From Sphingomonas sanguinis (GTDB lineage: Bacteria; Pseudomonadota; Alphaproteobacteria; Sphingomonadales; Sphingomonadaceae), in the NCBI RefSeq assembly GCF_019297835.1, contig NZ_CP079203.1, positions 124,001-188,000 of the forward strand: a DNA stretch of 64,000 nt, read 5' to 3'. This document shows positions 1-64,000 of the stretch, in pieces (the stretch's first letter is position 1; every line of letters begins with the position of its first letter). A program made the translations under genes and the position numbers. A model generated the notes under the pieces. It made no database searches. It had not been told where the DNA came from and saw only the letters and a program-made list of their open reading frames with translations.

Positions 1-460
1 ACGCGATCGTGTCGAGTGTCAGCCGGGTCATATTGTCGGCCACGTCGATGGTGGCGCCCTCGCCGAACCGCTCCCACCGCACCATCATCTGTTCCGCGAT
101 ATCGTACATGCGGTCGAACATCGATCGCAGCCCGAGCGGACCGAAAGCGGGCATCAGCAGGCGGTGTGCCTTGCCCCAGTTCGGCTCCTCGTCATGCGCA
201 GTGAACAGGCCGTCTCCGCCGACATAGCGTGCCTCCTGCAAGGGGCGGTGCAGCGCCTTCTTGAAGCGTGTCTCGTCGCACAACTCCTCGGTCAGGGCCT
301 GGCTGCCGACGATCACCAGACCGCGTCCGAACATCTCGATGCGGAACAGCGGGCCATGCTCACGCGCCAGCCGCATCAGGCTCTGCACCGGCGCCTTGGG
401 ATCGAGCACGGCGATGTTGCCGATCAGGGGATAGCCTTTGGGTTGCGGAATGGTGGCCAT
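1..460 (-). CDS. CYP102-like cytochrome P450 (probable self-sufficient P450/reductase fusion), 3' part outside window
   Basis: Reading the minus strand from an ATG at 460 gives an open frame that runs off the left edge (153 codons). It starts MATIPQPKGYPLIGNI and contains GLFTAHDEEPNWGKAHRLLM followed by DNMTRLTLDTIA. These match the N-terminal haem domain of the CYP102 (P450 BM3-like) family, where a GLFTS..NWKKAHN..L segment and a DMTRLTLDTIG segment are hallmarks. Family members are soluble fatty-acid hydroxylases with the FAD/FMN reductase fused C-terminally. The haem cysteine and the reductase lie beyond the window, so the fusion is inferred. The gene diverges from a TetR regulator at 636, as CYP102A2/A3 genes do in Bacillus, which points to control by that regulator. 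Confidence 0.85.
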   Translation of the reverse strand, partial: MATIPQPKGYPLIGNIAVLDPKAPVQSLMRLAREHGPLFRIEMFGRGLVIVGSQALTEELCDETRFKKALHRPLQEARYVGGDGLFTAHDEEPNWGKAHRLLMPAFGPLGLRSMFDRMYDIAEQMMVRWERFGEGATIDVADNMTRLTLDTIA

Positions 461-576
461 CGTTCAGTGCCTCCAGATGATGATGGCGGCATCGGTGATC
501 GACCCAGCGTTCGGACGATCGTGTCGACGACCCATCGGTTTGCTCCTCATCCGCTATGTAGGAGCCCCCGCAAGAT

Positions 577-598
577 TTGGAAACCCATCGGTTTCCAA
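577..598. promoter_or_regulatory. Perfect inverted repeat between P450 and TetR genes, candidate TetR operator
   Basis: TTGGAAACC (577-585), a 4-base spacer CATC, and GGTTTCCAA (590-598) form a perfect 9+9 palindrome 38 bases before the TetR start. The core ACCCATCGGTTT occurs a second time at 530-541, nearer the P450 gene, with weaker outer arms. Position and symmetry fit an autoregulatory TetR operator that also controls the divergent P450. Confidence 0.6.
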
Positions 599-635
599 GG
601 TGCTCTTTTTGTCGAAATAGGCGTATCGGACGAGA

Positions 636-1247
636 ATGAATGAAGCGCCTCTGACCGACCGTCTGCCGCCCCGCCTCTTGGAAAGCGCACGCGCGGAATT
701 TGGCCGTCACGGTTTTGCCAAGGCCAATGTCGGGCGGATTGCGGCGGCCGCGATGATGTCGAAAAAGACGATCTATCGCCATGTGGCCTCGAAGGAGGCG
801 TTGCTGTTCGCAGTGATCCGCTCTGTCGTTGGCGAACTGGCCGCGACGGCCGGACCGCCCAACCCCGATGCGCCGCCCCGGGAATGGCTGACTGGCTATC
901 TGACGGCGTTCTGCCATCTCGCCTTCTCCGACGAAGGCATAACCTCCTACCGCCTCGTCATGAGCGAGGGCGCGCAGTTCCCCGATGTTGCTCGTATCTA
1001 TATCGAGACAATCAAGACCTATGGGATCAGGCCGCTCGCCAATCAACTTGCCGCCTATGCGTCGGCAGGACGGATGACCATTGACGACCCGGACGGCACC
1101 GCGATGATGCTGGTTTCGATGGTCGTGGCCGATATCTTGCGCGACGCCGCGCTTGGCTTGTCAGATCCACCGAATGATACCGGATTGCAGCGTGTTATTG
1201 AGCGTGCCGTCATACTTTTTCTTGGCGGTGTTCTCTTAGAGGCTTGA
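636..1247 (+). CDS. TetR/AcrR family transcriptional regulator
   Basis: A 203-residue protein with a typical TetR N-terminal helix-turn-helix (about residues 10-56: LLESARAEFGRHGFAKANV, then the recognition helix MMSKKTIYRHVASKEAL) and a helical ligand-binding C-terminal part. Length is usual for the family. It diverges from the CYP102-like gene with a perfect palindrome in the 175-base gap, so it probably represses that P450 and itself and responds to a lipophilic ligand such as a fatty acid. The ligand is inferred from the FatR/BM3R1 analogy, not shown by sequence. Confidence 0.9.
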   Translation: MNEAPLTDRLPPRLLESARAEFGRHGFAKANVGRIAAAAMMSKKTIYRHVASKEALLFAVIRSVVGELAATAGPPNPDAPPREWLTGYLTAFCHLAFSDEGITSYRLVMSEGAQFPDVARIYIETIKTYGIRPLANQLAAYASAGRMTIDDPDGTAMMLVSMVVADILRDAALGLSDPPNDTGLQRVIERAVILFLGGVLLEA

Positions 1248-1449
1248 TGACCTACACCACGCCCTGTTCAGGATCATATACAGCGTTCTCGAAAGGATCT
1301 GACTGGTTGCCCTTCTTGCTGGCTCTGGGAAATGGTCGGTGGAAGATCAGTCCGAACTTGTGCTACTCAAGCATGATAGCAGACGCAATACAGCCTCTGT
1401 GAACGTCAACCGACCCATATACTCCGTCCACTAACGCCTACGATGCACG

Positions 1450-1508
1450 TGAACGAGCGTCTGGAATTGGGAAGCGGATAAGGCCTCCTGAATGTCCGGT
1501 AGTGGGCC
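1450..1508 (+). repeat. Dispersed 59-bp repeat, copy A
   Basis: Begins TGAACGAGCGTCTG, continues GGGAAGCGG and ends TGGGCC. It is the most diverged of six copies that share the order TGAACGAATG, then GGGAAGCGG, then TGACGACCG, then TGGGTC over 58-59 bases. Confidence 0.6.
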
Positions 1509-1838
1509 ATCGCCGTGGAAGGGCGGGGTGGCCGCGCTAGCTGAAAACAGACGCCCAGGGATTTGGCGTGAGCGGACGTTTAACGCCGTGCCCTCAGCCT
1601 CTTGCCTAACAAAAAAAGGGGCGGCGCAAGCCGACCCGAAGGCATTAGGAGAGGATGCCTGAAAGGCGTTATCATGCTGCAACTGCGAACAGCATTGTGC
1701 AAGCGCAAAGTGCGCCGAGGCGGAGGTTTTTTATTCCGATGCCGCAGCCTCCGCTTTCCCCAAAGGCGAATGGCTAGCTCGACCTATCTTCGGCGCTCTG
1801 TGGCTGCGCCAAGCGTTCGCTGCCATGAAATATTTACA

Positions 1839-1897
1839 TGAACGAATGTCGGAAGTCGGGAAGCGGGTAGGGGGCGCTTGACGACCGCGATTGGGTC
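1839..1897 (+). repeat. Dispersed 59-bp repeat, copy B
   Basis: Begins TGAACGAATGTCGGAAGTC, followed by GGGAAGCGG, then TGACGACCG and TGGGTC. It is close to the consensus of the six copies and in the same orientation as the others. Confidence 0.75.
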
Positions 1898-1986
1898 CGT
1901 GGAGACGCGATAGCTCCCGCCCAGGTTAAGATCACGCGCTGCTCACGAAAATTCTTCAGCGTTAGCCGCTGACCGGGGTTTGAAGG

Positions 1987-2931
1987 TCACAGCCTGGCAG
2001 CGTCCATTTTCGGCGCTTCGTACTCCCCGTCTTCCCCCGGAAAACGCAAGAGCTCGTCAAATCGACTATCCGCCTTTGCCAGGGACCAGACGACGCTTTG
2101 TCCGGCTGGTAGAACGTCGGGTTCCATCTCGAAAATCGGCGAAACAAATGCCGTCTGCGCATCGATCAGCCGCCACCCGCGCTTTTTGAACATCGACAGC
2201 ATGTCGTCGAGGAAAAGTCCGGTGGTCAGTCGATGGTGAAGCAGGATCGTATGGTCGATCGAGTGGCCGAACAGCGCCTGCGCCAGACCGTCGTAGAAGG
2301 TCGCGCGGTCCCATATGTGATCGAGGTAGAAGCGCCTGTACGGGGCGAGCGATGTCGACGGCTCGGTTTTCAATCGTGCCTTTAGTCGGTTGTCGATAAA
2401 CCAGTCCGACGTGTCGATTGTCACATGCGCATTCGCATAGCCACGCTGCTTCAGCAGCGCGCGCATCGCGTCGCGCCCTTCCGCTGTCCGGCCCTCTGCC
2501 AGATAGGGGAATCGAAATAGCTTGCGGAAGCCGGGATAGCCCGACAGCAATGGCTCGCATTTTACGATGTCCGCCATCAGGCCGCTCGGATCAGTGCCGC
2601 TGAAGTACCGATGAGAGAAGCTGTGGTTGCCGAGGAGGTGGCCGTCCTTCGACCAGGCGGACAGGATACGCGGGCTGAGCGCAGCATTCACATACTTTCC
2701 GGCGATGAAACCGCCGGCCTTGATCTTGTGACGCTTCAGAGCGGCACGGATGATTGTATCGCGCGCTTCACCGGTCATCAGAGCGGTGTCGGACAAGTCG
2801 AAATCGTCGATCGTGATCGCAATGCCGGGCCGGCGGTTACCCCGGGCCACGCCAAATGCCGGACCTGCTGCGGCAAGGCCAATAGAGGCAAGCCCCCCGA
2901 GCAGCGATCGGCGATTGGGATGCAAGGTCAT
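1987..2931 (-). CDS. Polysaccharide deacetylase (NodB-type), exported
   Basis: A 314-residue protein if it starts at 2931 (MTLHPNRRSLLGGLASIGL); an upstream in-frame ATG at 2964 would only add 11 residues before a complete signal. The N terminus is a twin-arginine-like signal (NRRSLLGG, then a hydrophobic stretch to AGPAFG). Then come GIAITIDDFDL, the conserved first motif with its metal-binding Asp, and GHLLGNHSFSH, the second motif with the metal-binding His residues. These identify carbohydrate esterase family 4 / NodB deacetylases, which remove N- or O-acetyl groups from polysaccharides in the periplasm. It lies downstream of an ABC ATPase/permease pair on the same strand, but a shared function is not evident. 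Confidence 0.8.
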   Translation of the reverse strand: MTLHPNRRSLLGGLASIGLAAAGPAFGVARGNRRPGIAITIDDFDLSDTALMTGEARDTIIRAALKRHKIKAGGFIAGKYVNAALSPRILSAWSKDGHLLGNHSFSHRYFSGTDPSGLMADIVKCEPLLSGYPGFRKLFRFPYLAEGRTAEGRDAMRALLKQRGYANAHVTIDTSDWFIDNRLKARLKTEPSTSLAPYRRFYLDHIWDRATFYDGLAQALFGHSIDHTILLHHRLTTGLFLDDMLSMFKKRGWRLIDAQTAFVSPIFEMEPDVLPAGQSVVWSLAKADSRFDELLRFPGEDGEYEAPKMDAARL

Positions 2932-3020
2932 GTCGTGTTCGATATCGCTACTACAGCCACTCAACCTTCAACATACCAAAGAGACGAACCGGATGGTTCC
3001 CTTCCGAAAACCGCTTGGCC

Positions 3021-3755
3021 CTATCGCTGCCCGGTCGATCCCGATCGCAGGCGATCGATCGTCTGCCGCTCGAACGCCTGCGGGTCTTGGGCGGCAATCC
3101 GCATCGCATTCTCGTCCAGCGCCAAAGCGACCTTGCCATCGGCGAGCATGAGACCGGTATCGCATGCCGAGGCGAGCGTACCGAGATCGTGAAGGGCGGT
3201 GATGAGCGTCAGGCCGTCATCGACCATTGCGCGGAGAACCTCCCGCAGGTCGAAGATTGCGACGGGATCGAGCCAGTTGAACGGCTCGTCGAGGATCACG
3301 AGGGGGTGACCGCCTGCGAACGCCGCAGCGATGGCGATCCGCTGCCGCATACCGGCCGAGCAGTCGCCGATCCAGCGGTCGAGCAGCGGAGCCAGGCCCA
3401 GCGTCTCATGCAGCTTGCCCAGACGGAGACGGACGTTGTCCATGCTCCCGCCGACAAGTTCGAGAACGTCGCGGCCATGTATCGCATCAGGCAGCTTGTC
3501 GGCCGGAGAGGAGAAACCGAAGCGGTGCGCTCGAGCGGCACGATCGTCCGCCAGTTCCCCGCCACCGATCCGGCATGAACCGCCGGCGAAGGGCAGCCGA
3601 CCCGCCAGCGCCCGGAGGAGGCTGGTCTTCCCCGATCCGTTCGCGCCGATGAGGCCGAACCACGCTCCGGTCGTGACGGTCAGATCGACATCCTGCACGA
3701 CGCGCTGTCGGCCGCGATCGACGGCTACGCCTGTCAGCTCGACGGCGAGGTTCAT
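3021..3755 (-). CDS. ABC transporter ATP-binding protein
   Basis: A 244-residue ATPase starting MNLAVELTGVAVDRG. Walker A is GANGSGKTS (about residues 37-45), the signature motif is CSAGMRQR, and Walker B is LVILDEP. The frame is open further upstream to 4007, but that part is a shadow of the permease. The ATG at 3753-3755 overlaps the permease stop by 4 bases (ATGA), which fixes the start and shows translational coupling. With the upstream membrane protein it forms a probable two-component ABC exporter. The substrate cannot be read from the sequence. Confidence 0.88.
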   Translation of the reverse strand: MNLAVELTGVAVDRGRQRVVQDVDLTVTTGAWFGLIGANGSGKTSLLRALAGRLPFAGGSCRIGGGELADDRAARAHRFGFSSPADKLPDAIHGRDVLELVGGSMDNVRLRLGKLHETLGLAPLLDRWIGDCSAGMRQRIAIAAAFAGGHPLVILDEPFNWLDPVAIFDLREVLRAMVDDGLTLITALHDLGTLASACDTGLMLADGKVALALDENAMRIAAQDPQAFERQTIDRLRSGSTGQR

Positions 3756-4777
3756 GCCAGTAGCCACGTCTTGGCCTGCCCCCGGCGGTGTAGCTGCCAG
3801 AGCATGACGGGCGCGATGATGGGCAAGGCCACGGGCATCGCGTAGGCGGCCAGCATAAGCAATCCTGCGAAAATGGAGACGAGGACATCGGCGAACCGCT
3901 TGCCGTGCAGCCGGTAGGCGAAGATGCGCAGCGTCATCAGAAGCACGATGGCCGTGCCGGTCGCAAAGACGACACAGCCCGCCACCGGGCCGGACCAGAC
4001 CCAGCATCCCGGCACGGCGATGACCAGAAATGCCATCATGCTCTTGGCGTGGTGAAGGAGGATGCGCCGCGATCCGAGTCCGGCGATCGTCATGAAGCGG
4101 ACGACGGCGTCATCAACGGGAGTCAGCGCCAGCGCGGACAGCAATGTGCCGACGCCGATCACCGCCATCAGCGCGTTGATGCCCAGCGGGCGTGCGGGCA
4201 ACAACAGGAGGAGCAGAACGATCGCAGCCAGCATTCCGGCGATCGGTCGGCGCAACCATGCACGAAGCGTCCAGCCTAGTCGCGCCGTGCCGGCGATCCG
4301 CCGCGGCAGCCTGACGCCGCCCGTCAGCCCGGCGACCAGTGCGCCAACAAGATAGGCCGGCACGCTGGCGACGAGGAGGGACGAACGGGTAATCAGGACG
4401 AGGACGACCAGTAGTCCCAGCCCGATGCCAAGCCAGGCTGCCATGTAACGCTTGCGTGTGGGCGGGTGCAGGGCATCGGCTGCGAGCAGTCCATCGAACG
4501 CCTGGAAGGCGAGGCGCGCGCCGACAAGGCGCCCCGCGCCGATACCCGACGACAGTCCCATAACGACAGCCGCCCATGCCGCAATCCGCCAAGGACGATC
4601 GGCAAACCATGCATGGACGGCCGCCAACGCCGCCAGCAGCATGAGCGCGGCAATCGCGCGGTCGTGCCAACCTCCGAACGTCGCACGGATCGTATTCGTC
4701 AGGATCAGCCGATCCTGCCGAAATAGGCGACCCGCTTTCACGCGTGCTGGCGAAGTAAGCGGTGATGCTCGGACCAT
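3752..4777 (-). CDS. Multi-pass membrane protein, probable ABC permease partner
   Basis: A 341-residue, very hydrophobic protein with roughly eight membrane-spanning stretches (for example AIAALMLLAALAAVHAWF, LGIGLGLLVVLVLI and AIVLLLLLLPARPLG). It overlaps the downstream ABC ATPase by 4 bases, so it is most likely the membrane subunit of that transporter. No soluble substrate-binding protein is adjacent, which favours an export role. The upstream part of the frame (MVRASPLTSPARVKAG) may be longer than the true protein; later Met codons are possible starts. Confidence 0.7.
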   Translation of the reverse strand: MVRASPLTSPARVKAGRLFRQDRLILTNTIRATFGGWHDRAIAALMLLAALAAVHAWFADRPWRIAAWAAVVMGLSSGIGAGRLVGARLAFQAFDGLLAADALHPPTRKRYMAAWLGIGLGLLVVLVLITRSSLLVASVPAYLVGALVAGLTGGVRLPRRIAGTARLGWTLRAWLRRPIAGMLAAIVLLLLLLPARPLGINALMAVIGVGTLLSALALTPVDDAVVRFMTIAGLGSRRILLHHAKSMMAFLVIAVPGCWVWSGPVAGCVVFATGTAIVLLMTLRIFAYRLHGKRFADVLVSIFAGLLMLAAYAMPVALPIIAPVMLWQLHRRGQAKTWLLA

Positions 4778-4819
4778 ATCGGCATTCTGTAAAGCGAGAC
4801 AATCAGGCGAACCGGGGGC

Positions 4820-5824
4820 TTAGAGGATACCGAGATTCTGCAGCCACTGCTTGACCTGTCCAGGCCATTCGCGGGAGATCGGATCGGCTGTTGGCCGCAT
4901 GCCGAACGCATGGCCGCCTTTGGAATAGATGCGCATGTCGACCGGCACACCTGCATCGCTAAGCGCCAGCGCATAGGCCAACGGCTGCCGAACCTTGTCC
5001 GTTGGATCGTTCATGGCGTGAAGGATCAGCGTCGGCGGTGCATTGGGGCTGATGGTGACCCACGGTTTGAGTTCGAGACTATTCCTGCCCTTGCTGTCGT
5101 CCAACATACGGGCCGTATAGGCTACGATCGAAAAATTGGGCCGCGGTGATTGACGGTCTGCCGCGTCCGCGAGTGGATATGTCCGCTCTTCGGTATTGCT
5201 CATCGCTGCGGCCAGATAGGCGCCGGCTGAAAATCCGATCACGCCGATCTTGTTCGGGCCGATCCCGTAGGACGAAGCCTGCTGGCGAAGCAGCCCCATG
5301 GCACGCTGGGCATCCTCCAGACCCAGAATTACCTTCGGGCGCACTTGCTTGTCGTTTTCTCTCGGCCATACTTGCGGCACGCGGTACTTCAGCACGGCGC
5401 AGGTCATTCCCTGCTGCACCGCCCAATCACAGATTTCCGTTCCCTCGAGGTCGAGCGCAAGCACTTCAAAGCCGCCCCCGGGAAGCACGAGCAAGGCAGC
5501 ACTGCTATTGTGCCCCTTAGGCCGGAAGATCGTCATCGTCGGGCGGGTGACGTAACTCGCCCAATTCCATGTCCGCCCGCCCACGAGGCCAGTGCCGTTG
5601 CCAAGTCCCTCCGGACGATCACCGGAATCGGGCTTGGCGAGCGGCGTAGTTGCGGGCCACAGCGGAATCTGAACACCGCGCTCGGGTGGCTGCCAGACGC
5701 CCGGGCGTTCGTTTCTCGGCAGAACCTGCCGCGCCGGCGCATCGTTGGACTTGGTTGCCTGGCCATAGGCTGTTCCACCGAGGCCAAGTGCGATCGACGA
5801 CACGACAAGCAAGAGGCGCGACAA
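4820..5824 (-). CDS. Secreted alpha/beta-hydrolase (acetyl/feruloyl esterase-like)
   Basis: A 334-residue protein. The start codon is TTG at 5824, eight bases after GGAG, and yields a clear signal peptide (LLLVVSSIALGLGGTAYGQA). The mature part has ALLVLPGGGFEVLALDLEG (oxyanion-hole HGGG-like region) and the nucleophile elbow GVIGFSAGAYLAAAM (GxSxG). Near the end are a catalytic Asp in HAMNDPTDKV and a His in SKGGHAFGM. This is the BD-FAE / acetylxylan esterase-like fold found in plant cell-wall degraders. It resembles the esterase at 53083-54051 in the rhamnogalacturonan locus in motif order, although it is far from that locus. Confidence 0.82.
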   Translation of the reverse strand: MSRLLLVVSSIALGLGGTAYGQATKSNDAPARQVLPRNERPGVWQPPERGVQIPLWPATTPLAKPDSGDRPEGLGNGTGLVGGRTWNWASYVTRPTMTIFRPKGHNSSAALLVLPGGGFEVLALDLEGTEICDWAVQQGMTCAVLKYRVPQVWPRENDKQVRPKVILGLEDAQRAMGLLRQQASSYGIGPNKIGVIGFSAGAYLAAAMSNTEERTYPLADAADRQSPRPNFSIVAYTARMLDDSKGRNSLELKPWVTISPNAPPTLILHAMNDPTDKVRQPLAYALALSDAGVPVDMRIYSKGGHAFGMRPTADPISREWPGQVKQWLQNLGIL

Positions 5825-6295
5825 ATGACTGTCTCCAAATTCAAGGATGTCACCCGCTGACGGAGTCAGGCGGGATCCGATGATGAAGGTTAGTCTCGTT
5901 TAGACGGAACGGACAATCTCGTCCGTCCTCTCTTCAGAAATAAAGTTACCCCGTCCTTGCCTGCGCTACCCTGCTATCCGGCATGTCTCCTCCGCTGCAG
6001 CTCAAGTGACTGTATGGTTTGGTGCGCAGGCTATCCAGGGTCGTACTGATCCCTGATGCCGTCGGGGTGTGCGCTGAAGTTGATGACGCAAAGGGGACTG
6101 ATCTGCATCCCCCTATAGGTGACAATCAGCGCCAAGCGTTGCTGTTATTATCCGCTACCGCGAGATGAACGAATGGCAGAAAGCGGGAAGCGGTTTGACG
6201 GCCTCTAATGACCGGTACTGGGTCAATCCTCGCCGGGGCGACGACGAAGTGAGGCACCGCTGACGTTACAATCGCATGGTGCTATGGCGTCCTAG
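5825..6295. other. Intergenic stretch containing repeat copy C
   Basis: About 470 bases between the divergent esterase and HNH genes. No convincing gene is seen. The only structure recognised is repeat copy C at 6166-6224. Confidence 0.6.
6166..6224 (+). repeat. Dispersed 59-bp repeat, copy C
   Basis: TGAACGAATGGCAGAAAGC followed by GGGAAGCGG, then TGACCGGTACTGGGTC. It lies 72 bases before the HNH gene and is matched by copy D just after that gene. Confidence 0.75.
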
Positions 6296-6991
6296 ATGTC
6301 CACTTACAGGTTTTCGAATGCCGAGCGCTATGCCGTGTTCACGGTCCATGCCGAGCGGTGCTGGCTCTGCGGGGAGCCAGTCGGGCTATTGGACATGGAG
6401 GTCGATCACGTGGTCCCCGAGTCGCTGGCGGGCACGCCGGAACTGGCGGAGGCTCTGAAACTACTCGGTCTACCAGCGAGCTTCGACCTTAACCAATTTG
6501 GAAATTGGATGCCGGCTCACCGTCGGTGCAATCGGTTCAAGTCAGACACGGTTTTCCAGCCCAGTCCGCTGATCCAGATGGTGCTCCAGAAGGCGGTCGG
6601 AAAGGCGGCCCGTGCGGAGAAACTGCACGACGGCTATGTAACGAATCGCAAGATCAGTATGGCAATCAACGAGCTCCTCGCTGCGCACGAGGCTGGCAGC
6701 ATCGACGAGGGTCACCGTCGCAAAATGGCTCCGCTGGTCGAGGCGATCGCGCGGGACCACGAGGGGAGCCGGGAGGTGGAGCGGCGCGGCGAGCCGCTGT
6801 TCCTCGCCGGGTGGCTTGAGGTGGTCGCGGAGACGGACCACATGCTGACCCTGCGCGGTCCTGGCGGGCTGGTAGGAGTTCGTCCCAAGGCGGATCGTCT
6901 TGATCCGAGCTGGAACTGTCCGAACTGCGGCGTCACCGGTTGGAACGGCGCGCGCTGCATCACGTGCGGCATGCTCGACGATGGAGACTAA
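6296..6991 (+). CDS. HNH endonuclease with C-terminal zinc ribbon
   Basis: A 231-residue protein. The N-terminal third is an HNH nuclease: CWLCGEPV (first zinc knuckle, about residues 22-29), then MEVDHVVPES (the catalytic DH of the HNH core), then NWMPAHRRCN with the last His and Cys. The middle is helical and charged. The last 30 residues carry CPNCGVTGWNGARCITCGM, a four-cysteine zinc ribbon. No clear Shine-Dalgarno precedes the ATG. The gene stands alone and is bracketed by two direct copies of a 59-bp repeat (6166 and 7016). The role (defence, homing or repair) cannot be decided from sequence. Confidence 0.82.
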   Translation: MSTYRFSNAERYAVFTVHAERCWLCGEPVGLLDMEVDHVVPESLAGTPELAEALKLLGLPASFDLNQFGNWMPAHRRCNRFKSDTVFQPSPLIQMVLQKAVGKAARAEKLHDGYVTNRKISMAINELLAAHEAGSIDEGHRRKMAPLVEAIARDHEGSREVERRGEPLFLAGWLEVVAETDHMLTLRGPGGLVGVRPKADRLDPSWNCPNCGVTGWNGARCITCGMLDDGD

Positions 6992-7015
6992 GGCTTTGGC
7001 TCTCCGGGATAAAGG

Positions 7016-7074
7016 TGAACAAAAGGCAGAAGCCGGGACGGTGGCATAGCGCCTTGAACGACTGGTTTTGGGTC
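7016..7074 (+). repeat. Dispersed 59-bp repeat, copy D
   Basis: TGAACAAAAGGCAGAAGCC, then a diverged GGGACGGTGG, then TTGAACGACTGGTTTTGGGTC. It starts 25 bases after the HNH stop codon, in the same orientation as copy C upstream of that gene. Confidence 0.7.
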
Positions 7075-7105
7075 GAAATGGCTGTCGGGCTGGTGAGTTG
7101 CCGAC

Positions 7106-7136
7106 CTCAGCCGCCATCGCGTTGGCGGCGGCTGAG
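7106..7136. terminator. Hairpin between convergent HNH and SDR genes
   Basis: CTCAGCCGCC (7106-7115) pairs perfectly with GGCGGCTGAG (7127-7136) across an 11-base loop. It sits 15 bases beyond the SDR stop on the minus strand and after the HNH gene on the plus strand, so it could end transcription from either side. Confidence 0.55.
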
Positions 7137-7150
7137 ATTGAGCCTCAGTT

Positions 7151-8026
7151 TTAGGAAATGGGAACGCCGCCCGTAACAGCGACGACGTTGCCAGACATGT
7201 AGCTACCCTCAGGTGAGGCGAGCAGCACATATGCGGGAGCAAGCTCCCCCGGTTGTCCGGCACGCCCCGTCGGCGTATCCTGGCCCAGCGTTTCCAGTTC
7301 CTCCGGCGATTTGGCGATCGGCTGAATGGGAGTCCAGATGGGGCCAGGCGCCACCGCATTCACGCGGATCCCGTCACTGGAAAGAAGGTTGGATAGTCCC
7401 ACCGTGAGGCTCGATATGGCGCCCTTCGTGGCAGCGTACACGATCATGGTCTTGTTCGCGACCTTGGCCTGCTCGCTGGTCGTGTTGATGATCGCAGAGC
7501 CCGGCTTCATGTGCGGCGCGGCTGCCTTCGCGAGGCGGATCATGGCGAAGACGTTGGCAGCGAAGGCGCCTTGCATCTCATCGTCGTCGATGCTGTCCAA
7601 CCCCTCGTTCATAGTCTGAGCCGCGGCATTGTTGACGAGCACGTCGACGCCTCCCAGCTCGGCGACCGTGCGTTCGACAATGCTCGCGCAATGATCCCGG
7701 TCACGAATGTCTCCCGGAAGCAAGAGACAACGCCGCCCGGCTTTCTCGACCCAGGTCCTGGTCTCCTCCGCATCCACCTGCTCATCGGGGAGGTAGGATA
7801 TCGCGACATCTGCACCTTCGCGAGCATAGGCGATCGCCACGGCCCGTCCGATGCCTGAGTCACCGCCGGTGATCAGCGCGATTCTGTCCTTGAGCAATCC
7901 CTTGCCGGCATAGCTCTCCTCGCCGTGATCGGGCTTGGTCCGCATCTCTGTCGTAAGGCCGGGACGCGGCTGTTGCGGCTCGTCAGGAAAGCTTGTCGGA
8001 TGGCTGATGCTCGGATCGTCGGTCAT
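7151..8026 (-). CDS. SDR-family oxidoreductase (YhdF/YghA-like, long N terminus)
   Basis: A 291-residue NAD(P)-dependent short-chain dehydrogenase. The cofactor motif is TGGDSGIGRA (about residues 55-64), then LVNNAA, and the catalytic Ser and Tyr/Lys lie in INTTSEQA and VYAATKGAI. About 45 extra residues precede the Rossmann fold, including EPQQPRPGLTTEMRTKPDHG, which is typical of the YhdF/YghA group often found among general-stress genes. The substrate is unknown. It is transcribed alone and ends at a hairpin shared with the HNH gene. Confidence 0.88.
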   Translation of the reverse strand: MTDDPSISHPTSFPDEPQQPRPGLTTEMRTKPDHGEESYAGKGLLKDRIALITGGDSGIGRAVAIAYAREGADVAISYLPDEQVDAEETRTWVEKAGRRCLLLPGDIRDRDHCASIVERTVAELGGVDVLVNNAAAQTMNEGLDSIDDDEMQGAFAANVFAMIRLAKAAAPHMKPGSAIINTTSEQAKVANKTMIVYAATKGAISSLTVGLSNLLSSDGIRVNAVAPGPIWTPIQPIAKSPEELETLGQDTPTGRAGQPGELAPAYVLLASPEGSYMSGNVVAVTGGVPIS

Positions 8027-8339
8027 ATCAATTCCTGCTCATGGAGTGATCAGGGAACGGTCGATGAGCGGTTACGTGCCGGGGCACGGCAGAGATGTTT
8101 ATTTGCATGGGTCAAGGGAGCGATGATGAGCCAACGTCCGAACTGGGGTATCTAATAGGGCGCCCGAGTGACTGATTGTAGGGCAAGCTATTCACGCAAT
8201 TACTATCTACATCACACCAACGCTCTTTGCTGAGTCGTGCGGTTTTTAGATAGGAGTGAGGCTATCGTTGCATGAATTGACCGGTTGCCATATCGATTGA
8301 CGCGCTGGGCACATCGCCCGCTTAGCAAGGGGGTGGTGC
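8027..8339. other. Intergenic stretch, nothing recognised
   Basis: About 310 bases between the divergent SDR and membrane-protein genes. It should hold both promoters, but I see no clear operator, RNA or coding frame. Confidence 0.5.
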
Positions 8340-8903
8340 GTGGCTTCCGATGAGGATCTTCTGGGCCAGGAATACTTTCATCTTCAAAAAGTCATAGAGG
8401 ACTATGATACCAAGACACTTACGGTAAAGGCATGGAGCGTGACCTTCAGCGCCGCGGCCATCGGCTTCGCCTACGATAAGCACGAGCGCGTCATTCTATT
8501 GGTCGCCTTGGTATCCTCGCTCGCATTTTGGGTGATGGAAGCACTTCTTAAGGCGAACCAGCAAGCGTATTACCATCGTATCGGCGAGATCGAGATTCAC
8601 TTTTCGGGAGGTGAGCGGCGAAAGCCTTTGCAGATCGGGGCGGCTTGGGAAGCCGCTTTCAGAGCAGCGGGTGGCTACGGTCGGATTTCATCGCTGATGC
8701 GGTGGCCCCACGTTTTCATGCCCCATTCGGCGATCGCATTGCTCGCTTTGGTGTTATTGCTCGTTATCCCGCCAGCGCCCCTCGAAGTTCCGCCGCGGCT
8801 AACAGCAGTTCCGGTTAGCATTGCCAAACCGGCGTCCCCTCCTCCGCCAATCGATCGCGTTGGTCGCGTTAGCGCTCTGCCTGAACGAGCACCGCCGCAC
8901 TAA
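8340..8903 (+). CDS. Small membrane protein of unknown function
   Basis: A 187-residue protein started by GTG at 8340, preceded by a purine-rich AGGGGGTGG. An N-terminal acidic helix (EYFHLQKVIEDYDTKTL) is followed by two close membrane spans (about residues 30-68) and a charged cytoplasmic loop. A third span follows (SAIALLALVLLLVIPPA, about residues 133-150), then a proline-rich tail. The layout (two spans plus one, small protein) recalls SLATT/DUF4231-type proteins, but no diagnostic motif allows a family call. No partner gene is adjacent. Confidence 0.7.
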   Translation: MASDEDLLGQEYFHLQKVIEDYDTKTLTVKAWSVTFSAAAIGFAYDKHERVILLVALVSSLAFWVMEALLKANQQAYYHRIGEIEIHFSGGERRKPLQIGAAWEAAFRAAGGYGRISSLMRWPHVFMPHSAIALLALVLLLVIPPAPLEVPPRLTAVPVSIAKPASPPPPIDRVGRVSALPERAPPH

Positions 8904-8980
8904 GACGCGTGCAACTTAGGGTCAGGAGGGGGGATCATTAATGGCAGACAATCATGCACCAAAAACAGTTCACGCGGAAA

Positions 8981-9039
8981 TGAACGAATGTCTGCAGTCG
9001 GGAAGCGGGGAAGGGCATGCGAATGACCAATTCTGGGTC
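8981..9039 (+). repeat. Dispersed 59-bp repeat, copy E
   Basis: TGAACGAATGTCTGCAGTC, then GGGAAGCGG, then TGACCAATTCTGGGTC. Located between the membrane-protein gene and the tail of the AraC gene. Confidence 0.75.
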
Positions 9040-9125
9040 GTCTTGCCTGTTGCGGCGACGAACGCCAGCGGAGCGCCTCATTCGGCGCAGTTGCCGCAAC
9101 GAAGGGTTGCCAGCTTTGACCAAAA

Positions 9126-10034
9126 TCAGAGGGCGATCTCCGCCGAAGGGGCAGCGTGCAGCCGTTCGATGTCCTGGCGCGGCGGTGCGCCGAACAGGCG
9201 GCGATATTCGCGGCTGAACTGCGACGGGCTTTCATAGCCGACCGCGAAGCCCGCCGTGCCCGCCGTAGCGCCGCCGACCAGCATCAGCCGGCGCGCTTCC
9301 TGCAGGCGCAACTGCTTTTGATATTCGAGCGGGGTCATGCGCGTGATCGCCTTGAAATGCGCATGGAGCGAGGAGGGGCTCATGCCCGCCTCGGCGGCGA
9401 CCTCGTCGATGCGGATCGGCGCGTCGAACCGCCGACGGATAGCGGCGATAGCGCGGCTGATCTGGTTGAGGTGACTACCTGCTGTCACGAGGTGGCGAAG
9501 CATCGGTCCGTGCGGCCCGGTGAGCAGGCGGTAGAGGATCTCGCGCTCGATCAGTGGCGCCAGGACGCGGATCGTGTCCGGTCGGTCGAGCAGTCCGACC
9601 AGCCGGCATGCGGCATCGATCAAATCGGGGTCGCTAGGATAGACGGCCAGTACCGGCAGGTCGGTATAGGGCACAGTTCCCCCCTCCGCGACCATCAGAT
9701 CGGACAGCATCGCGGGATCGAGGTCGATCTTGCAGCAGAGATAAGGGCGATCGGGGCTGGCATCGATCACGTGACCGACCAGAGGCAGGTCGATGGAGAC
9801 CAAGAGATGATGCGCGGCGTCGTAGACGACGCTGTGGTCGCCGATCGAGACGCGCTTCGATCCCTGGGCTATCAGGCAAAGCGATGCCTCATAGACGGCC
9901 GGGGTCGGGGTACTCGGTCGATCGGCGCGGATCAGTGACACGCTCGGCATGGCGGTAGTGCAAATGCCTGATCCGGCGACATGACGATCGATGACGGCAG
10001 CAAGTTCGGTGATCCGGTCCATGCCGACCGTCAT
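9126..10034 (-). CDS. AraC-family transcriptional regulator
   Basis: A 302-residue protein with an N-terminal AraC-type cupin-like region (AraC_N group, containing YEASLCLIAQGSKRVSIGD, about residues 43-61) and a C-terminal double helix-turn-helix. The second domain has IDEVAAEAGMSPSSLHAHFK and FAVGYESPSQFSREYRRLFG. A Met five codons in (10022) is an alternative start. It diverges from the SDR gene at 10172. AraC_N regulators next to oxidoreductases commonly activate that neighbour, so control of the SDR is likely but unproven. Confidence 0.9.
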   Translation of the reverse strand: MTVGMDRITELAAVIDRHVAGSGICTTAMPSVSLIRADRPSTPTPAVYEASLCLIAQGSKRVSIGDHSVVYDAAHHLLVSIDLPLVGHVIDASPDRPYLCCKIDLDPAMLSDLMVAEGGTVPYTDLPVLAVYPSDPDLIDAACRLVGLLDRPDTIRVLAPLIEREILYRLLTGPHGPMLRHLVTAGSHLNQISRAIAAIRRRFDAPIRIDEVAAEAGMSPSSLHAHFKAITRMTPLEYQKQLRLQEARRLMLVGGATAGTAGFAVGYESPSQFSREYRRLFGAPPRQDIERLHAAPSAEIAL

Positions 10035-10171
10035 CCGTCAGCCCGTCGACATGCGCAAGCGGGCAGAGCGGGTTCTGGAGGATCGTGCAAAGCGTTTGGA
10101 CGATCGCTCTACCGCTGGTCGACGCTGCGGCACCATCTTGCTGGCCGTCACTTCAAGGCAAGGAAAGCATC

Positions 10172-10897
10172 ATGACAGCCAGCATCGACAAGGTCGTCCT
10201 CATCACCGGGGCTTCGAGCGGGATCGGCGAGGCGACGGCGCGCGAACTGACGGCAACCGGCGCGTGCCTCTTCATCGGCGCGCGGCGCGGGGAACGGTTG
10301 CAGGCACTGGCCGAGGAACTGGGCGAGACCGTCGCGTGGCGCACGCTCGACGTGACGGACGGCGCCGACTTCGACGCCTTCGTGGAGGCTGCCGAAGCGC
10401 GGTTCGGGCGCGTCGACGTGCTGGTCAACAATGCCGGCGTGATGCCGCTGTCGCCGCTCGCCGCGCTGAAGCGGGACGAGTGGAAACGGATGGTCGACGT
10501 CAATATCCACGGCGTCCTCAACGGCATCGCCGCCGTGTTGCCCCGGTTCGTGGCGCAGAAGGGCGGCCATATCGTCAACGTCGCCTCGGTCGCCGCGCAC
10601 ATGGTGATGCCCACCGCCGCAGTCTATTGCGGCACCAAACATGCAGTGCGCGCCATCACCGAGGGGTTGCGGCAGGAGCATGACGAGATCCGGTCGACCC
10701 TCATCTCGCCGGGCGTGGTCGCCACGGAACTGGGCCACGACATCACCGATCCCGACATCGCAACGGCTCTGACGGGATGGCGAAAGAAAGCGCTGACCCC
10801 GGATGCGATCGCGCGGGCGGTCCGTTATGCACTGGAGCAGCCCGAGGGTGTCGACATCAACGAGGTGATCGTTCGCCCGACCGCAGCGGACATGTAA
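10172..10897 (+). CDS. SDR-family NAD(P)-dependent oxidoreductase
   Basis: A 241-residue classical SDR: TGASSGIGEA cofactor loop, NNAG, catalytic Ser in VNVASVAAH, and YCGTKHAV with the catalytic Tyr and Lys. The start is the ATG at 10172, nine bases after AGGAAAG; the frame is open further upstream but lacks homology there. It is divergent from an AraC regulator and convergent with another SDR, with a strong hairpin at 10905-10933 between them. The substrate is unknown; YdfG/serine-dehydrogenase-like enzymes have this size and motif set. Confidence 0.9.
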   Translation: MTASIDKVVLITGASSGIGEATARELTATGACLFIGARRGERLQALAEELGETVAWRTLDVTDGADFDAFVEAAEARFGRVDVLVNNAGVMPLSPLAALKRDEWKRMVDVNIHGVLNGIAAVLPRFVAQKGGHIVNVASVAAHMVMPTAAVYCGTKHAVRAITEGLRQEHDEIRSTLISPGVVATELGHDITDPDIATALTGWRKKALTPDAIARAVRYALEQPEGVDINEVIVRPTAADM

Positions 10898-10904
10898 CGG
10901 CGTC

Positions 10905-10933
10905 GGCGTGCCGGCTTTTGCGGCCGGCACGCC
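10905..10933. terminator. Bidirectional hairpin between convergent SDR genes
   Basis: GGCGTGCCGGC (10905-10915) and GCCGGCACGCC (10923-10933) form a perfect 11-bp stem with a T-rich 7-base loop. It sits in the 47-base gap between two convergent genes. Confidence 0.75.
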
Positions 10934-10944
10934 CGTGGTATTCC

Positions 10945-11679
10945 TCAGGCCGTCGCACCGCCATCGATGTTGAGCGTGGTGCCGGTGATGTAGCTCGCAT
11001 CGGGGCCAGCGAGGAACGCGACCGCGCCCGCGATCTCCTCGACCTTGCCATAGCGGCCGAGCGGGATCGCGTGCAGCACCTGTCCCGCAAATTCGCTGTC
11101 GGCCGGGTTCATGTCGGTGTCGATCGGCCCCGGCTGGACGGTGTTGACCAGGATGTTACGCGGCGCGAGGTCCTTGGCCCAGCCGCGCGCCAGTGCCGCC
11201 ACCGCCGCCTTGGTCGCGCTGTAGACTGTGGTCGCGGGGAAGGCCATCTCGCCCGAGATGCTACCGATCAGGATGATGCGGCCGCCGTCGCGGAGATGCG
11301 GCAGGGCGGCGCGGGTGCCGACGTGGAGGCCCTTCACGTTGACGGCGAACTGGCGGTCGTAGGTGTCGTCGGTATCCTCGGTGACGGTGGAGAATTCGGC
11401 TACGCCGGCGTTGTGAACCAGAATGTCGATCCCGCCCAAAGCGGCGGCGGCCTGTTCGACGCCCGCGCGCTGCGAGGCTGGATCGGCGGCATCGGCCTGG
11501 AAGGCGAAGGCCGTGCCGCCGGCGCTCTCGATCGCCGCCACGGTCGCGTCGGCCGCGGCCTTGTTGCCGGCATAGGTGATCGCGACGGTCGCGCCATCGG
11601 CTGCGAGACGCTTGGCGATGGCCGAGCCGATGCCACGCGATCCGCCGGTGATGAGCGCGGTCTTGCCCTGAACTGACAT
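10945..11679 (-). CDS. SDR-family oxidoreductase (3-oxoacyl-reductase-like)
   Basis: A 244-residue SDR with TGGSRGIGSAI, HNAG and the catalytic YSATKAAV. The C terminus is ITGTTLNIDGGATA. Two ATGs lie close together (11685 and 11679); GGAGA lies only one base before the first but seven before the second, so 11679 (MSVQGKTALITGG) is preferred. It diverges from an ArsR-type regulator at 11810, a frequent pairing in which the small regulator represses the dehydrogenase. Confidence 0.9.
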   Translation of the reverse strand: MSVQGKTALITGGSRGIGSAIAKRLAADGATVAITYAGNKAAADATVAAIESAGGTAFAFQADAADPASQRAGVEQAAAALGGIDILVHNAGVAEFSTVTEDTDDTYDRQFAVNVKGLHVGTRAALPHLRDGGRIILIGSISGEMAFPATTVYSATKAAVAALARGWAKDLAPRNILVNTVQPGPIDTDMNPADSEFAGQVLHAIPLGRYGKVEEIAGAVAFLAGPDASYITGTTLNIDGGATA

Positions 11680-11809
11680 GTGCATTCTCCAAAAATTGAG
11701 CCCGCGATCACGGCGTCGTGTGCTGTCGGCAGGCGGGAAATGGGGTGACGCTTCAACAGTTCAATAATCCCGAACTATTAAATTTAACGTAGCGCCCTAT
11801 ATCTGTCGC

Positions 11810-12121
11810 ATGCCCCGCTTCACCCATCCCCGGCTGGAGGACGTGCCGCTCGATCTGGCGCTCCACGCGCTGGCCGATCCCAATCGGCTGGGCATGGTGG
11901 CGCGGCTCGCCGCGACCGAACGGCTGAGTTGCACCGACGCCGCGCCGTGCGAGTCCATTCCGAAGAGCACGCTGTCCAACCATTTGAAGCTGTTGCGTGC
12001 GGCCGGACTGAGCGAGACTACGCAGATCGGGCGCGAGATGATCAACACGCTGCGCCGGGATGCATTCGACCGGCGCTTTCCCGGCCTGCTCGACGCGGTG
12101 CTCGCCAATCGGACGGCCTGA
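11810..12121 (+). CDS. ArsR-family winged-helix regulator
   Basis: A 103-residue protein with one winged helix-turn-helix (LALHALADPNRLGMVARLA; recognition helix IPKSTLSNHLKLLRAAGL). There is no cysteine-rich metal site of the classical ArsR type, so it probably senses an organic or redox signal. It diverges from the SDR at 11679, and the AT-rich gap contains GTTCAATAATCCCGAACTAT, a possible operator. The stop codon abuts the stop of the convergent aldo/keto reductase. Confidence 0.85.
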   Translation: MPRFTHPRLEDVPLDLALHALADPNRLGMVARLAATERLSCTDAAPCESIPKSTLSNHLKLLRAAGLSETTQIGREMINTLRRDAFDRRFPGLLDAVLANRTA

Positions 12122-12985
12122 TTACCTGCCGATCGCTTCGAGTTCGGCCACCGCATCGTTGGGCAGCGTCAGCGAGGCTGCGGCAAGGTTTTCGTGGAGG
12201 TGCGCGACCGACGAGGTGCCGGGGATCAACAGGGTGTTGGGCGAGCGCTGGAGCAGCCAGGCCAGCGCCACCTGCATCGGTGTCGCCTCCAGCCGTGCCG
12301 CCACGTCGGACAGCGCCGCGGACTGGAGCGGGCTGAACCCGCCGAGCGGGAAGAAGGGGACATAGGCGATGCCCTCCGCCGCCAGCGTGTCGATGAAGGT
12401 GTCGTCGTCGCGGTGCGCGAGGTTGTACTGGTTCTGGACGCAGACGATCTCGGCGATGCCGCGCGCTTCGCCCAACTGCGTCGGCGTCACGTTGCTGAGA
12501 CCGATATGGCGCACCAGCCCTTGGCGCTGCAGGTCCGCCACCGCCTTGAGCGGCGCCGCGAGCGATCCCTCGGCCGGGCCGTGGACGTCGAACATCAGGC
12601 GCAGGTTGACGACGTCGAGCGTCTCCAGCCCAAGGTTCGTCAGATTGTCCTCGACGGCGCGGGTCAGTTCGTCCGGTTCGAACGCGGGCAGCCATGAGGC
12701 GTCGTCGCCGCGCCGCGCACCGATCTTGGTCACGATCAGCAGGTCGTTGGGGTAGGGGGATAGCGCCTCACGGATCACCCGGTTGGTGACGTGCGGGCCG
12801 TAAAAGTCGCTGGTGTCGATGTGGTTCACGCCTGCCTCGACGGCGGCACGGAGAACGGCAAGCGCCGCATCATGGTCCCGCGGCGGCCCGAACACGCCAG
12901 AGCCAGCAAGTTGCATCGCGCCGTAGCCGAGCCGCTTCACGGCGCGTCCGGCGAAGGAATAGGTGCCCGCTTGATCGATCATCAT
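12122..12985 (-). CDS. Aldo/keto reductase
   Basis: A 287-residue NADPH-dependent reductase. It has the AKR barrel signatures: NHIDTSDFYGPHVTN with the catalytic Asp and Tyr, LLIVTKIGARRG with the catalytic Lys, and the C-terminal cofactor segment LLIPGTSSVAHLHEN. The start at 12985 (MMIDQAGTY) is supported by AGGAGA eight bases upstream; a longer frame to 13078 overlaps the promoter of the divergent LysR gene and is not used. Together with the LysR gene it forms a typical regulator/reductase divergent pair. Confidence 0.9.
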   Translation of the reverse strand: MMIDQAGTYSFAGRAVKRLGYGAMQLAGSGVFGPPRDHDAALAVLRAAVEAGVNHIDTSDFYGPHVTNRVIREALSPYPNDLLIVTKIGARRGDDASWLPAFEPDELTRAVEDNLTNLGLETLDVVNLRLMFDVHGPAEGSLAAPLKAVADLQRQGLVRHIGLSNVTPTQLGEARGIAEIVCVQNQYNLAHRDDDTFIDTLAAEGIAYVPFFPLGGFSPLQSAALSDVAARLEATPMQVALAWLLQRSPNTLLIPGTSSVAHLHENLAAASLTLPNDAVAELEAIGR

Positions 12986-13077
12986 TGTCTTATCTCCTGT
13001 GCTGGGAGCGAGATACGGCTTGCGGATCATCGCGATAAGCCGGAGTGATCCGCACGGGCTGTACGGAATTCCGAACA

Positions 13078-13974
13078 ATGAAAGCGCACCTTGCCGATCT
13101 AAACGCGTTCTTGGCGGTCGCGAAGGCGCGGGGGTTTCGCGATGCTGCGCGTACCGTCGGATCGAGCGCGTCTACGCTCAGTGAAGCGGTGCGGCGGCTG
13201 GAAACGCAATTGGGCGTTCGGCTGCTCCATCGCACCACCCGCAGCGTGGTGCCGACCGAGGCGGGGACGCGATTGATCGAGCGGCTGGCACCAGCGCTGG
13301 GCGCGGTGGAGGCGGCGCTCGACGTCGTGAACCTGTTCCGCGACGGCCCAGCGGGCACGCTCAAGCTCAACGTACCGGTCAGCGCGGCACGGCTGGTGCT
13401 GCCGGCGATCCTGCCCGGCTTCCTCGCCGCCTATCCCGACATTCAGGTCGAGATCGTCGCCGAGGATATCCTCGTCGATATGGTGGCGTCGGGCTGCGAC
13501 GCGGGCATCCGCTACGACGAACGGCTGGAGCAGGACATGGTCGCGGTGCCGATCGGTCCGCGGGTGCAGCGTTTCGCGACCGCCGCGGCGCCGGCCTATC
13601 TCGAGGCGCGTGGCCGGCCGGCGCACCCGCGCGATCTGCTCGACCATGCCTGCCTGCGCGGCCGCTTCACCAGCGGTGTGCTGACCAGCCCCTGGGAGTT
13701 CGAGCGCGACGGCGAGATCGTGCGGATCGAGCCGCAGGGCCCGCTGATCGCCAGCGTCGCCGGCGCGGTGGATCTGCTGGTCGACGTGGCGGTGGCGGGC
13801 AGCGGGATTATCCACCTGTTCGAGGATTGGCTCGCACCGGCGCTGGCGAGCGGCGCGCTCGAATCGGTGCTGCCCGACTGGTGGCAATCCTTCTCCGGCC
13901 CGTTCCTCTATTATTCGGGCCGCCGCCTCGTGCCGCCGCCGCTGCGCGCGTTCGTCGATTACATTCGCGGCTAA
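13078..13974 (+). CDS. LysR-family transcriptional regulator
   Basis: A 298-residue protein: N-terminal LysR helix-turn-helix (LNAFLAVAKARGFRDAAR, then STLSEAVRRLETQLGVRLL) and a substrate-binding domain with GTLKLNVPVSAARLVLPAIL. The first part of the open frame (from 13045) is unlikely to be translated; MKAHLADLNAF at 13078 fits the family start. It diverges from one aldo/keto reductase and its 3' end overlaps a second, convergent one by 4 bases. It probably controls the divergent reductase. Confidence 0.92.
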   Translation: MKAHLADLNAFLAVAKARGFRDAARTVGSSASTLSEAVRRLETQLGVRLLHRTTRSVVPTEAGTRLIERLAPALGAVEAALDVVNLFRDGPAGTLKLNVPVSAARLVLPAILPGFLAAYPDIQVEIVAEDILVDMVASGCDAGIRYDERLEQDMVAVPIGPRVQRFATAAAPAYLEARGRPAHPRDLLDHACLRGRFTSGVLTSPWEFERDGEIVRIEPQGPLIASVAGAVDLLVDVAVAGSGIIHLFEDWLAPALASGALESVLPDWWQSFSGPFLYYSGRRLVPPPLRAFVDYIRG

Positions 13975-14801
13975 AGCATCGCGAGCGGTTCTGGACCGCG
14001 CGGGGGCGGAAAGAGCGTGTCGAAGCGGCGCAACTCGGCTTCGGACAGCGTGATGTCCAATGCGGCGCGATTGTCCCGCACATGGGCGATCGATCCGGCC
14101 TTGGGGATGGGCAAGACACCATCCCGTGCCAGCAGCCAAGCCAAGGCGAGCTGCGCGGGAGTGATGTCGCGCTCCTTGGCCATGCCGGCAAGGTCGGGAT
14201 GCGCCACCAAGCGACCCTGCTCGACCGGGCTATAGGCCATGACCGGCATGCGATGCTGCGCCAGCCACGGGATCAGGTCATATTCGGGACCACGCCGGGT
14301 CAGGTTGTAGAGGATTTGGTCGGTCTGGCACCCTTCGCCGCCGCTCGCGACAAGTTCCTCCATGTCTTCGGTGTCGAGGTTGCTGACGCCCCAGCGCAGG
14401 ATCTTGCCGGACGCGACCAGTCGCTTCATTGCCTCGACCGTTTCGGTCAGCGGCACGCGCCCACGCCAATGCAGCAAGTACAGGTCGAGCCGGTCGGTCC
14501 CGAGCCGGTCCAGGCTCGCTTCGCAGGCGTCCTGGAGTCGGTCGCGTGAAGCATTCTGCGGGTAGGCCTTGCTAACAAGGAACACGTCGTCGCGCACGCC
14601 TGCGATTGCTTCGCCGACGAGGCGCTCGGACTCGCCATCGGCATACATCTCCGCGGTATCGATCAGGTTCAGGCCGAGCGATAGCCCCTCGCGAAGGGCG
14701 GCGATCTCGTCCGATCGGTGGGCAGGGTCTTCGGCCATCATCCAGGTGCCCTGGCCAAGCGCGGGGACGGTCGTACCGTCGGTAAAGCGGATCGTCTTCA
14801 T
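13971..14801 (-). CDS. Aldo/keto reductase
   Basis: A 276-residue AKR of the YeaE-like type: LNLIDTAEMYADGESE (catalytic Asp and Tyr), VFLVSKAYPQNASRD (Lys), LDLYLLHWRG (His), and the cofactor segment VLPIPKAGSIAHVRDN. The start at 14801 gives the usual MKTIRFTDGTTVPALGQGT; the longer frame is not supported. The DUF427 gene lies 81 bases upstream on the same strand and could be cotranscribed. Confidence 0.9.
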   Translation of the reverse strand: MKTIRFTDGTTVPALGQGTWMMAEDPAHRSDEIAALREGLSLGLNLIDTAEMYADGESERLVGEAIAGVRDDVFLVSKAYPQNASRDRLQDACEASLDRLGTDRLDLYLLHWRGRVPLTETVEAMKRLVASGKILRWGVSNLDTEDMEELVASGGEGCQTDQILYNLTRRGPEYDLIPWLAQHRMPVMAYSPVEQGRLVAHPDLAGMAKERDITPAQLALAWLLARDGVLPIPKAGSIAHVRDNRAALDITLSEAELRRFDTLFPPPRGPEPLAML

Positions 14802-14882
14802 GCGGTGATCAACGTTCGATACAGCGCATCGGCCCAAGTTCCGGTTCGTGACGCTGCGTGCAGCCGTTGCGGCGCAGCCAGT

Positions 14883-15167
14883 TCAGCCGACTGCGACTCC
14901 CTTCCAAAAGGCGATGCGTCCGCGGATGTTCTCCGCCTCGGGCTTGGGATCGGGGTAGTACCAGGCGGCGTCGGGATTGTCGGCGCCCGCAACGTGCAGG
15001 CTGTAATAATGCGCCGTTCCCTTCCACGGGCAAACCGTCGTCGTGCTGCTCGGTCGCAAGAGCGAGGTGTCTACGCTCTGCTCGGGGAAATAGTGGTTGC
15101 CCTCGACGATGACCGTATCATCGCTATCGGCGATCCGTACGCCGTTCCATTTTGCTTCCACCATCAT
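14883..15167 (-). CDS. DUF427 domain-containing protein
   Basis: A 94-residue single-domain protein: MMVEAKWNGVRIADSDDTV, then VEGNHYFPEQSV, CPWKGTAHYYSLHV and NAAWYYPDPKPEAENI-like segments (here DAAWYYPDPKPEAENI). The CPWKGTA.YY and WYYPDPK motifs are diagnostic of DUF427, a small beta-fold of unknown biochemical function common in bacteria and fungi. AGGAGACGC just upstream supports the start at 15167. It precedes an aldo/keto reductase on the same strand. Confidence 0.88.
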   Translation of the reverse strand: MMVEAKWNGVRIADSDDTVIVEGNHYFPEQSVDTSLLRPSSTTTVCPWKGTAHYYSLHVAGADNPDAAWYYPDPKPEAENIRGRIAFWKGVAVG

Positions 15168-15280
15168 GCGTCTCCTGACGCCGATGGACGTCGGTATTCG
15201 GTCCATGTCCGTCAAGATCATGCCCTGGGGACATTCACGGGGGCGGTGCCAAAGCCGACCGATCCTGTTAACGGACCGCT

Positions 15281-15478
15281 ATGCTGAAAACCCGCATGAA
15301 GCGCATCGCCGCCAGGACGGAACACGAGCTTCAGCGCATCGCTGCCATCGAGGCGGCGGTGGCCGCGTTGGGCGATGAGGACCTGCTCGACTTCGCCGAC
15401 ATTTTCGCCGCGGGCGATCAGACGCCGCTGCGTGTCATGGCGGAGGATCAGATGCGTCGGCGCGGCGTCAGCTTGTGA
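15281..15478 (+). CDS. Small protein of unknown function coupled to a SEC-C protein
   Basis: A 65-residue, mostly helical and charged protein (MLKTRMKRIAARTEHELQ at the N terminus, DEDLLDFADIFAAG in the middle). No family is recognised. The stop codon overlaps the GTG start of the next gene (GTGA at 15475-15478), the usual sign of translational coupling, and this is the main support for it being real. Confidence 0.6.
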   Translation: MLKTRMKRIAARTEHELQRIAAIEAAVAALGDEDLLDFADIFAAGDQTPLRVMAEDQMRRRGVSL

Positions 15479-16134
15479 GGAAAATGCCATCCCGCTTCCG
15501 GCGTCTCGATGGGGCGCTGGCGGACCTGCCGGTCGAAGAGCCGATGCTGCTCACCGAGCTCGACGGTTTCCTGACTGGGCTTATCGTCTGTCCCGAGCCG
15601 ATCCCCGCGGATAAGTGGATGACGGTCATATGGGGCGTCGAGGTGGATGGCGTTCCGCCCTTCGACGATCCCCTCGACGTGCAATGGTTCGTCAAAGCGG
15701 TCGCGGCGCGCCGCGACGAGATCGCGCGTGACCTGTCCCGCGGGAAGTTGCAGCCGATCCTCGATGTCGACGAGCGGGATGGCGAGGTCCTGTGGGAATA
15801 TTGGGTCGACGGTTTCTCCGACGCGATCGCGTTGCGACCGGACGCGTGGGACGCGGCGGCCGCCGACGCCGAATGGGCCGATCCATGGCACCGCCTGCTG
15901 GCACTGATCGCAATCGCACGCAACGAGAGCGATCTCGACAGAGTCGAGGTCAACGCGTTTCAAGATCGTGCGGTCGCCGAGCTGACGGACACCGTCCAGC
16001 GCCTCTACGCGGCCCGTGCGGGTGTCGGCGAGGCAATGCCGATCACCGTGGAGGTGCTTGTGACGGCAAAGACCGGGCGCAACGATCCATGCCGCTGCGC
16101 ATCGGGAAAGAAGCATAAGCATTGTTGCGCTTGA
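15475..16134 (+). CDS. UPF0149 (YecA-like) protein with SEC-C zinc motif
   Basis: A 219-residue protein. Residues about 10-150 match the UPF0149/YgfB-YecA helical domain (PMLLTELDGFLTGLIVCPEP and the DPWHRLLALI segment). The C terminus GRNDPCRCASGKKHKHCCA is a complete SEC-C zinc-binding motif (CxC...CC) like that of SecA. The start is either GTG 15475, coupled to the preceding small gene, or ATG 15484. The biochemical role of such proteins is unknown; SEC-C tails often mediate binding to nucleic acid or ribosomes. Confidence 0.88.
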   Translation: MRKMPSRFRRLDGALADLPVEEPMLLTELDGFLTGLIVCPEPIPADKWMTVIWGVEVDGVPPFDDPLDVQWFVKAVAARRDEIARDLSRGKLQPILDVDERDGEVLWEYWVDGFSDAIALRPDAWDAAAADAEWADPWHRLLALIAIARNESDLDRVEVNAFQDRAVAELTDTVQRLYAARAGVGEAMPITVEVLVTAKTGRNDPCRCASGKKHKHCCA

Positions 16135-16252
16135 TCTGATCCGCCGACCCGGCGGGCGGACTCTTCTGATCCACGCCGCGCCAGATCGACCAAGCGCTGC
16201 CCGCCATGACAAGGACGGGCAACACGGTCAGACCGCTATGCGGTACGCCCGG

Positions 16253-16651
16253 TTATTTGGGGAAATGAATCCCGCAAAGCTTGTTGCCATCGGGGTCGCG
16301 AAAATAGGCGAGCTCGATCGTACCCATGGACGCGGTCTGACGCGGGCCGGGCGGAGCTTCGATAGAGGTGCCGCCATTGGCAATCGCCGTATCGTGAAGC
16401 TGCTTCACCTGCTCGGGCGAGTCGCATGAAAAGGCGACTGTGCTGCCATTCGCGACGGTCGCCGGTTCGTCGTTAATCGGCTGACTGACGATGAAGTTGG
16501 TCCCGTTGCCGTTATTGTAGATGAGCCGGGTATGGCCGCTGTCGGCGATATTCCGCGCCGGTTCGCCGACGCCGAGCGTGCCCAGTACCTCGTCGTAGAA
16601 ACGCTTCGATCGTTCAATATCGTTCGATCCGACCATCGTGTGAAACAGCAC
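16253..16651 (-). CDS. VOC-family (glyoxalase/bleomycin-resistance fold) protein
   Basis: A 132-residue protein with the vicinal-oxygen-chelate pattern: MLFHTMVGSNDIERSKRFYD at the N terminus and YFRDPDGNKLCGIHF at the C terminus, where a Glu metal ligand is usual. It is a single-module enzyme or binding protein; the substrate is unknown. It lies upstream of nothing on its own strand and about 60 bases downstream of a GST gene, so it might be transcribed with the GST. Confidence 0.85.
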   Translation of the reverse strand: MLFHTMVGSNDIERSKRFYDEVLGTLGVGEPARNIADSGHTRLIYNNGNGTNFIVSQPINDEPATVANGSTVAFSCDSPEQVKQLHDTAIANGGTSIEAPPGPRQTASMGTIELAYFRDPDGNKLCGIHFPK

Positions 16652-16713
16652 GTCATTCTCTCCTGCTCAGAGTGTTTTCCACGGACATAAACCGCGTCCG
16701 GGTCGCGCGGTTG

Positions 16714-17430
16714 CTACGGGCGGTTATCCAGTTCGGGCACGCCGCTGCTGCGATCGGCATAGGCGGCGAGGAAGGTCGGGCGGCGCTGCCACCGCTGCCA
16801 GAACGCCTCGATATGTTCGTAGCGTTCGTCGAGCGGCATCGCGTTCACCTCGAACTTGGAAAAGGCGATCGCGGTCGCCAGCGTGATGTCCGCAAAGGTC
16901 GGCTCCGCACCGCCGAGCAGCCAGTCGCGGCCATCGGCCAGATGCCGGTCGACCAGCGCGGTATGCGCCAGCGCTTCCTTGCGGCAATGCTCGCCCCATG
17001 TCGGGTTCGAGGTCAGTTCAAGCTTGGGGCCAAGTCCCTGGTGCAGGACATGGAACGCGGTCGTGATGCGGTAGAGGATGTGCACCCAGATGCGGTTGTC
17101 CCACATGGCGTCGAGCCCTTGCTCCTCGGCCGTCTCGCCCATGATCTGGCGGCCCGGAAATGACTGGTCTAGATAGCGTACGACCGCGGCGGTTTCCGAG
17201 ATGAAACTGCCGTCCGACAGTTCGAGCGTCGGGGTTTCACCCCATGGGTTCATCTTCAGATGCTTCCACTGCCGCTGCTCGCCGACCGGCGCCATATTGT
17301 AGACCTGCTCGTCGAGGCGGTCGGCAATGCCTTTCTCCTGCACGAAGATGCGCAGGCGCTGTGGATTGGGGAAGGCGGAGGGAGACGTGAACAGGCGGAG
17401 CTTCGTGGGCGGCGGGGATTGCGACATCAT
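16714..17430 (-). CDS. Glutathione S-transferase
   Basis: A 238-residue GST. The N-terminal thioredoxin-like domain (KLRLFTSPSAFPNPQRLRIF) contains the cis-proline region NPWGETPTLELSDG and the glutathione-contacting ISETAAVVRYLD. The C-terminal helical domain has PTFADITLATAIAFSKF. The start at 17430 (MMSQSPPPTK) follows AGGTGAAG; the frame is open to 17490 but that would cross the operator region. It diverges from a TetR gene, and two similar operator-like elements lie in the 103-base gap. Confidence 0.9.
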   Translation of the reverse strand: MMSQSPPPTKLRLFTSPSAFPNPQRLRIFVQEKGIADRLDEQVYNMAPVGEQRQWKHLKMNPWGETPTLELSDGSFISETAAVVRYLDQSFPGRQIMGETAEEQGLDAMWDNRIWVHILYRITTAFHVLHQGLGPKLELTSNPTWGEHCRKEALAHTALVDRHLADGRDWLLGGAEPTFADITLATAIAFSKFEVNAMPLDERYEHIEAFWQRWQRRPTFLAAYADRSSGVPELDNRP

Positions 17431-17438
17431 AACTTCAC

Positions 17439-17512
17439 CTACCAAGTGATCGGTAGGCAGGCAAGTGCGCGCTTGCGTGCTGGGCGTCAAGGTCTATCTA
17501 CCACTTGGTCGG
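17439..17512. promoter_or_regulatory. Two operator-like elements between GST and TetR genes
   Basis: CTACCAAGTGATCGGTAG (17439-17456) is an inverted repeat with CTACC/GGTAG arms. CTACCACTTGGTCGG (17498-17512) matches its first 15 bases at 12 positions and contains ACCA..TGGT symmetry. Two related half-palindromes in a short divergent promoter region suit a TetR dimer pair. Confidence 0.55.
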
Positions 17513-17533
17513 GTTGGCGGGACGGGTGGAGCA

Positions 17534-18100
17534 ATGGCGGTTTCAACATCCAGGGAAGCGGTGCTGGCCGCCGCACGGCGGACCGCGATGGCGCATGGCT
17601 ATAACGGCCTCAACTTCCGTGACATCGCGGCTGAAGTCGGGATCAAGGCGCCCAGCATCCATCATCACTTCGCGACGAAGGCCGATCTCGGTGCGGCGGT
17701 GGCGCGGCGCTATTGGGAGGACACGGTGGCGCAACTGGCGGCGATCGAGGACGAAGCGCCCGAGCCGCTTGCCGCTCTGCGCCGCTATCCGGAGATTTTC
17801 CGGGCTTCGCTGTCGAACGACAACCGCATCTGCCTGTCGAGCTTCATGGCGGCCGAATATGACGATCTTCCCGAGCCTGTGAAAACCGAGGTTCAGTGCT
17901 TTGCCGACGTTAACGTCGCCTGGCTGGGTAAGCTGCTGATCGACGCCAAGGTTGTCGAACCGGCCGAAAGCGAAGTCCGGGCACGCGCCATCTATGCAGC
18001 GGTGGCGGGCGCGCAACTCTTCGCAAGGGGGCGATCGGACATCGCGCTCTTCGACACGATGATCGCCAGCTACCGCGCGGTGGGGCTGTTGCCGGCATAG
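17534..18100 (+). CDS. TetR-family transcriptional regulator
   Basis: A 188-residue regulator: REAVLAAARRTAMAHGYNGL, then recognition helix IKAPSIHHHFATKADLGAAV. The C-terminal part fits the LmrA/YxaF-type group. The start at 17534 (MAVSTSREAV) follows GGGTGGAG; earlier in-frame codons overlap the operator elements. It is divergent from the GST and probably represses it in response to an electrophile or aromatic compound (inferred). Confidence 0.9.
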   Translation: MAVSTSREAVLAAARRTAMAHGYNGLNFRDIAAEVGIKAPSIHHHFATKADLGAAVARRYWEDTVAQLAAIEDEAPEPLAALRRYPEIFRASLSNDNRICLSSFMAAEYDDLPEPVKTEVQCFADVNVAWLGKLLIDAKVVEPAESEVRARAIYAAVAGAQLFARGRSDIALFDTMIASYRAVGLLPA

Positions 18101-18480
18101 GTGCCGGGACGAACCGCTAAACTTAAAACCGCGCTTCGGTCCGCGTGCCTCGCTGTTTCGGCCAGGAAGGACCAGCCATCGACGGACAAGCGTTCCTGCA
18201 TGCACCACTGCGCCGACACGTCTCTTGCTAGCGCCCAATACCGTCCAAATCGCAATTGAAAATTGTGCCAATCCACTGTAGCAATGGGCTGTGCAGGCGG
18301 TACCTGCGCGCTGGTGGAATCAAGTACTTAGCTCGCAGATGCGTCGGGACGGGAATCCTGCCGCCCCAGCCATCTGCCTAAAATCCCAGCCAATTGTCTG
18401 CTAAGTATCTGAAGACGCTGGTTGATTATCAGGGTCGGCCGTTGGCACCTGCACAATTGTGCATCGGATTGTGCCAACGC
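18101..18480. other. Intergenic stretch before a broken recombinase
   Basis: About 380 bases with no gene recognised. The short words AATTGTGCCAATCC (near 18260) and ATTGTGCCAACG (near 18468) recur and may mark old junctions, but no att core could be fixed. Confidence 0.4.
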
Positions 18481-18499
18481 GCTGGCCGGGAAGGCCGCG

Positions 18500-18865
18500 G
18501 TTTTTGACTGTCTTCAACATGTATATCGGCGCGGGCACATTTTCTTGCGACGCCGAATTCACCGTTTATTGGATAATGGCACCCTAGATGTCCGGCTGTC
18601 GCTGCGGACCACCGACCGGAAGGCAGCGCGCAACATGGGGGCGGCGCTCACGGGGGTGACGCCGAGGGTGCTGGAGATGCTCGACAGGCGGGCCAAGCAG
18701 AAGACCGATATCACCGAGCAGGAACTCCAGGCGATCGCCAAGGCGATGTACGAGGAGAGTCTGGCGGAGGTGTGCACCTGCAGCGATCGACGCCGTACGA
18801 TGTCGAGAACCACTCGGCCGCCAATCTGGCGTTCGTCGATTATTTCGAGCGGCTGAGCGCGTTGG
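18500..18865 (+). pseudogene. Truncated, frameshifted tyrosine-recombinase remnant
   Basis: In one frame (18500-18773) YRRGHIFLRRRIHRLLDNG and DVRLSLRTTDRKAARNMGAA resemble the N-terminal arm/core-binding region of phage-type integrases with a DUF6538 head. After TEQELQAIAKAMYEESLAEV the sequence continues in the next frame (18772-18865) as LQRSTPYDVENHSAANLAF and VDYFERLSAL. The catalytic domain is missing. A frameshift near 18772 and loss of the C-terminal part mark it as a dead integrase, possibly the scar of a lost island. Confidence 0.65.
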
Positions 18866-19245
18866 CGACAATATTACTCTGGTCGATACTGCCCGGTGCG
18901 ATTGCCCGGTCGCTTCCCGCTAGCTGGCCTGTGCCTAATTGGATGGCAGCCAGGATCGTTGGATCGGAAATGGTAAATAATGGCGAAGACGTCAAAGTGG
19001 GGACCAACCCTGAAGCGCAGCCGAACGGCCACTAAGTAACCAAATCCTAAAATCCCCTGAATTGATAGAAATGCCGAAGGCGGGCATTCCATGAGGCATC
19101 TCGATCGAACCATGGTGGTTGCACGAACCCGCTGCGCGGGAGGGGCGTGCGGGGCATGGTTGAGGTGATACAACGGGCGTTGCGCGCCGGTTGAGCCCTG
19201 CGGGCGAGAGGCAGAGCATCGGGGTTCCACGAAAGGAGCCCTGCC
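18866..19245. other. Noncoding stretch, probable 5' end of the IS91-type element
   Basis: No gene is supported. It contains small hairpins (ATGCC/GGCAT near 19070; CCCGC/GCGGG near 19130) and ends with AAAGGAG before the recombinase gene. The left boundary of the element cannot be fixed from this sequence alone. Confidence 0.4.
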
Positions 19246-20154
19246 ATGACCATTATTGCCCCGGTTGTTGCCGTCAGCCCGCTACGCCAGCGTCTCATCG
19301 ACGAGATGGATATGCGCCGTTTCGGTCACGAGACGCAGCGTAACTACATCCGCGATGTCGGCCGGTTCGCCACGTTCCTCGGGCGCCCGCCGGACACGGC
19401 AACGGCGGAGGATGTCCGGCGCTTCCAGATCGAGCAATGTGACCTGGGCGTGCCGGCACCGACCATGAACGCCATCGTGTCGGCGCTGCGGTTCTTCTTC
19501 ACGCAGACGCTCGACCGGCCGGACCTGGCGCGCAAGCTGGTCCGCATGCGGCACGTGCGCAAGCTGCCGGTGGTGCTGAGCCAGGACGAGGTGGCGCGGC
19601 TGCTCGCGGCGACCACGTGCCTGAAGCATCAGGCGGCGTTGTCCGTCGCCTATGGCGCGGGGTTGCGCGCGTCCGAGATCGCCGCGCTCAAGGTCCGCGA
19701 CATCGACAGCGAGCGCATGCTGCTCCGGGTCGAGCGCGGCAAGGGCGGACGGTACCGGAACGCCATGCTCCCGGCCGGGCTGCTGGCGTTGCTGCGGGAA
19801 TGGTGGCGGGTCGGTCGGCGGGAGGGTGTGTTGCACGTCGATGGCTGGCTGTTCCCCGGCCAGCACTATCTCAAGCCAGTCAGCACCCGGCAGTTGCACC
19901 GTATCGTCGTCGAGGCGAGCGTGGCGGCGGGCATCGGCAAGCGGGTTGGGCCGCACACGCTGCGGCACTGCTTCGCCACGCATCTTCTCGAGGATGGTAT
20001 CGACGTCCGCATCATCCAGACGCTGCTGGGGCACGCGAAGCTGGAGACCACCGCCTATTACACGCAGGTCGCCACCCGGGTGTTGCGCAACGTCACCAGC
20101 CCATTCGACCGGCTGGCGGCAACCGCCAGAGAAGCAAGGGCGTCGAGCGGCTGA
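19246..20154 (+). CDS. Tyrosine recombinase/integrase of an IS91-type element
   Basis: A 302-residue phage-integrase-family protein. The N-terminal core-binding domain (LRQRLIDEMDMRRFGHETQ) is followed by the catalytic domain with the active-site set: Arg in YGAGLRASEIAAL, HTLRHCFATHLLEDG (His-x-x-Arg), LLGHAKLETT (His) and the nucleophile Tyr in AYYTQV. All catalytic residues are present. AAGGAG precedes the ATG. Only six bases separate it from the transposase downstream, so the two are expressed together; this pairing is known for a group of IS91-family elements. Confidence 0.9.
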   Translation: MTIIAPVVAVSPLRQRLIDEMDMRRFGHETQRNYIRDVGRFATFLGRPPDTATAEDVRRFQIEQCDLGVPAPTMNAIVSALRFFFTQTLDRPDLARKLVRMRHVRKLPVVLSQDEVARLLAATTCLKHQAALSVAYGAGLRASEIAALKVRDIDSERMLLRVERGKGGRYRNAMLPAGLLALLREWWRVGRREGVLHVDGWLFPGQHYLKPVSTRQLHRIVVEASVAAGIGKRVGPHTLRHCFATHLLEDGIDVRIIQTLLGHAKLETTAYYTQVATRVLRNVTSPFDRLAATAREARASSG

Positions 20155-20160
20155 GCGGGC

Positions 20161-21354
20161 ATGCGCGCCTCCATCGAGGTCGCCGACATCTTCCGTGCCG
20201 CAGGTCCTGCGTACCGGGCTGCCCGCGCCGGGCATCTGAGCCTCGACCAGCTCAAGGTCATGTCGGCCATCGAACATTGCCGCACCGCCGTCATGGGCGG
20301 GCACGTCGAAGCCTGTACCGACTGCGGGCACTGGCGGGTTGCCTATAACTCCTGCCGCAACCGGCACTGCCCGCGATGCCAGGGCGCGGCCGCGCGGACG
20401 TGGCTTGCCGAGCGCGAAGCCGACCTGCTGCCGGTCGGCTATTTCCATGTCGTCTTCACGCTGCCGGCCGAGGTCGCCGACATTGCGCTCCAGAACAAGG
20501 CGGCGGTCTATGGGCTGCTGTTCCAGGCGGCGTCCGGGACGATGACGACCATCGCTGCGGACCCGAAGCATCTGGGTGCCCGTATCGGCATCACCGCGGT
20601 GCTCCATACGTGGGGCTCGGCGATGACCCATCATCCGCACATCCACATGATTGTGCCGGGTGGCGGGCTGTCGCCGGACGGCAGCCGCTGGGTGTCGTCA
20701 CGCCCGGCGTTTCTGCTGCCGGTGCGCGTGCTGGGAAAGCTCTTCCGCCGCCTGTTCCTGACCCGGCTGATGGCCCTGCACGACGCCGGGCGGCTCGCCT
20801 TCCATGGCAGCCTCGCGCACCTCGCCGACCGGCGGGCGTTCCTGCGCCACATGGCACCGATCCGGAAGAAGCGCTGGGTGGTCTACGCCAAGCCGCCGTT
20901 TGCCGGACCGGAGACGGTGCTCGCCTATCTGTCGCGCTACACCCACCGCGTTGCGATCTCGAACAGTCGGCTGCTGCGCTTAGACGAGACCGGCGTCACC
21001 TTCCGCTACAAGGATTACCGCCGGGGTGGTGCTGAACGACAGCAGGTCATGACGCTGGCCGCCGAGGAGTTCATCCGTCGGTTCCTGCTCCACGTCCTGC
21101 CCAAGGGCTTCCACCGCATCCGCCACTACGGCCTGCTCGCCGGCGCCACCCGCAAGGCGCATCTCGAACGTGCCCGCGAACTGCTTGGGGTTGTGCAGCC
21201 TGTCGCGCCCGATGCTCCGGTCGAACCGGACGACATCCGACCGCCATGCCCGTGTTGCGGCGGGCGTATGGTCGTCGTCGAAACCTTCGAGCGCCAATGC
21301 CAGCCCCGCGCTCCGCCGGCCCATGCTCTTCTATCCGGGATGCAGGCGTCGTGA
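20161..21354 (+). CDS. IS91-family transposase (HUH/Y2 single-strand transposase)
   Basis: A 397-residue protein. The N-terminal zinc finger is CTDCGHWRVAYNSCRNRHCP followed by CQGAAARTWLAER. The catalytic HUH motif is in MTHHPHIHMIVPGGG, and the two tyrosines of the Y2 site are in VLAYLSRYTHRVA. A second zinc-binding cluster CPCCGGRM lies near the end. The domain order and the Y-x3-Y spacing identify the IS91/IS801/IS1294 group. The last residues (QCQPRAPPAHALLSGMQAS) read as a slightly altered tail, but the catalytic part is complete. Confidence 0.92.
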   Translation: MRASIEVADIFRAAGPAYRAARAGHLSLDQLKVMSAIEHCRTAVMGGHVEACTDCGHWRVAYNSCRNRHCPRCQGAAARTWLAEREADLLPVGYFHVVFTLPAEVADIALQNKAAVYGLLFQAASGTMTTIAADPKHLGARIGITAVLHTWGSAMTHHPHIHMIVPGGGLSPDGSRWVSSRPAFLLPVRVLGKLFRRLFLTRLMALHDAGRLAFHGSLAHLADRRAFLRHMAPIRKKRWVVYAKPPFAGPETVLAYLSRYTHRVAISNSRLLRLDETGVTFRYKDYRRGGAERQQVMTLAAEEFIRRFLLHVLPKGFHRIRHYGLLAGATRKAHLERARELLGVVQPVAPDAPVEPDDIRPPCPCCGGRMVVVETFERQCQPRAPPAHALLSGMQAS

Positions 21355-21659
21355 CCCGGCACGGCCCGAGAGCAACATACCCCGCAGCGCCGGTGCTCGC
21401 GGAGACGGTGCCATCCGCGCCGACCGCCGCCAGAGCGCTGGCCACGTCGACTGTTACCGGGCTGTCCCCGCCGGTGAACCCATCCTGCTCACCCGATTCC
21501 GGACGGTCCACCTTCAGGGGCGCGTCCACATATGCCGTGTTGCTGCGCACCCCAGCAGGCCGGAAACCGAAAACCCCATAGCGCACCGCTTGCGGCCCGC
21601 GGGTTCGGGCTTCCAAGACTTTCGTACGCCTGCCGGCATCCGAAACTCTTCAGGGAATT

Positions 21660-21712
21660 GGAATGGCCGCTTTCGAGTAGCAATCGCGGAGAAGCGGACC
21701 TTCGTTCAGGCG
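21660..21712 (+). repeat. Two-copy 53-bp repeat, first copy
   Basis: Begins GGAATGGCCGCTTTCG, then GAAGCGGACCTTCG, ends TCAGGCG. It matches the copy at 21753 at most positions, including both conserved ends. The sequence is unrelated in order to the 59-bp family. Confidence 0.6.
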
Positions 21713-21752
21713 TCAGGGCAGGGAATTTCAGCGCCCGCCGGTGGCGAATAGC

Positions 21753-21804
21753 GGAATGGCTGCCTCCGCGTGCCGAAAGCGATAAGCGGACGTCCGCTCA
21801 GGCG
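21753..21804 (+). repeat. Two-copy 52-bp repeat, second copy
   Basis: Begins GGAATGGCTGCCTCCG, then TAAGCGGACGTCCG, ends TCAGGCG. Same orientation as the copy 93 bases upstream. Confidence 0.6.
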
Positions 21805-21944
21805 GTGGGGCATGCTCAACCCTTTTGTATTCCTCTGACTACTGATCTCGGTTCTCAGCTCGATTTTGGACGCTGTTTGCGATTGTGAGGCCGGGGGATG
21901 ATTCTTGCCTTGCGATTTTGCCAATTTCAGCTGACGGACAAGTC

Positions 21945-22847
21945 ATGGTTCCTCTGAACTGCGAAATACTCGATCTGCGAGCCATCATTGCGATCGCCGA
22001 TGGGAAGAGCTTTCAGCGCGCGGCGGATCAGCTGAATCTGTCTCAGCCTGCGGTCAGCCGTCGTATCCAGAAGCTGGAGCTGACGGTCGGCACGGCGTTG
22101 CTGGAACGTACGACCCGTAGTGTGAGACTGACCCCAGCCGGGGAGGAGGTCGTCCCGTTATTGCGTCGTTTGCTTGAAGAACTCGACACTTCCCTTCTTG
22201 GCCTGATGGCTTTGGGCGAGAGGCAAGCTGGCCGACTGACAATCGCCAGTATCCCGAGTGCGACCGTTCGTTTCTTGCCAGAGGTGCTCGAACTATTCGG
22301 GCGCGAGTATCGCAATGTACGTGTTCGCGTACTCGATCTATCCGCCACCGAATGCGCCGAAGCGGTTCGAACAGGTGAGGCGGAGTTCGGCATCACGCTG
22401 CCTGTGACATCCGACGGAGACCTTACCTTCGAGCCTTTGACGGACGATCCCTATGGGCTGGTCTGCCGCCGCGACGATCCACTTGCGGATTTGGCCGACC
22501 CCAGTTGGTCTGATCTGAGCGATTTGCGGCTTGTGACAGTTCACATGGGCAGTGGGAATCGAACGACGCTCGATGCCGGACTAGCGCGTGCCGGCATCGA
22601 TTTACGCTGGTTCTATGAGGTGACGCGTCTGACTTCCGCGCTCGCACTTGTGCAGGCTGGGCTGGGGCAGTCGGTGCTGCCGCAGCTTGCCTGTCAGGGG
22701 CCTGATCCGCGTGATCTCGTCTGGCGGCCTCTGAAGGGGGCGGAAGTGGTGAGGACGATCGGCGTATTGCGGCGCGCCTCGGTGCCATTGTCGCCGACGG
22801 CATCGAGGTTAATGGCGTTGCTCGCCGCTGCCTGGGGCAACCGATAG
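21945..22847 (+). CDS. LysR-family transcriptional regulator
   Basis: A 300-residue LysR protein: LDLRAIIAIADGKSFQRAAD, then LSQPAVSRRIQKLELTVGTA with the recognition helix, and a substrate-binding domain. The start at 21945 (MVPLNCEILDL) fits the family; 20 codons upstream are open but unsupported. Its 3' end overlaps the convergent dicarboxylate symporter by 39 bases. It is the only regulator in the organic-acid transport region and probably acts at the symporter / binding-protein promoter region, which has LysR-type palindromes. Confidence 0.92.
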   Translation: MVPLNCEILDLRAIIAIADGKSFQRAADQLNLSQPAVSRRIQKLELTVGTALLERTTRSVRLTPAGEEVVPLLRRLLEELDTSLLGLMALGERQAGRLTIASIPSATVRFLPEVLELFGREYRNVRVRVLDLSATECAEAVRTGEAEFGITLPVTSDGDLTFEPLTDDPYGLVCRRDDPLADLADPSWSDLSDLRLVTVHMGSGNRTTLDAGLARAGIDLRWFYEVTRLTSALALVQAGLGQSVLPQLACQGPDPRDLVWRPLKGAEVVRTIGVLRRASVPLSPTASRLMALLAAAWGNR

Positions 22848-24056
22848 CCGCCTGCCGCTCCACCGGGTAACGAGGAGCGACGCCGCGACGTTTGCCGTTC
22901 CGCTCGTCAGAGCCCGAATTTCGGACAGGAAGCGGTCGATCGCGATCAACATGGCGGAGGCCCCGATCGGTATGTCGGGAAGGAGTGACAGGGTAAGCAG
23001 CAACGCCGAAAAGCCGCTGCCGGTCACCCCTGCTGCGGCCTTAGACGTGATCAGCATGACACTCATGTAGACCAGGATGCGCTCAGGCGAGAGGGCGACG
23101 TTCAGCGCCTCGCCCAGAAACAGGGTTGCGACGATCAGATAGACGGCCGTACCCGCCAGGTTGAGGGAATAGCCGAGCGGTATGGTGAGCCCGACGATAC
23201 TGCGTGGACAGCCCAGCCCTTCCAACTTCTCGATCAGGCGGGGCAGAACGACCTCGGTCGACGATGTGCCGAGGACGATTAGAATTTCTTCGCGGAAGGT
23301 GCGCAGCAACGTGCCGCCACTCAATCCCGTCACAACCCGCACGGTGATGACAAGTCCGACGATCAGTGCGCCGCATGCCACCGCAAGCGTTGCGAACAGA
23401 AGCCCGAGCGAACCGATGAAGCCGATGCCATAGGTGCCGACGGTATAGGCGATAGCACCAAACGCCCCGACCGGGGCGGCGCGGATAAGGAAGCCGAAGA
23501 TCGCGAACTGCAACCGCGTCAGCGCCTCGACCCCACGCATGATCGGCGCGCCGACCTCGCCAATGCGAAGCAGCCCGAAGCCGACCAGCCCCGCGACGAA
23601 CAGCACCGGCAGGACATCGCCTGCGGTGAAGGCAGAAAACAGCGTATCGGGGACCATCCGAACCAGGAAATCGCCAGGGCCAGCAACGTGCTTTCCCGCG
23701 AGTTGCCGCTGCACCTCGCCAGCGGCATCTCCATAAGGTGGAAGGGGGAGTCCGCGACCGGGCTGCATGACCAGTGTCACGGCCAGTCCGATGCCGAGCG
23801 CTACGATTGTTATGCCAAGGAAGACGATCAGACTGCGGAGCACCGTCGTGCCGGTGTCACGTGCGGCCCCGTGCCGGACGATCCCCTCAACGATGGTGCA
23901 GAATAGGACCGGCGGCACCATCATCCGCATCGCCTTGACGAAGGCGATCCCTAAGGGGCCAAGGTCGCGGCCGAAGACCGGGGCGAGATATCCGATCGCT
24001 GTCCCCGCGACTATGCCCAGCAGCATCTGGACGTACAGGTGACGGAACAGGCGCAC
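22809..24056 (-). CDS. Dicarboxylate/cation symporter (DctA-type, DAACS family)
   Basis: A 415-residue inner-membrane carrier of the SLC1/DAACS family. Features are MRMMVPPVLFCTIVEGI in an early helix, the re-entrant loop LGTSSTEVVLPRLIEKL (the SSSE-type motif), GLTIPLGYSLNLAGTAVYL (substrate and sodium site), and MLITSKAAAGVTGSGF. Members import C4-dicarboxylates or amino acids with protons or sodium. The motifs resemble DctA but vary (SSTE for SSSE), so the exact substrate is open. It is divergent from a binding-protein gene, with two perfect palindromes between them. Confidence 0.9.
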   Translation of the reverse strand: MRLFRHLYVQMLLGIVAGTAIGYLAPVFGRDLGPLGIAFVKAMRMMVPPVLFCTIVEGIVRHGAARDTGTTVLRSLIVFLGITIVALGIGLAVTLVMQPGRGLPLPPYGDAAGEVQRQLAGKHVAGPGDFLVRMVPDTLFSAFTAGDVLPVLFVAGLVGFGLLRIGEVGAPIMRGVEALTRLQFAIFGFLIRAAPVGAFGAIAYTVGTYGIGFIGSLGLLFATLAVACGALIVGLVITVRVVTGLSGGTLLRTFREEILIVLGTSSTEVVLPRLIEKLEGLGCPRSIVGLTIPLGYSLNLAGTAVYLIVATLFLGEALNVALSPERILVYMSVMLITSKAAAGVTGSGFSALLLTLSLLPDIPIGASAMLIAIDRFLSEIRALTSGTANVAASLLVTRWSGRRLSVAPGSGEQRH

Positions 24057-24069
24057 GTTAATCTCCTAA

Positions 24070-24117
24070 TTATGCGCCTAACGCATAAGACGAACCGATC
24101 ATTGCATTTGATCGGTT
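24070..24117. promoter_or_regulatory. Two perfect inverted repeats between dctA-like and binding-protein genes
   Basis: TTATGCG-N5-CGCATAA (24070-24088) has 7-base arms and the T-N11-A shape of a LysR box. AACCGATCA-N7-TGATCGGTT (24093-24117) has perfect 9-base arms. Both are in the 158-base gap between divergent transport genes. Confidence 0.6.
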
Positions 24118-24214
24118 GACCGCCGGTAATGCTTATTGGCGCGCAAGGCGTGGTGGCTCAAGCCTCCACCGAACAGAGAACCCGCGCCAAGCGGGGCGGA
24201 CGAGAGGTGTTCCG

Positions 24215-25072
24215 ATGAGATTTGAAAGATTTGCGCCCTGGGCAGGGGTTGCGCCATACGGCGTGCGACGCAGGGGCCTCCGAACCGCGCTCTTGCTGAG
24301 CCTTGCGACGCTGACCGGTCCGTCCTTCGCGCGGGATACCAAGCCAGCCACGATACATGAGCTTCACGTCGTGACCTCGGGCGGCTTCACCACGGCGTTC
24401 GCCGCGCTGGCCAAGCAATATGAGCGAGAAACGGGCGTCCATATCGTTACCGAACATGGGCCGTCCATGGGCGACACGCCGCAGGCGATCCCCGCCCGGC
24501 TTGCTCGACGTGAGGATGCCGACGTCGTTATCCTGGCGCGTAGTGGCCTCGACAAGCTGGCCCATGCCGGCACCGTGACTGCCGACACGGTGACCGATCT
24601 CGGCCTGTCCAAGATTGCGGTCGCCGTGAAGGCGGGCGCGCCAGTTCCGAATATCAGTACGCCGGACGCGGTTCGCGACACGCTGATCCATGCCAAGTCG
24701 GTCGCATGGTCCGATAGCGCGTCGGGCGTCTATATCCAGTCGACGATGCTCGATAAGCTGGGCATCGCCGATCAGGTTCGTCCCAAGGGCCGGATGATCC
24801 CCGCCACGCCTGTCGGTCGTATCGTCGCTCGAGGCCAAGCCGAGATCGGCTTCCAGCAATTGAGCGAGTTGAAGCCGGTCCGGGGCATCCGCATAGTTGG
24901 TCTGCTTCCCGCTTCGCTCCAGAAGGTCACGCCTTTCTCCGCGGGCGTCGTCGCCTATTCCCCGCATCAAACCGAGGCCAGGGCGCTGATCGCCTATCTC
25001 GCCTCGGCCAAAGCTCATCCAATCATCCGCGACAGCGGACTGGAACCCCCATCGCAAAAGGCCAAGCCATGA
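24215..25072 (+). CDS. ModA-like periplasmic solute-binding protein
   Basis: A 285-residue protein with a signal peptide (RRRGLRTALLLSLATLTGPSFA; start at 24215 after GAGAGG). The mature part has the extracellular-binding fold of ModA-like proteins: LHVVTSGGFTTAFAAL at the N terminus and DADVVILARSGLDKLAHAG, SDSASGVYIQSTMLDKLGI and AEIGFQQLSELKPV in the body. No ABC permease or ATPase follows. Instead it overlaps the next gene, an MFS carrier, by 4 bases. The ligand is unknown; an organic acid is likely from context, not molybdate. Confidence 0.82.
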   Translation: MRFERFAPWAGVAPYGVRRRGLRTALLLSLATLTGPSFARDTKPATIHELHVVTSGGFTTAFAALAKQYERETGVHIVTEHGPSMGDTPQAIPARLARREDADVVILARSGLDKLAHAGTVTADTVTDLGLSKIAVAVKAGAPVPNISTPDAVRDTLIHAKSVAWSDSASGVYIQSTMLDKLGIADQVRPKGRMIPATPVGRIVARGQAEIGFQQLSELKPVRGIRIVGLLPASLQKVTPFSAGVVAYSPHQTEARALIAYLASAKAHPIIRDSGLEPPSQKAKP

Positions 25073-26391
25073 CACAGGCAATCGCCGCTACGGCCGCTGC
25101 TCCCGCAGTGGCCTCTGTTTCCGATGCGCGCCGCAAGTCGGCGTTCAAGTCGATCTTCATCGTTGCCAGCGGCAACTTCCTGGAGATGTTCGACTTCATG
25201 GTGTTCGGTTATTACGCCACCTACATCTCGAAGGCATTCTTTCCGACGGGGAGTGATTTCGCGTCGCTGATGCTCACCCTGATGACCTTCGGCGCGGGCT
25301 TCCTGATGCGCCCGGTCGGTGCGCTGGTGCTGGGGGCGTATATCGACAAGCATGGGCGGCGTCAGGGATTGCTGCTGACGCTAGGCCTGATGGCTTTCGG
25401 TACGCTCGCGATTGCCGCCACGCCGACATATGCCCAGATCGGTCTCGCCGCGCCGGTCATCATCCTGCTTGGTCGGCTGGTACAGGGCCTGTCGGCGGGC
25501 GTCGAGGTTGGCGGCGTATCGGTTTATCTCAATGAGATCGCGCCGCCCGACAAGAAGGGCTTCTTCTGTTCGTGGCAGTCGGCCAGCCAACAGGCGGCGG
25601 TGGTCTTCGCTGCCGTGATCGGGCTCATCGTGTCGAGCAGTCTCGATCCCGCCACGATGCAGGCCTGGGGCTGGCGCATTCCGTTCATCATCGGCTGCGT
25701 GATGATCCCGTTCCTGTTCGTCATCCGCCGTCACATGGAAGAGACGGAGGTCTTCCTGCAGCGCAAGGAGCATCCCCAGCTATCGCAGATCATCCGGACC
25801 ATCGGCGGCAATTGGGGTGTCGTGCTCCAGGGTGCGCTGATGGCGGTGATGACGACCGTCTTCTTCTACATGATCACCGCCTATACCCCGACCTTCGGCA
25901 ACAAGGTCCTGTCGCTGACGCCGGGCTCGGCACTATTCGTCACCGCATGCGTGGGCGTGACCAACTTCGTGTTGCTTCCGGTCATGGGCGCATTGTCCGA
26001 TCGGATAGGACGTCGACCGCTGCTCATCGCCGCAACGGTCCTTGGCGCGTTGCTTGCCTATCCGCTGATGAGCTGGCTGGTCGCTGCGCCCAGCTTTGGG
26101 CGGCTGTTGACGGTCGAGCTGCTGCTCGCCGCCATCTACGCCACCTATAACGGCGCGTTCATCGTCTATTTGACCGAGGTCATTCCGGCGCATGTCCGTA
26201 CCGTCGGTTTCAGTCTGGCCTATAGCCTGGCAACCGCGATCTTCGGTGGCTTCACCCCGGCGATCAGCACCGCGCTGATCGGGGTGACGGGTGACAAGGC
26301 GATCCCTGGCGCATGGTGCGCCGCCGCTGCCCTGCTGTCACTGCTGGCGCTGGTCATCGGATCGCGCCTGACCAGGCGCGAGGCCAACTAA
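25069..26391 (+). CDS. MFS transporter, MHS family (citrate/tricarballylate-proton symporter-like)
   Basis: A 440-residue, 12-span carrier. FLEMFDFMVFGYYATYISKA in helix 1 and MTFGAGFLMRPVGALVLGAY with DKHGRRQGL after helix 2 are signatures of the metabolite:H+ symporter family that includes citrate and tricarballylate carriers (CitH, TcuC). The ATG overlaps the stop of the binding-protein gene (ATGA), so the two are co-translated. The porin follows 98 bases later. Together they suggest an organic-acid uptake operon. Confidence 0.88.
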   Translation: MTQAIAATAAAPAVASVSDARRKSAFKSIFIVASGNFLEMFDFMVFGYYATYISKAFFPTGSDFASLMLTLMTFGAGFLMRPVGALVLGAYIDKHGRRQGLLLTLGLMAFGTLAIAATPTYAQIGLAAPVIILLGRLVQGLSAGVEVGGVSVYLNEIAPPDKKGFFCSWQSASQQAAVVFAAVIGLIVSSSLDPATMQAWGWRIPFIIGCVMIPFLFVIRRHMEETEVFLQRKEHPQLSQIIRTIGGNWGVVLQGALMAVMTTVFFYMITAYTPTFGNKVLSLTPGSALFVTACVGVTNFVLLPVMGALSDRIGRRPLLIAATVLGALLAYPLMSWLVAAPSFGRLLTVELLLAAIYATYNGAFIVYLTEVIPAHVRTVGFSLAYSLATAIFGGFTPAISTALIGVTGDKAIPGAWCAAAALLSLLALVIGSRLTRREAN

Positions 26392-26489
26392 GGGCCGACC
26401 GGTCGCCGCGATCCGGACGGGCGGGCGCGGCGACCAACGATGAGGCGGCGGCCGCGATCCGCACGCCCACCCCAGGAGAGGATGCCATC

Positions 26490-27956
26490 ATGTATCGAGG
26501 AGCCATGCTTGCCATGGGCCTGTGCACCGCCATGCCCGTCGCAGCCGAACAGACGGGACAGGACGATATCGGCAGGCTGACCCGGCTGGTCGAGCAGCAG
26601 CAGGCGCAGATCGCTCGGCTGGAGGCGCGCCTGGCTGCGGTCGAGGGGCAGGCTGCTGCACCGCCGCCACCTGCCTTGCCTGCAAATTCCGCCAGGTTGA
26701 CCGTCGCACCGCAACGAAATCCTCTCCCGCTGGGCCAAGCGCTTCCGTCCGAATCTCATCCCCCTTCGCTGGAAGCCCGGCTTGCCAGGATCGAGCAGGC
26801 GCGCAAGGATGAGGTGCATGTCGACTGGTCAAAGGGCACGCCCGAATTCACCAGTGCCGATGGGAAATTCTCCTTCCGACCGCGCGGACGTATCCTGGTC
26901 GACTGGGCGGGTACGACGGGCAGTGCGGTACCGACGCGCAATATCGTCGCGACCCAGGCCCGATCACTGCGGATCGGGTTCGAGGGCGCGATCGGCAAAC
27001 ATCTCTCCTATCTGCTCGAGGGGGATTTCGCCGACAATGATCCGGCCATCAAGTCGGCCTATGTCGCCTGGACCACCCGGTTCATGGGGCAGCAGACGGA
27101 ATTCGCACTGGGTAACCGGCTGAATGATCGCGGCCTGGACGGATCGAGTGGAACGATCTCGGTTCCCTTTATGGAGCGGAATTTCGTCGGCCAAGGCATC
27201 ATTCCCGTTCGCGGCTTCTTCGGATTGGGCGCCGCGGCACGCGTGTACGGCGATGACTGGCATGTCGGCGTTCAGGTGTCGGGCGACGACATAAGCAACC
27301 CCGGTACCCAGAGCGACGGCCTGACGATCGCCGCCCGTGCGCACTGGAACCCGGTAAAGACGTCGAACTGGCTGGTCCATCTGGGATTGTGGGGCTTTCA
27401 TGAGAGCATCGCCGCAGACGCCAGCCGCCCCACTCGCAGCATCGCGGTGGGTGGCTTCTTCAACGACAATCTGCGCATAGCGCCGGGATCATTCCCGAAC
27501 GCTGCGTCGGGTGATGGATATGGGTTTGAACTCGGGACCTTCCACAAGCAATTCTGGGCCTATGGCGAATATGGAGCGCGGACGCTGCACGATGTCGTGG
27601 GGGCCTCGACCGAACAGAGGGCCTGGGCGGTGCAGGGCGGTTGGTTTCTGACTGGTGAAACCCCTCCCTATCTGACGCGGGGCGGCGTGTGGAGTCGACC
27701 TCGCGTGCTTCGCCCCTTCACCTCGGGCGGTAGCGGGGCCGTCGAGTTCGCTACCCGCTACGAGGAACTGGATTACAGCGACAATCCGACCGCAGGACGC
27801 GGTACTGCCCTGACGCTGGGGGTGAATTGGTACCTGAATAACTTTGTGCGCCTGCAGCTCAACGCGATCGATTGGTCGGTAGCCAACCCGGTCGCCCAGC
27901 GACCGGTCAAGGATCATGGCCAAACTCTGCTCGGTCGTGCGCAGATCGCATTCTAG
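26490..27956 (+). CDS. OprP/OprO-type porin
   Basis: A 488-residue outer-membrane protein. Signal peptide MYRGAMLAMGLCTAMPVAA; a coiled-coil segment (LTRLVEQQQAQIARLEARLA, about residues 29-48) with a Pro/Ala-rich linker; then a beta-barrel with alternating aromatic strands (FSFRPRGRILVDWAGT, LSYLLEGDFADNDPAIKSAY) ending in GRAQIAF with C-terminal Phe. This is the phosphate-selective porin O/P family; in this context it may admit organic acids. The start is the ATG at 26490 after AGGAGAGG; the open frame upstream is a shadow of the MFS gene's tail. Confidence 0.87.
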   Translation: MYRGAMLAMGLCTAMPVAAEQTGQDDIGRLTRLVEQQQAQIARLEARLAAVEGQAAAPPPPALPANSARLTVAPQRNPLPLGQALPSESHPPSLEARLARIEQARKDEVHVDWSKGTPEFTSADGKFSFRPRGRILVDWAGTTGSAVPTRNIVATQARSLRIGFEGAIGKHLSYLLEGDFADNDPAIKSAYVAWTTRFMGQQTEFALGNRLNDRGLDGSSGTISVPFMERNFVGQGIIPVRGFFGLGAAARVYGDDWHVGVQVSGDDISNPGTQSDGLTIAARAHWNPVKTSNWLVHLGLWGFHESIAADASRPTRSIAVGGFFNDNLRIAPGSFPNAASGDGYGFELGTFHKQFWAYGEYGARTLHDVVGASTEQRAWAVQGGWFLTGETPPYLTRGGVWSRPRVLRPFTSGGSGAVEFATRYEELDYSDNPTAGRGTALTLGVNWYLNNFVRLQLNAIDWSVANPVAQRPVKDHGQTLLGRAQIAF

Positions 27957-28073
27957 CCATCTCATGACGAATGGAACGCGATGCAGTTGGGAGTACCTGG
28001 TCTGGCCCCCGGCGTCGAGGCGGTGGCCAGCGGCGCGCCCCGGTCGCAGTCCGCCTAGCCCCGCGGCTACGGG

Positions 28074-29313
28074 GTGATTGCGCTCGTCGTTGCCTCGGCG
28101 CGGTTCATCGCGGCGAGCGGGACGTTGGCCGACAAGGTCGGATCACGCACCATCTTCTCATCGGCGATCGGCATCTTCCTGCTCGGCTCCATCCTGTGTG
28201 CCCAGTCGGGGTCGCTGTCGACCCTGATCGCCGCCCGCTTCCTGCAAGGAATTGGCGGGGCGATGATGGTGCCGGTCGGGCGGCTCGTCCTGCTGCGCAG
28301 CGTCGCCAAGGAGGATATGGTCCAGGCGCTGTCCTGGCTGGTCATGCCTGCGCTTGCCGGGGCGATCCTGGGGCCGCCGCTGGGTGGTTTCATCGTCACC
28401 TGGCTAGACTGGCGCTGGTTCTTCTACCTTAACATCCCGATCGGGATCATCGATACCTGGATGCCGGTGCCCGAGGTGCGCGGCGATGCGCGGTCGCGGT
28501 TCGACGTGTCGGGCTTCGTCCTGTCGGGCGTGTCGCTGGGCCGCCTGTTGTTCGGGTTCGAGCCGGCGAGCCGTCCGGGGACGGGCTGGATCGCGCTGGT
28601 CCGGCTCATCATCGGTGCGGTGTCCGGCTGGCTGTATATCCGTCACGCGCGGCATACGCATGATCCGATCCTGGACCCCACGCTGAGGAGCGTGCCAACC
28701 TTTCGCCTGTCGGTGATCGGCGGATCGCTGACGCGGATCACTCAAGGGGCGCAGCCATTCCTGCTGCCGCTCATGTTCCAGCTCGGCTTCGGCCGCAGCG
28801 CGGCCAAGACGGGAACGATCACCATCGCAGGCGCGGTCGGGGCGCTGGCGATTAAGGCGCTCGCGCCGCGTGTCCTGCGCCGCTGGGGCTTTCGGCGCAG
28901 CCTGATCGTCTCGGGGCCGGTGAGCAGCGCGGGCTATGCGACATGCGTGCTGTTCTGTTCCGTCCCGACTGGCCGCCCCCGCTCATCACCTTCGTGCTGG
29001 CCCTGTCGGGCTTCTTCACCTCGTTTCAGTTCGCCGGGTTCAACGCGATCGCCTATGCCGATGTCGAGAAGGAGCGGACGAGCGCCGCGACCAGCTTCTA
29101 TGCCACCTTCCAGCAACTGACGTTGCCTCTAGGCATCTGTACCGCCGCGACCGTGCTGGAACTGCGGACGCTGGTCGAGGGGAAGGACGGGCCGACGCTG
29201 GGCAGCTTCTCGGCCGCCTTCGTGGTGGTGGCGGTGATCTCCACCTCGGCGATCATCTGGAACAGCCGCTTTGCCCCCGATGCGGGCGCGGCGATGAGTG
29301 GGAGCGCGGCAGC
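28074..29313 (+). pseudogene. DHA2-family MFS efflux transporter, decayed
   Basis: The frame from 28074 carries ASGTLADKVGSRTIFSSAIG, AARFLQGIGGAMMVPVGRLV and WRWFFYLNIPIGI, all hallmark DHA2 (EmrB/QacA) segments. The first helix is missing: an in-frame TAG lies at 28056. Near 28940 the homology jumps to another frame (28943 on: LALSGFFTSFQFAGFNAIAY, FQQLTLPLGICTAA), showing a frameshift. The end runs into unrelated sequence. It is a non-functional multidrug-type carrier. Confidence 0.8.
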
Positions 29314-29501
29314 AATAGTCCATCGTGAGAATGATAACAGTGCTGAAGACGATCGCGGGCATATGCCAAATTTGAGCTCGCCCAACGAGCTCGGATCGAA
29401 TTGACTCCGGTAGCAGGTCGAATAACGGCGCCTTCCGCGTGAGGCGGCCCGCGACGACGCATTCAGCGCGGCATCCGCGCTGAAGGACCATAGAGGCGGG
29501 A

Positions 29502-29559
29502 TGAACAAGCGGCGGAAGTGGGAAGCGGCCCTCTGCCACTGAACGACCGTTTCTGGATC
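29502..29559 (+). repeat. Dispersed 58-bp repeat, copy F
   Basis: TGAACAAGCGGCGGAAGT, then GGGAAGCGG, then CTGAACGACCGTTTCTGGATC. It is the farthest copy, 20 kb from the others, in the same orientation. Confidence 0.7.
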
Positions 29560-29660
29560 TGTGCGACAAAAGGGAAGGGCGGCCATTTAAGCCCAAATCT
29601 GGTCGTTCTACTTCCACCGAGACTTGGGCACCTTCGTAATGCCATCTAGGCGGTATGGCT

Positions 29661-30100
29661 TTAAGGCTCCGACTTGCCCTTTTCTGTAAGAATGTGACTA
29701 TGCGCCAATACGTCTCGTCTTCCGCCTCGGGAGCCCCCTTTGACAGCTTGGCGATCGATCTGGTTAGGCGATAGCGGACCTGCCGGATCGGAGATAGGCC
29801 GATCCGGATCTTGATGCGGCTCGTATGCGATCACCCATTGCGGATAACCTTCCGGTGACACGGTGATGTCGGCATGCCCTACCGGGTCGTTGCCGGTCTC
29901 TATCCACCCCGCCCCGTGGCAATAATCGCAGATTGCCCGCTTGCACCGGAAGCTGACCAGATCGATCTCGGTGTTCCATTGCCCGTACCCCCGGCAAATC
30001 GGGCATTTCGCATCCAGGTTCCCGTTTCGCGGCTGAAGCGGGATGATGTCGAAAGCGTGGGGGCTGTTCGGTCCGTCGCAATAGACGACATTGCTGGCAT
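29661..30100 (-). pseudogene. Zinc-ribbon protein with a frameshift at the second codon
   Basis: The frame 30098-29661 encodes ASNVVYCDGPNSPHAFDIIP, CPICRGYGQWNTEIDLVSF, then ICDYCHGAGWIETGNDPVGH and SPEGYPQWVIAYEPHQD. The two CxxC pairs form a zinc ribbon of the DnaJ-finger style. No usable start codon exists in that frame. The only well-placed ATG (30100, after AGGAGA) leads into the wrong frame; one more base after ATG would give a clean MASNVV start. It is either a recent 1-base deletion or a sequence error. Function unknown. Confidence 0.6.
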
Positions 30101-30181
30101 GGGCGATCGGTCTTCTCCTACACCCCCGCCGAACGATTTATCCGAGACGGGGTTTCCACCATCGTGACGGCGTGCATCGCG

Positions 30182-30664
30182 TTACGCAGTAGCAGCGTTG
30201 TCGTCGTCGGGCTTCACCTCACCACCATCTTTGCGAATGAAACTGATCTTGCCCTGTGTCTCCAGGATTGCCCAGGCGACCTGATTCATGTGGGCGATGC
30301 CCGCTAGGCGCATCTCGGCTTCGACCTCTGCGCGCGTGATGCGGTCGCGGCGGAGATTCGCCTTGATCAGTTCGCCATCCCGAATGATGACCTGCGGCCG
30401 ACCGTCCAAGAGCGTCTCCAGCCTGGGCGAGAGATAGGTCGCCCAGCTCATTACCAAGGCCCAGAACGCGAACGTGGCGATCGCCAGGATCGATCCGGTG
30501 AGGCTGAAGTCGTTATGCGTGACACCTTGCTGAACCAGATCGCCCATCACCACGATGACCACCAATTCGAATGGCGTCAGCTGGCCGATCTCGCGTTTCC
30601 CCAGCAGCCTCAGCAACAGGTAGAGCGCCGCGAATGTGACGGAAGCCCGTAGGACGATGTCCAT
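30182..30664 (-). CDS. DUF421/YetF-family membrane protein
   Basis: A 160-residue protein. Two or three N-terminal spans (VTFAALYLLLRLLGKREIG with the conserved LLGKREIGQLTPFE motif, FELVVIVVMGDLVQQ) precede a cytoplasmic domain with RPQVIIRDGELIKANLRRDR and ILETQGKISFI. This arrangement is diagnostic of the YetF/DUF421 family, whose molecular role is unknown. The start overlaps the preceding gene's stop by one base (TAATG), so the two are an operon. Confidence 0.9.
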   Translation of the reverse strand: MDIVLRASVTFAALYLLLRLLGKREIGQLTPFELVVIVVMGDLVQQGVTHNDFSLTGSILAIATFAFWALVMSWATYLSPRLETLLDGRPQVIIRDGELIKANLRRDRITRAEVEAEMRLAGIAHMNQVAWAILETQGKISFIRKDGGEVKPDDDNAATA

Positions 30665-31191
30665 TATGGCAGGACCGGGATGGTGACATGGGCCTTGGTC
30701 AGCGGCGCATCGTCGTCCAGAAGCGTGACGTTTCCTGCTACGCGCCCGATCAACGGCGGATTCGTCTGGCCGTCTATTTTGACCTCCAACGTCTCCCCCG
30801 CCTTCAAGGAACCATACTCAAAGCAATACTGCCCGTCCTTGAAGCTCTCGTTGGCGGGGGCTGGGACTTGGCTGTTGATGGTCAAATCGCGCCATAGGGA
30901 TGCGTCCACCCCGATCACCGGCTTGGCAATGGCTTGTCGCGCTGTGACCCGGATGTGGGTCTCGAAGAACAAGCCGCTGCGTAGTGGCCGGGCGATCTTC
31001 AGTTCCAACGAAGCGGCGGGAGCAGAGACAGACGTCACGGGCGCAGGTGCACCGCCAAGAAGTCCAGTCGCCGCAAATGCCATAGCCGTACCTAGCACGA
31101 TGAACGCGAGTGGGCTGGCGTGCGCCCGAAGCCCTCGAACGGGTGCCACATGGCGCTCCTTGATGCCGTCAGGCAGATCGGTATCACCCAT
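30664..31191 (-). CDS. Membrane-anchored or exported protein of unknown function
   Basis: A 175-residue protein with a short basic cytoplasmic head, one hydrophobic segment (PLAFIVLGTAMAFAATGLLG, about residues 27-46) and a predicted beta-rich outer part (LELKIARPLRSGLFFETHIR). The remainder has the look of an Ig-like or immunoglobulin-fold periplasmic domain. No family is recognised. It is co-translated with the DUF421 gene, so the two probably work together at the inner membrane. Confidence 0.75.
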   Translation of the reverse strand: MGDTDLPDGIKERHVAPVRGLRAHASPLAFIVLGTAMAFAATGLLGGAPAPVTSVSAPAASLELKIARPLRSGLFFETHIRVTARQAIAKPVIGVDASLWRDLTINSQVPAPANESFKDGQYCFEYGSLKAGETLEVKIDGQTNPPLIGRVAGNVTLLDDDAPLTKAHVTIPVLP

Positions 31192-31352
31192 CTAGCTCAT
31201 CGAGCCATTTTGTCTCGCAGACGTGTAGGCACGACGTCATATAGCTCGATCCTCGCGGGTACATCGCATCATGAGGCATAAGGGCCGCAAGTGTGTGTTA
31301 ATGCAATAAACTCAGGTCAATAAAGCGCGATTGGGATGATCCCATGTCCTTG

Positions 31353-32012
31353 CTATCGTGCTGAAGCCGAGGCGACGACAGCACCACTGCAAGACAAGTG
31401 ACCGGCGTCGCCACCGATCGAATGCTGCGGCTCTGCAAGCGCACGCCTCACCCATCGCGCCGCTAAATCGATCGCCGCATCGCTCACGCGTTCAGCGATT
31501 AGGCCAATGGCTATCCCAGCTAGAACATCACCAGCATAATGCGTCCCGCGGGGCACCTGCACGATGGAAACTGACAATGCCGCACCACGGGCAGCTACCG
31601 CATGATCAGGATATGCCCGCGCAATCGCCTCTCCGACCCCGACCGCACCGGCGCTGTGCCCAGACGGGAACGAATTGTCTTCGTGACGGTCGCTATCACC
31701 TTCCCGCACGCGTGGATCATCACCGTCTTTCGGGCGCCTACGGTTGATCACGGCTTTGATGCGGCTCTTGACCCAGGTCGCAAGCGTGTGAGCCGCAAAC
31801 ATTCTGAAGCCGGTCCTGGTCAGATGCAGATCCCGTCGCGCAATACCATCCGCGATCGCGGCAGCGCAGATCATCCGCATCTGTGGCTGATCACCGATCT
31901 CGCTGGCGGCGCCAACCAGCCGCACTGGCCAGCTATCGCGCTTGTCGTTCACTTCTGAGGTGATTCTATGGTCGGCCTCTTCGACAGCGGTAGGTATGCG
32001 TGCTCCATTCAT
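31353..32012 (-). CDS. PAP2-family phosphatase
   Basis: A 219-residue protein with the three lipid-phosphatase motifs: KAVINRRRPK (KxxxxxxRP), FPSGHSAGAVG (PSGH), and VPRGTHYAGDVLAG (the SRxxxxxHxxxD motif with the Ser replaced by Pro-flanked Arg). The membrane spans are short and few, so it may be peripheral. Members dephosphorylate undecaprenyl pyrophosphate or phosphatidate. No partner gene is adjacent. Confidence 0.85.
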   Translation of the reverse strand: MNGARIPTAVEEADHRITSEVNDKRDSWPVRLVGAASEIGDQPQMRMICAAAIADGIARRDLHLTRTGFRMFAAHTLATWVKSRIKAVINRRRPKDGDDPRVREGDSDRHEDNSFPSGHSAGAVGVGEAIARAYPDHAVAARGAALSVSIVQVPRGTHYAGDVLAGIAIGLIAERVSDAAIDLAARWVRRALAEPQHSIGGDAGHLSCSGAVVASASAR

Positions 32013-32105
32013 AGCCGTTCAACAGATGGATCAATCCGTTGGCTCCATCAGGCCGTGTGAGAATGCACAGTTTTATTGAATGCCTTCTGCCTTAGGCTCA
32101 GGATC

Positions 32106-32348
32106 TGTAATTTGCTTCCGCTCGGCGGTTGTCCCTTGAAGGTCTCAAGGATATGTCCGCACTCACCAACCTGTTGGTCGGTGGTGCTGTATCGGGTCTC
32201 ACAAGGCCGGACGTTGCATTGACCCGAAGCGGGCTTGGCAGCCCATCTGATAACCTTCGCAGATCATCCGTCCCTGCGTTCCCTCGCGGGACACCGCCAT
32301 CGGGTCAGCTGGAGAGCATCACCGCTGGCGAAGGGAGCTTACCTCTTT
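32106..32348 (-). ncRNA. Candidate guide RNA (seekRNA/bridge RNA) region of the IS1111-type element
   Basis: 243 bases downstream of the transposase stop and inside the element have no coding potential. On the transposase strand they contain the hairpin ACCAAC-AG-GTTGGT and other stems. In the IS1111 subgroup of IS110 elements the noncoding guide RNA is encoded in this 3' segment. The RNA itself is inferred from position and from the short (under 80 base) 5' flank. Confidence 0.5.
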
Positions 32349-33356
32349 TCAGGCCTCGAACAAGGTGCCGTCGCGCAACATGGCGTGCATGATGACGGCA
32401 AGGCGGCGGGCGAGCGCGACCCAGGCCTTCTTGGGACCGCGTCGCTTGGCGATCTTCAGCGCCCAAGTCTTCAGCGCGAAGGTCTGGCGCGTGCGCGTCA
32501 GGATCGAGTTGGCCGCTTCGTAGAGCAGCTTGCGGACGGTGCCATCGCCCCGCTTGGTGATCCGGCCTGTCCAGTCGAGTTCGCCGGACTGGCGCCGGCG
32601 CGGGACGAGGCCAAAATAGGCACCAGCCGTGCGCGACCGCTTGAACCGGCCCGCCTCATCGACGGCGGCAGCGAACGCAGCCGAGGTCTGCACGCCGACG
32701 CCAGGGATGCTCATCAGGGCCTGACAGGCCGGAGAGGCGATGCTGATCGCCTTGAGTTCGCGATCCATTTGGCGGATCTCATCAACTAGGCCGACCCGCG
32801 CCCGGAGCAGTGCGGCCACCGCCTCGCCGAGACCCGGGACAGCAATGGCGGCTTGCACCCGCGCGAGGAACCGCTCGCCCTGGCCGGCACCCGGCCTGAT
32901 CCCGAAGGTGGCGCAGAGGCCGCGGCTGGTGTTGTCGAGCCGGACACGTGCTTCGACCAGATGCGCGCGGGCGGTGATCACCGAGCGCACCCCATGCGAC
33001 GTCGGCAATTTGACGTGCACCTCCTTGTAAAAGCCTGTCCGGGCCAACTGTGCGAGGCCCGCCGCATCATGTAGATCAGTCTTGTTCGCCTTCATCGCCT
33101 TGAGACTCTGGTGGGCCTGGCGCGCGTCGATGCACACTATCGCGACGCCCAGCTCGTGCAGGCCACGCGTAACCCATGGCGTCATCCGGCCGGTCTCGAT
33201 CACCACGCGTTCCATCGGACCATGGCGTTCCAGCAGCGCGGCGATCGCTTCCGGCGTGCTGTCCACGCATTGCGCTGCGACCTTGCGCCCTTCGGCATCG
33301 ACAATGCAGACGTGCGACGTTTCCATCGACAGGTCTATTCCGGCATAGTGCTTCAT
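32349..33356 (-). CDS. IS110-family transposase (DEDD/Ser)
   Basis: A 335-residue protein with an N-terminal RuvC-like DEDD domain: YAGIDLSMETSHVCIVD (first Asp), VVIETGRMTPW (Glu), and ANKTDLHDAAGLAQL (last Asp pair). The C-terminal Tnp20 domain has LMSIPGVGVQTSAAFAAAVD and AGAYFGLVPRRRQSG with the catalytic Ser-containing region. The frame is intact and the product should be active. It uses a guide RNA to choose target and donor in characterised relatives. Confidence 0.92.
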   Translation of the reverse strand: MKHYAGIDLSMETSHVCIVDAEGRKVAAQCVDSTPEAIAALLERHGPMERVVIETGRMTPWVTRGLHELGVAIVCIDARQAHQSLKAMKANKTDLHDAAGLAQLARTGFYKEVHVKLPTSHGVRSVITARAHLVEARVRLDNTSRGLCATFGIRPGAGQGERFLARVQAAIAVPGLGEAVAALLRARVGLVDEIRQMDRELKAISIASPACQALMSIPGVGVQTSAAFAAAVDEAGRFKRSRTAGAYFGLVPRRRQSGELDWTGRITKRGDGTVRKLLYEAANSILTRTRQTFALKTWALKIAKRRGPKKAWVALARRLAVIMHAMLRDGTLFEA

Positions 33357-33447
33357 AGCTGCTTCCTTCCTTTAGGTCCGACAACCAGAAGGTGCGCCGC
33401 TCAGCCGGCCCGGGGAAGCAGCCACAAATTACACGATGACTCATTGA

Positions 33448-34115
33448 TCACAGCCAGAAGATGACGGTGGCAGCGAGTGCGATGGCGGAGAAGAACGCCG
33501 TGGGGCAGCGATCGTAGCGGGTTGCGACGCGTCGCCAGTCCTTGAGGCGGCCGAACATGTTCTCGATCCTGTGGCGACGCTGCTAGAGGGCGGTATCATG
33601 CGGGATCGGCGGGCGGAATGGGAGCGGGCGGTATCGCCTCGAACATGAGGGCTGTGCCCTTGTAGCCGCTCATCTGTCCCCCGGTGAGCGGCATGACGCG
33701 CGGGCGCCCCGATCATCGCAGATGGCATACAGCTTGGAGTTCAGACCGCCCCTGGTGCGCCCGATACATCGGCAAAGAAACCCTTTTTGGGCAGGCTGGC
33801 CGCTGGCCAGTGGGCCTTCACATGTGTGCCGTCGATCGACAATTCATTCGACACCGGCCCGGCACCAGCGATCTTTTCGAACAACCGCTGCCAGATGCCG
33901 CGTGACGCCCATCGATTATAACGATTGTAGATGGTGGACGGCGGTCCATAGGCCGCCGGAACATCGCGCAACCGGCAGCCTGTCTTGAGAACATGCGGAA
34001 TGCTCAAGATCACTGTCCGATCCTCGACGCGAGGCTTGCCGGGGCGGCCATGCGGGAGATGCGGCTCGATCGCCGCCCATGCCTCATCAGATAGCCAAAA
34101 CAGATGCCGTGCCAT
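33448..34115 (-). pseudogene. IS5-family transposase, internally deleted
   Basis: The N-terminal part is intact (34115 to about 33741: MARHLFWLSDEAWAAIEPHL, LPHGRPGKPRVEDR, NELSIDGTHVKAHWPAA with the first catalytic Asp). The frame then breaks. The C-terminal part reappears upstream of 33448 as HRIENMFGRLKDWRRVATRY and FFSAIALAATVIFWL with an in-frame TAG before it. The middle, including the second catalytic Asp region, is deleted. The IS110 element ends 15 bases beyond its stop. It is a dead IS5/IS427-type copy. Confidence 0.8.
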
Positions 34116-34188
34116 AGCTGCTCGTGTCCGAACGCATCAGAGGCCGGTATTTGCATCTTTTCTTCAACAGCTTGCATAGGTTCCAAAC

Positions 34189-35283
34189 CTAGTTGCTCAA
34201 CGTGAATGCAAGGAACTGGGAAACCTCGGCCTTGCTGAAATTGTCGTCTGCCTCAACGATGAGAGTTCGGCGACCATCCCGCAGTCTCGGGCCCCAGGCC
34301 ATACCCTCGAGATTGTCGATTTTAATGCCCTGATACCGCTCCGGCAGGTCGAGCAGCACCGTGCGGGTCATTGGGACAGCCGGGCAGGATGTCAGGGCCG
34401 AACACGACAGGATATCAGTCGTTCGATTGGTGATGCCGGACATAACGATCCTGGCCATCACACCCTTCTGCGCGTCAAAGGGAACGATGCGCTCGATCGA
34501 TAGGAAATGCCGGTCATCGATCGCCAACAACTCGGATACGCTATATCGTCCGCCGGGTACCTCATACATATATTGATGAAGCGGCTTGCCGCTCTTCGGG
34601 TCGAAGCTGGTCAGCCGGTGGCGCATGACCGTCTCTGATCCGCCATCGGTCGCGCCGTCCTGATAGGCGGGGGCCTCGTTGATCGCATAGACCGTCCCTC
34701 GCGGCCCGACCGCCAATCCTTCGATCACCCCGTTGGACACCGCGCCGAGTGTTCGGTTATCGACATAGAGATAGGTCGCCGGCAGCGAAAAACTGCGCAG
34801 GATGCGTCCAGCAGCATCGCTTTCATAGATGGCGGGCTGAACGCGCCGGGCGGGGTCCGCATTCCAGGTTCCTTCCGACGACCAATAGACATGGTCCCCA
34901 TGGGCATGACGGATAGCTTCTGGATCGACCACCGAGCGATCGGTGGGGAATGGCGTGCCGTGGGCGTCACGCAGCAATATCTGCGCATTCACCTTTACCT
35001 CCATTCGGTGGCGCCTGGAATCGAGCGCAATCGACAGCCGGTAGAAACGGGGCGGCCGCCCGTCGCCCTTGTCGTCCGAAATGGCAAGATAGCTACCTCC
35101 GGGCAGGCGATCGAGTCCGGACAGTCCGCCTACCGCGATACCCTGAAAGCGGGTGTCATGGGGGATCGCTGTGACGCCGATCAGTTCCAGCGTCGGAGCC
35201 TTGGCCTGTTCGGCCATGGACGATGCTGGCGCGAGCCCGACCGCCAGCATCGCCATCACACCCCGTATCGCCTTGCGCGTCAT
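34189..35283 (-). CDS. Exported phytase-like (esterase-like) protein
   Basis: A 364-residue protein with a signal peptide (MTRKAIRGVMAMLAVGLAPA, cleaved after SSMAEQA). GGLSGLDRLPGGSYLAISDD at the N terminus, DPEAIRHAHGDHVYWSSEG, IEGLAVGPRGTVYAINEAP and IDNLEGMAWGPRL are repeated blades of the phytase-like beta-propeller (PF13449 type). Such genes commonly accompany a TonB receptor in sphingomonads; here the receptor is 83 bases upstream on the same strand. The role is probably hydrolysis or binding of a phosphorylated or esterified ligand taken up by that receptor. Confidence 0.85.
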   Translation of the reverse strand: MTRKAIRGVMAMLAVGLAPASSMAEQAKAPTLELIGVTAIPHDTRFQGIAVGGLSGLDRLPGGSYLAISDDKGDGRPPRFYRLSIALDSRRHRMEVKVNAQILLRDAHGTPFPTDRSVVDPEAIRHAHGDHVYWSSEGTWNADPARRVQPAIYESDAAGRILRSFSLPATYLYVDNRTLGAVSNGVIEGLAVGPRGTVYAINEAPAYQDGATDGGSETVMRHRLTSFDPKSGKPLHQYMYEVPGGRYSVSELLAIDDRHFLSIERIVPFDAQKGVMARIVMSGITNRTTDILSCSALTSCPAVPMTRTVLLDLPERYQGIKIDNLEGMAWGPRLRDGRRTLIVEADDNFSKAEVSQFLAFTLSN

Positions 35284-35366
35284 GACCTGTTCCTCCGCCT
35301 CATGGCCAAAGCCCGGACGCGACGAGGCTTTCGCTCCGTTGCGTCCGGGGAGTTCCGAAGATTGTA

Positions 35367-37910
35367 TTAGAACTGGAAATGAACGCTGGCGATCAGCGTG
35401 CGCGGATTGCCGAAATTGAAGAAGCCACCATTGCTGGTGGTCGTACCCAAGTTGGAAAAATAGGCCTTGTTGAGCAGGTTCACGACATTGATCTGGACGT
35501 AGGTCTTCTTCAGGCCGACCCAGTCCATGCCGATCTGGGCGTCCAAATCGACCAGCGTGTAGCCCGCGACCTTCACGTCGTTGACATCGGTCACGAAACG
35601 GTCGCCGACATGCTTGGCCGACAGGCCGACGACACCGAACGGCAGATTGACCTGAGCCCGGCCGCCATATTGCCAGTTGGGCGTATCGACCAGCGACTTG
35701 CCCTTGGTCGCGATGGCCACCTGGCCCGTCGCTGCGTTCAGGACATTATCCTTCAACGTCGCGGTCATATAGGAGGTGAAGCCGTAGAGCGACAACCAGC
35801 GGGCCGGGCTGATCGACAGCGAGGCGTCGATACCCTTGCTGTCGACCGCGCCGACATTGCGGGCCATGCTGATCGTCCCGCCGCCTTCGACCGGGGTGGT
35901 CACGTTGACGATGCGGTTGTCGTAACGGATGTACCAGCCGCCCAGCTGAGCCTGAGCAATCCCCATGGTGTAGCGAAGACCCAGATCGTAAGAGTCGGTT
36001 CGCTCGGGCTTCGCGTCGTCGCCGAGCGGGCGAATCACCTTGTCGTCATAGGCATAGACTTCGGTGCTTGGCGCGGAGAAGCCCTTGGTATAGCTGGTGA
36101 ACAGGCTGAGCACGGGCGTCATCTGCCAGGTCAGGCCGACATTGGGCAGGAGCGCTCGATATTCCTTGACGCGCCCCATATAGGGCGGCGCGAAAGTCCG
36201 GGTCCGGCTGTCGGCCTGAACCTGCGCCTGGGTCTGCGACGTGCAATAGGCCTCGTTGCTGCTACCCGGAATGGTGTAGCAGTAATTGTTCATGTTGCGC
36301 CGGAACAGCGCCGCGCGCAGGCCGACCGTCAGCGACAGGGAGTCGTCGAACGGCTTGCCGCGATATTCGCCCGACAGCTGATGCAGGATCGAATAGGTCA
36401 GGCGATTGCGCTTGTTGGGCACATTCCCGGCGGCATCCAGCATCGCATGGGGATTGTCGACATCGCTGGCGCTGAACGGTAGCCAGGGCGTGCCGTCGGG
36501 GCGCAGATAGCTGGCCTCGCCGGTCTGCTTCGTCCGGGCGCGATCCCAAGTATAAGCCAGGCGGACGAGGTTGTTCGGATCGATGTCGTACCGCAGGCCC
36601 GCGATCGCGATCAGGCGGTGGGTCATGGTATTGGACGGGTAATAGGCACGGACATAGTCCAGCGTATCGCCATCGCCATTGAGATCGCGGCCGTTGGCGA
36701 CGCCCGCGCCGATGCGCCCGAACTGGTTGCCATTGGCACCCTTTGCGCCTGCATTGGCATCGCTTTCGGCAAATACCGTCGAGCCGCCGCCATTGGCGCG
36801 GGTATAGGTATAGCCGCCATCCATGGAGAAGGTGAGACGATCCGTCAGGGTGAACAGACTGTTGAACCGGATATTGCCAGTATCGACCGGGTTCAGGCCG
36901 ATCTGCCGCGTATTGGTGCAGCTCGACCGGTCATCCTGAACCGTGCCGTTCGCGGCCTGTAGCTGCGACGGAAGCGCGCAGATGGCGCTGTTGAGATAGT
37001 TGTTGGTCTGGTCGGCGAACAGCTTGTCGAACTGGGCACGGGTCAGGTCGACTCGAACCGGTCCGTTCGAGGACGCCGGATAGGGATTACCCAGCACGCT
37101 GTTGATATTGGCGAGCGAGGGCGTGCCATAGCCGTTATTGCGATGCTGATACCAAAAACCTGCCAGCGACAGGAAATCCTTGCCGCCCAGCGGCTGATAG
37201 ATCCGCGCATTATACTGGTTCTTGCGGACCTTGGCGTAGCGATAGAGGTCGTAGCTCTGGCTGCTGGCCGAAACCCAAGCGCGCGTTCCGCTGGACGTCA
37301 GATCGCCCGTGTTGATCAGGCCGAAGACGCGGTTCATGTTGCCGCTGCCATGCGAATAGACCGCTGTTGCGCTCAGCGTCTCGGTCGGCAGGATCGTGCG
37401 GTAATTGACCGTACCGCCCGCAGCACTGGCCGTCGGCGAGTCCACATCGGTGGACCCGAAATTGACATTGACCGACTGGACCAGTTCGGGATCGATCTGC
37501 TGGTTGGCATAGATGGCATAATTGCCCGCGTCGTTGAGCGGCAGGCCGTCAAAGGTGAAGGCGATACGGCTGGCGTCGAAGCCGCGCATGCGGATGCCGC
37601 CGCCATTGCCGCCATAAGGATCGCCCGCGACATAGTTGACGCCCGGTACGAGGTTGATCGCATTGAATATCGACTGTCCCGGTACGGTGTGCTCGATATA
37701 GTCCTGCGTGACGATCGCCCGCGCTTTGGGCGAGTTGGGCAGTTCCATGACCACGGGCTTGCGCACCCGCTCGGCAGTCACGATGACATCGTCCTTGGCC
37801 TGGTCTTCGGCGGCGATGGTGCCAGCCGTTTGGGCAAATGCCATTTGAGGGATCAGGGCGCACAGGCACACGCCACCGATACCGGCCAAGCCGGTCCAGT
37901 TCTTATTCAA
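35367..37910 (-). CDS. TonB-dependent outer-membrane receptor
   Basis: An 847-residue receptor. GGAGGA followed four bases later by TTG at 37910 gives MNKNWTGLAGIGGVCLCALI and a good signal peptide, so that start is preferred over an ATG at 37922. The plug domain has DDVIVTAERVRKPVVMELP, GQSIFNAINLVPGVNY, GGGIRMRGFDASRIAFTFDG and GGTVNYRT. The barrel ends ..RTLIASVHFQF with terminal Phe. Its upstream gap has the inverted repeat CATGT-N10-ACATG (37967-37986). It is probably cotranscribed with the phytase-like gene. Confidence 0.9.
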   Translation of the reverse strand: MNKNWTGLAGIGGVCLCALIPQMAFAQTAGTIAAEDQAKDDVIVTAERVRKPVVMELPNSPKARAIVTQDYIEHTVPGQSIFNAINLVPGVNYVAGDPYGGNGGGIRMRGFDASRIAFTFDGLPLNDAGNYAIYANQQIDPELVQSVNVNFGSTDVDSPTASAAGGTVNYRTILPTETLSATAVYSHGSGNMNRVFGLINTGDLTSSGTRAWVSASSQSYDLYRYAKVRKNQYNARIYQPLGGKDFLSLAGFWYQHRNNGYGTPSLANINSVLGNPYPASSNGPVRVDLTRAQFDKLFADQTNNYLNSAICALPSQLQAANGTVQDDRSSCTNTRQIGLNPVDTGNIRFNSLFTLTDRLTFSMDGGYTYTRANGGGSTVFAESDANAGAKGANGNQFGRIGAGVANGRDLNGDGDTLDYVRAYYPSNTMTHRLIAIAGLRYDIDPNNLVRLAYTWDRARTKQTGEASYLRPDGTPWLPFSASDVDNPHAMLDAAGNVPNKRNRLTYSILHQLSGEYRGKPFDDSLSLTVGLRAALFRRNMNNYCYTIPGSSNEAYCTSQTQAQVQADSRTRTFAPPYMGRVKEYRALLPNVGLTWQMTPVLSLFTSYTKGFSAPSTEVYAYDDKVIRPLGDDAKPERTDSYDLGLRYTMGIAQAQLGGWYIRYDNRIVNVTTPVEGGGTISMARNVGAVDSKGIDASLSISPARWLSLYGFTSYMTATLKDNVLNAATGQVAIATKGKSLVDTPNWQYGGRAQVNLPFGVVGLSAKHVGDRFVTDVNDVKVAGYTLVDLDAQIGMDWVGLKKTYVQINVVNLLNKAYFSNLGTTTSNGGFFNFGNPRTLIASVHFQF

Positions 37911-37966
37911 GCATTCCTCCATGGGAGAGTTGGAAGAAGGCCCCCTTATGACCAGCACTTTTCATC

Positions 37967-37986
37967 CATGTGACAATGTTTACATG
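37967..37986. promoter_or_regulatory. Inverted repeat upstream of the TonB receptor
   Basis: CATGT (37967-37971) and ACATG (37982-37986) with a 10-base spacer lie 57 bases before the TTG start of the receptor. They could be a repressor site or a promoter element; no regulator gene is adjacent. Confidence 0.35.
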
Positions 37987-38385
37987 CGAATATGGCAGGA
38001 CCGATGTCGATGCTCATTCCCGGCGGTTCATCGGTGACCGACGCATGACATTGAAGATGGGCTAAAACCGGGGGAATGGTTAGTCGCGCAAGGCATGCAC
38101 GAGGACGGGCGGCACGCCGTCATCGCGTGGATCGGTGGAATCTCAATAGGGCGTGGCGCTGAGCCGTCAGACGTTGTTGAGTGGGTTGCCTTTCTGGTCT
38201 CGAATCATGCCGCCGCCATTCGATGGTACCAAGTTCGCCATCGACAGCGGTACAGCTCAAATAGTCTGAAAATGCGCGGTGCCGCGTCTGCGTTTTCAGT
38301 ATGCCCGCGCCATCTGACCCGTTGGGATTACGCCATGATGCTGAACCTTAAGTATCGCTTTGACGCTCCGGAATAATTCTCATAT
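37987..38385. other. Intergenic stretch before the PL26 gene
   Basis: About 400 bases. Apart from the SDR scar at 38131-38269 no gene is seen. The last 35 bases before the PL26 start are AT-rich and contain the TTGAAT..ATTCCA element listed separately. Confidence 0.5.
38131..38269 (+). pseudogene. C-terminal fragment of an SDR gene, frameshifted
   Basis: GAEPSDVVEWVAFLVSNHAA reads in one frame to about 38220. The next frame continues GTKFAIDSGTAQIV and a stop at 38267-38269. Together they are the last 40 residues of a short-chain dehydrogenase (usual pattern: P.D.A..V.FLASD..A.ITG..F.IDGG). The rest of the gene is absent. Confidence 0.6.
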
Positions 38386-38386
38386 T

Positions 38387-38405
38387 TTGAATAATCATTC
38401 CATAA
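38387..38405. promoter_or_regulatory. TTGAAT-N4-ATTCCATAA element upstream of the PL26 gene
   Basis: TTGAAT and ATTCCA are near-mirror arms separated by four bases, ending 15 bases before the start codon. The 9-mer ATTCCATAA recurs exactly at 60765-60773 in front of the rhamnose-catabolism genes, which suggests a shared regulator such as the IclR protein encoded at 57001. Confidence 0.4.
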
Positions 38406-38420
38406 TGCGGAGGTGTGGCG

Positions 38421-41168
38421 ATGATAGGTTGGAGCCGCAGGGCATTCCTGATGTCGAGTTCGGCCGCTTTAGTCATGCCTGTGCGGAACGCGGCCGCAGC
38501 ACCACTCGCGAAGGCGGTGCGCGAAACGACAGGACTGATCGGGAGCGCGACCTGGCTCGACAGCGCACCGCCGGAGCATCATGAAGGTGTAACCTGGGGG
38601 CAGCCCTGGCCGCGCGGTACGCATATGGCGCGTGACTATCGGCTGGCAGCGGGGGAGGCGCTCCAGAGTTGGCCCCTAGCATGGTGGCCGGACGGGTCGA
38701 TCAAATGGACCGGCCACGCGGTGCCAGCCGATGCGGCGCGGGCTGAAGGACTGCGTGTCGAAGCCGGGCGGGGGCGCGGATCGGCGAGCATGGTGCAGGT
38801 CAGCGAAACGCCCGATGCGCTGACCGTCATCGTCGGCGACACCATTTGGACGGTCGGGCGGCAGGGCTCGGCGATCATTCGTCAGGCGACGACGGGCGGG
38901 ACCGTCGTGATGCGCAACGTCGCGTTGACCGCTACGGCGCTCGACCGGTCGGAGGATGACGGCGAGGACCCGGCGCGGTTGCTCCGCTATGCAGGGCAGA
39001 TCGAGCGCGCGGTGGCCGAACAGAGCGGGCCGATCCGTGCCGTGATCCGCCTTGAGGGACGGCATCAGGGTGAAGGCGAGCAATGGCTGCCTTTTTCTCT
39101 ACGCCTTTATTTTCATGCCGGGGCGGCATCGGTGCGGATCGTCCACAGCCTGATCTTCGACGGCGATCCCGCACGCCGGTTCGTCCGGGGGCTGGGCCTG
39201 CAAGGCGATGTGCCGATGCGCGATGCATTGGTCGATCGGCATGTCCGCTTCGCCGGACAGGACGGGGGGCTATGGGCGGAGGCGGTCCGGCCGCTGACCG
39301 GGCTGCGGCGCGATCCGGGCAAGGCGTTTCGGCAGGCGCAGACCGAGGGGCGGGCCGTTCCGCCCGTCGCGACCATGGCGCCCGCCGTGCGCGACAAGCT
39401 TGATTATATTCCAGCCTGGGGCGATTTCCGCCTGCGCCAGCCTAATGCCGACGGCTTTGCGATCATCAAGCGGACCGGATCGGGGCATGGCTGGATCGAT
39501 GTGGATGGAGGCGCACGGGCGGCTGGCCTCGGCTATATCGGTGGAGCGGGGGGCGGAGTCGCCTTTGCCATGCACGATTTCTGGCAGCGCTGTCCGGTCG
39601 GGCTGGACGTGACGGGTGCGACGGGCGACACGGCGCGCTTCTGCCTGTGGTATCATGCGCCCGACGCCCCGGCGATGGACCTGCGCTTCTATCACGACAC
39701 GATGGGTATGGCCGACTATGCCCATCAGAATCTCGGCCTCGACATCACCTATGAGGATTATGAGCCGGGTTGGGGGGAGGCGACCGGGATCGCCCGGACG
39801 ACCGAGTTCCGGCTCTGGGCGCTGCCCGCCACGCCGTCGCGCGAACGGCTGGTCCAGATGGCGGCCCAGGTCGCCACACCCCCGCGCATAGTGCCCACCA
39901 ATGCCGCCATCCATGCCGCCGGAGTCTTCGGCATCTGGGACCGGGCGGGTCCCGTCGGGCCGGATCTGCGTGGTATGGTCGAGGCGCGGGCGGCGCGTGA
40001 GCTGGATTTCTACATCGGGCAGGTCGATCAGCGACGCTGGTACGGGTTCTGGAATTACGGCGACGTCATGCACAGCTATGACGACGACCGCCATGTCTGG
40101 CGCTACGACATTGGCGGCTTCGCCTGGGACAATAGCGAACTGTCGACCGATCTCTGGCTCTGGTACGCCTATCTGCGCACCGGCCGTGCGGACGTGTTCC
40201 GCATGGCGGAGGCGATGACCCGGCATACGAGCGAGGTCGACGTCTATCACCTGGGCCGTTTCAAGGGATTTGGCACGCGCCACGGCGTGCAGCATTGGGG
40301 GGACAGCTCGAAACAGCCGCGCATCTCCAATGCCGCGTTCAAGCGCATCTTCTATTACATATCCGCCGACGAGCGTTGCGGCGACCTGATGCACGCATTG
40401 GTCGATTGCGACCAGACGCTGCGCCATGTCGAGATCGGTCGCAAGGTCGAGGCGCGCGTGGGCGGTGCCGCGCCGCCCGGCGGAACGGGCGCGGTCGTCG
40501 CGGACAAGCCGTTGCCGCCGGGGCAGGTCTTCGTCCAGTTCGGCACGGTTTGGGGGCCGCTGGTCGCCGCATGGATGACCGAGTGGGAGCGCACCCGCGA
40601 CACACGCTGGCGCGACCGGATCGTGGCGGGGATGCAGTCGCTGGCCGCCTTGCCCAAACAATGGTTCGCGGGCGGGGCGCCCTTCGACCTCGCGTCCGGG
40701 CGCTTTATCGGCGGCGGAGACCATGTGAGCATGAGCCATCTGAACGGCGTGTTCGGGGTGTTCGAGACCATGGCTGAGCTACTCGAACTGGTCGATGTGC
40801 CCGCCTATCGCGAAGCCTGGCTCGACTATTGCGCCTTCTACAATGCGCCCGAGGCGGCGTTCCGCGCAAAGACGGGCGAGCCGGGCAAGGGGCGGGGGCT
40901 GACCCAGGCGCATTCGCGCTACACCGCCTATGCTGCCGTCCAGCGGCACGATCCGGTCCTCGCCCGTCGCGCCTGGGCCGAGTTCACCGGCGTGGGCGAC
41001 CGAGCTGGACGCGACCAGCGGCGGGGCGTAACGAAAATCCTGCCGCCTGCGGTGTTGAAGCCCGTCGATGAACTGGCCGATGTCTCGACAAACGATGCCG
41101 CGCAATGGGGGCTGGCGGCGACCGCCAATCTGGTGCTGCTGGCACCCTTGCTGGAGGGGAGCGTGTGA
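38421..41168 (+). CDS. PL26-type exo-rhamnogalacturonan lyase (PcRGLX/YetA-like), Tat-exported
   Basis: A 915-residue protein. The start is ATG 38421, seven bases after GGAGG; a GTG at 38415 is too close. The N terminus SRRAFLMSSSAALVMP is a twin-arginine signal. The body matches the PcRGLX/YetA-like family: VTWGQPWPRGTHMARDYRLA in the N-terminal beta-domain, and RRWYGFWNYGDVMHSYDDDR, WRYDIGGFAWDNSELSTDLW and HHTS..VDVYHLG-like segments of the (alpha/alpha)6 barrel. Family members remove unsaturated galacturonosyl-rhamnose units from rhamnogalacturonan-I ends. Its stop overlaps the next gene's GTG, so they are co-translated. Confidence 0.82.
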   Translation: MIGWSRRAFLMSSSAALVMPVRNAAAAPLAKAVRETTGLIGSATWLDSAPPEHHEGVTWGQPWPRGTHMARDYRLAAGEALQSWPLAWWPDGSIKWTGHAVPADAARAEGLRVEAGRGRGSASMVQVSETPDALTVIVGDTIWTVGRQGSAIIRQATTGGTVVMRNVALTATALDRSEDDGEDPARLLRYAGQIERAVAEQSGPIRAVIRLEGRHQGEGEQWLPFSLRLYFHAGAASVRIVHSLIFDGDPARRFVRGLGLQGDVPMRDALVDRHVRFAGQDGGLWAEAVRPLTGLRRDPGKAFRQAQTEGRAVPPVATMAPAVRDKLDYIPAWGDFRLRQPNADGFAIIKRTGSGHGWIDVDGGARAAGLGYIGGAGGGVAFAMHDFWQRCPVGLDVTGATGDTARFCLWYHAPDAPAMDLRFYHDTMGMADYAHQNLGLDITYEDYEPGWGEATGIARTTEFRLWALPATPSRERLVQMAAQVATPPRIVPTNAAIHAAGVFGIWDRAGPVGPDLRGMVEARAARELDFYIGQVDQRRWYGFWNYGDVMHSYDDDRHVWRYDIGGFAWDNSELSTDLWLWYAYLRTGRADVFRMAEAMTRHTSEVDVYHLGRFKGFGTRHGVQHWGDSSKQPRISNAAFKRIFYYISADERCGDLMHALVDCDQTLRHVEIGRKVEARVGGAAPPGGTGAVVADKPLPPGQVFVQFGTVWGPLVAAWMTEWERTRDTRWRDRIVAGMQSLAALPKQWFAGGAPFDLASGRFIGGGDHVSMSHLNGVFGVFETMAELLELVDVPAYREAWLDYCAFYNAPEAAFRAKTGEPGKGRGLTQAHSRYTAYAAVQRHDPVLARRAWAEFTGVGDRAGRDQRRGVTKILPPAVLKPVDELADVSTNDAAQWGLAATANLVLLAPLLEGSV

Positions 41169-41833
41169 TCCATCCCCTGTTCGCACTGGCCGCGGTGGCG
41201 GCACCCGTGGCTTTGCAGGCGGATGGATTCCGGGGCAACGACCTTTCCCGCTGGCGGATCGAGGCGGAGCCGGGGGCACGGATTTCCGCTCGAAACGGCA
41301 TCCTCGATATCGATGCCGTGGACGGTGTGACCCTATGGTACGCCCGCGCGCTGACCGGACCGGTGGCGATCGACTATGAGGTGATGGCGGTGCAGGCCGG
41401 TGGGCCACATGACGCGGTCAGTGACGTCAATGCCTTCTGGATGGCGCGTGACCCGGCGGTATCCGGCGGCTCGGTTCTGGCGCGCCCGCGCGATGGGCGT
41501 TTTGCCAGCTATGATGGGCTGGAAACCTATTATGTCGGGATCGGCGGCAACCGAAACACGACCACCCGTATGCGCCGCTATGTCGGACGGGCAGGGGACC
41601 GGCCTTTGCTGCCCGAACATGATCTTGGCGACAGGACGGCGATGCTGGTGCCCAATCGCTGGATGCATATCCGGCTGATCGCGAACGGAAACGATATCGC
41701 GGTCGAGCGCGATGGGCGGCGGTTGTTCACGATGCAGGACGCTGCACCCTACCGCCAGGGCTGGTTCGGCCTGCGCACGACGCGGAGCCATTTGCGGGTG
41801 CGACATATGCGGATCACCCCGCTGCCCCGATAA
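41165..41833 (+). CDS. DUF6250-type exported protein coupled to the PL26 gene
   Basis: A 222-residue protein starting at GTG 41165 inside the PL26 stop (GTGA). A short hydrophobic N terminus (HPLFALAAVAAPVALQADG) looks like a signal peptide. The rest is a jelly-roll-like beta domain: DLSRWRIEAEPGARISARNG, DVNAFWMARDPAVSGGS, ETYYVGIGGNRNTTTRMRRY, PNRWMHIRLIANGNDIAVER and GWFGLRTTRSHLRVRHMRI. This fits the DUF6250/YesU-like concanavalin-type family linked to rhamnogalacturonan loci. Activity is unknown; a lyase or carbohydrate-binding role is possible. Confidence 0.75.
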   Translation: MIHPLFALAAVAAPVALQADGFRGNDLSRWRIEAEPGARISARNGILDIDAVDGVTLWYARALTGPVAIDYEVMAVQAGGPHDAVSDVNAFWMARDPAVSGGSVLARPRDGRFASYDGLETYYVGIGGNRNTTTRMRRYVGRAGDRPLLPEHDLGDRTAMLVPNRWMHIRLIANGNDIAVERDGRRLFTMQDAAPYRQGWFGLRTTRSHLRVRHMRITPLPR

Positions 41834-41839
41834 CGAAGG

Positions 41840-41867
41840 ATGGCCGGATCGTCGTTGATCCGGCCAT
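41840..41867. terminator. Hairpin between convergent DUF6250 and TonB-receptor genes
   Basis: ATGGCCGGATC (41840-41850) and GATCCGGCCAT (41857-41867) form a perfect 11-bp stem with a 6-base loop. It sits in the 41-base gap between two convergent genes and can serve both. Confidence 0.75.
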
Positions 41868-41874
41868 TCCCATC

Positions 41875-44800
41875 TTAGAATTTCAGGCTGAGCCCAGCAA
41901 AGAAACGCTGGCCCGGGTAGAAGACTTCGGACGTTCCGATATTCTTGATATAGGTACGGCCAAATTCCTTGTTGATGTTCTGCATTTCCATGAACAGGCT
42001 GTAATGCCATTGCGGGAAGCGGAACGTCACCTTGGCGTCGAGATAGCCTTCGCCCTTGCGATAGATGGGCAAGTTGCCGTTGTTCGCATCGGCCACCGTC
42101 TGCAACCAGTCTGATCGGAAGTTATAGGCCAGGCGGGCATTCAACCATCCCTTGTCGTAGAAGATGCTGGCGTTCCACGTCCACTTCGACAAGCCGGGAT
42201 AATCGCTCAGCGGCTGACCGGTTGCGACATTGGTCAGATTGGTGCGCAGTGCACGGGCATAGGTCATGTTCGCGCTAGCACCCAATCCGTCGAACGGAGC
42301 GGGCAGGAAGGTGAAAGCGGTCTGCGCGCTCGCCTCGATCCCGTCGAGCAGTGCGCCAAAACCGTTTACCGGCTGTCGCACGGTATAGGTTACGCCGTCC
42401 TGGAACAGGTCGACGCCCGAGCGTACGATGTTTTCGATGACGAAGCTGTTCTCATACTTCTTGTAATAGCCCAGGCTGACCAGCGTGTCCTTGTTGGGAT
42501 ACCAGGCAAGGTTCACCTCCCACTGATCGGCGCGGTAAGGTTGCAGCGCCGGGTTGCCAGCGGAACAGACACTGTCCGCGGCGGCGATGGTCAGATCGTC
42601 GAGGCAGTTGATGTTGGGGACGAGATTGGTCGGCTTGGGCCGAGCCATGTTCTTGGCCCAGTTGCCCTGCAGAACGAGGTTGGGCGTGATCGCCAGCTGA
42701 AGGTTGAAGGTGGGCAGGATGTCGACATAATTATTGTCGAGCGACAGCTGCTGCGCACCGAGCACCACGGTTTCGGTCCGACCTGCCGCGTTCAGGCGTG
42801 TCTGGCGACGGATATTGGTCCCGGTTCCGACATCCTTGGTAAAGATATAGCGGACACCGGCATTGCCGGTCAGGCGCATGCCGAACACTTGCTGTTCGAA
42901 ATTGCCCTGGACGTAGCCCGCCGCGATCGTCTCATTGATCTTCACCTGCGGGATTTGCGGCAAGCCGTTGGCCTGGCGCACGAGTGACTGGTTGAAGCCC
43001 GACAGGTCATAGAATTGCCCAAGGGTCTTCGGATCGAAATTGGCAAAGGCCAGGCGGGTCGGGATGGAGGACGGAATGCCTTGAATGCCCGTGAACATCG
43101 GCGCGCCACCGGTCGTCGTACCCAGCGCGCTGATGAGGTTCGCATATTCGTTGCGCGTCAGGAAATAGGTGTTGCCGATCGAGCGCTGCGGCACTGTCGC
43201 CGCATCGACGATCTGGGTGTTGTACGACACGTTCGCGCTCGTCTGATAAACGGCGGGCGTCGAACCCGACGCGGGCGTCAGCAAGCGGGAGCCGCCGCCC
43301 TGATAGGTGTAATAGTCCGCCCAGCGGAACTGGCCGCCGAAATCGATGCTCCGCAGCGGCCCCAGATCGGTGTCGTAGGTCCCGTCCAGTTTCAGCTGGT
43401 TCTCGCTATTGCCCTGATCGCTCGGACGATACTGGACGGTCGGGCCTGCGGGCATGACGTTTCCGGTCCGCGTGTAGTCGGTATAGATGCTCGGATCGGC
43501 AGGGTTGACGTTGCTGGGATAGATAAAGACTGGCACGCCTAGGTCGTTGTTGCGATCGACCTGCATGCCGGCGATGCCGGTGCTGAGCGAAATCAGGTTG
43601 GTGTTGCCGATCGTGCGCGACTCACTGCGCGAGGCGAGCCCCTTCAAGCGCAGGCGATCGACGATCCATTCGAAACCGGTGATGTAGTAACGCGACTTCT
43701 GGTTGTACTGAAAGTCGCGGCGCTGAACTCCCAAAATGTTGGACGAGCCGTTATAATTCGGTACGGCCGCGGTGCCGATGTTCACCGAGTTGAGTGCCGT
43801 CGTATAGCTGGTGACGACATGATTGGCATCGACGGTCGATGTGCCGTTCTGAATGACCGCCGTGTTCGGCGCCGCCAATTGGTAACGCTGGATGCGGCCC
43901 ATATCGAGCGAATAGTTTACATCCTGGAGTCGTTGGTCGCGGTTGTTCCATTGCACTTCGGCATAAGCGCGAAAGTTGTGCGCGAATTCATACTGCGCCG
44001 TGATGTCGCCGGACAGGCGCTTGTCGCGACGCACGAGGTTGCGATAGCGCGGTACGGTCGGAGCCCAATCGTAGAACTGGCTTTCGCAGGCGGTACGACG
44101 CGTCGCCGCGCTCTGGTTGGCCGTCGCGCCGACGCCAGCGCAGCTGGCAAAGCTGTTGAACGCGGAATAGTTCGGATCGGCGACCGTCTTTTCGTTCGAA
44201 CGGTCGAAGTCGGCGATGCGGCTCCAGTTCGTGTTGCTGGCATAATCCTGTCGCGTGGTCACGTCGCTGTAGGTGATATTGGCCAGGACGCCGAGACCGT
44301 CGATGAGGAAATGGGGCGTACCCACCAGCAGCGTCGCACGGGGGCGCCAATCCTTGGTCGTTTCCAGATGCTGGCCGGACAGATTGACCGTCGCCACCCC
44401 CTTTTTCAGCTCCAACGGCTTGCGCGTCTCGATCAGGACGGTGCCGCCCAAGCCGCCTTCGGTCAGCTTGGCCTGATAGCCCTTGTAGACGTCGATCGAC
44501 TTGACGAGTTCGGAGGCGAATTCGCGGAAGTCGCCCGCGCGGGCTCCCAGCGCCGAGGACTGGCCGACGCCGTTGATTTCGACACGGTTGAGATCGGGCT
44601 CGACACCACGGATCGAAATCTGATTGCCTTCGCCGAATTCGCGGCTGAGCTGCACGCCGGTGACGCGGGCCAGGCTGTCGCCGATATTCTTGTCGGGGAA
44701 GCTGGCGATATCGTCGGCGACGATCGAGTCGACCACGGTCCCCGCATTGCGCTTGCGTGCGATGGCGGATTGCAGCGAGGCGCGCGTACCGACGACGATG

Positions 44801-45018
44801 ATGTCGCCGGCGCTCGCGCCGCCCAGCGAGTCGGACGACTGGCTGCTCGTTCCGCTATTGTCGCTCTGCCCGTTTGCTTGGGCATTCTGCGCAAAGGCCG
44901 GAGTGCCCAGCGCCAGCCCGGCGGCCAGGACGCCCCAGGCCGATGTCCGCAACATGCCGCGCAGGAATGGCCGACCATGGACCTGATGCGATCCGCTGAT
45001 GGCGACGAAACCGTTCAT
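41875..45018 (-). CDS. TonB-dependent receptor, Caulobacter type, for pectic oligosaccharides
   Basis: A 1047-residue receptor. The start at 45018 (MNGFVAISGSHQVHGR) has GGGAGGACACC upstream; the frame to 45123 is not needed. Signal segment LRTSAWGVLAAGLALGTPAFA. The plug has GTVVDSIVADDIASFPDKNI, GDSLARVTGVQLSREFGEGN and ISIRGVEPDLNRVEING, typical of the large Caulobacter/Xanthomonas-type receptors. The barrel ends in YPGQRFFAGLSLKF. It diverges from the PL11 gene and converges on PL26-DUF6250, so it most likely imports rhamnogalacturonan fragments. Confidence 0.92.
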   Translation of the reverse strand: MNGFVAISGSHQVHGRPFLRGMLRTSAWGVLAAGLALGTPAFAQNAQANGQSDNSGTSSQSSDSLGGASAGDIIVVGTRASLQSAIARKRNAGTVVDSIVADDIASFPDKNIGDSLARVTGVQLSREFGEGNQISIRGVEPDLNRVEINGVGQSSALGARAGDFREFASELVKSIDVYKGYQAKLTEGGLGGTVLIETRKPLELKKGVATVNLSGQHLETTKDWRPRATLLVGTPHFLIDGLGVLANITYSDVTTRQDYASNTNWSRIADFDRSNEKTVADPNYSAFNSFASCAGVGATANQSAATRRTACESQFYDWAPTVPRYRNLVRRDKRLSGDITAQYEFAHNFRAYAEVQWNNRDQRLQDVNYSLDMGRIQRYQLAAPNTAVIQNGTSTVDANHVVTSYTTALNSVNIGTAAVPNYNGSSNILGVQRRDFQYNQKSRYYITGFEWIVDRLRLKGLASRSESRTIGNTNLISLSTGIAGMQVDRNNDLGVPVFIYPSNVNPADPSIYTDYTRTGNVMPAGPTVQYRPSDQGNSENQLKLDGTYDTDLGPLRSIDFGGQFRWADYYTYQGGGSRLLTPASGSTPAVYQTSANVSYNTQIVDAATVPQRSIGNTYFLTRNEYANLISALGTTTGGAPMFTGIQGIPSSIPTRLAFANFDPKTLGQFYDLSGFNQSLVRQANGLPQIPQVKINETIAAGYVQGNFEQQVFGMRLTGNAGVRYIFTKDVGTGTNIRRQTRLNAAGRTETVVLGAQQLSLDNNYVDILPTFNLQLAITPNLVLQGNWAKNMARPKPTNLVPNINCLDDLTIAAADSVCSAGNPALQPYRADQWEVNLAWYPNKDTLVSLGYYKKYENSFVIENIVRSGVDLFQDGVTYTVRQPVNGFGALLDGIEASAQTAFTFLPAPFDGLGASANMTYARALRTNLTNVATGQPLSDYPGLSKWTWNASIFYDKGWLNARLAYNFRSDWLQTVADANNGNLPIYRKGEGYLDAKVTFRFPQWHYSLFMEMQNINKEFGRTYIKNIGTSEVFYPGQRFFAGLSLKF

Positions 45019-45223
45019 GGTGTCCTCCCTCTCGCCCCGGTGCCGCCGATGTGTCTCGGCTGACGGTTCTGGGGCCCCCTTACCGTATAAAAGACTTGTA
45101 TATGACCACAATGTGGAATGCAATCATATAGATTGGAATTTTCTTCGGTGTCGCTATCCTTGAGTCCATGGTCGAAATGGCGTGGCAAGCGACCGGAAAG
45201 ACAGCGTTTTAGGAGGATGACGG

Positions 45224-47167
45224 ATGAGGAAGAGGATGGGACAGGCGCTGCGCGGCGGTATCGCGTCATGGGTTGCGATCGCTGCTGCGCTTCCCCTGAT
45301 GGCGATGCCCCCCGATGAGAACCGGCAGGTCGAAAGGCTGGATCGGGGCGTCGTCGCGGTTCCGGCCATGGGTGGCGGCGTCCTGATCAGCTGGCGGTCG
45401 CTGGCGGCCGATGTGAAGGGGATAGGCTTTGACGTCTATCGAGATGGTCGAAAGATCACGGCGCATCCCATCATCGATTCGACCAATTTCAGGGACACGG
45501 CAGGCACGTCGGCCAGTCGCTATGCGGTGCGCATGATCGCACCTGGTGCTGCTGGCTCACTCACCCCCGACGCGCCGGTCTGGGCGAAGGGCTATCTGAC
45601 CATCCCGCTCGATCCGCCGCCGGGTGGAGTCACCCCCGATGGCGAAGCCTATAGCTATACCGCCAATGATGTGGGGATGGGCGATCTGGATGGTGACGGG
45701 CAGCCGGATCTAGTGCTGAAATGGGACCCCACCAACAGCCATGACAACAGCCAGGCAGGCTATACGGGGCCGGTCTATCTCGACGGCTATACGTTGGCCG
45801 GCAAGAGACTGTGGCGGATCAATCTGGGCATCAATATTCGCGCTGGTGCGCATTACACCCAGTTCCTGGTGCAGGATTTCGACGGGGACGGTCGCGCCGA
45901 GGTGGCGATGAAGACTGCCGACGGCACGATCGATGGTACGGGGCAGGTGATCGGTGACGCGAAGGCCGACTGGCGCGAACATGGCGGCGAGGTGCCGCAG
46001 GGCGACAGGACCGGGGCGCATGTCACCGCCGATGGGCGGATGGTCGCCAAGCTCGCTGGGCGTATCCTGACCGGGCCGGAATATCTGACGGTATTCGACG
46101 GGCTGACGGGCCGCGCGCTGGCGACCGCGCCCTATGATCCGCCGCGCGGGCCGCGCCACGATCCCGGCTTTGCGCAGATGGCGAAGCTGTGGGGCGATGC
46201 CTATGGCAACCGGGTCGACCGGTTCCTGGCCGGGGTTGCCTATCTCGACGGGCGGCACCCGAGCATGATCTTCGGGCGGGGCTATTATGCCCGCACCGCG
46301 ATCGCCGCCTGGGACTATCGGAACGGCAAGCTGACCGAGCGCTGGCTGTTCGACACCGACCAGCCGGGCAATCAGGACTATGCCGATCGCGGCAATCACC
46401 AGTTGAGCATTGCCGATGTGAACGGCGATGGGCGTGACGAGGTGATCTATGGCTCGATGGCGGTCAGCGCCGATGGCAAGGGGCTATGGACGCAGCCGCT
46501 CTATCACGGCGATGCGATGCATGTCGGCGACCTCGACCCGACCCGGCCCGGACTGGAGAAATTCGGCGTGCACGAACAGATCGCGCATAATGGCGGGATC
46601 GGCTCGGCGCTGCTCGACGCGCGGACCGGCGAAATTCTGTGGACCAAGGCCGCCAAGACGGACACGGGCCGCGGCCTTAGCGCCGATATCGACCCGCGTC
46701 ATGTCGGCGAGGAGATGTGGGGCGCGAACCAGCCCGACCTTTACGACGTGCACGGCAAGGCCATCGGGCCGCATCCCAGGCAGACCAATTTCGCTATCTG
46801 GTGGGACGGCGATCTGCTTCGCGAGCTGCTCGACGGCACGACCATCTCCAAATGGAACTGGAAGACGGGCAAGGCCGAGCCGCTGCTGGTCGCGGAAGGT
46901 GCGGCGTCGAACAACGGCACCAAGGCGACGCCAGCGCTGCAAGCCGACCTGATCGGCGACTGGCGCGAGGAGGTGGTGTGGCGCAGCGCGGACAATCGCG
47001 AGTTGCACATCTATACCACGCCGTGGCCGACGACGCATCGGATCACGACGCTGTTGCAGGACCCGGTCTACCGTGCGGGCATCGCGTGGCAGAACACGGC
47101 CTATAACCAGCCGCCGCATACGGGTTTCTACCTGGGCATGACCAAGCCGTCCGATCAGGCGGAGTGA
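45224..47167 (+). CDS. Rhamnogalacturonan lyase, PL11 (YesW/YesX-like), secreted
   Basis: A 647-residue protein with a signal peptide (ALRGGIASWVAIAAALPLMA) after AGGAGG at 45211. The N-terminal Ig-like part (DRGVVAVPAMGGGVLISWR) leads into the eight-bladed propeller with calcium-binding repeats: DVGMGDLDGDGQPDLVLKWD, LVQDFDGDGRAEVAMKTADG, IADVNGDGRDEVIYGSM, and LIGDWREEVVWRS. The family cleaves the rhamnose-galacturonate backbone of rhamnogalacturonan-I by beta-elimination. Length and motif order are normal for PL11 and all blades are present. It is alone on its strand, ended by a strong hairpin. Confidence 0.95.
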   Translation: MRKRMGQALRGGIASWVAIAAALPLMAMPPDENRQVERLDRGVVAVPAMGGGVLISWRSLAADVKGIGFDVYRDGRKITAHPIIDSTNFRDTAGTSASRYAVRMIAPGAAGSLTPDAPVWAKGYLTIPLDPPPGGVTPDGEAYSYTANDVGMGDLDGDGQPDLVLKWDPTNSHDNSQAGYTGPVYLDGYTLAGKRLWRINLGINIRAGAHYTQFLVQDFDGDGRAEVAMKTADGTIDGTGQVIGDAKADWREHGGEVPQGDRTGAHVTADGRMVAKLAGRILTGPEYLTVFDGLTGRALATAPYDPPRGPRHDPGFAQMAKLWGDAYGNRVDRFLAGVAYLDGRHPSMIFGRGYYARTAIAAWDYRNGKLTERWLFDTDQPGNQDYADRGNHQLSIADVNGDGRDEVIYGSMAVSADGKGLWTQPLYHGDAMHVGDLDPTRPGLEKFGVHEQIAHNGGIGSALLDARTGEILWTKAAKTDTGRGLSADIDPRHVGEEMWGANQPDLYDVHGKAIGPHPRQTNFAIWWDGDLLRELLDGTTISKWNWKTGKAEPLLVAEGAASNNGTKATPALQADLIGDWREEVVWRSADNRELHIYTTPWPTTHRITTLLQDPVYRAGIAWQNTAYNQPPHTGFYLGMTKPSDQAE

Positions 47168-47175
47168 GGGCGACG

Positions 47176-47205
47176 ACGTAACCCGGTCAAAGGACCGGGT
47201 TACGT
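47176..47205. terminator. Perfect bidirectional hairpin overlapping the GPH-transporter stop
   Basis: ACGTAACCCGGTC (47176-47188) and GACCGGGTTACGT (47193-47205) make a 13-bp stem with a 4-base loop. It begins 9 bases after the PL11 stop and includes the last five codons and stop of the convergent MFS gene. Confidence 0.75.
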
Positions 47206-48689
47206 CCCCAGAGCTGGTCGTAGCGCCAGCCCGACAGGTCCTCCACCACCTCGCGTGTCTGCGGGCTGGCGGGCTCGCGTTCGCCCGCGCGCAGCCGCTC
47301 GATCTCGTCCATCAGCACCGCATGGGACGCGGGATCGAGCCGGAAGCGCAGGGACACCCATAGGCCGAAGGCGAGCAGCGCCAGCGTGCCCCCGACCATG
47401 ACGATGACGATCGCATGGACGGTCTGCGCCGACTGGCTGGTCGCACCGGTGACGAAGCCCGAGGCTTGCAGGATCTGGCCGACCATGATGAGCGCTGCGG
47501 CTTGCGACATCTTGCGCACGAAGGTCATGACCCCGGCAAAGGCCCCCTCGCGGCGGCGGCCGGTGACGATCTCGTCGACATCGGCCATGTAATTATAGGT
47601 CGCCCATGGGATGTAGTTGAGCGCCCCGCGGCCCAGTCCGGCGAAGGCCACCGGTAGCGCGAAAATCCAGCCGTTCGCACCATGTCCGCTCCACCAGAGG
47701 CCCAGGAACAGCAGCACGCCCAGCGCGAAGCTACCCACCGCAATTCGATAGGCACGGGCGGGGGAAGCACGCAGCGCGAAGTTGATCGCCAGCAACACCG
47801 CGACCGTCTGCACCGCATAGGTGAGACCCGCCAGGTTCGACACCGCCAGCGTCGTGCCGCCCAGCGCGAAGACGACGAAATAGGCAAAGGCCGCGTTGAA
47901 TATGTCCTGGCTGATATAGCCACCCAGATACATGCCCAGATGCAGTCGGAACGCCCGGATGCGCAGGGTCGAGAACAGATTGCGATACAGGTCGCGGATC
48001 GCGGCCAGCGGCGTCATCCGCTCGCGGGCCAGTTCCATGGTCTCGGCCGAGCGCGGTCGCTCCCAGCTGAAGAGATAGAGCATCGTCGCGGAGGCCATGA
48101 ACAGGACGGAGAACAGGATGCCCATATAGAGGTAGGTGTCGGGCGAATCCTTGCCCAGATGCTCGATCAGACGGCCGGGCAAGATGGCCGCAAGGATCGC
48201 CGAGATCTGCCCGCACATGATCCGCCAACCGGCGAACTTGGCCTTGGTCCGGTAATCGCTGGCCATCTCGGCGGCCAGCGTCTCGAACGGAATGATCTCG
48301 AGCGCGTAGACCAGCTCGAACAGGACATAGGTGACGAGATAATACCAGAAGCTCTGCCCCGCGACCCACATGATCGCAAAGGACGGCAGCAGCGGGATGG
48401 CGGCCAGCACGAACGCCCGCCGCCGCCCGAACTTGCGCCCCGCCCAGGTGTTGCCGAACCGGTCGGAAATATAGCCGATGGTCGGGCTGGCTACCGCGTC
48501 GAGCACGCGGGCGATGCCGAAGATCAGCGTCGCCTGTGCCGCCGACAGGCCGCAAAAGGTCGTGTAGAAGAACAGCACCCATGTGCTGATGACCGCCATC
48601 GACCCAGCGCCGAGGATGTCGTTCGATCCATAGGCCGCGAAATTGTACCAGCGGACCGGACGGGCGGGGGTGATGGCGGCGGTGGACAT
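47187..48689 (-). CDS. GPH-family (MFS-type) oligosaccharide:cation symporter
   Basis: A 500-residue, 12-span carrier of the glycoside-pentoside-hexuronide family: RWYNFAAYGSNDILGAGSMA in the first helix, LDAVASPTIGYISDRFGNTW in helix 2 with the conserved Asp, and GRKFGRRRAFVLAAIPLL after it. Start ATG 48689 overlaps the GH105 stop by one base (TGATG). Being last in the operon after GH105, it most likely imports unsaturated rhamnogalacturonan disaccharides, or rhamnose-containing oligomers, into the cytoplasm. Confidence 0.9.
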   Translation of the reverse strand: MSTAAITPARPVRWYNFAAYGSNDILGAGSMAVISTWVLFFYTTFCGLSAAQATLIFGIARVLDAVASPTIGYISDRFGNTWAGRKFGRRRAFVLAAIPLLPSFAIMWVAGQSFWYYLVTYVLFELVYALEIIPFETLAAEMASDYRTKAKFAGWRIMCGQISAILAAILPGRLIEHLGKDSPDTYLYMGILFSVLFMASATMLYLFSWERPRSAETMELARERMTPLAAIRDLYRNLFSTLRIRAFRLHLGMYLGGYISQDIFNAAFAYFVVFALGGTTLAVSNLAGLTYAVQTVAVLLAINFALRASPARAYRIAVGSFALGVLLFLGLWWSGHGANGWIFALPVAFAGLGRGALNYIPWATYNYMADVDEIVTGRRREGAFAGVMTFVRKMSQAAALIMVGQILQASGFVTGATSQSAQTVHAIVIVMVGGTLALLAFGLWVSLRFRLDPASHAVLMDEIERLRAGEREPASPQTREVVEDLSGWRYDQLWGRNPVL

Positions 48690-49801
48690 CAGATATAGGT
48701 CCGCAGGAATTCGCCGAGCGCGCAGATGGCGAGGCTCTGTCCATAGGGCATCGAGGTCAGCGCGATGTCCTTGTAGAACTGCATCGTGTCGCCCATCGCG
48801 GTGCCGAAGCTGACCTGCTTCAACTCGCCCTTGTCGTCGATATTGGCGAGGACGGCGCGGATCGCCTTGATCCCGACGGCTTCATAGTGGCGCGGCAGAT
48901 AGCCCTTCCGCACCGCCTTCAGGATGCCATAGGCGAAGCCGGCGGTGGCGGATGCCTCCAGATAGCTGGTCGGATCGACGATCAGCGTGTGCCACAACCC
49001 ACTCTCGTCCTGATGCTCGGCCAGCGTCTTCACCTGCGCCGCGAGCGTATCGATCAGGAAGGTGCGGAACGCATCGCCTGGCGGCAGATCGAGCATCTCG
49101 ATGATCTCGGGGATGGCGATCGTGACCCAGCAATTGCCGCGCGCCCATAGCGCACCCGCAAAATTGTGCCGCCCGTCAAAGGTCCAGCCATGGTACCAGA
49201 GGCCGGTCCGGCGATCGAACAGATATTTGATGTGGATCAGGAACTGGCGCTTGGCTTCCTCGATATAATGCGGGCGATCCAGGATCTGGCCGATGCGCGC
49301 CAGCGGCAGGACGCTCATCATCAGCGTGTCGTCCCACATCTCCTGCGGGTTCTCGTCGTTGAAGACGATGTGCTGGAAGCCGCCTTCCTCGGTCTTGGGC
49401 AGGCCGTCATCGGCCATCAGCCATTCGGCCCAGATGTCGAGATAGGGCAGATAGGTCTGGTCGCCGGTATGTTCATAGAGGTTGGCGAGCGTCAGGAAGG
49501 GCGACATGGTGTTGATGTTCTTGGTCGGCGTGCCCGCGACGAAGCGGTCCTCGAACCATTTCAGCATCACGTCCCACGCGGCCTCGTCGCCGGTCTGTTC
49601 CCAATAGCGGTACAGGCCGAACAGGCCGATGCCGTGGGTCCATTCCCAGTCGTTCCACCCCTTGGTGTCGATGACGCGGCCATCCTCCAGGCGGAGCAGG
49701 AACTCGCCGGTCTCGTCCTTGATGTTGACGAGGTTGTCGATCAGCTTGGCGATTTGCGCCGTCACCTCGGCGCGAGGAATGTCGTGATTGAGGGCTGCCA
49801 C
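48689..49801 (-). CDS. Unsaturated rhamnogalacturonyl hydrolase, GH105 (YesR/YteR-like)
   Basis: A 370-residue (alpha/alpha)6-barrel enzyme without signal peptide, so cytoplasmic. The start codon is GTG 49801 (GGAGA nine bases upstream). KGWNDWEWTHGIGLFGLYRY, FNDENPQEMWDDTLMMSVLP (with the catalytic Asp in MWDDTLMM), WYHGWTFDGRHNFAGALWAR and YLEASATAGFAYGILKA are GH105 signatures. It hydrates and splits unsaturated galacturonosyl-rhamnose to give rhamnose and a 5-keto-uronate. It is followed directly by the GPH importer. Confidence 0.95.
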   Translation of the reverse strand: MAALNHDIPRAEVTAQIAKLIDNLVNIKDETGEFLLRLEDGRVIDTKGWNDWEWTHGIGLFGLYRYWEQTGDEAAWDVMLKWFEDRFVAGTPTKNINTMSPFLTLANLYEHTGDQTYLPYLDIWAEWLMADDGLPKTEEGGFQHIVFNDENPQEMWDDTLMMSVLPLARIGQILDRPHYIEEAKRQFLIHIKYLFDRRTGLWYHGWTFDGRHNFAGALWARGNCWVTIAIPEIIEMLDLPPGDAFRTFLIDTLAAQVKTLAEHQDESGLWHTLIVDPTSYLEASATAGFAYGILKAVRKGYLPRHYEAVGIKAIRAVLANIDDKGELKQVSFGTAMGDTMQFYKDIALTSMPYGQSLAICALGEFLRTYI

Positions 49802-49820
49802 GGGAAACGTCTCCGAAGGA

Positions 49821-52772
49821 TCAAGGGGTGGGATAGAGGTCGCGGTAAGCGGGGGCGGCCACGTCGGTGACCGCGCCGCCGCCGCGCGCGTGATGGAGGG
49901 TGACGAGCCGAACCGGCTCGATCACGTTGCCGGCCGCGCCGTCGCTGGTGACGGCAAGGGCGAGCGTGTTGCGGCCGCGATGGTGCAGGATGCCGTTGGG
50001 GATCGGGAAGACGCGCTGCGGCCCGACATTGGCGACGAACTGGCCCATGTTCCAGCCGTTGACGAAGATCAGCACGCGGTAGCGGCCCGGCGAGCGCGGT
50101 GTCTTGGGATCGCCGATCTGAAGGCCGATCGTGGCGTCCTCGCCCTTGGGGACGGACAGGTCGAAAGCGGTGCGATACCAGCTGGTGCCGGCATAGGGCT
50201 TCACCTCTGCCAGCTTCAGCGACGTCCATGCGCTGTCCGGGAAACCGGGCAGCGTCCAGCCCATGCGCTCGCCGTACAGGCCGCCATTGTTGCTGGGGCC
50301 GCGCGCGACATCCTTCAGGTCTTCGCCGCCTGCACGCCCCTGAATCTTCCATGCGATCGGCACCGCGAAGCTGTCGCCGCCCGGGCGCGCCAGGGAGACC
50401 GAGATCAGCCCGCGCGGCTCCTTGTGCGCGTCGTCGACGTCGAGGTCCCAATTATGCCCGTTGACCCGCACCATCGCGGCGAGGACGTGATCGCCCGATA
50501 TAGCTTCGGGGGGTAGGGTGAACTCGGCGACGCCGGTGGTGATCGGACGCGGCAGGCCGCCTGCCAGTTCGTGCTGACCGATCAGCTTCCCGTCGAGGAA
50601 GAGTTGCAGCATGCCGGCACCGCCCGCGCCGTAATGGACGGTCACGGTCTGCGCATCCGCAGAGCCGGTGAAACGACCGCGATACCAGACGTCGCCGTCG
50701 TGGAAGCCGTAGGAATCCGCGCCGAGATTGGGCTGGCCGGTCGGCGGGCGGATGGTCGCGACGTTGCGGGCGCCGCCTACGACGGTCCAGCCGCTGTCGT
50801 CGAAGCCTAGCCGGGCTTCGGGTGAGCCCTCGGCATAGCGCCACGTCGCGGCGGTCAGGTCGGGCAAGGTCAGGGCTTGCGGCGCGGGCAGGGCGCGTTT
50901 GGCCGTCAGGCTGCCGCTCGCCGAGCGCGCGACTGGGATCGTTTGTCCGTTCCAGTGCACCGAGCGCACCGGCCCCCAGACTTCGAGTGGCGCTACCGTT
51001 TCGGTATCGCCGGTGAGGTCGAGTGTCTCGCCGCGTACCGTCGCACGGCGGACGAGTGCAGGGCCGCGTTCCAGTAGGCCGTCCTGCCGGAAGAAGCTCT
51101 GTCCTGCTGCCACGTCGCCGATCAGCAGCAGCAGCGGTGCACGTCCGCCGCCCTCGATCCGCACGCGGGCGAGGTCGTTGTGGGTGTAGGTCAGGCGCAG
51201 GTCGCCCTTGGCGGCGTCGAACGCGCTCGCGACCTGACCCTCGATCACCGTCACCTTGGGCGCGCTCGCGTAGCGCAGCACCGTCTCGCCGGGCTCGCCT
51301 GCGCGGCCGTAGAACAGCGCGACATCCTCCGCGCCGTGGCGGATCGTTGTCTGGAGTTCGGAGGTCGAATAGACCAACCGCTGGCGTTCGAGGTTCGCCC
51401 CCGCGACCAGCAGCTTGGCGTCGCGGCCATGAAGTTCGCTGGCGAAGCTGTAGCGGCCATCGGGCAGTTCGGCGGTAATGGTGAAGTGCGCGTCGCCGGT
51501 GGCATTGGACGGTTTGGGCGCGACGAACAGCAGGCGGGCGTCAGTATCGGGATTGCGGTCGTGATAGACCTGCACCGCGTCGCTACCGGTGATCGCGATC
51601 GGCGGCGCTTTCTCCAGCCGAGCGAGGTCAGGCACGGCGGCGAGGAACTGGCCGATCTGCTTCAGCTCCAGCGCCTTGGGCCGCAAATTGCGCGCCTCGT
51701 CGATCGCCGAGCCATAGTCGTAGGAGGTATAGACCACCGGCGCGGGCAGCCAGCCCCAGCTGGTGCCGCCATAGCCCATATAGATGCTCTGGATGGCGAT
51801 GCCGTTGGCGATGTTGGTGCCGTAGAACACGCGCTGATAGCCGCTGCCGCGCTGGATCGCGTTGCACGGATACATGCCGTTCGACCCCCAATAATCGAAC
51901 CAGCCGCCGCCGAACTCGGCGATGAAACCGGGGGTTTTGGGCGAGGCGCTGGCGCCGCCTCTCGCGCCGCCTGGGCCGTACAGGCCCCAGTCGGGGGCGG
52001 GGGCGCCTTTCGTGGGCTTGTTGTCGACGCCGCACACGCCGCCGGGATAGCCGTCGAACGCATACAGTTCCTGTGGTCCCGGTACGGTGAGCGGCACGTT
52101 GGAGCTCTTGGGCACCCAATAGCCATTACGGCCCTGGTCGTTGTGGAACATCGGCACGGTGATGCCGTCCGCACGGGCCTTGTCGTACAGGTGCTGCATG
52201 TAGCGCGACTGCGCGGGCGTGGTCAGCGCAAGTTCGTTTTCGATCTGGTGGAGAATGACGCTGCCGCCGCGGCCTAGCTGATGACGCGCGATGATCGGGT
52301 TGATCCGGTCGAGCCATTCGTCGACCGCCGCGAGATATTCGGGATCGTCGGTGCGCGCCTTGCTCGGCTGATTGACCAGCCAGCCCGGAAAACCGCCGCG
52401 CGACAGCTCGGCATTCACATAGGGCCCGGCACGGGTGATGACGTAGAGCCCTTCTTCCTGCGCCATGGTCAACAGCCGGTCGATGTCGCGGATGCCGCTG
52501 AAGTCGTACACGCCCTTCTTCGGGCTGTGGAAGCCCCAGTCGATATAGATGGCGACGGTGTTGAAGCCGCTCGCCTTTATCTTCTGCAGGATGTCGCGCC
52601 ACAGATCGGGTGAGGGCAGGCGGAAGGGGTGGAATTCGCTCGACCAGATCAGGGTCGGCTTGCCGTCGATCAGGAGCGACCGGCTGTCGAAGGTGACGCG
52701 CGAGGACGCCGTTGCAGGAGTGGCCTGCGATGCGGCGGCACCGGCCAGCAGCAGGGCGGCGGCAAGGCTCAT
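49821..52772 (-). CDS. GH35 beta-galactosidase, exported
   Basis: A 983-residue protein. The start at 52772 (MSLAAALLLAGAAASQATPA) yields a signal peptide and overlaps the rhamnose mutarotase stop by 4 bases (ATGA). The barrel has SSEFHPFRLPSPDLWRDILQ, YIDWGFHSPKKGVYDFSG, the acid/base Glu in ILHQIENELAL and the nucleophile Glu in FIAEFGGGWFDYW, all GH35 features. C-terminal beta domains include GRYRVLIFVNGWNMGQFVAN. It removes galactose from arabinogalactan or galactan side chains of rhamnogalacturonan-I in the periplasm. Confidence 0.92.
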   Translation of the reverse strand: MSLAAALLLAGAAASQATPATASSRVTFDSRSLLIDGKPTLIWSSEFHPFRLPSPDLWRDILQKIKASGFNTVAIYIDWGFHSPKKGVYDFSGIRDIDRLLTMAQEEGLYVITRAGPYVNAELSRGGFPGWLVNQPSKARTDDPEYLAAVDEWLDRINPIIARHQLGRGGSVILHQIENELALTTPAQSRYMQHLYDKARADGITVPMFHNDQGRNGYWVPKSSNVPLTVPGPQELYAFDGYPGGVCGVDNKPTKGAPAPDWGLYGPGGARGGASASPKTPGFIAEFGGGWFDYWGSNGMYPCNAIQRGSGYQRVFYGTNIANGIAIQSIYMGYGGTSWGWLPAPVVYTSYDYGSAIDEARNLRPKALELKQIGQFLAAVPDLARLEKAPPIAITGSDAVQVYHDRNPDTDARLLFVAPKPSNATGDAHFTITAELPDGRYSFASELHGRDAKLLVAGANLERQRLVYSTSELQTTIRHGAEDVALFYGRAGEPGETVLRYASAPKVTVIEGQVASAFDAAKGDLRLTYTHNDLARVRIEGGGRAPLLLLIGDVAAGQSFFRQDGLLERGPALVRRATVRGETLDLTGDTETVAPLEVWGPVRSVHWNGQTIPVARSASGSLTAKRALPAPQALTLPDLTAATWRYAEGSPEARLGFDDSGWTVVGGARNVATIRPPTGQPNLGADSYGFHDGDVWYRGRFTGSADAQTVTVHYGAGGAGMLQLFLDGKLIGQHELAGGLPRPITTGVAEFTLPPEAISGDHVLAAMVRVNGHNWDLDVDDAHKEPRGLISVSLARPGGDSFAVPIAWKIQGRAGGEDLKDVARGPSNNGGLYGERMGWTLPGFPDSAWTSLKLAEVKPYAGTSWYRTAFDLSVPKGEDATIGLQIGDPKTPRSPGRYRVLIFVNGWNMGQFVANVGPQRVFPIPNGILHHRGRNTLALAVTSDGAAGNVIEPVRLVTLHHARGGGAVTDVAAPAYRDLYPTP

Positions 52773-53086
52773 GCGAAGTGAAACATCGGCATCAGCGGCG
52801 CTTCGACCGGACGATTGCCCGGCTGCACCTCCATCAGGTCGGCCATATAATCCCACCAGCGCTGCATGACCGGCTTGCCGGGCAACGCATCGCGCTTGTC
52901 GTCGGGGTGGAGGCGCAGGACGGCGAACAGCGCGTTGGTCTCTTCGTCGAGGAAGATCGAATAATCATAGATGCCCGCCTCGCGCAGCGCGTCGGCGAGG
53001 TCGGGCCAGATTTCGTCGTGACGGCGGCGATATTCGTCCGCCATACCGGGCTTCAGCATCATGCGGAATGCGATCGGCTGGCTCAT
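52769..53086 (-). CDS. rhaM: L-rhamnose mutarotase
   Basis: A 105-residue protein matching RhaM in length and sequence: AFRMMLKPGMADEYRRRHDE (with the family's MxLxPGxxxEYxxRH pattern), YSIFLDEETNALFAVLRL, and MQRWWDYMADLMEVQPGNRP near the end. It interconverts alpha- and beta-L-rhamnose, feeding the dehydrogenase that uses one anomer. It is co-translated with the GH35 gene (4-base overlap) and with the esterase gene upstream (4-base overlap at 53083-53086). Confidence 0.95.
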   Translation of the reverse strand: MSQPIAFRMMLKPGMADEYRRRHDEIWPDLADALREAGIYDYSIFLDEETNALFAVLRLHPDDKRDALPGKPVMQRWWDYMADLMEVQPGNRPVEAPLMPMFHFA

Positions 53087-54051
53087 GCGTCATCTCCGGG
53101 AATATTGAGGCCGTGGCGGTGGGCGAAGGTCGCGAAGCGGGCGAGCCACGGATGCGGCCTGCCGTCCGGGCCGATCAGGCGCGGGCCGTGGCCGCCGGTC
53201 TCGACGATGTGAAGTTCGGCGGGGCGGGGCAGCGCATGGACCGCCTGGAACATCGCGATGCTATTGGCGACCGGCACCACCGGATCGTCGGCGGCATGGC
53301 CGAGAAAGGTCGGCGGCATATCGGCGGGCAGGTTCAGCTCGGCGGAATAGCGGGCGGCCATTTCGGCATCGGCATTGCGCCCCAGAAGTTCGCGCTTCGA
53401 CTGGCTATGGGCAAAGGCTTGGGTCATCGTGATGACCGGGAAGAGCAGGCCGACCGTCTTGAGTGTCGTCGGCTGGCTGTCCGCCATGTCGACCGGATCA
53501 TAGGTCTTCAGCGCCGACCGGGACGCCAGCCGTGCCGCCAGATGCCCGCCCGCCGAAAAGCCCATTGCCGCCACGTTGGTCGGGTCGATGCTCCATTCCC
53601 CGGCCCGTGCCCGGATCACCCGCAGCGCGCGCTGCGCATCCTGCAACGGCGCATCCGGCCCCGCCGCCCACCCGTCATGCGGCAGGCGGTAGAGCAGGTC
53701 GAAGGCGGTTACGCCCTGTGCGGCAAACCAGCGTGCGACCGGCGACGGCTCGCGCCCGACCGCGACCCTGGCATAGCCGCCGCCGGGGATCAGCAGCACG
53801 GCCGCGCCGGTCGGTTTCGCGGCCGGGCAGACGGTCAGCATCGGCGTCGCGATATGCGGCCAGGCGATGTTATCAGCCGGCCCGTCGGGCGAGCGCAGCA
53901 CGAAATTGTCCACCACGGGCGGGCTCGGCATCCCCGGTGGCGTGGCGGGCCAGATGGGAAAGCGACTGGCGGCGGGGGCTGCCCTGGCAACGCGCGGCGT
54001 CGCGGCGAGCGACAGGCCGGCGGCGATCAGGGTGCGTCGGTCGAGCGTCAT
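53083..54051 (-). CDS. Exported alpha/beta-hydrolase (carbohydrate acetyl esterase-like)
   Basis: A 322-residue protein starting at 54051 (MTLDRRTLIAAGLSLAATPR), a Tat-like signal; the open frame to 54543 is a shadow of the CE12 gene. The fold residues are VLLIPGGGYARVAVGREP (oxyanion region), AAMGFSAGGHLAARLAS (GxSxG nucleophile), HAADDPVVPV (Asp) and ETGGHGPR (His). It is of the BD-FAE/CE-type esterases that deacetylate plant polysaccharides. Its stop overlaps the RhaM start. It resembles the isolated esterase at 4820-5824. Confidence 0.85.
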   Translation of the reverse strand: MTLDRRTLIAAGLSLAATPRVARAAPAASRFPIWPATPPGMPSPPVVDNFVLRSPDGPADNIAWPHIATPMLTVCPAAKPTGAAVLLIPGGGYARVAVGREPSPVARWFAAQGVTAFDLLYRLPHDGWAAGPDAPLQDAQRALRVIRARAGEWSIDPTNVAAMGFSAGGHLAARLASRSALKTYDPVDMADSQPTTLKTVGLLFPVITMTQAFAHSQSKRELLGRNADAEMAARYSAELNLPADMPPTFLGHAADDPVVPVANSIAMFQAVHALPRPAELHIVETGGHGPRLIGPDGRPHPWLARFATFAHRHGLNIPGDDA

Positions 54052-54053
54052 GA

Positions 54054-55289
54054 TCAGTTCCCCGCCGGTCGTTCGGTGCTTTGCATCGTGCTTGCCGCCA
54101 ATCGAAAGCGTTCCGGCGCGGGCGGCTGGCCGGGGTCGAAGCGAGGCAGGTCGCTCCGCACGAAGCGCGCGAGCGACGGCAGCCCCCGCATCCGCTCGGC
54201 GATGTCGCGGGCCATCACCCAGGCACCGTAATTGTCGTGATGCGTTGCGTCGCGCCCGCCGTCGTTGAAGGCGAGAGGCGCGCGAGCCTGCCCCAGCGCC
54301 TCGTAGAAGCGGATCGAATCCGCGTTCAGGTCGATCACCGGCACATGCTCTTCGGCGCCCACCGCGCGGACGGCGGCGGGATAGTCGCCCAGCGTGGGCC
54401 GGATATGCCCGTCCGCCGTCCATTGCCGCCGCTCGGGCGAGGTGACCAGGATCGGCGTCACGCCGCGCCGCCGCAACTCGGCGATGTAGGTGCGCAGGTA
54501 CGCGCGATAGGTTGTCGCGGCCTCGGCATAGGTTTGCGGCCACTGCGCCTTCTGGTCGTTATGGCCGAACTGGATCATGGCGATATCGCCGGGCTTTGCG
54601 CTCGCCAGCACCTTGTCGAGCCGCAGCTCGGTCAGGAAGGATTTCAGCGTCTCGCCGGATTCCGCATGGTTGGCGACCGCGATGGTCGGGGCCTGGAAGA
54701 CGGGCAGCATCTGGCCCCAGCTGGCCGCCGGTTCGGCGGGCTGATCGGTCACGGTGGAGTCGCCGAGCAGGAACAGCGTCGGCACCTCGACGGGCGCGAT
54801 CGAGACAGTGCGCAGGCCAGGCGCGGAACCCAGTACTTCCAGCGTCAGGCGGTCGTCCCAGTTGAACGAACCGACCTCGCGCGGCTTCAGCCGTACCGCG
54901 CTGCCCCCCGGCGCATTGGCGGGAGGGGCCGCCAGTTGGGGGTCTCGGACATTCACGATGAAGCGGCGCGTCACGATCTCACCCGGGCGCGTGCGGATCG
55001 CATCGAGCATCAGGCGGCGGTTCTCCGCCTTGATCGTGGTGTCTGTCGCGCGGGCCGTATCGCCCAGCGTCACCGTCACGGCATAATTGCCCGGCGCCGC
55101 CGCGACCGAGAACAGGTGCGGGTCGGCCTCATAGCCGAAATCCTGGTCGAAGCGATGGTCGGCGGCCACGGCGACTGCGCCGGGCTCCTGCACGTTCGCC
55201 GCGAGTATGAAGTGACGCGCCGGGGACGGCGACTGGGCCGATGCGATGCTCGCCATGCCCAGCGCCGCCGCCGCGATCAGCCGACGCAT
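54054..55289 (-). CDS. Rhamnogalacturonan acetylesterase, CE12, with N-terminal beta-domain
   Basis: A 411-residue exported SGNH hydrolase. Signal MRRLIAAAALGMASIASAQS; then about 140 residues of beta-rich sequence (QDFGYEADPHLFSVAAAPGN, then GEIVTRRFIVNVRDPQL) of the kind that precedes some bacterial CE12 domains. The catalytic domain has LFLLGDSTVTDQPAEP (nucleophile Ser), HAESGETLKSF, IQFGHNDQK (Asn) and DATHHDNYGA (Asp-x-x-His). It removes acetyl groups from galacturonate of rhamnogalacturonan-I. It overlaps the second CE12 gene by 13 bases. Confidence 0.92.
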   Translation of the reverse strand: MRRLIAAAALGMASIASAQSPSPARHFILAANVQEPGAVAVAADHRFDQDFGYEADPHLFSVAAAPGNYAVTVTLGDTARATDTTIKAENRRLMLDAIRTRPGEIVTRRFIVNVRDPQLAAPPANAPGGSAVRLKPREVGSFNWDDRLTLEVLGSAPGLRTVSIAPVEVPTLFLLGDSTVTDQPAEPAASWGQMLPVFQAPTIAVANHAESGETLKSFLTELRLDKVLASAKPGDIAMIQFGHNDQKAQWPQTYAEAATTYRAYLRTYIAELRRRGVTPILVTSPERRQWTADGHIRPTLGDYPAAVRAVGAEEHVPVIDLNADSIRFYEALGQARAPLAFNDGGRDATHHDNYGAWVMARDIAERMRGLPSLARFVRSDLPRFDPGQPPAPERFRLAASTMQSTERPAGN

Positions 55290-56092
55290 GACGGCCCGCC
55301 CGCGGGCGTCGTACGGCTGAGCGCTGGCCGGTCCTTGAGGATGTATCTTGCGATCGGCAGATGCGTCTTCGCCAGGCCGCCCGCGATCAGGTCGGCGATC
55401 CGGCGCGCGCCGAGTTCGCTGAAATGCGTGTCGTCATCGACCGCCTCGGTATAGCCGGGCAACCCTTCGCCCTTGGCATAATGGAGGTAGTAGATGCGCG
55501 AGCCATCCAGGCCAATGCCGTCGATCCAACGCTCCGACAGGGCCGCCAGGTCGATCAGCGGCACATGTTCCTGCTTCGCCACGCGCTTGGCGGCCTCCGA
55601 ATAGGTCGGGAAGCTCGGCACGACATGTCCGTCTTTGAACGCCCGCCGCGTGACCGGGGTCAGCAGCACCGGCCTGGCCTTGGCGGCACGGGCGACGGCG
55701 ATGAAGCGCTTGAGATTGGCTTCATAGTCGGGGACGGGTGTGTAGCGTTCGGGCTTGGCCTGGTTCGCGTCGTTATGGCCGAACTGGATCAGCAGCGTGT
55801 CGCCCGGCTTCAGGTCGCGGGCGATCGCATCCAGACGTCCCTCCGCCATGAAACTCTTAGTACTGCGCCCGCCGATCGCGCGATTGACGACCGTGACCTC
55901 CGGCCCGACGGCGCAGCGGAGCATCGAGCCCCAGCCGGACAGCGGATATTTATCGGGCCGATAATCCTGCGCGGTCGAGTCGCTGGCGATGAAGATGCGG
56001 GCGGGGGGCATCGCATGAGGGGGCGCCCCTGCGAGCAGCAGCGGCAGAGCGGCGACCAACAGTCCGACAGCCGCCCGATGACGTTTCGCCAT
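55277..56092 (-). CDS. Rhamnogalacturonan acetylesterase, CE12 (single domain)
   Basis: A 271-residue exported SGNH hydrolase: signal AAVGLLVAALPLLLAGAPP; block I IFIASDSTAQDYRPDKYPLS; NRAIGGRSTKSF; LLIQFGHNDANQAKPE; and VDDDTHFSELGA with the Asp/His pair. It lacks the N-terminal beta domain of its neighbour, so the two are paralogues with different architecture, perhaps for different acetyl positions. It is the first esterase after the IclR gene; the 105-base gap has no clear terminator. Confidence 0.92.
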   Translation of the reverse strand: MAKRHRAAVGLLVAALPLLLAGAPPHAMPPARIFIASDSTAQDYRPDKYPLSGWGSMLRCAVGPEVTVVNRAIGGRSTKSFMAEGRLDAIARDLKPGDTLLIQFGHNDANQAKPERYTPVPDYEANLKRFIAVARAAKARPVLLTPVTRRAFKDGHVVPSFPTYSEAAKRVAKQEHVPLIDLAALSERWIDGIGLDGSRIYYLHYAKGEGLPGYTEAVDDDTHFSELGARRIADLIAGGLAKTHLPIARYILKDRPALSRTTPAGGPSCVG

Positions 56093-56197
56093 GCACCCGC
56101 TCCCTTGTCATGCCTTGCGAACCTGTCTGGTCCGCTTTCCCGAACTATGCGCATCAATCCCACATAGTGCAAGACAAGTTTGGTATCTGGAATGAAT

Positions 56198-57001
56198 TTA
56201 ACGGCTGTCTTTCTCCCGCCAGCCTAGGTCTCGGCTGATGGCGTGTGCGGTGTCCAACACCTCACCGGTCAACGCGGTCATGCGGTCGTCCGACATATAT
56301 TGTGCCGCACTCGATACGCTGATTGCCGCGACGATCCGGCCGCTGGCGTCACGGATCGGGGCCGCGACACAGCGTATCTGGTCCTCATTCTCCTCCAGGT
56401 CATAGGCGCAACCGAGACCGACATAGCCGCGCATCCGTTCGAGCCAGATTGCATAATCGGGGGCTTTCGGATCGCCGCCGCGCTCCTCCTCGAACCGCTG
56501 ACCCCAGGCCCGCGCATCGTCGTCGAGCATCAGCGCCTTGCCGAGGCCCGTCGAGGTCATGGGCTGGCGGTCGCCCACCCGGCTTGAGATATCGACCCGG
56601 CGGCGGCCGGGAATTTTGTCGAGATACAGCGCCTTGTCGCCGTCGCGCACGCCCAGATGGACGGTATCTTCCGACGCGGCGGCCAGTGCCTCGATATGTT
56701 CGCGGCCGATCTGGACCACGTCCGCCTGCTGCTGCGCCAGGAAACCAAGTTCAAGCAGCTTCGGCCCCAGGCGATAGCCCTGGCGCGGCGTGAAGATCAG
56801 GAAACGCCGGTCGATCAGCGCGCTGGCCAGCCGGTGCGTCGTACTGCGGGTCAGGCCCAATCGCTCGGCCAGCTCGGCCAGCGCGATGGGGCGGTCGGCA
56901 ACCTCGTCGATCAGGTCGAGACCGCGCAGCAGCGTCTGGCTGCCGGTCGGACCCTTGGTCTCGCCGGATTCGGTTTTGGGGGTCTTGGCGGGTGCGGGCA
57001 T
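56198..57001 (-). CDS. IclR-family transcriptional regulator of the rhamnogalacturonan/rhamnose locus
   Basis: A 267-residue protein. The start at 57001 (MPAPAKTPKTESGE) fits; the frame to 57214 is a shadow of GH28. An N-terminal winged helix (GSQTLLRGLDLIDEVADRPI, AELAERLGLTRSTTHRLASA) precedes the IclR effector domain (DTVHLGVRDGDKALYLDKIP, MTSTGLGKALMLDD and VAAPIRDASGRIVAAISVSS). It is the only regulator gene within the locus and sits inside the minus-strand operon. The effector is probably a rhamnose- or galacturonate-derived intermediate (inferred). Confidence 0.93.
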   Translation of the reverse strand: MPAPAKTPKTESGETKGPTGSQTLLRGLDLIDEVADRPIALAELAERLGLTRSTTHRLASALIDRRFLIFTPRQGYRLGPKLLELGFLAQQQADVVQIGREHIEALAAASEDTVHLGVRDGDKALYLDKIPGRRRVDISSRVGDRQPMTSTGLGKALMLDDDARAWGQRFEEERGGDPKAPDYAIWLERMRGYVGLGCAYDLEENEDQIRCVAAPIRDASGRIVAAISVSSAAQYMSDDRMTALTGEVLDTAHAISRDLGWREKDSR

Positions 57002-57113
57002 CGGAAAGGCTCTCCAATCGCGCCGCAGTGTCTGCGTGCGCGTACCATATTGTGGAAGTGTCTGCCCGGGCAGGGCGCTACTGTCGAGAGCAAAGCGCGG
57101 TGATCGGTCGCGG

Positions 57114-58589
57114 TTACGGCCAGAATGGGGTATTCCGTGCGTTTGCCCGCGATACCTGGTCGAGGATGATCGCTGCACGCGCGTCCGGGCCGTCATGTGA
57201 CAGTGACAGCCCATCGACCGTCAGCCCCTGGACGTGCTGCGCCCACAGCCCCCAGGCGGGCAGGGTGCCGAACATGCTCGGTTCGGGATAGGCGTGGGGA
57301 CATTCCTCCGGCATCCGTGCCGAGTCCTCCATCGTGCCACCACCACGATAATGGAGGCTCACCCGCGCGAGCGTCACGTCACGAATCGGATGGCGTTGCA
57401 GTCCAGCGATGATGAACGGATAGCGATGATCTATGCCGGTCGCGTGGATGTCGGTCAGGGTGATGCCGCGCAGCGCCCCGACGCCCAGACCCGCCGGTCC
57501 GCGCCCGCGATCGCCCAGCCGCAGGAAAGCCGGGGCGCTGGTGACGTCGTTCATGGCCAGCCGCCGCGCGGTCACTCCCTCCATGATGCCGCCATCGACC
57601 ACCTCCAGCGCCAGCCCCCGGCTGCGGTCAAATCGGCAATCCTCGATCAATATGTCGCGAAAGCCGCCATTGCTCTCGGTTCCGATCTTGATCCGGCCGG
57701 TGGGACCGTCCCGGTCGGGCGCGAACCGTTGCGTCGTGCCGAACCGTCCGTCCAGCATCGTGCCGCGGTCATAGCCCGATACGGCGCAGTCGCGGATGAC
57801 AATATTCTCGACATCGATGGGGTGGCCCATGGCGAGGCTGCTCTTGACGACGATGGCGTCGTCATTGGGCGTATTGACCCTGCAGCGCGTGACCATGGCA
57901 TGGGATACGCCGTCCAGGTCGATGCCGTCGCGCTCGCTGTCGATGGTCAGCCGGTCGATGGCGACGCGGGTACAGCCGGTCAGCAGGACCGCGATATGCC
58001 CGCCGCGATCGATAGTCAGGTCGTGCAGCGTCACGCCGTGACAATCGCGCAGGGCGATCGCCTTGTTGCCCAGCCCGCGCATGGCCTCGACGTCCGGTTC
58101 CAGCGCGGCGAGGGCGGCGGCGCTCATGTCGCGCATCGATAGCGGCCTTTCGCCCCGTTGCGCACGCCAGCGCGATCCCGGGCCGTTGCGGGTCAGGCCG
58201 CATCCCTCGATCCGCCCCCGCCCGGCAATGGCGATGTCGTGCAGCCCGTCGCCCCAGATCAGGCTGTTATGCCAATGGCTGTGCCCGAAATCCTGATAAA
58301 GTTGGTCTCCGCGCGGTTCGGGATCGTCATAACGTCCGGCATGGCGCGCCGGATCGGCCGCCTCGATCACCGCGCCTTCGGCCAGCCATAGCGCGACCTC
58401 GCTCGCCAGTCGGATCGAGAAGCAAAGGTAACGCCCGGCGGGCAGCATCACCGTCCCGCCGCCCCGGCCCGCGACATGGGCGATGGCGCGGTTGATCGCG
58501 GCGTGGTCCAGCGTCTGCCCATCGCCTCGCGCGCCCGCCTCGCGCGCGTTCAGCCATTGCCGGGCATGGACCGGCGCGGCGAAGCGCAT
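57114..58589 (-). CDS. GH28-family glycosidase (polygalacturonase/rhamnogalacturonase-like)
   Basis: A 491-residue right-handed beta-helix enzyme starting at 58589 (MRFAAPVHARQWLNAREAGA). GGGTVMLPAGRYLCFSIRL is the classic GH28 N-terminal motif. ERDGIDLDG, NTPNDDAIVVKSS (catalytic Asp pair region) and GRIKIGTESNGG (the RIK motif) follow. No signal peptide is visible, which is unusual and suggests a cytoplasmic exo-enzyme working on imported oligomers. It begins two bases after the PL22-like gene's stop. Confidence 0.88.
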   Translation of the reverse strand: MRFAAPVHARQWLNAREAGARGDGQTLDHAAINRAIAHVAGRGGGTVMLPAGRYLCFSIRLASEVALWLAEGAVIEAADPARHAGRYDDPEPRGDQLYQDFGHSHWHNSLIWGDGLHDIAIAGRGRIEGCGLTRNGPGSRWRAQRGERPLSMRDMSAAALAALEPDVEAMRGLGNKAIALRDCHGVTLHDLTIDRGGHIAVLLTGCTRVAIDRLTIDSERDGIDLDGVSHAMVTRCRVNTPNDDAIVVKSSLAMGHPIDVENIVIRDCAVSGYDRGTMLDGRFGTTQRFAPDRDGPTGRIKIGTESNGGFRDILIEDCRFDRSRGLALEVVDGGIMEGVTARRLAMNDVTSAPAFLRLGDRGRGPAGLGVGALRGITLTDIHATGIDHRYPFIIAGLQRHPIRDVTLARVSLHYRGGGTMEDSARMPEECPHAYPEPSMFGTLPAWGLWAQHVQGLTVDGLSLSHDGPDARAAIILDQVSRANARNTPFWP

Positions 58590-58591
58590 GG

Positions 58592-59908
58592 TCAGGGCCG
58601 TGCCTTGGCAACCTCGACCGCATAGACCTGCTGCCCGCCCTGCATGTTGGAGCGGAAAACCAGCCATTTGCCGTCCGGCGTGAAGTTGGCATTGGGCTCC
58701 AGCCGGTAATCCTGGGCTTTCATATTGACGAGCTTTTCCGCCTCGAAAACGCCCGGCTGGATCAGCGTATCGGCATCGGGCGCGCGGATACCCGCCACAT
58801 CGGGGACGGCGCGCGGGCGGAACAGATAGAGCCATTTGCCGTCGGGCGCATGCGCGACCATCTCGCGGTCGCCGCCATCGCCGGAGAAGAGCTTGCCGTC
58901 GGGCGAACTGTTGAAATGCACCGACCATTCGTTGCGGTCGAGATGATATTGGGTGCGCTTGCCGGTCGCGACGTCATAACCCGCCACCCAGAAATCCTCG
59001 CCGCGCGGCGTTTGCAGATCATACCAGATGGTTCGTCCGTCATGGGAGAACCACTCATGCCCGGCGATCTCCATGTTCATCGTGCGGGTATGGATCTTGC
59101 GCGGGGCATCGCCCGGCCGGTTGATCCGCATCAGCCAGAGCCGGTCGACCTTGTGCCAGGGTCCTTCGTGACAGAACATCAGCAGCGCCGGGTCGGTCGG
59201 CGAGAATTGCAGATGGTTGAGCCAGTCGGTCGCGCGGTGGACGATGCGCTTTGCTCCGGTCCGGGTGTCGATGACGAACATCGCCATCGGCACGCGCGCC
59301 TCGAGCCGCTCGTTCATCCGCACTTCCTTCGCCTCGGCATAGGTCAGCGGCTTGCCGTCCGGGCCAGTCGCCCGGTAATTGGCCTGGTCGTAGCGGGCGT
59401 CCTTCTTGGCGAAGAGCGCGAGCGTGTCGGACGAGGCATGGGGATCGGTCTCGACACCGCCCAACAGCGTTTCGTCGGCGTTGATCGTCTGGATGTCGCC
59501 ATGGTCGATGGCGACGACCTTGCGGACCTTGCCGCTGTCGATATCGGCGGCCCAGATGATCTTGGCACCCTGTCCGTCCGCGCTTTGTGTCTGGTAATAG
59601 ACGGTTGGCGTCCGGTGGCCGGTGAAGAGCAGGCGGAACGGCCCCGTGATCGGCACCACCGTCTTCAGCGCGCGGGTCTTCAGGTCGACGGAGGCGATGC
59701 CCTTGGGCGTCGAGATCAGCAGCTTGTCGCCCTGCGGCGTATAGCCGTTGAAGTTGAAATAGAGGCTGGCGCTGCCCGGCTCGTCCGACAGCCGGACGAT
59801 GCGGTGGCCGGTATCGGGATCGACCCATTCGCGCGGTGGCGTGGTGTCCGCCGCCAGCGCGACGGACGGTCCGGCCAGCGCCAGCAGCAGGGCAGCCCCC
59901 ATCCTCAT
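58592..59908 (-). CDS. PL22-like oligogalacturonate lyase-type propeller protein, exported
   Basis: A 438-residue protein starting at 59908 (MRMGAALLLALAGPSVALAA), overlapping the dehydrogenase stop by 4 bases. WVDPDTGHRIVRLSDEPGSA, LYFNFNGYTPQGDKLLIST and MFVIDTRTGAKRIVHRATDW, then HLQFSPTDPALLMFCHEGPW, EIAGHEWFSHDGRTIWYDLQ and LEPNANFTPDGKWLVFRSNM match the oligogalacturonate lyase (PL22) seven-bladed propeller. The usual Ogl enzymes are cytoplasmic; this one has a signal peptide, so it probably acts in the periplasm. Confidence 0.88.
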   Translation of the reverse strand: MRMGAALLLALAGPSVALAADTTPPREWVDPDTGHRIVRLSDEPGSASLYFNFNGYTPQGDKLLISTPKGIASVDLKTRALKTVVPITGPFRLLFTGHRTPTVYYQTQSADGQGAKIIWAADIDSGKVRKVVAIDHGDIQTINADETLLGGVETDPHASSDTLALFAKKDARYDQANYRATGPDGKPLTYAEAKEVRMNERLEARVPMAMFVIDTRTGAKRIVHRATDWLNHLQFSPTDPALLMFCHEGPWHKVDRLWLMRINRPGDAPRKIHTRTMNMEIAGHEWFSHDGRTIWYDLQTPRGEDFWVAGYDVATGKRTQYHLDRNEWSVHFNSSPDGKLFSGDGGDREMVAHAPDGKWLYLFRPRAVPDVAGIRAPDADTLIQPGVFEAEKLVNMKAQDYRLEPNANFTPDGKWLVFRSNMQGGQQVYAVEVAKARP

Positions 59909-60669
59909 TGCAGGTTCACATAGGCGCCGCCATCGACCAGCAGCGCCGCGCCGGTCACATAACGCGCCATGTCGGAGGCGAGGAACACGGCCGGTCCCGC
60001 CATATCCTCGGGCACGCCGAGCCGCCCCAGCGGCACGCGGCCCTCCATATATTTGCGCTTGGCCTCGTCGGCCAGATCGTCCTTGTTGATCTCGGTGAGG
60101 ATAGTGCCGGGCAGCAGCGAGTTGCAGCGGATGCCGTGGCGTCCCAGCGCGATCGCGGCCGACTGCATCAACGAATGCAGGCCTGCCTTGGTCGGGGTAT
60201 AATGCGTCTGATACTCGCCGCCGACGAGCGCGGAGATCGAGGAGATGGCGATGATTGACCCGCCATGGCCCTGTTGAACCATCTGCCGCGCCGCCGCCTG
60301 GCACATATAATAGCCGCCATGCAGATTGACCCGCATCGTCCGCTCGAACGTCTCGACCGGCATGTCGAGGAAGCTGTGGAAGGGGCAGATGCCCGCATTC
60401 GACACCATCACATCGACCTTGCCGAACGCATCGGCCGCGCGCGCGATGAAGTCGGTCGCGGTGGCGGGGTCGGCCACATCGCCCTGGATGGCGACCGCGC
60501 GGCGGCCATGCGCCTCGATCCCCGCCACGCACTGGGCGGCGCCGTCCGAATCGCGGGCATAGTTGATCGCGACGTCCGCACCGTGTTCGGCCGCCCCGAT
60601 GGCGATCGCACGACCGATGCCCGTCGAGGCGCCGGTGACGACCACGGTTTTTCCTTCCAGCAGCTTCAC
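59905..60669 (-). CDS. L-rhamnose 1-dehydrogenase (LRA1-type SDR)
   Basis: A 254-residue SDR. The GTG at 60669 has GAGGAG seven bases upstream and is preferred; ATG 60684 (MRSKVVKLLEG) is the alternative. TGASTGIGRAIAI binds the cofactor. SNAGICPFHSFLDMPVE, SSISALVGGEYQTHYTPTKA (catalytic Ser, Tyr, Lys), GTILTEINKDDLADEAKRKY and DMARYVTGAALLVDGGAYVN match characterised L-rhamnose dehydrogenases closely. It oxidises L-rhamnose to L-rhamnono-lactone, the first step of the non-phosphorylated pathway. First gene of the minus-strand operon. Confidence 0.9.
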   Translation of the reverse strand: MKLLEGKTVVVTGASTGIGRAIAIGAAEHGADVAINYARDSDGAAQCVAGIEAHGRRAVAIQGDVADPATATDFIARAADAFGKVDVMVSNAGICPFHSFLDMPVETFERTMRVNLHGGYYMCQAAARQMVQQGHGGSIIAISSISALVGGEYQTHYTPTKAGLHSLMQSAAIALGRHGIRCNSLLPGTILTEINKDDLADEAKRKYMEGRVPLGRLGVPEDMAGPAVFLASDMARYVTGAALLVDGGAYVNLQ

Positions 60670-60764
60670 GACCTTGCTCCTCATCCTGTCCGTCTGCTCA
60701 CTTGGCCGACCGGATTTTACAAAACAACCGATTGACCTTCTGAGTCTCAACAATTAGCATACTA

Positions 60765-60773
60765 TTCCATAAA
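60765..60773. promoter_or_regulatory. ATTCCATAA motif in the divergent rhamnose promoter region
   Basis: The 175-base gap between L-rhamnose dehydrogenase and L-rhamnonate dehydratase holds both promoters and is unusually AT-rich. It has ATTCCATAA at 60765-60773, identical to 38397-38405 before PL26. Related TGGAATG words are at 45114-45120 (before PL11) and 56188-56194 (before CE12). Confidence 0.35.
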
Positions 60774-60844
60774 GTGAGAAAGTAAAGCCGGGAGGATCGG
60801 ATGCGGGGCGGTTGCCAAGAGACGCGGGCCAGCGGGGGCGGGCG

Positions 60845-62032
60845 ATGAGCCTGTCGCGGATCAAGCACGTCCGCGCCTTCGTCGCGCGCGGGGCAGGGGC
60901 CGATTATCACGATCAGGGCGCGGGCCACTGGATCGACGACCACATCGCCACGCCGATGAGCCGCTATCCCGAATATCGCCAGTCGCGGCAAAGCTTCGGC
61001 ATCAACGTGCTGGGCACGCTGGTCGTGGAGATCGAGGCCGAGGACGGCACGATCGGCTTTGCGGTGACGACCGGGGGCGAGCCCGCCGCCTATATCGTCG
61101 AGAAGCATCTCGCCCGGTTCCTCGAAGGACGCTCGCCGGTCGAGGTCGAGAAGATCTGGGACCAGATGTATTTCTCGACCCAATATTATGGCCGCAAGGG
61201 GCTGGTGGTGAACGCGATCTCCGGCGTCGATCTGGCGCTATGGGATCTGCTGGGCAAGCTGCGCGGCGAGCCGGTCTATCACATGCTGGGCGGCGCGGTG
61301 CGCGACGAACTGCAATTCTACGCCACCGGCGCGCGGCCCGATATCGCCAAGGAACTGGGCTTCATCGGAGGCAAGCTGCCGCTGCACCACGGCCCGGCCG
61401 AAGGGCTGGAGGGGATGGAGAAGAACATCGCGCTGCTCGCCGACATGCGCAGCAAATGCGGTGACGATTTCTGGCTGATGTACGACTGCTGGATGGCGCT
61501 CGACCTCGACTACGCGACGCGCCTCGCGCATCGCGCGTGGAACGAATGCGGGCTGAAATGGATCGAGGAGGCGCTGAGCCCCGATGATTACTGGTCCTAT
61601 GCTGAGCTTCGCAAGAAGGCGCCGCCGGGGCTGCTCGTCACCACCGGCGAGCATGAGGCAACCCGCTGGGGCTTCCGCATGCTGATCGACATGGGCTGCT
61701 GCGACATCATCCAGCCCGATGTGGGCTGGTGCGGCGGCGTGACCGAACTGATCAAGATCGCCAACTATGCCGACAGCCGGGGGGTGATGATGATCCCGCA
61801 CGGATCGTCGGTCTATAGCTATCACTTCGTCATCACCCGGCACAATTCGCCCTTTGCCGAATTCCTGATGATGCACCCCGGACCCACCGAGGTCGTGCCG
61901 ATGTTCGCGCCGCAATTGCTGGGCGAACCGGTGCCGCAGAACGGCCGCATCCGCGTCAGCGCGCTCGACAAGCCCGGCTTCGGCGTCGAGCTGAACGCCG
62001 ACGTGCCGCTTCATCGCCCGTATACCCATTGA
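60845..62032 (+). CDS. L-rhamnonate dehydratase (enolase superfamily)
   Basis: A 395-residue enzyme starting at 60845 ([16 protein letters not shown]). The capping domain has [20 protein letters not shown]. The barrel has [31 protein letters not shown] (metal Asp), [13 protein letters not shown] (metal Glu), [12 protein letters not shown] (metal Glu) and [14 protein letters not shown] (catalytic His region). These match the L-rhamnonate dehydratase group. It converts L-rhamnonate to 2-keto-3-deoxy-L-rhamnonate with magnesium. First gene of the plus-strand operon; ten bases separate it from the hydrolase gene. Confidence 0.95.
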
Positions 62033-62042
62033 GGATTTTCCC

Positions 62043-62906
62043 ATGAAACTCTGTCGCTATGGACAAAAGGGCGCGGAAAAGCCCGGTCTGGTCGATGCCG
62101 ATGGCCGCATCCGCGACCTGTCGGACGTAATCGACGACGTCACCTCCGCCACCCTCAGCCCCGAGGCCCTGGACCGCCTCCGCGCCGTCGATCTCGACAC
62201 GCTGCCGCTGGTCGAGGGGAGCCCACGCTACGGCGTGCCCGTCGCTGGCATCGGCAAGTTCATCGCCATCGGGCTCAACTATGCCGATCATGCGGCGGAG
62301 TCCGGGCTGCCGGTGCCGCCCGAGCCCATCTTCTTCACCAAGGCGATTTCGTGCCTGACTGGCCCCAATGATCCGGTGATGATCCCCAAAGACGCCGAAA
62401 AGACCGACTGGGAGGTCGAACTGGGCGTCGTGATCGGCAAGACCTGCCGCTATGTCGAACAGGCCGACGCGCTGGATCATGTCGCAGGCTATGTGCTGGC
62501 CAACGACGTGTCCGAGCGCGCTTTCCAGAAGGAGCTGGGTAGCCAGTGGGACAAGGGCAAGGGCTGCGACACCTTCGGTCCGGTCGGCCCTTGGCTGGTG
62601 ACGGCGGACGAGGTTGGCGACTGCCAGGAACTGGACATGTTCCTCGACGTCAATGGTCGGCGGATGCAGACCGGCAACACCCGGACGATGATCTTCCCGG
62701 TCGCCGAGTGTATCGCCTATGTCAGCCGCTTCATCACCCTGCACCCCGGCGACCTGCTGATCACCGGCACACCACCGGGCGTGGGCGAGGGGCAGAAGCC
62801 CGAAAAGATCTTCCTCAAGGCGGGCGATACCATGCATCTGGGCATCGCCAAGCTGGGCGAACAGCGCCAGACCTGCATTCCCTTCGCCCTGGAACTGCCC
62901 CAGTGA
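62043..62906 (+). CDS. L-2,4-diketo-3-deoxyrhamnonate hydrolase (FAH superfamily, LRA6-type)
   Basis: A 287-residue fumarylacetoacetase-fold enzyme. IGLNYADHAAESGLPVPPEP, IFFTKAISCLTGPND and KTDWEVELGVVIGK (metal-binding Glu residues), VLANDVSERAFQKELGSQWD, GKGCDTFGPVGPW and ITGTPPGVGEGQKP are FAH signatures. In sphingomonads this group cleaves 2,4-diketo-3-deoxy-L-rhamnonate to pyruvate and L-lactate. Its position between rhamnonate dehydratase and the SDR fits exactly. The next gene starts with GTG inside its stop (GTGA). Confidence 0.92.
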   Translation: MKLCRYGQKGAEKPGLVDADGRIRDLSDVIDDVTSATLSPEALDRLRAVDLDTLPLVEGSPRYGVPVAGIGKFIAIGLNYADHAAESGLPVPPEPIFFTKAISCLTGPNDPVMIPKDAEKTDWEVELGVVIGKTCRYVEQADALDHVAGYVLANDVSERAFQKELGSQWDKGKGCDTFGPVGPWLVTADEVGDCQELDMFLDVNGRRMQTGNTRTMIFPVAECIAYVSRFITLHPGDLLITGTPPGVGEGQKPEKIFLKAGDTMHLGIAKLGEQRQTCIPFALELPQ

Positions 62907-63652
62907 CCGTCTTTGGGGGGCGCTTCGCGGGGCGATCCGCGATCGTGACCGGGGCGGCCTCGGGCCTGGGCTGCGAGGTGGCGCGGCGCATCGTCGCAGA
63001 GGGCGGCTCGGTCGCGCTCTGGGATGTCGATAGCGACAAGCTGGCGGCGTCGGCGATCGATGTCGGGGCAACCCATTGGGAAGCGTTCGACGTCGCGGAT
63101 GCCGGTGCCGTCGAACGCGCCACCGCCGCCAGTGTCGCGGCGCTGGGCAAGATCGACGTGCTGATCTGCTCGGCGGGCATCACCGGCGCGACGGCCAGCG
63201 TTCAGGACTATCCGCTCGACAGCTGGCAGCGTGTGGTCGAGATCAACCTGAACGGCGTATTTTATTGCTGTCGTTCGGTGGTGCCGCATCTGCTGGCGAA
63301 TGGCTATGGTCGGATCGTCAACGTCGCCTCGGTCGCGGGCAAGGAGGGTAATCCCAATGCCTCGGCCTATTCGGCAACCAAGGCGGGGGTGATCGGCTTC
63401 ACCAAGAGCCTCGGCAAGGAACTGGCGGGCAAGGGTGTCATCGCCAACGCGATCACGCCCGCGACGTTCGAGAGCCCGATCCTCGCGCAACTGCCGAAGA
63501 GCCAAGTCGATTACATGCGCGGAAAGATCCCGATGGGACGGCTGGGCGAGGTGAGCGAGACGGCGGCGATGGTGTGCTTCATGGCGTCGGAGGAGTGCAG
63601 CTTCACCACCGCGTCGACCTTCGACACATCGGGTGGCCGGACGACCTATTGA
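62903..63652 (+). CDS. 2-keto-3-deoxy-L-rhamnonate 4-dehydrogenase (LRA5-type SDR)
   Basis: A 249-residue SDR started by GTG 62903, overlapping the hydrolase stop. TGAASGLGCEVARRI is the cofactor loop; CSAGITGATASVQDYP, VNVASVAGKEGNPNASAY and SATKAGVIGFTKSLGKEL hold the active site. It oxidises 2-keto-3-deoxy-L-rhamnonate to the 2,4-diketo acid consumed by the preceding hydrolase. Assignment rests on family similarity plus operon position. The stop overlaps the next ATG by one base (TGATG). Confidence 0.88.
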   Translation: MTVFGGRFAGRSAIVTGAASGLGCEVARRIVAEGGSVALWDVDSDKLAASAIDVGATHWEAFDVADAGAVERATAASVAALGKIDVLICSAGITGATASVQDYPLDSWQRVVEINLNGVFYCCRSVVPHLLANGYGRIVNVASVAGKEGNPNASAYSATKAGVIGFTKSLGKELAGKGVIANAITPATFESPILAQLPKSQVDYMRGKIPMGRLGEVSETAAMVCFMASEECSFTTASTFDTSGGRTTY

Positions 63653-64000
63653 TGATCCCGTTCGTCGACGCGCATATTCATCTCTGGGATCTGGGGCGGC
63701 TGCGTTACCCGTGGTTGACCCCGCCCTTCGCCGATGACGGGCCGAACGGATCGGTCGAGGCGATCGCGCGGACCTATCTCCCCGCCGACTACCGGGCGGA
63801 GATGGCGCGGTGGAATGTCGTCGGCGCGGTGCATGTCGATGCGGGCGCGCATCCGGCGGATGCACTGGCCGAAACCGAGTGGCTGGAGGGGCTGGCCGAC
63901 GCACACGGGTTGCCCGATGCCATCGTCGCCTTTGCCGCACTGGACGACCCCGATCTCGATGCGATACTGGCGGCCCATGCCCGGCATCCCCGCGTGCGGG
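63652..64000 (+). CDS. Amidohydrolase-family lactonase (probable L-rhamnono-lactonase), 3' part outside window
   Basis: The first 116 codons of an amidohydrolase_2 protein: PFVDAHIHLWDLGRLRYPWL with the metal-binding His-x-His, then TYLPADYRAEMARWNVVGAV and HVDAGAHPADALAETEWLEG. This is the pattern of L-fucono/L-rhamnono-1,4-lactonases. In the LRA pathway it opens the lactone made by L-rhamnose dehydrogenase. The start at 63652 overlaps the SDR stop, so it belongs to the same operon. The C-terminal half and its remaining metal ligands are beyond the window. Confidence 0.85.
   Translation, partial: MIPFVDAHIHLWDLGRLRYPWLTPPFADDGPNGSVEAIARTYLPADYRAEMARWNVVGAVHVDAGAHPADALAETEWLEGLADAHGLPDAIVAFAALDDPDLDAILAAHARHPRVR

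Follow-up and report, generated by a model that had tools for sequence, protein, structure and literature searches.

For RG-I, the described bacterial systems include the Sus-type PULs of Bacteroidota and the yes/yte cluster of Bacillus subtilis, both of which have PL11, GH105, and CE12 sets. KdgR is an IclR-family regulator connected with pectin and KDG. In B. subtilis, YesU adjoins RhgT, as described in PMC6120924. The LRA diketo-hydrolase pathway for L-rhamnose is known from Sphingomonas sp. SKA58 (Watanabe and Makino 2009, as cited in PMC6336799 and PMC3870299). In Erwinia, the rhamnose regulator RhaS is described as also driving rhiTN, and with it the uptake and splitting of unsaturated rhamnogalacturonides (PMC3870299), while Aspergillus niger RhaR is described as governing RG-I genes and LRA genes alike, its inducer probably being L-KDR (PMC5674754). 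An IclR-type regulator of rhamnose catabolism, RhcR, has been described in haloarchaea (PMC11519228).

The locus compared here with these systems lies in a window of 64,000 nucleotides of Sphingomonas sanguinis DNA, where RG-I enzyme genes and LRA L-rhamnose pathway genes form one neighbourhood (38421-64000). It continues for about 2.2 kb beyond the window end, where kduI and kduD close the LRA operon, so that the locus provides for each half of the lyase product. The PL11, GH105, and CE12 sets are common to this locus, the Bacteroidota PULs, and the yes/yte cluster. In contrast to those systems, no SusD family member was found among the ORFs scanned, where the TonB receptor stands alone and not in a Sus-type SusC/SusD pair, and monosaccharide catabolism is included, non-phosphorylated in the case of rhamnose. 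LRA1, LRA3, and LRA6 are shared with SKA58 at equivalog level, but the operon here adds kduI-kduD and lies intermingled with genes for RG-I enzymes, SKA58 being compared on its pathway. As in the RhaR regulon described in PMC5674754, a single regulator would act on RG-I enzymes and LRA rhamnose catabolism; however, RhaR is fungal, and the aldolase (LRA4) branch is found there instead of LRA5-LRA6. RhaS, as presented in PMC3870299, similarly couples rhamnose regulation to the use of unsaturated rhamnogalacturonides, but it is of the AraC type and the rhamnose pathway of Erwinia is phosphorylated. The regulator here shares with KdgR and RhcR the IclR family and an association with sugar-acid or rhamnose catabolism, whereas its ligand and operator are predicted. 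In kind, the locus builds on pectin loci and an LRA pathway that were known before. Its parts are already known; what is newer, and testable, is a shared control site that seems to link RG-I and rhamnose genes.

How are the two sets of genes controlled? Our favoured reading, to which we give a probability of about 0.7, is that the RG-I locus, the oxidative LRA pathway, and kduI-kduD would constitute one regulon under an IclR-family regulator. A preliminary description of this DNA had proposed a complete RG-I degradation locus and a single IclR-run route that takes RG-I as far as pyruvate and lactate. Of the route and its control this is still the best reading, backed by kduI-kduD, by the linkage of IclR and LRA genes, and by a shared palindrome. 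What the sequence itself establishes is the gene content and order, their recurrence in relatives, and the presence of the palindrome before LRA, IclR, and PL26 genes in alphaproteobacteria.

RG-I pieces would enter via the TonB-dependent receptor (41875-45018, minus strand; PF00593, PF07715), the start of which is uncertain. Two lyases are encoded on the plus strand: a PL26 rhamnogalacturonan lyase of the PcRGLX type (38421-41168), with all three PcRGLX domains in order (PF19501, PF21345, PF21346), and a PL11 rhamnogalacturonan lyase (45224-47167), with both the RGL11_C and RGI_lyase domains (PF21348, PF18370). A Tat-like signal on the PL26 protein was noticed by eye. The minus strand encodes a GH35 beta-galactosidase (49821-52772; PF01301, 285.5 bits), a GH28-type beta-helix hydrolase with weak Pfam matches (57114-58589; PF12708, 36.8 bits; PF13229, 26.6 bits), a BD-FAE-type alpha/beta esterase (53083-54051; PF20434, 65.1 bits), and two GDSL esterases that are CE12-like. 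One of these (55277-56092; PF13472, 62.3 bits) matches the rhamnogalacturonan acetylesterase 1deo (E 6.4e-10); the other (54054-55289; PF13472, 57.0 bits) is putatively CE12-like on its GDSL profile. Together with a PL22-like protein, these enzymes would release an unsaturated galacturonate-rhamnose disaccharide. Its importer is probably the GPH-type cation symporter (47187-48689, minus; PF13347, 182.5 bits), which scores under the cut-off of TIGR00792 (130.5 against 231.35). In the cytoplasm, the disaccharide would be split by a GH105/GH88-type unsaturated galacturonyl hydrolase (48689-49801, minus; PF07470, 330.9 bits). The latter showed no signal peptide when checked by eye.

In combination, PL11, PL26, CE12-like, and GH105 proteins make up an RG-I set, which argues against the idea that RG-I families have been recruited here to another rhamnose-uronate polymer, such as a bacterial exopolysaccharide or gum. 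We regard that idea as improbable, although it would fit with the scan of locus ORFs, which turned up no arabinanase, galactanase, or alpha-rhamnosidase family, and sphingomonads are described as producing rhamnose-containing polymers, for example gellan (PMC7953866).

Pyruvate and L-lactate would be the end products of the rhamnose half of the disaccharide, by way of LRA1, LRA2, LRA3, LRA5, and LRA6. KduI and KduD would convert the galacturonate half to KDG, which would then go to Eda. The pathway core consists of three NCBIfam equivalogs above cut-off: LRA1, L-rhamnose 1-dehydrogenase (59905-60684, minus; NF053807, 456.9 bits against 400), LRA3, L-rhamnonate dehydratase (60845-62032, plus; NF011968, 748.4 against 393), and LRA6, 2,4-diketo-3-deoxy-L-rhamnonate hydrolase (62043-62906, plus; NF053535, 539.3 against 500). 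LRA6 also matches the solved L-2,4-diketo-3-deoxyrhamnonate hydrolase 8gsr (415.4 bits). The PDB relative of LRA1 (7b81) was deposited as a generic SDR, and LRA3 matches 2oz3 at 726.6 bits and L-rhamnonate dehydratase entries at about 548 bits. RhaM, the L-rhamnose mutarotase (52769-53086, minus; TIGR02625, PF05336), clears TIGR02625 narrowly (100.3 bits against 99.6). KduI (64595-65437 on the window scale, plus; NF002091, 378.6 against 250) and KduD (65434-66198, plus; TIGR01832, 398.5 against 338.85) lie outside the window. KduI-KduD suits unsaturated uronates generally. On sequence grounds, LRA1, LRA3, LRA6, RhaM, KduI, and KduD are all identified at equivalog level. The SDR in the LRA5 position (62903-63652, plus; PF13561), which has no equivalog above cut-off among the best 25 matches listed, is probably the KDR 4-dehydrogenase, given its family and conserved position. 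Family (PF04909) and conserved position are likewise what the putative identity of the LRA2 lactonase, an amidohydrolase, rests on (63652-64000, plus, continuing to 64554 outside the window); its sole NCBIfam match is L-fuconolactonase, far under cut-off (113.9 against 400).

Every enzyme class named in the preliminary description was thus found at the coordinates stated, but its gene list had overlooked a DUF6250 protein (41165-41833, plus), and the lactonase gene is cut by the window edge, the operon going on to KduI and KduD. The overlapping genes that it mentioned are real: stop and start codons overlap at many junctions of both the long minus operon and the LRA plus operon. Two divergent operons do not account for the layout, however. 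PL26-DUF6250 is transcribed on the plus strand, the TonB receptor (minus) diverges from PL11 (plus), and LRA1 (minus) diverges from LRA3 (plus), and this gene order implies at least four transcription starts. Calling RG-I degradation complete was too strong, because side-chain enzymes sit elsewhere in the genome, as all 13 GH43 matches do; Eda too is outside the locus, and a search of the genome for GH106 found none. Nor is there support for the idea that the joint encoding is in itself unusual. PL26 lies within 30 kb of LRA6 (at least 450 bits) in 16 of the 27 genomes having both; raising the LRA6 threshold to the curated cut-off leaves 11 of 20.

The candidate regulator (56198-57001, minus) has N- and C-terminal IclR domains, both above cut-off (PF09339, PF01614), and its gene is flanked on each side by a gap of about 100 bases. 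Its PDB relatives include the KdgR entries 1ysp and 5y6i, the top score being that of 1mkm. An ortholog lies at most 10 kb from LRA6 in 23 of 24 genomes, including seven (G171, G172, G173, G174, G177, G179, and G184) in which PL26 is on another draft contig or 211 kb off. This attachment of IclR to the LRA genes would also be expected if the two halves were mere neighbours, with IclR running LRA, another regulator running the RG-I genes, and the palindrome being an AT-rich promoter feature.

The palindrome matrix was learned from the LRA3 promoters of 21 relatives, the LRA1/LRA3 site of this locus being its seed. That site, TTCCATAAAGTGAGA, lies in the divergent promoter (60765-60779; score 20.1, or 27.9 as an 18-mer), just after a promoter-like TTGACC-17-TAGCAT identified by eye. 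Another operator-like 15-bp palindrome, TCTCATATTTTGAAT, lies 43 bp before PL26 (38378-38392; 18.7, or 20.5 as an 18-mer at 38375) and overlaps the -10 of a promoter-like TTGACG-17-TATTTT, also identified by eye. A third precedes IclR (57043-57057; 18.3) and recurs before IclR in relatives. With a site before CE12a, the first esterase (56158-56172; 13.9), these are the four best distinct sites in a scan of 79 kb. The CE12a site is within chance alone, and scores 13.9-15.6 in six close relatives (L111-L116). A weak palindrome between the TonB receptor and PL11, GACCACAATGTGGAA (45104-45118; 10.0), is also within chance alone; this intergenic region scores highly in some other alphaproteobacteria. 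One intragenic palindrome, in the TonB gene, scores 13.6. The 79 kb hold 6 sites of at least 10 against a Markov mean of 5.85, that is, no excess. Since the best chance score in 40 Markov sequences was 18.4, the PL26 and IclR sites count only together with position and recurrence. The weakness of the CE12a and TonB/PL11 sites and the chance-level site number would fit the neighbours-only explanation.

Before PL26 genes of alphaproteobacteria the palindrome is enriched. Sites of at least 13 precede PL26 in 18 of 36 alphaproteobacterial loci, against a mean of 1.27 and a maximum of 9 for 100 permuted matrices, and in 0 of 46 PL26 loci outside the alphaproteobacteria. The alphaproteobacterial mean scores before PL26, PL11, and the TonB receptor were equalled by 0 of 100 permutations, whereas those before GH105, GH35, GPH, GH28, and DUF6250 were equalled by 21 to 47. 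Counts of sites of at least 13 are less distinctive for PL11 (7, the permutation maximum also being 7), for the TonB receptor (5, maximum 7), and for CE12a (7, six of them from close relatives of the window). Before RhaM outside the alphaproteobacteria, the mean exceeds all permutations, yet no site reaches 13. Away from these loci, the strict pattern also has many matches in 11 other genomes (93 strand matches, against 13 for a reversed control).

Certain PL26 promoters lack the motif, as those of two separately regulated neighbours might: it is missing in Asticcacaulis (2.5-6.4) and in G176 (-1.5) and G178 (-5.3), where PL26 and LRA are linked. Column-permuted matrices, however, seldom find the PL26 sites, and the motif precedes PL26 in the Caulobacter records L033 and L035 (18.2 each), where PL26 and LRA6 are on different contigs, and in 4 of 11 Novosphingobium-type loci, a group without strong LRA6 nearby except Croceicoccus. 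Separate regulation is an unlikely explanation; the recurrence of the palindrome before LRA, IclR, and PL26 genes favours one regulon.

Within a single regulon, IclR is most likely a repressor that binds palindromes lying across the -10 or across the start site; it would be released when 2-keto-3-deoxyrhamnonate, or its analogue KDG, accumulates. We infer the sign of control, and also the ligand, which from the pathway may be a 2-keto-3-deoxy sugar acid. RhcR is described as activating rhamnose catabolism (PMC11519228), and the regulator here could likewise be an activator; we consider this unlikely, as sites on the -10 or just past it, judged by eye, suit repression better. The predicted 15-bp operator would be a direct handle on the regulon. 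If the single-regulon reading is right, one metabolite switch in alphaproteobacteria would couple the cutting of the RG-I backbone to the oxidation of both its sugars. Far more tentative, with the odds somewhat against it, is the wider proposal that IclR senses 2-keto-3-deoxyrhamnonate in one RG-I, kduI-kduD, and rhamnose regulon across Sphingomonadales and Caulobacterales, a bacterial counterpart of fungal RhaR, in which DUF6250 and the PL22-like protein have undiscovered RG-I roles.

Should that be so, these two proteins would be concrete targets for new RG-I activities. The PL22-like beta-propeller (58592-59908, minus) belongs to a divergent subfamily. It matches PF14583 at 55.4 bits (cut-off 30) over profile positions 169-383 of 386, and its predicted model (pLDDT 83.9) is nearest to 3c5m and 3pe7. 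The latter is titled as a manganese complex and has a histidine-rich metal site. This site is not preserved intact: H331 is kept, but all 18 aligned sequences, that of the window included, have E404 and N406 in place of the two histidines of the HPH motif of 3pe7. Because of the altered metal motif the protein is filed as PL22-like and not as a PL22 oligogalacturonate lyase.

The DUF6250 protein is predicted to have the concanavalin-like fold of B. subtilis YesU, with 15% identity in a structural alignment; a profile of 34 members did not retrieve YesU (1oq1) at E 5. DUF6250 is found beside PL26 in several phyla.

The preliminary description had placed a rhamnogalacturonan-I (RG-I) degradation locus and an L-rhamnose diketo-hydrolase (LRA) pathway together in this window, which spans 124001-188000 on a contig of 4.28 Mb, one of two in a genome rated 100% complete. 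All of its enzyme families were found in the locus by profile searches, so that the observation itself is confirmed and, as described below, extended. LRA1, LRA3 (L-rhamnonate dehydratase), LRA6 (2,4-diketo-3-deoxy-L-rhamnonate hydrolase), and RhaM score above the NCBIfam equivalog cut-offs. LRA6 can be aligned across almost its full length with the solved L-2,4-diketo-3-deoxyrhamnonate hydrolase 8gsr, and LRA3 with 2oz3 and with L-rhamnonate dehydratase PDB entries. LRA5 and LRA2 are putative assignments, made by family and place only. A second LRA6-like hydrolase is encoded at 3783642-3784478 of contig C1 (408.2 bits, below the cut-off) and perhaps acts on another deoxy sugar or a pentose. 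Among the matches listed, which may omit the genome's own or near-own records, the nearest relatives of the PL26 lyase, 94% identical to it, are from Sphingomonas sp. Leaf21 and S. sanguinis. DUF6250, the gene after PL26, had no meaningful sequence match in the PDB, and no paper was found under its name in the literature searched. No known RNA family reached its gathering score in 34000-64000.

Where does the locus end? The plus-strand operon runs past the window edge: the amidohydrolase gene in the LRA2 position extends to 64554 and is followed, after a gap of 40 bases, by KduI (64595-65437) and KduD (65434-66198), which overlap. With KduI and KduD present, the locus is predicted to handle the two halves of the unsaturated disaccharide expected from lyase and GH105 action. 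The RG-I locus had also been called complete. This is not borne out, since the 13 GH43 matches all sit elsewhere in the genome, a search for GH106 found none, and Eda, the KDG-processing step of the galacturonate branch, lies away from the locus at C1:816435. The earlier interpretation is partly supported overall.

Several other genes surround the locus. A degraded-looking IS5-like transposase gene, identified by eye only, directly follows KduD (7200-8060 of L002, the record running past the window end), and an IS110-type transposase gene lies to the left at 32349-33356; IS genes thus flank the locus on both sides. Further left, a tyrosine integrase gene and, immediately after it, an IS91-type Y2 transposase gene form a tandem mobile pair (19246-21354). 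Two other gene sets were not counted in the locus: a phytase-like esterase gene with its own TonB receptor just upstream (34189-37958, minus strand), and, beyond the transposase gene that follows KduD, a sulfatase with its formylglycine-generating enzyme and then another TonB receptor (all at L002:8260-10943).

Is the joint encoding of RG-I and rhamnose degradation peculiar to this genome? Within the order, PL26 is found in 5 of 147 genomes, and PL11 in the same five. A strong LRA6 match is near PL26 in the window's own genome and in G132; it lies 278 kb away in G039, 126 kb away in G062, and on another contig in G125. A wider tally started from 39 genomes chosen for PL26 plus the window's own (40 in all), and counted the 27 whose LRA6 match reached 450 bits. 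In 16 of these 27, no more than 30 kb separates PL26 from LRA6; the figure is 11 of 20 at the curated 500-bit cut-off, under which five of the 16 linked cases fall (G163, G166, G169, G170, and G176). In draft genomes, a match on another contig is compatible with linkage near contig ends (e.g., G152 and G177). The tblastn maps of the loci left out matches below 40% query coverage and, for gene order, SDR matches below 45% identity. The linked genomes include the window's own, other Sphingomonas, Hephaestia, Croceicoccus, Brevundimonas, and two Caulobacterales assemblies; the nine genomes titled Novosphingobium all fall short of an LRA6 of 450 bits (best 443). Uniqueness to this genome is therefore rejected: relatives have the arrangement too, and the claim that joint encoding is notable in itself is not supported. 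One record, L006 (QDFQ01000002.1), is titled Arthrobacter sp. TPD3018 and carries the locus in S. aquatilis gene order; the title is thus probably wrong, and L006 was counted with the alphaproteobacteria.

The IclR-type regulator gene inside the locus (56198-57001, minus strand) has a close relative (at least 280 bits) in 24 of 40 genomes, and in 23 of them it lies no more than 10 kb from LRA6. Most relatives have IclR adjoining LRA3 in divergent orientation, with LRA1 behind IclR. In the window's clade LRA1 adjoins LRA3 and IclR comes after LRA1; LRA1 and IclR are separated by the PL22-like and GH28 genes in the S. sanguinis-like members. The best IclR match in 11 Novosphingobium-type genomes (including Croceicoccus) is more distant, at about 40% identity, and lies within 30 kb of PL26 in eight.

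The LRA pathway is known in Sphingomonas (PMC3870299, PMC6336799). Published work also describes regulators of such genes: RhaR of A. niger regulates RG-I and rhamnose genes, probably with L-KDR (KDR, 2-keto-3-deoxyrhamnonate) as inducer (PMC5674754); Erwinia RhaS also drives rhiTN (PMC3870299); and the IclR-type RhcR activates haloarchaeal rhamnose use (PMC11519228). Given these precedents, the regulatory logic is already known. Titles and abstract openings of the matches listed, mostly open-access literature, described no RG-I/LRA coupling in sphingomonads; nor did titles and abstract openings reveal a bacterial IclR regulon spanning RG-I, Kdu, and LRA genes.

The LRA3 upstream regions of relatives share words around CATAAAGTGAGAAAG, which led to a predicted 15-bp palindrome. 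A mechanical palindrome search of these regions gave nothing consistent; the motif came only through the shared words and a weight matrix, seeded with the window's own LRA3 site and trained on 21 relatives outside the window's clade. Its best distinct sites in the window plus 15 kb are at 60765 (27.9), 38375 (20.5), 57043 (18.3), and 56155 (15.9), against maxima of 11.4-15.6 in ten triplet shuffles. A symmetric 15-base matrix scores the same promoters at 20.1, 18.7, 18.3, and 13.9, with the next site (13.6) within the TonB gene. The best chance score in 40 equally long Markov sequences was 18.4, and six sites score at least 10 where 5.85 are expected by chance; single predicted sites are therefore weak evidence of an operator.

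Support for the candidate operator comes instead from its recurrence in relatives. Upstream of PL26, 15 of 34 alphaproteobacterial loci score at least 14 (permuted means total about 0.6), and none of 46 loci outside the alphaproteobacteria does. With the symmetric matrix at 13 or more, sites precede PL26 in 18 of 36 loci (permuted mean 1.27, maximum 9), PL11 in 7 of 18 (0.81, maximum 7), and the TonB receptor gene in 5 of 18 (0.67, maximum 7). At the same threshold they precede the first CE12-like esterase gene, CE12a, in 7 of 26 (six being close relatives of the window), and RhaM (6/22) and the PL22-like gene (7/18), which are internal here and able to lead operons elsewhere. Upstream regions of GH105, GH35, GPH, GH28, and DUF6250 showed no enrichment in alphaproteobacterial loci with this matrix. 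Identical upstream stretches were taken once in the symmetric-matrix counts; close relatives remain among them and do not count as independent. The chance counts weaken the motif, but the odds of a shared regulon stay as they are, because the recurrence on which they are based is unchanged. By eye, the PL26 palindrome shares bases with a TATTTT box that is spaced 17 bases from TTGACG, and the LRA3 palindrome starts five bases after TAGCAT, itself 17 bases from TTGACC. Positions on or just after -10-like boxes would favour repression.

A strict pattern, written after the window's sites were known, gave five strand matches at four distinct sites in the window's own genome; three sites are in the locus, and these are not independent of the pattern. 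The reversed control gave two strand matches. One mismatched base keeps the PL26 site from fitting the pattern. In 11 other genomes there were 93 strand matches against 13 for the reversed control, many of them elsewhere than these loci. Two strict matches fall inside another Sphingomonas RG-I locus (L141/L142, G062:C2:462001-502000), which has two PL11 genes and a KduD and lies more than 100 kb from the LRA operon of its own genome.
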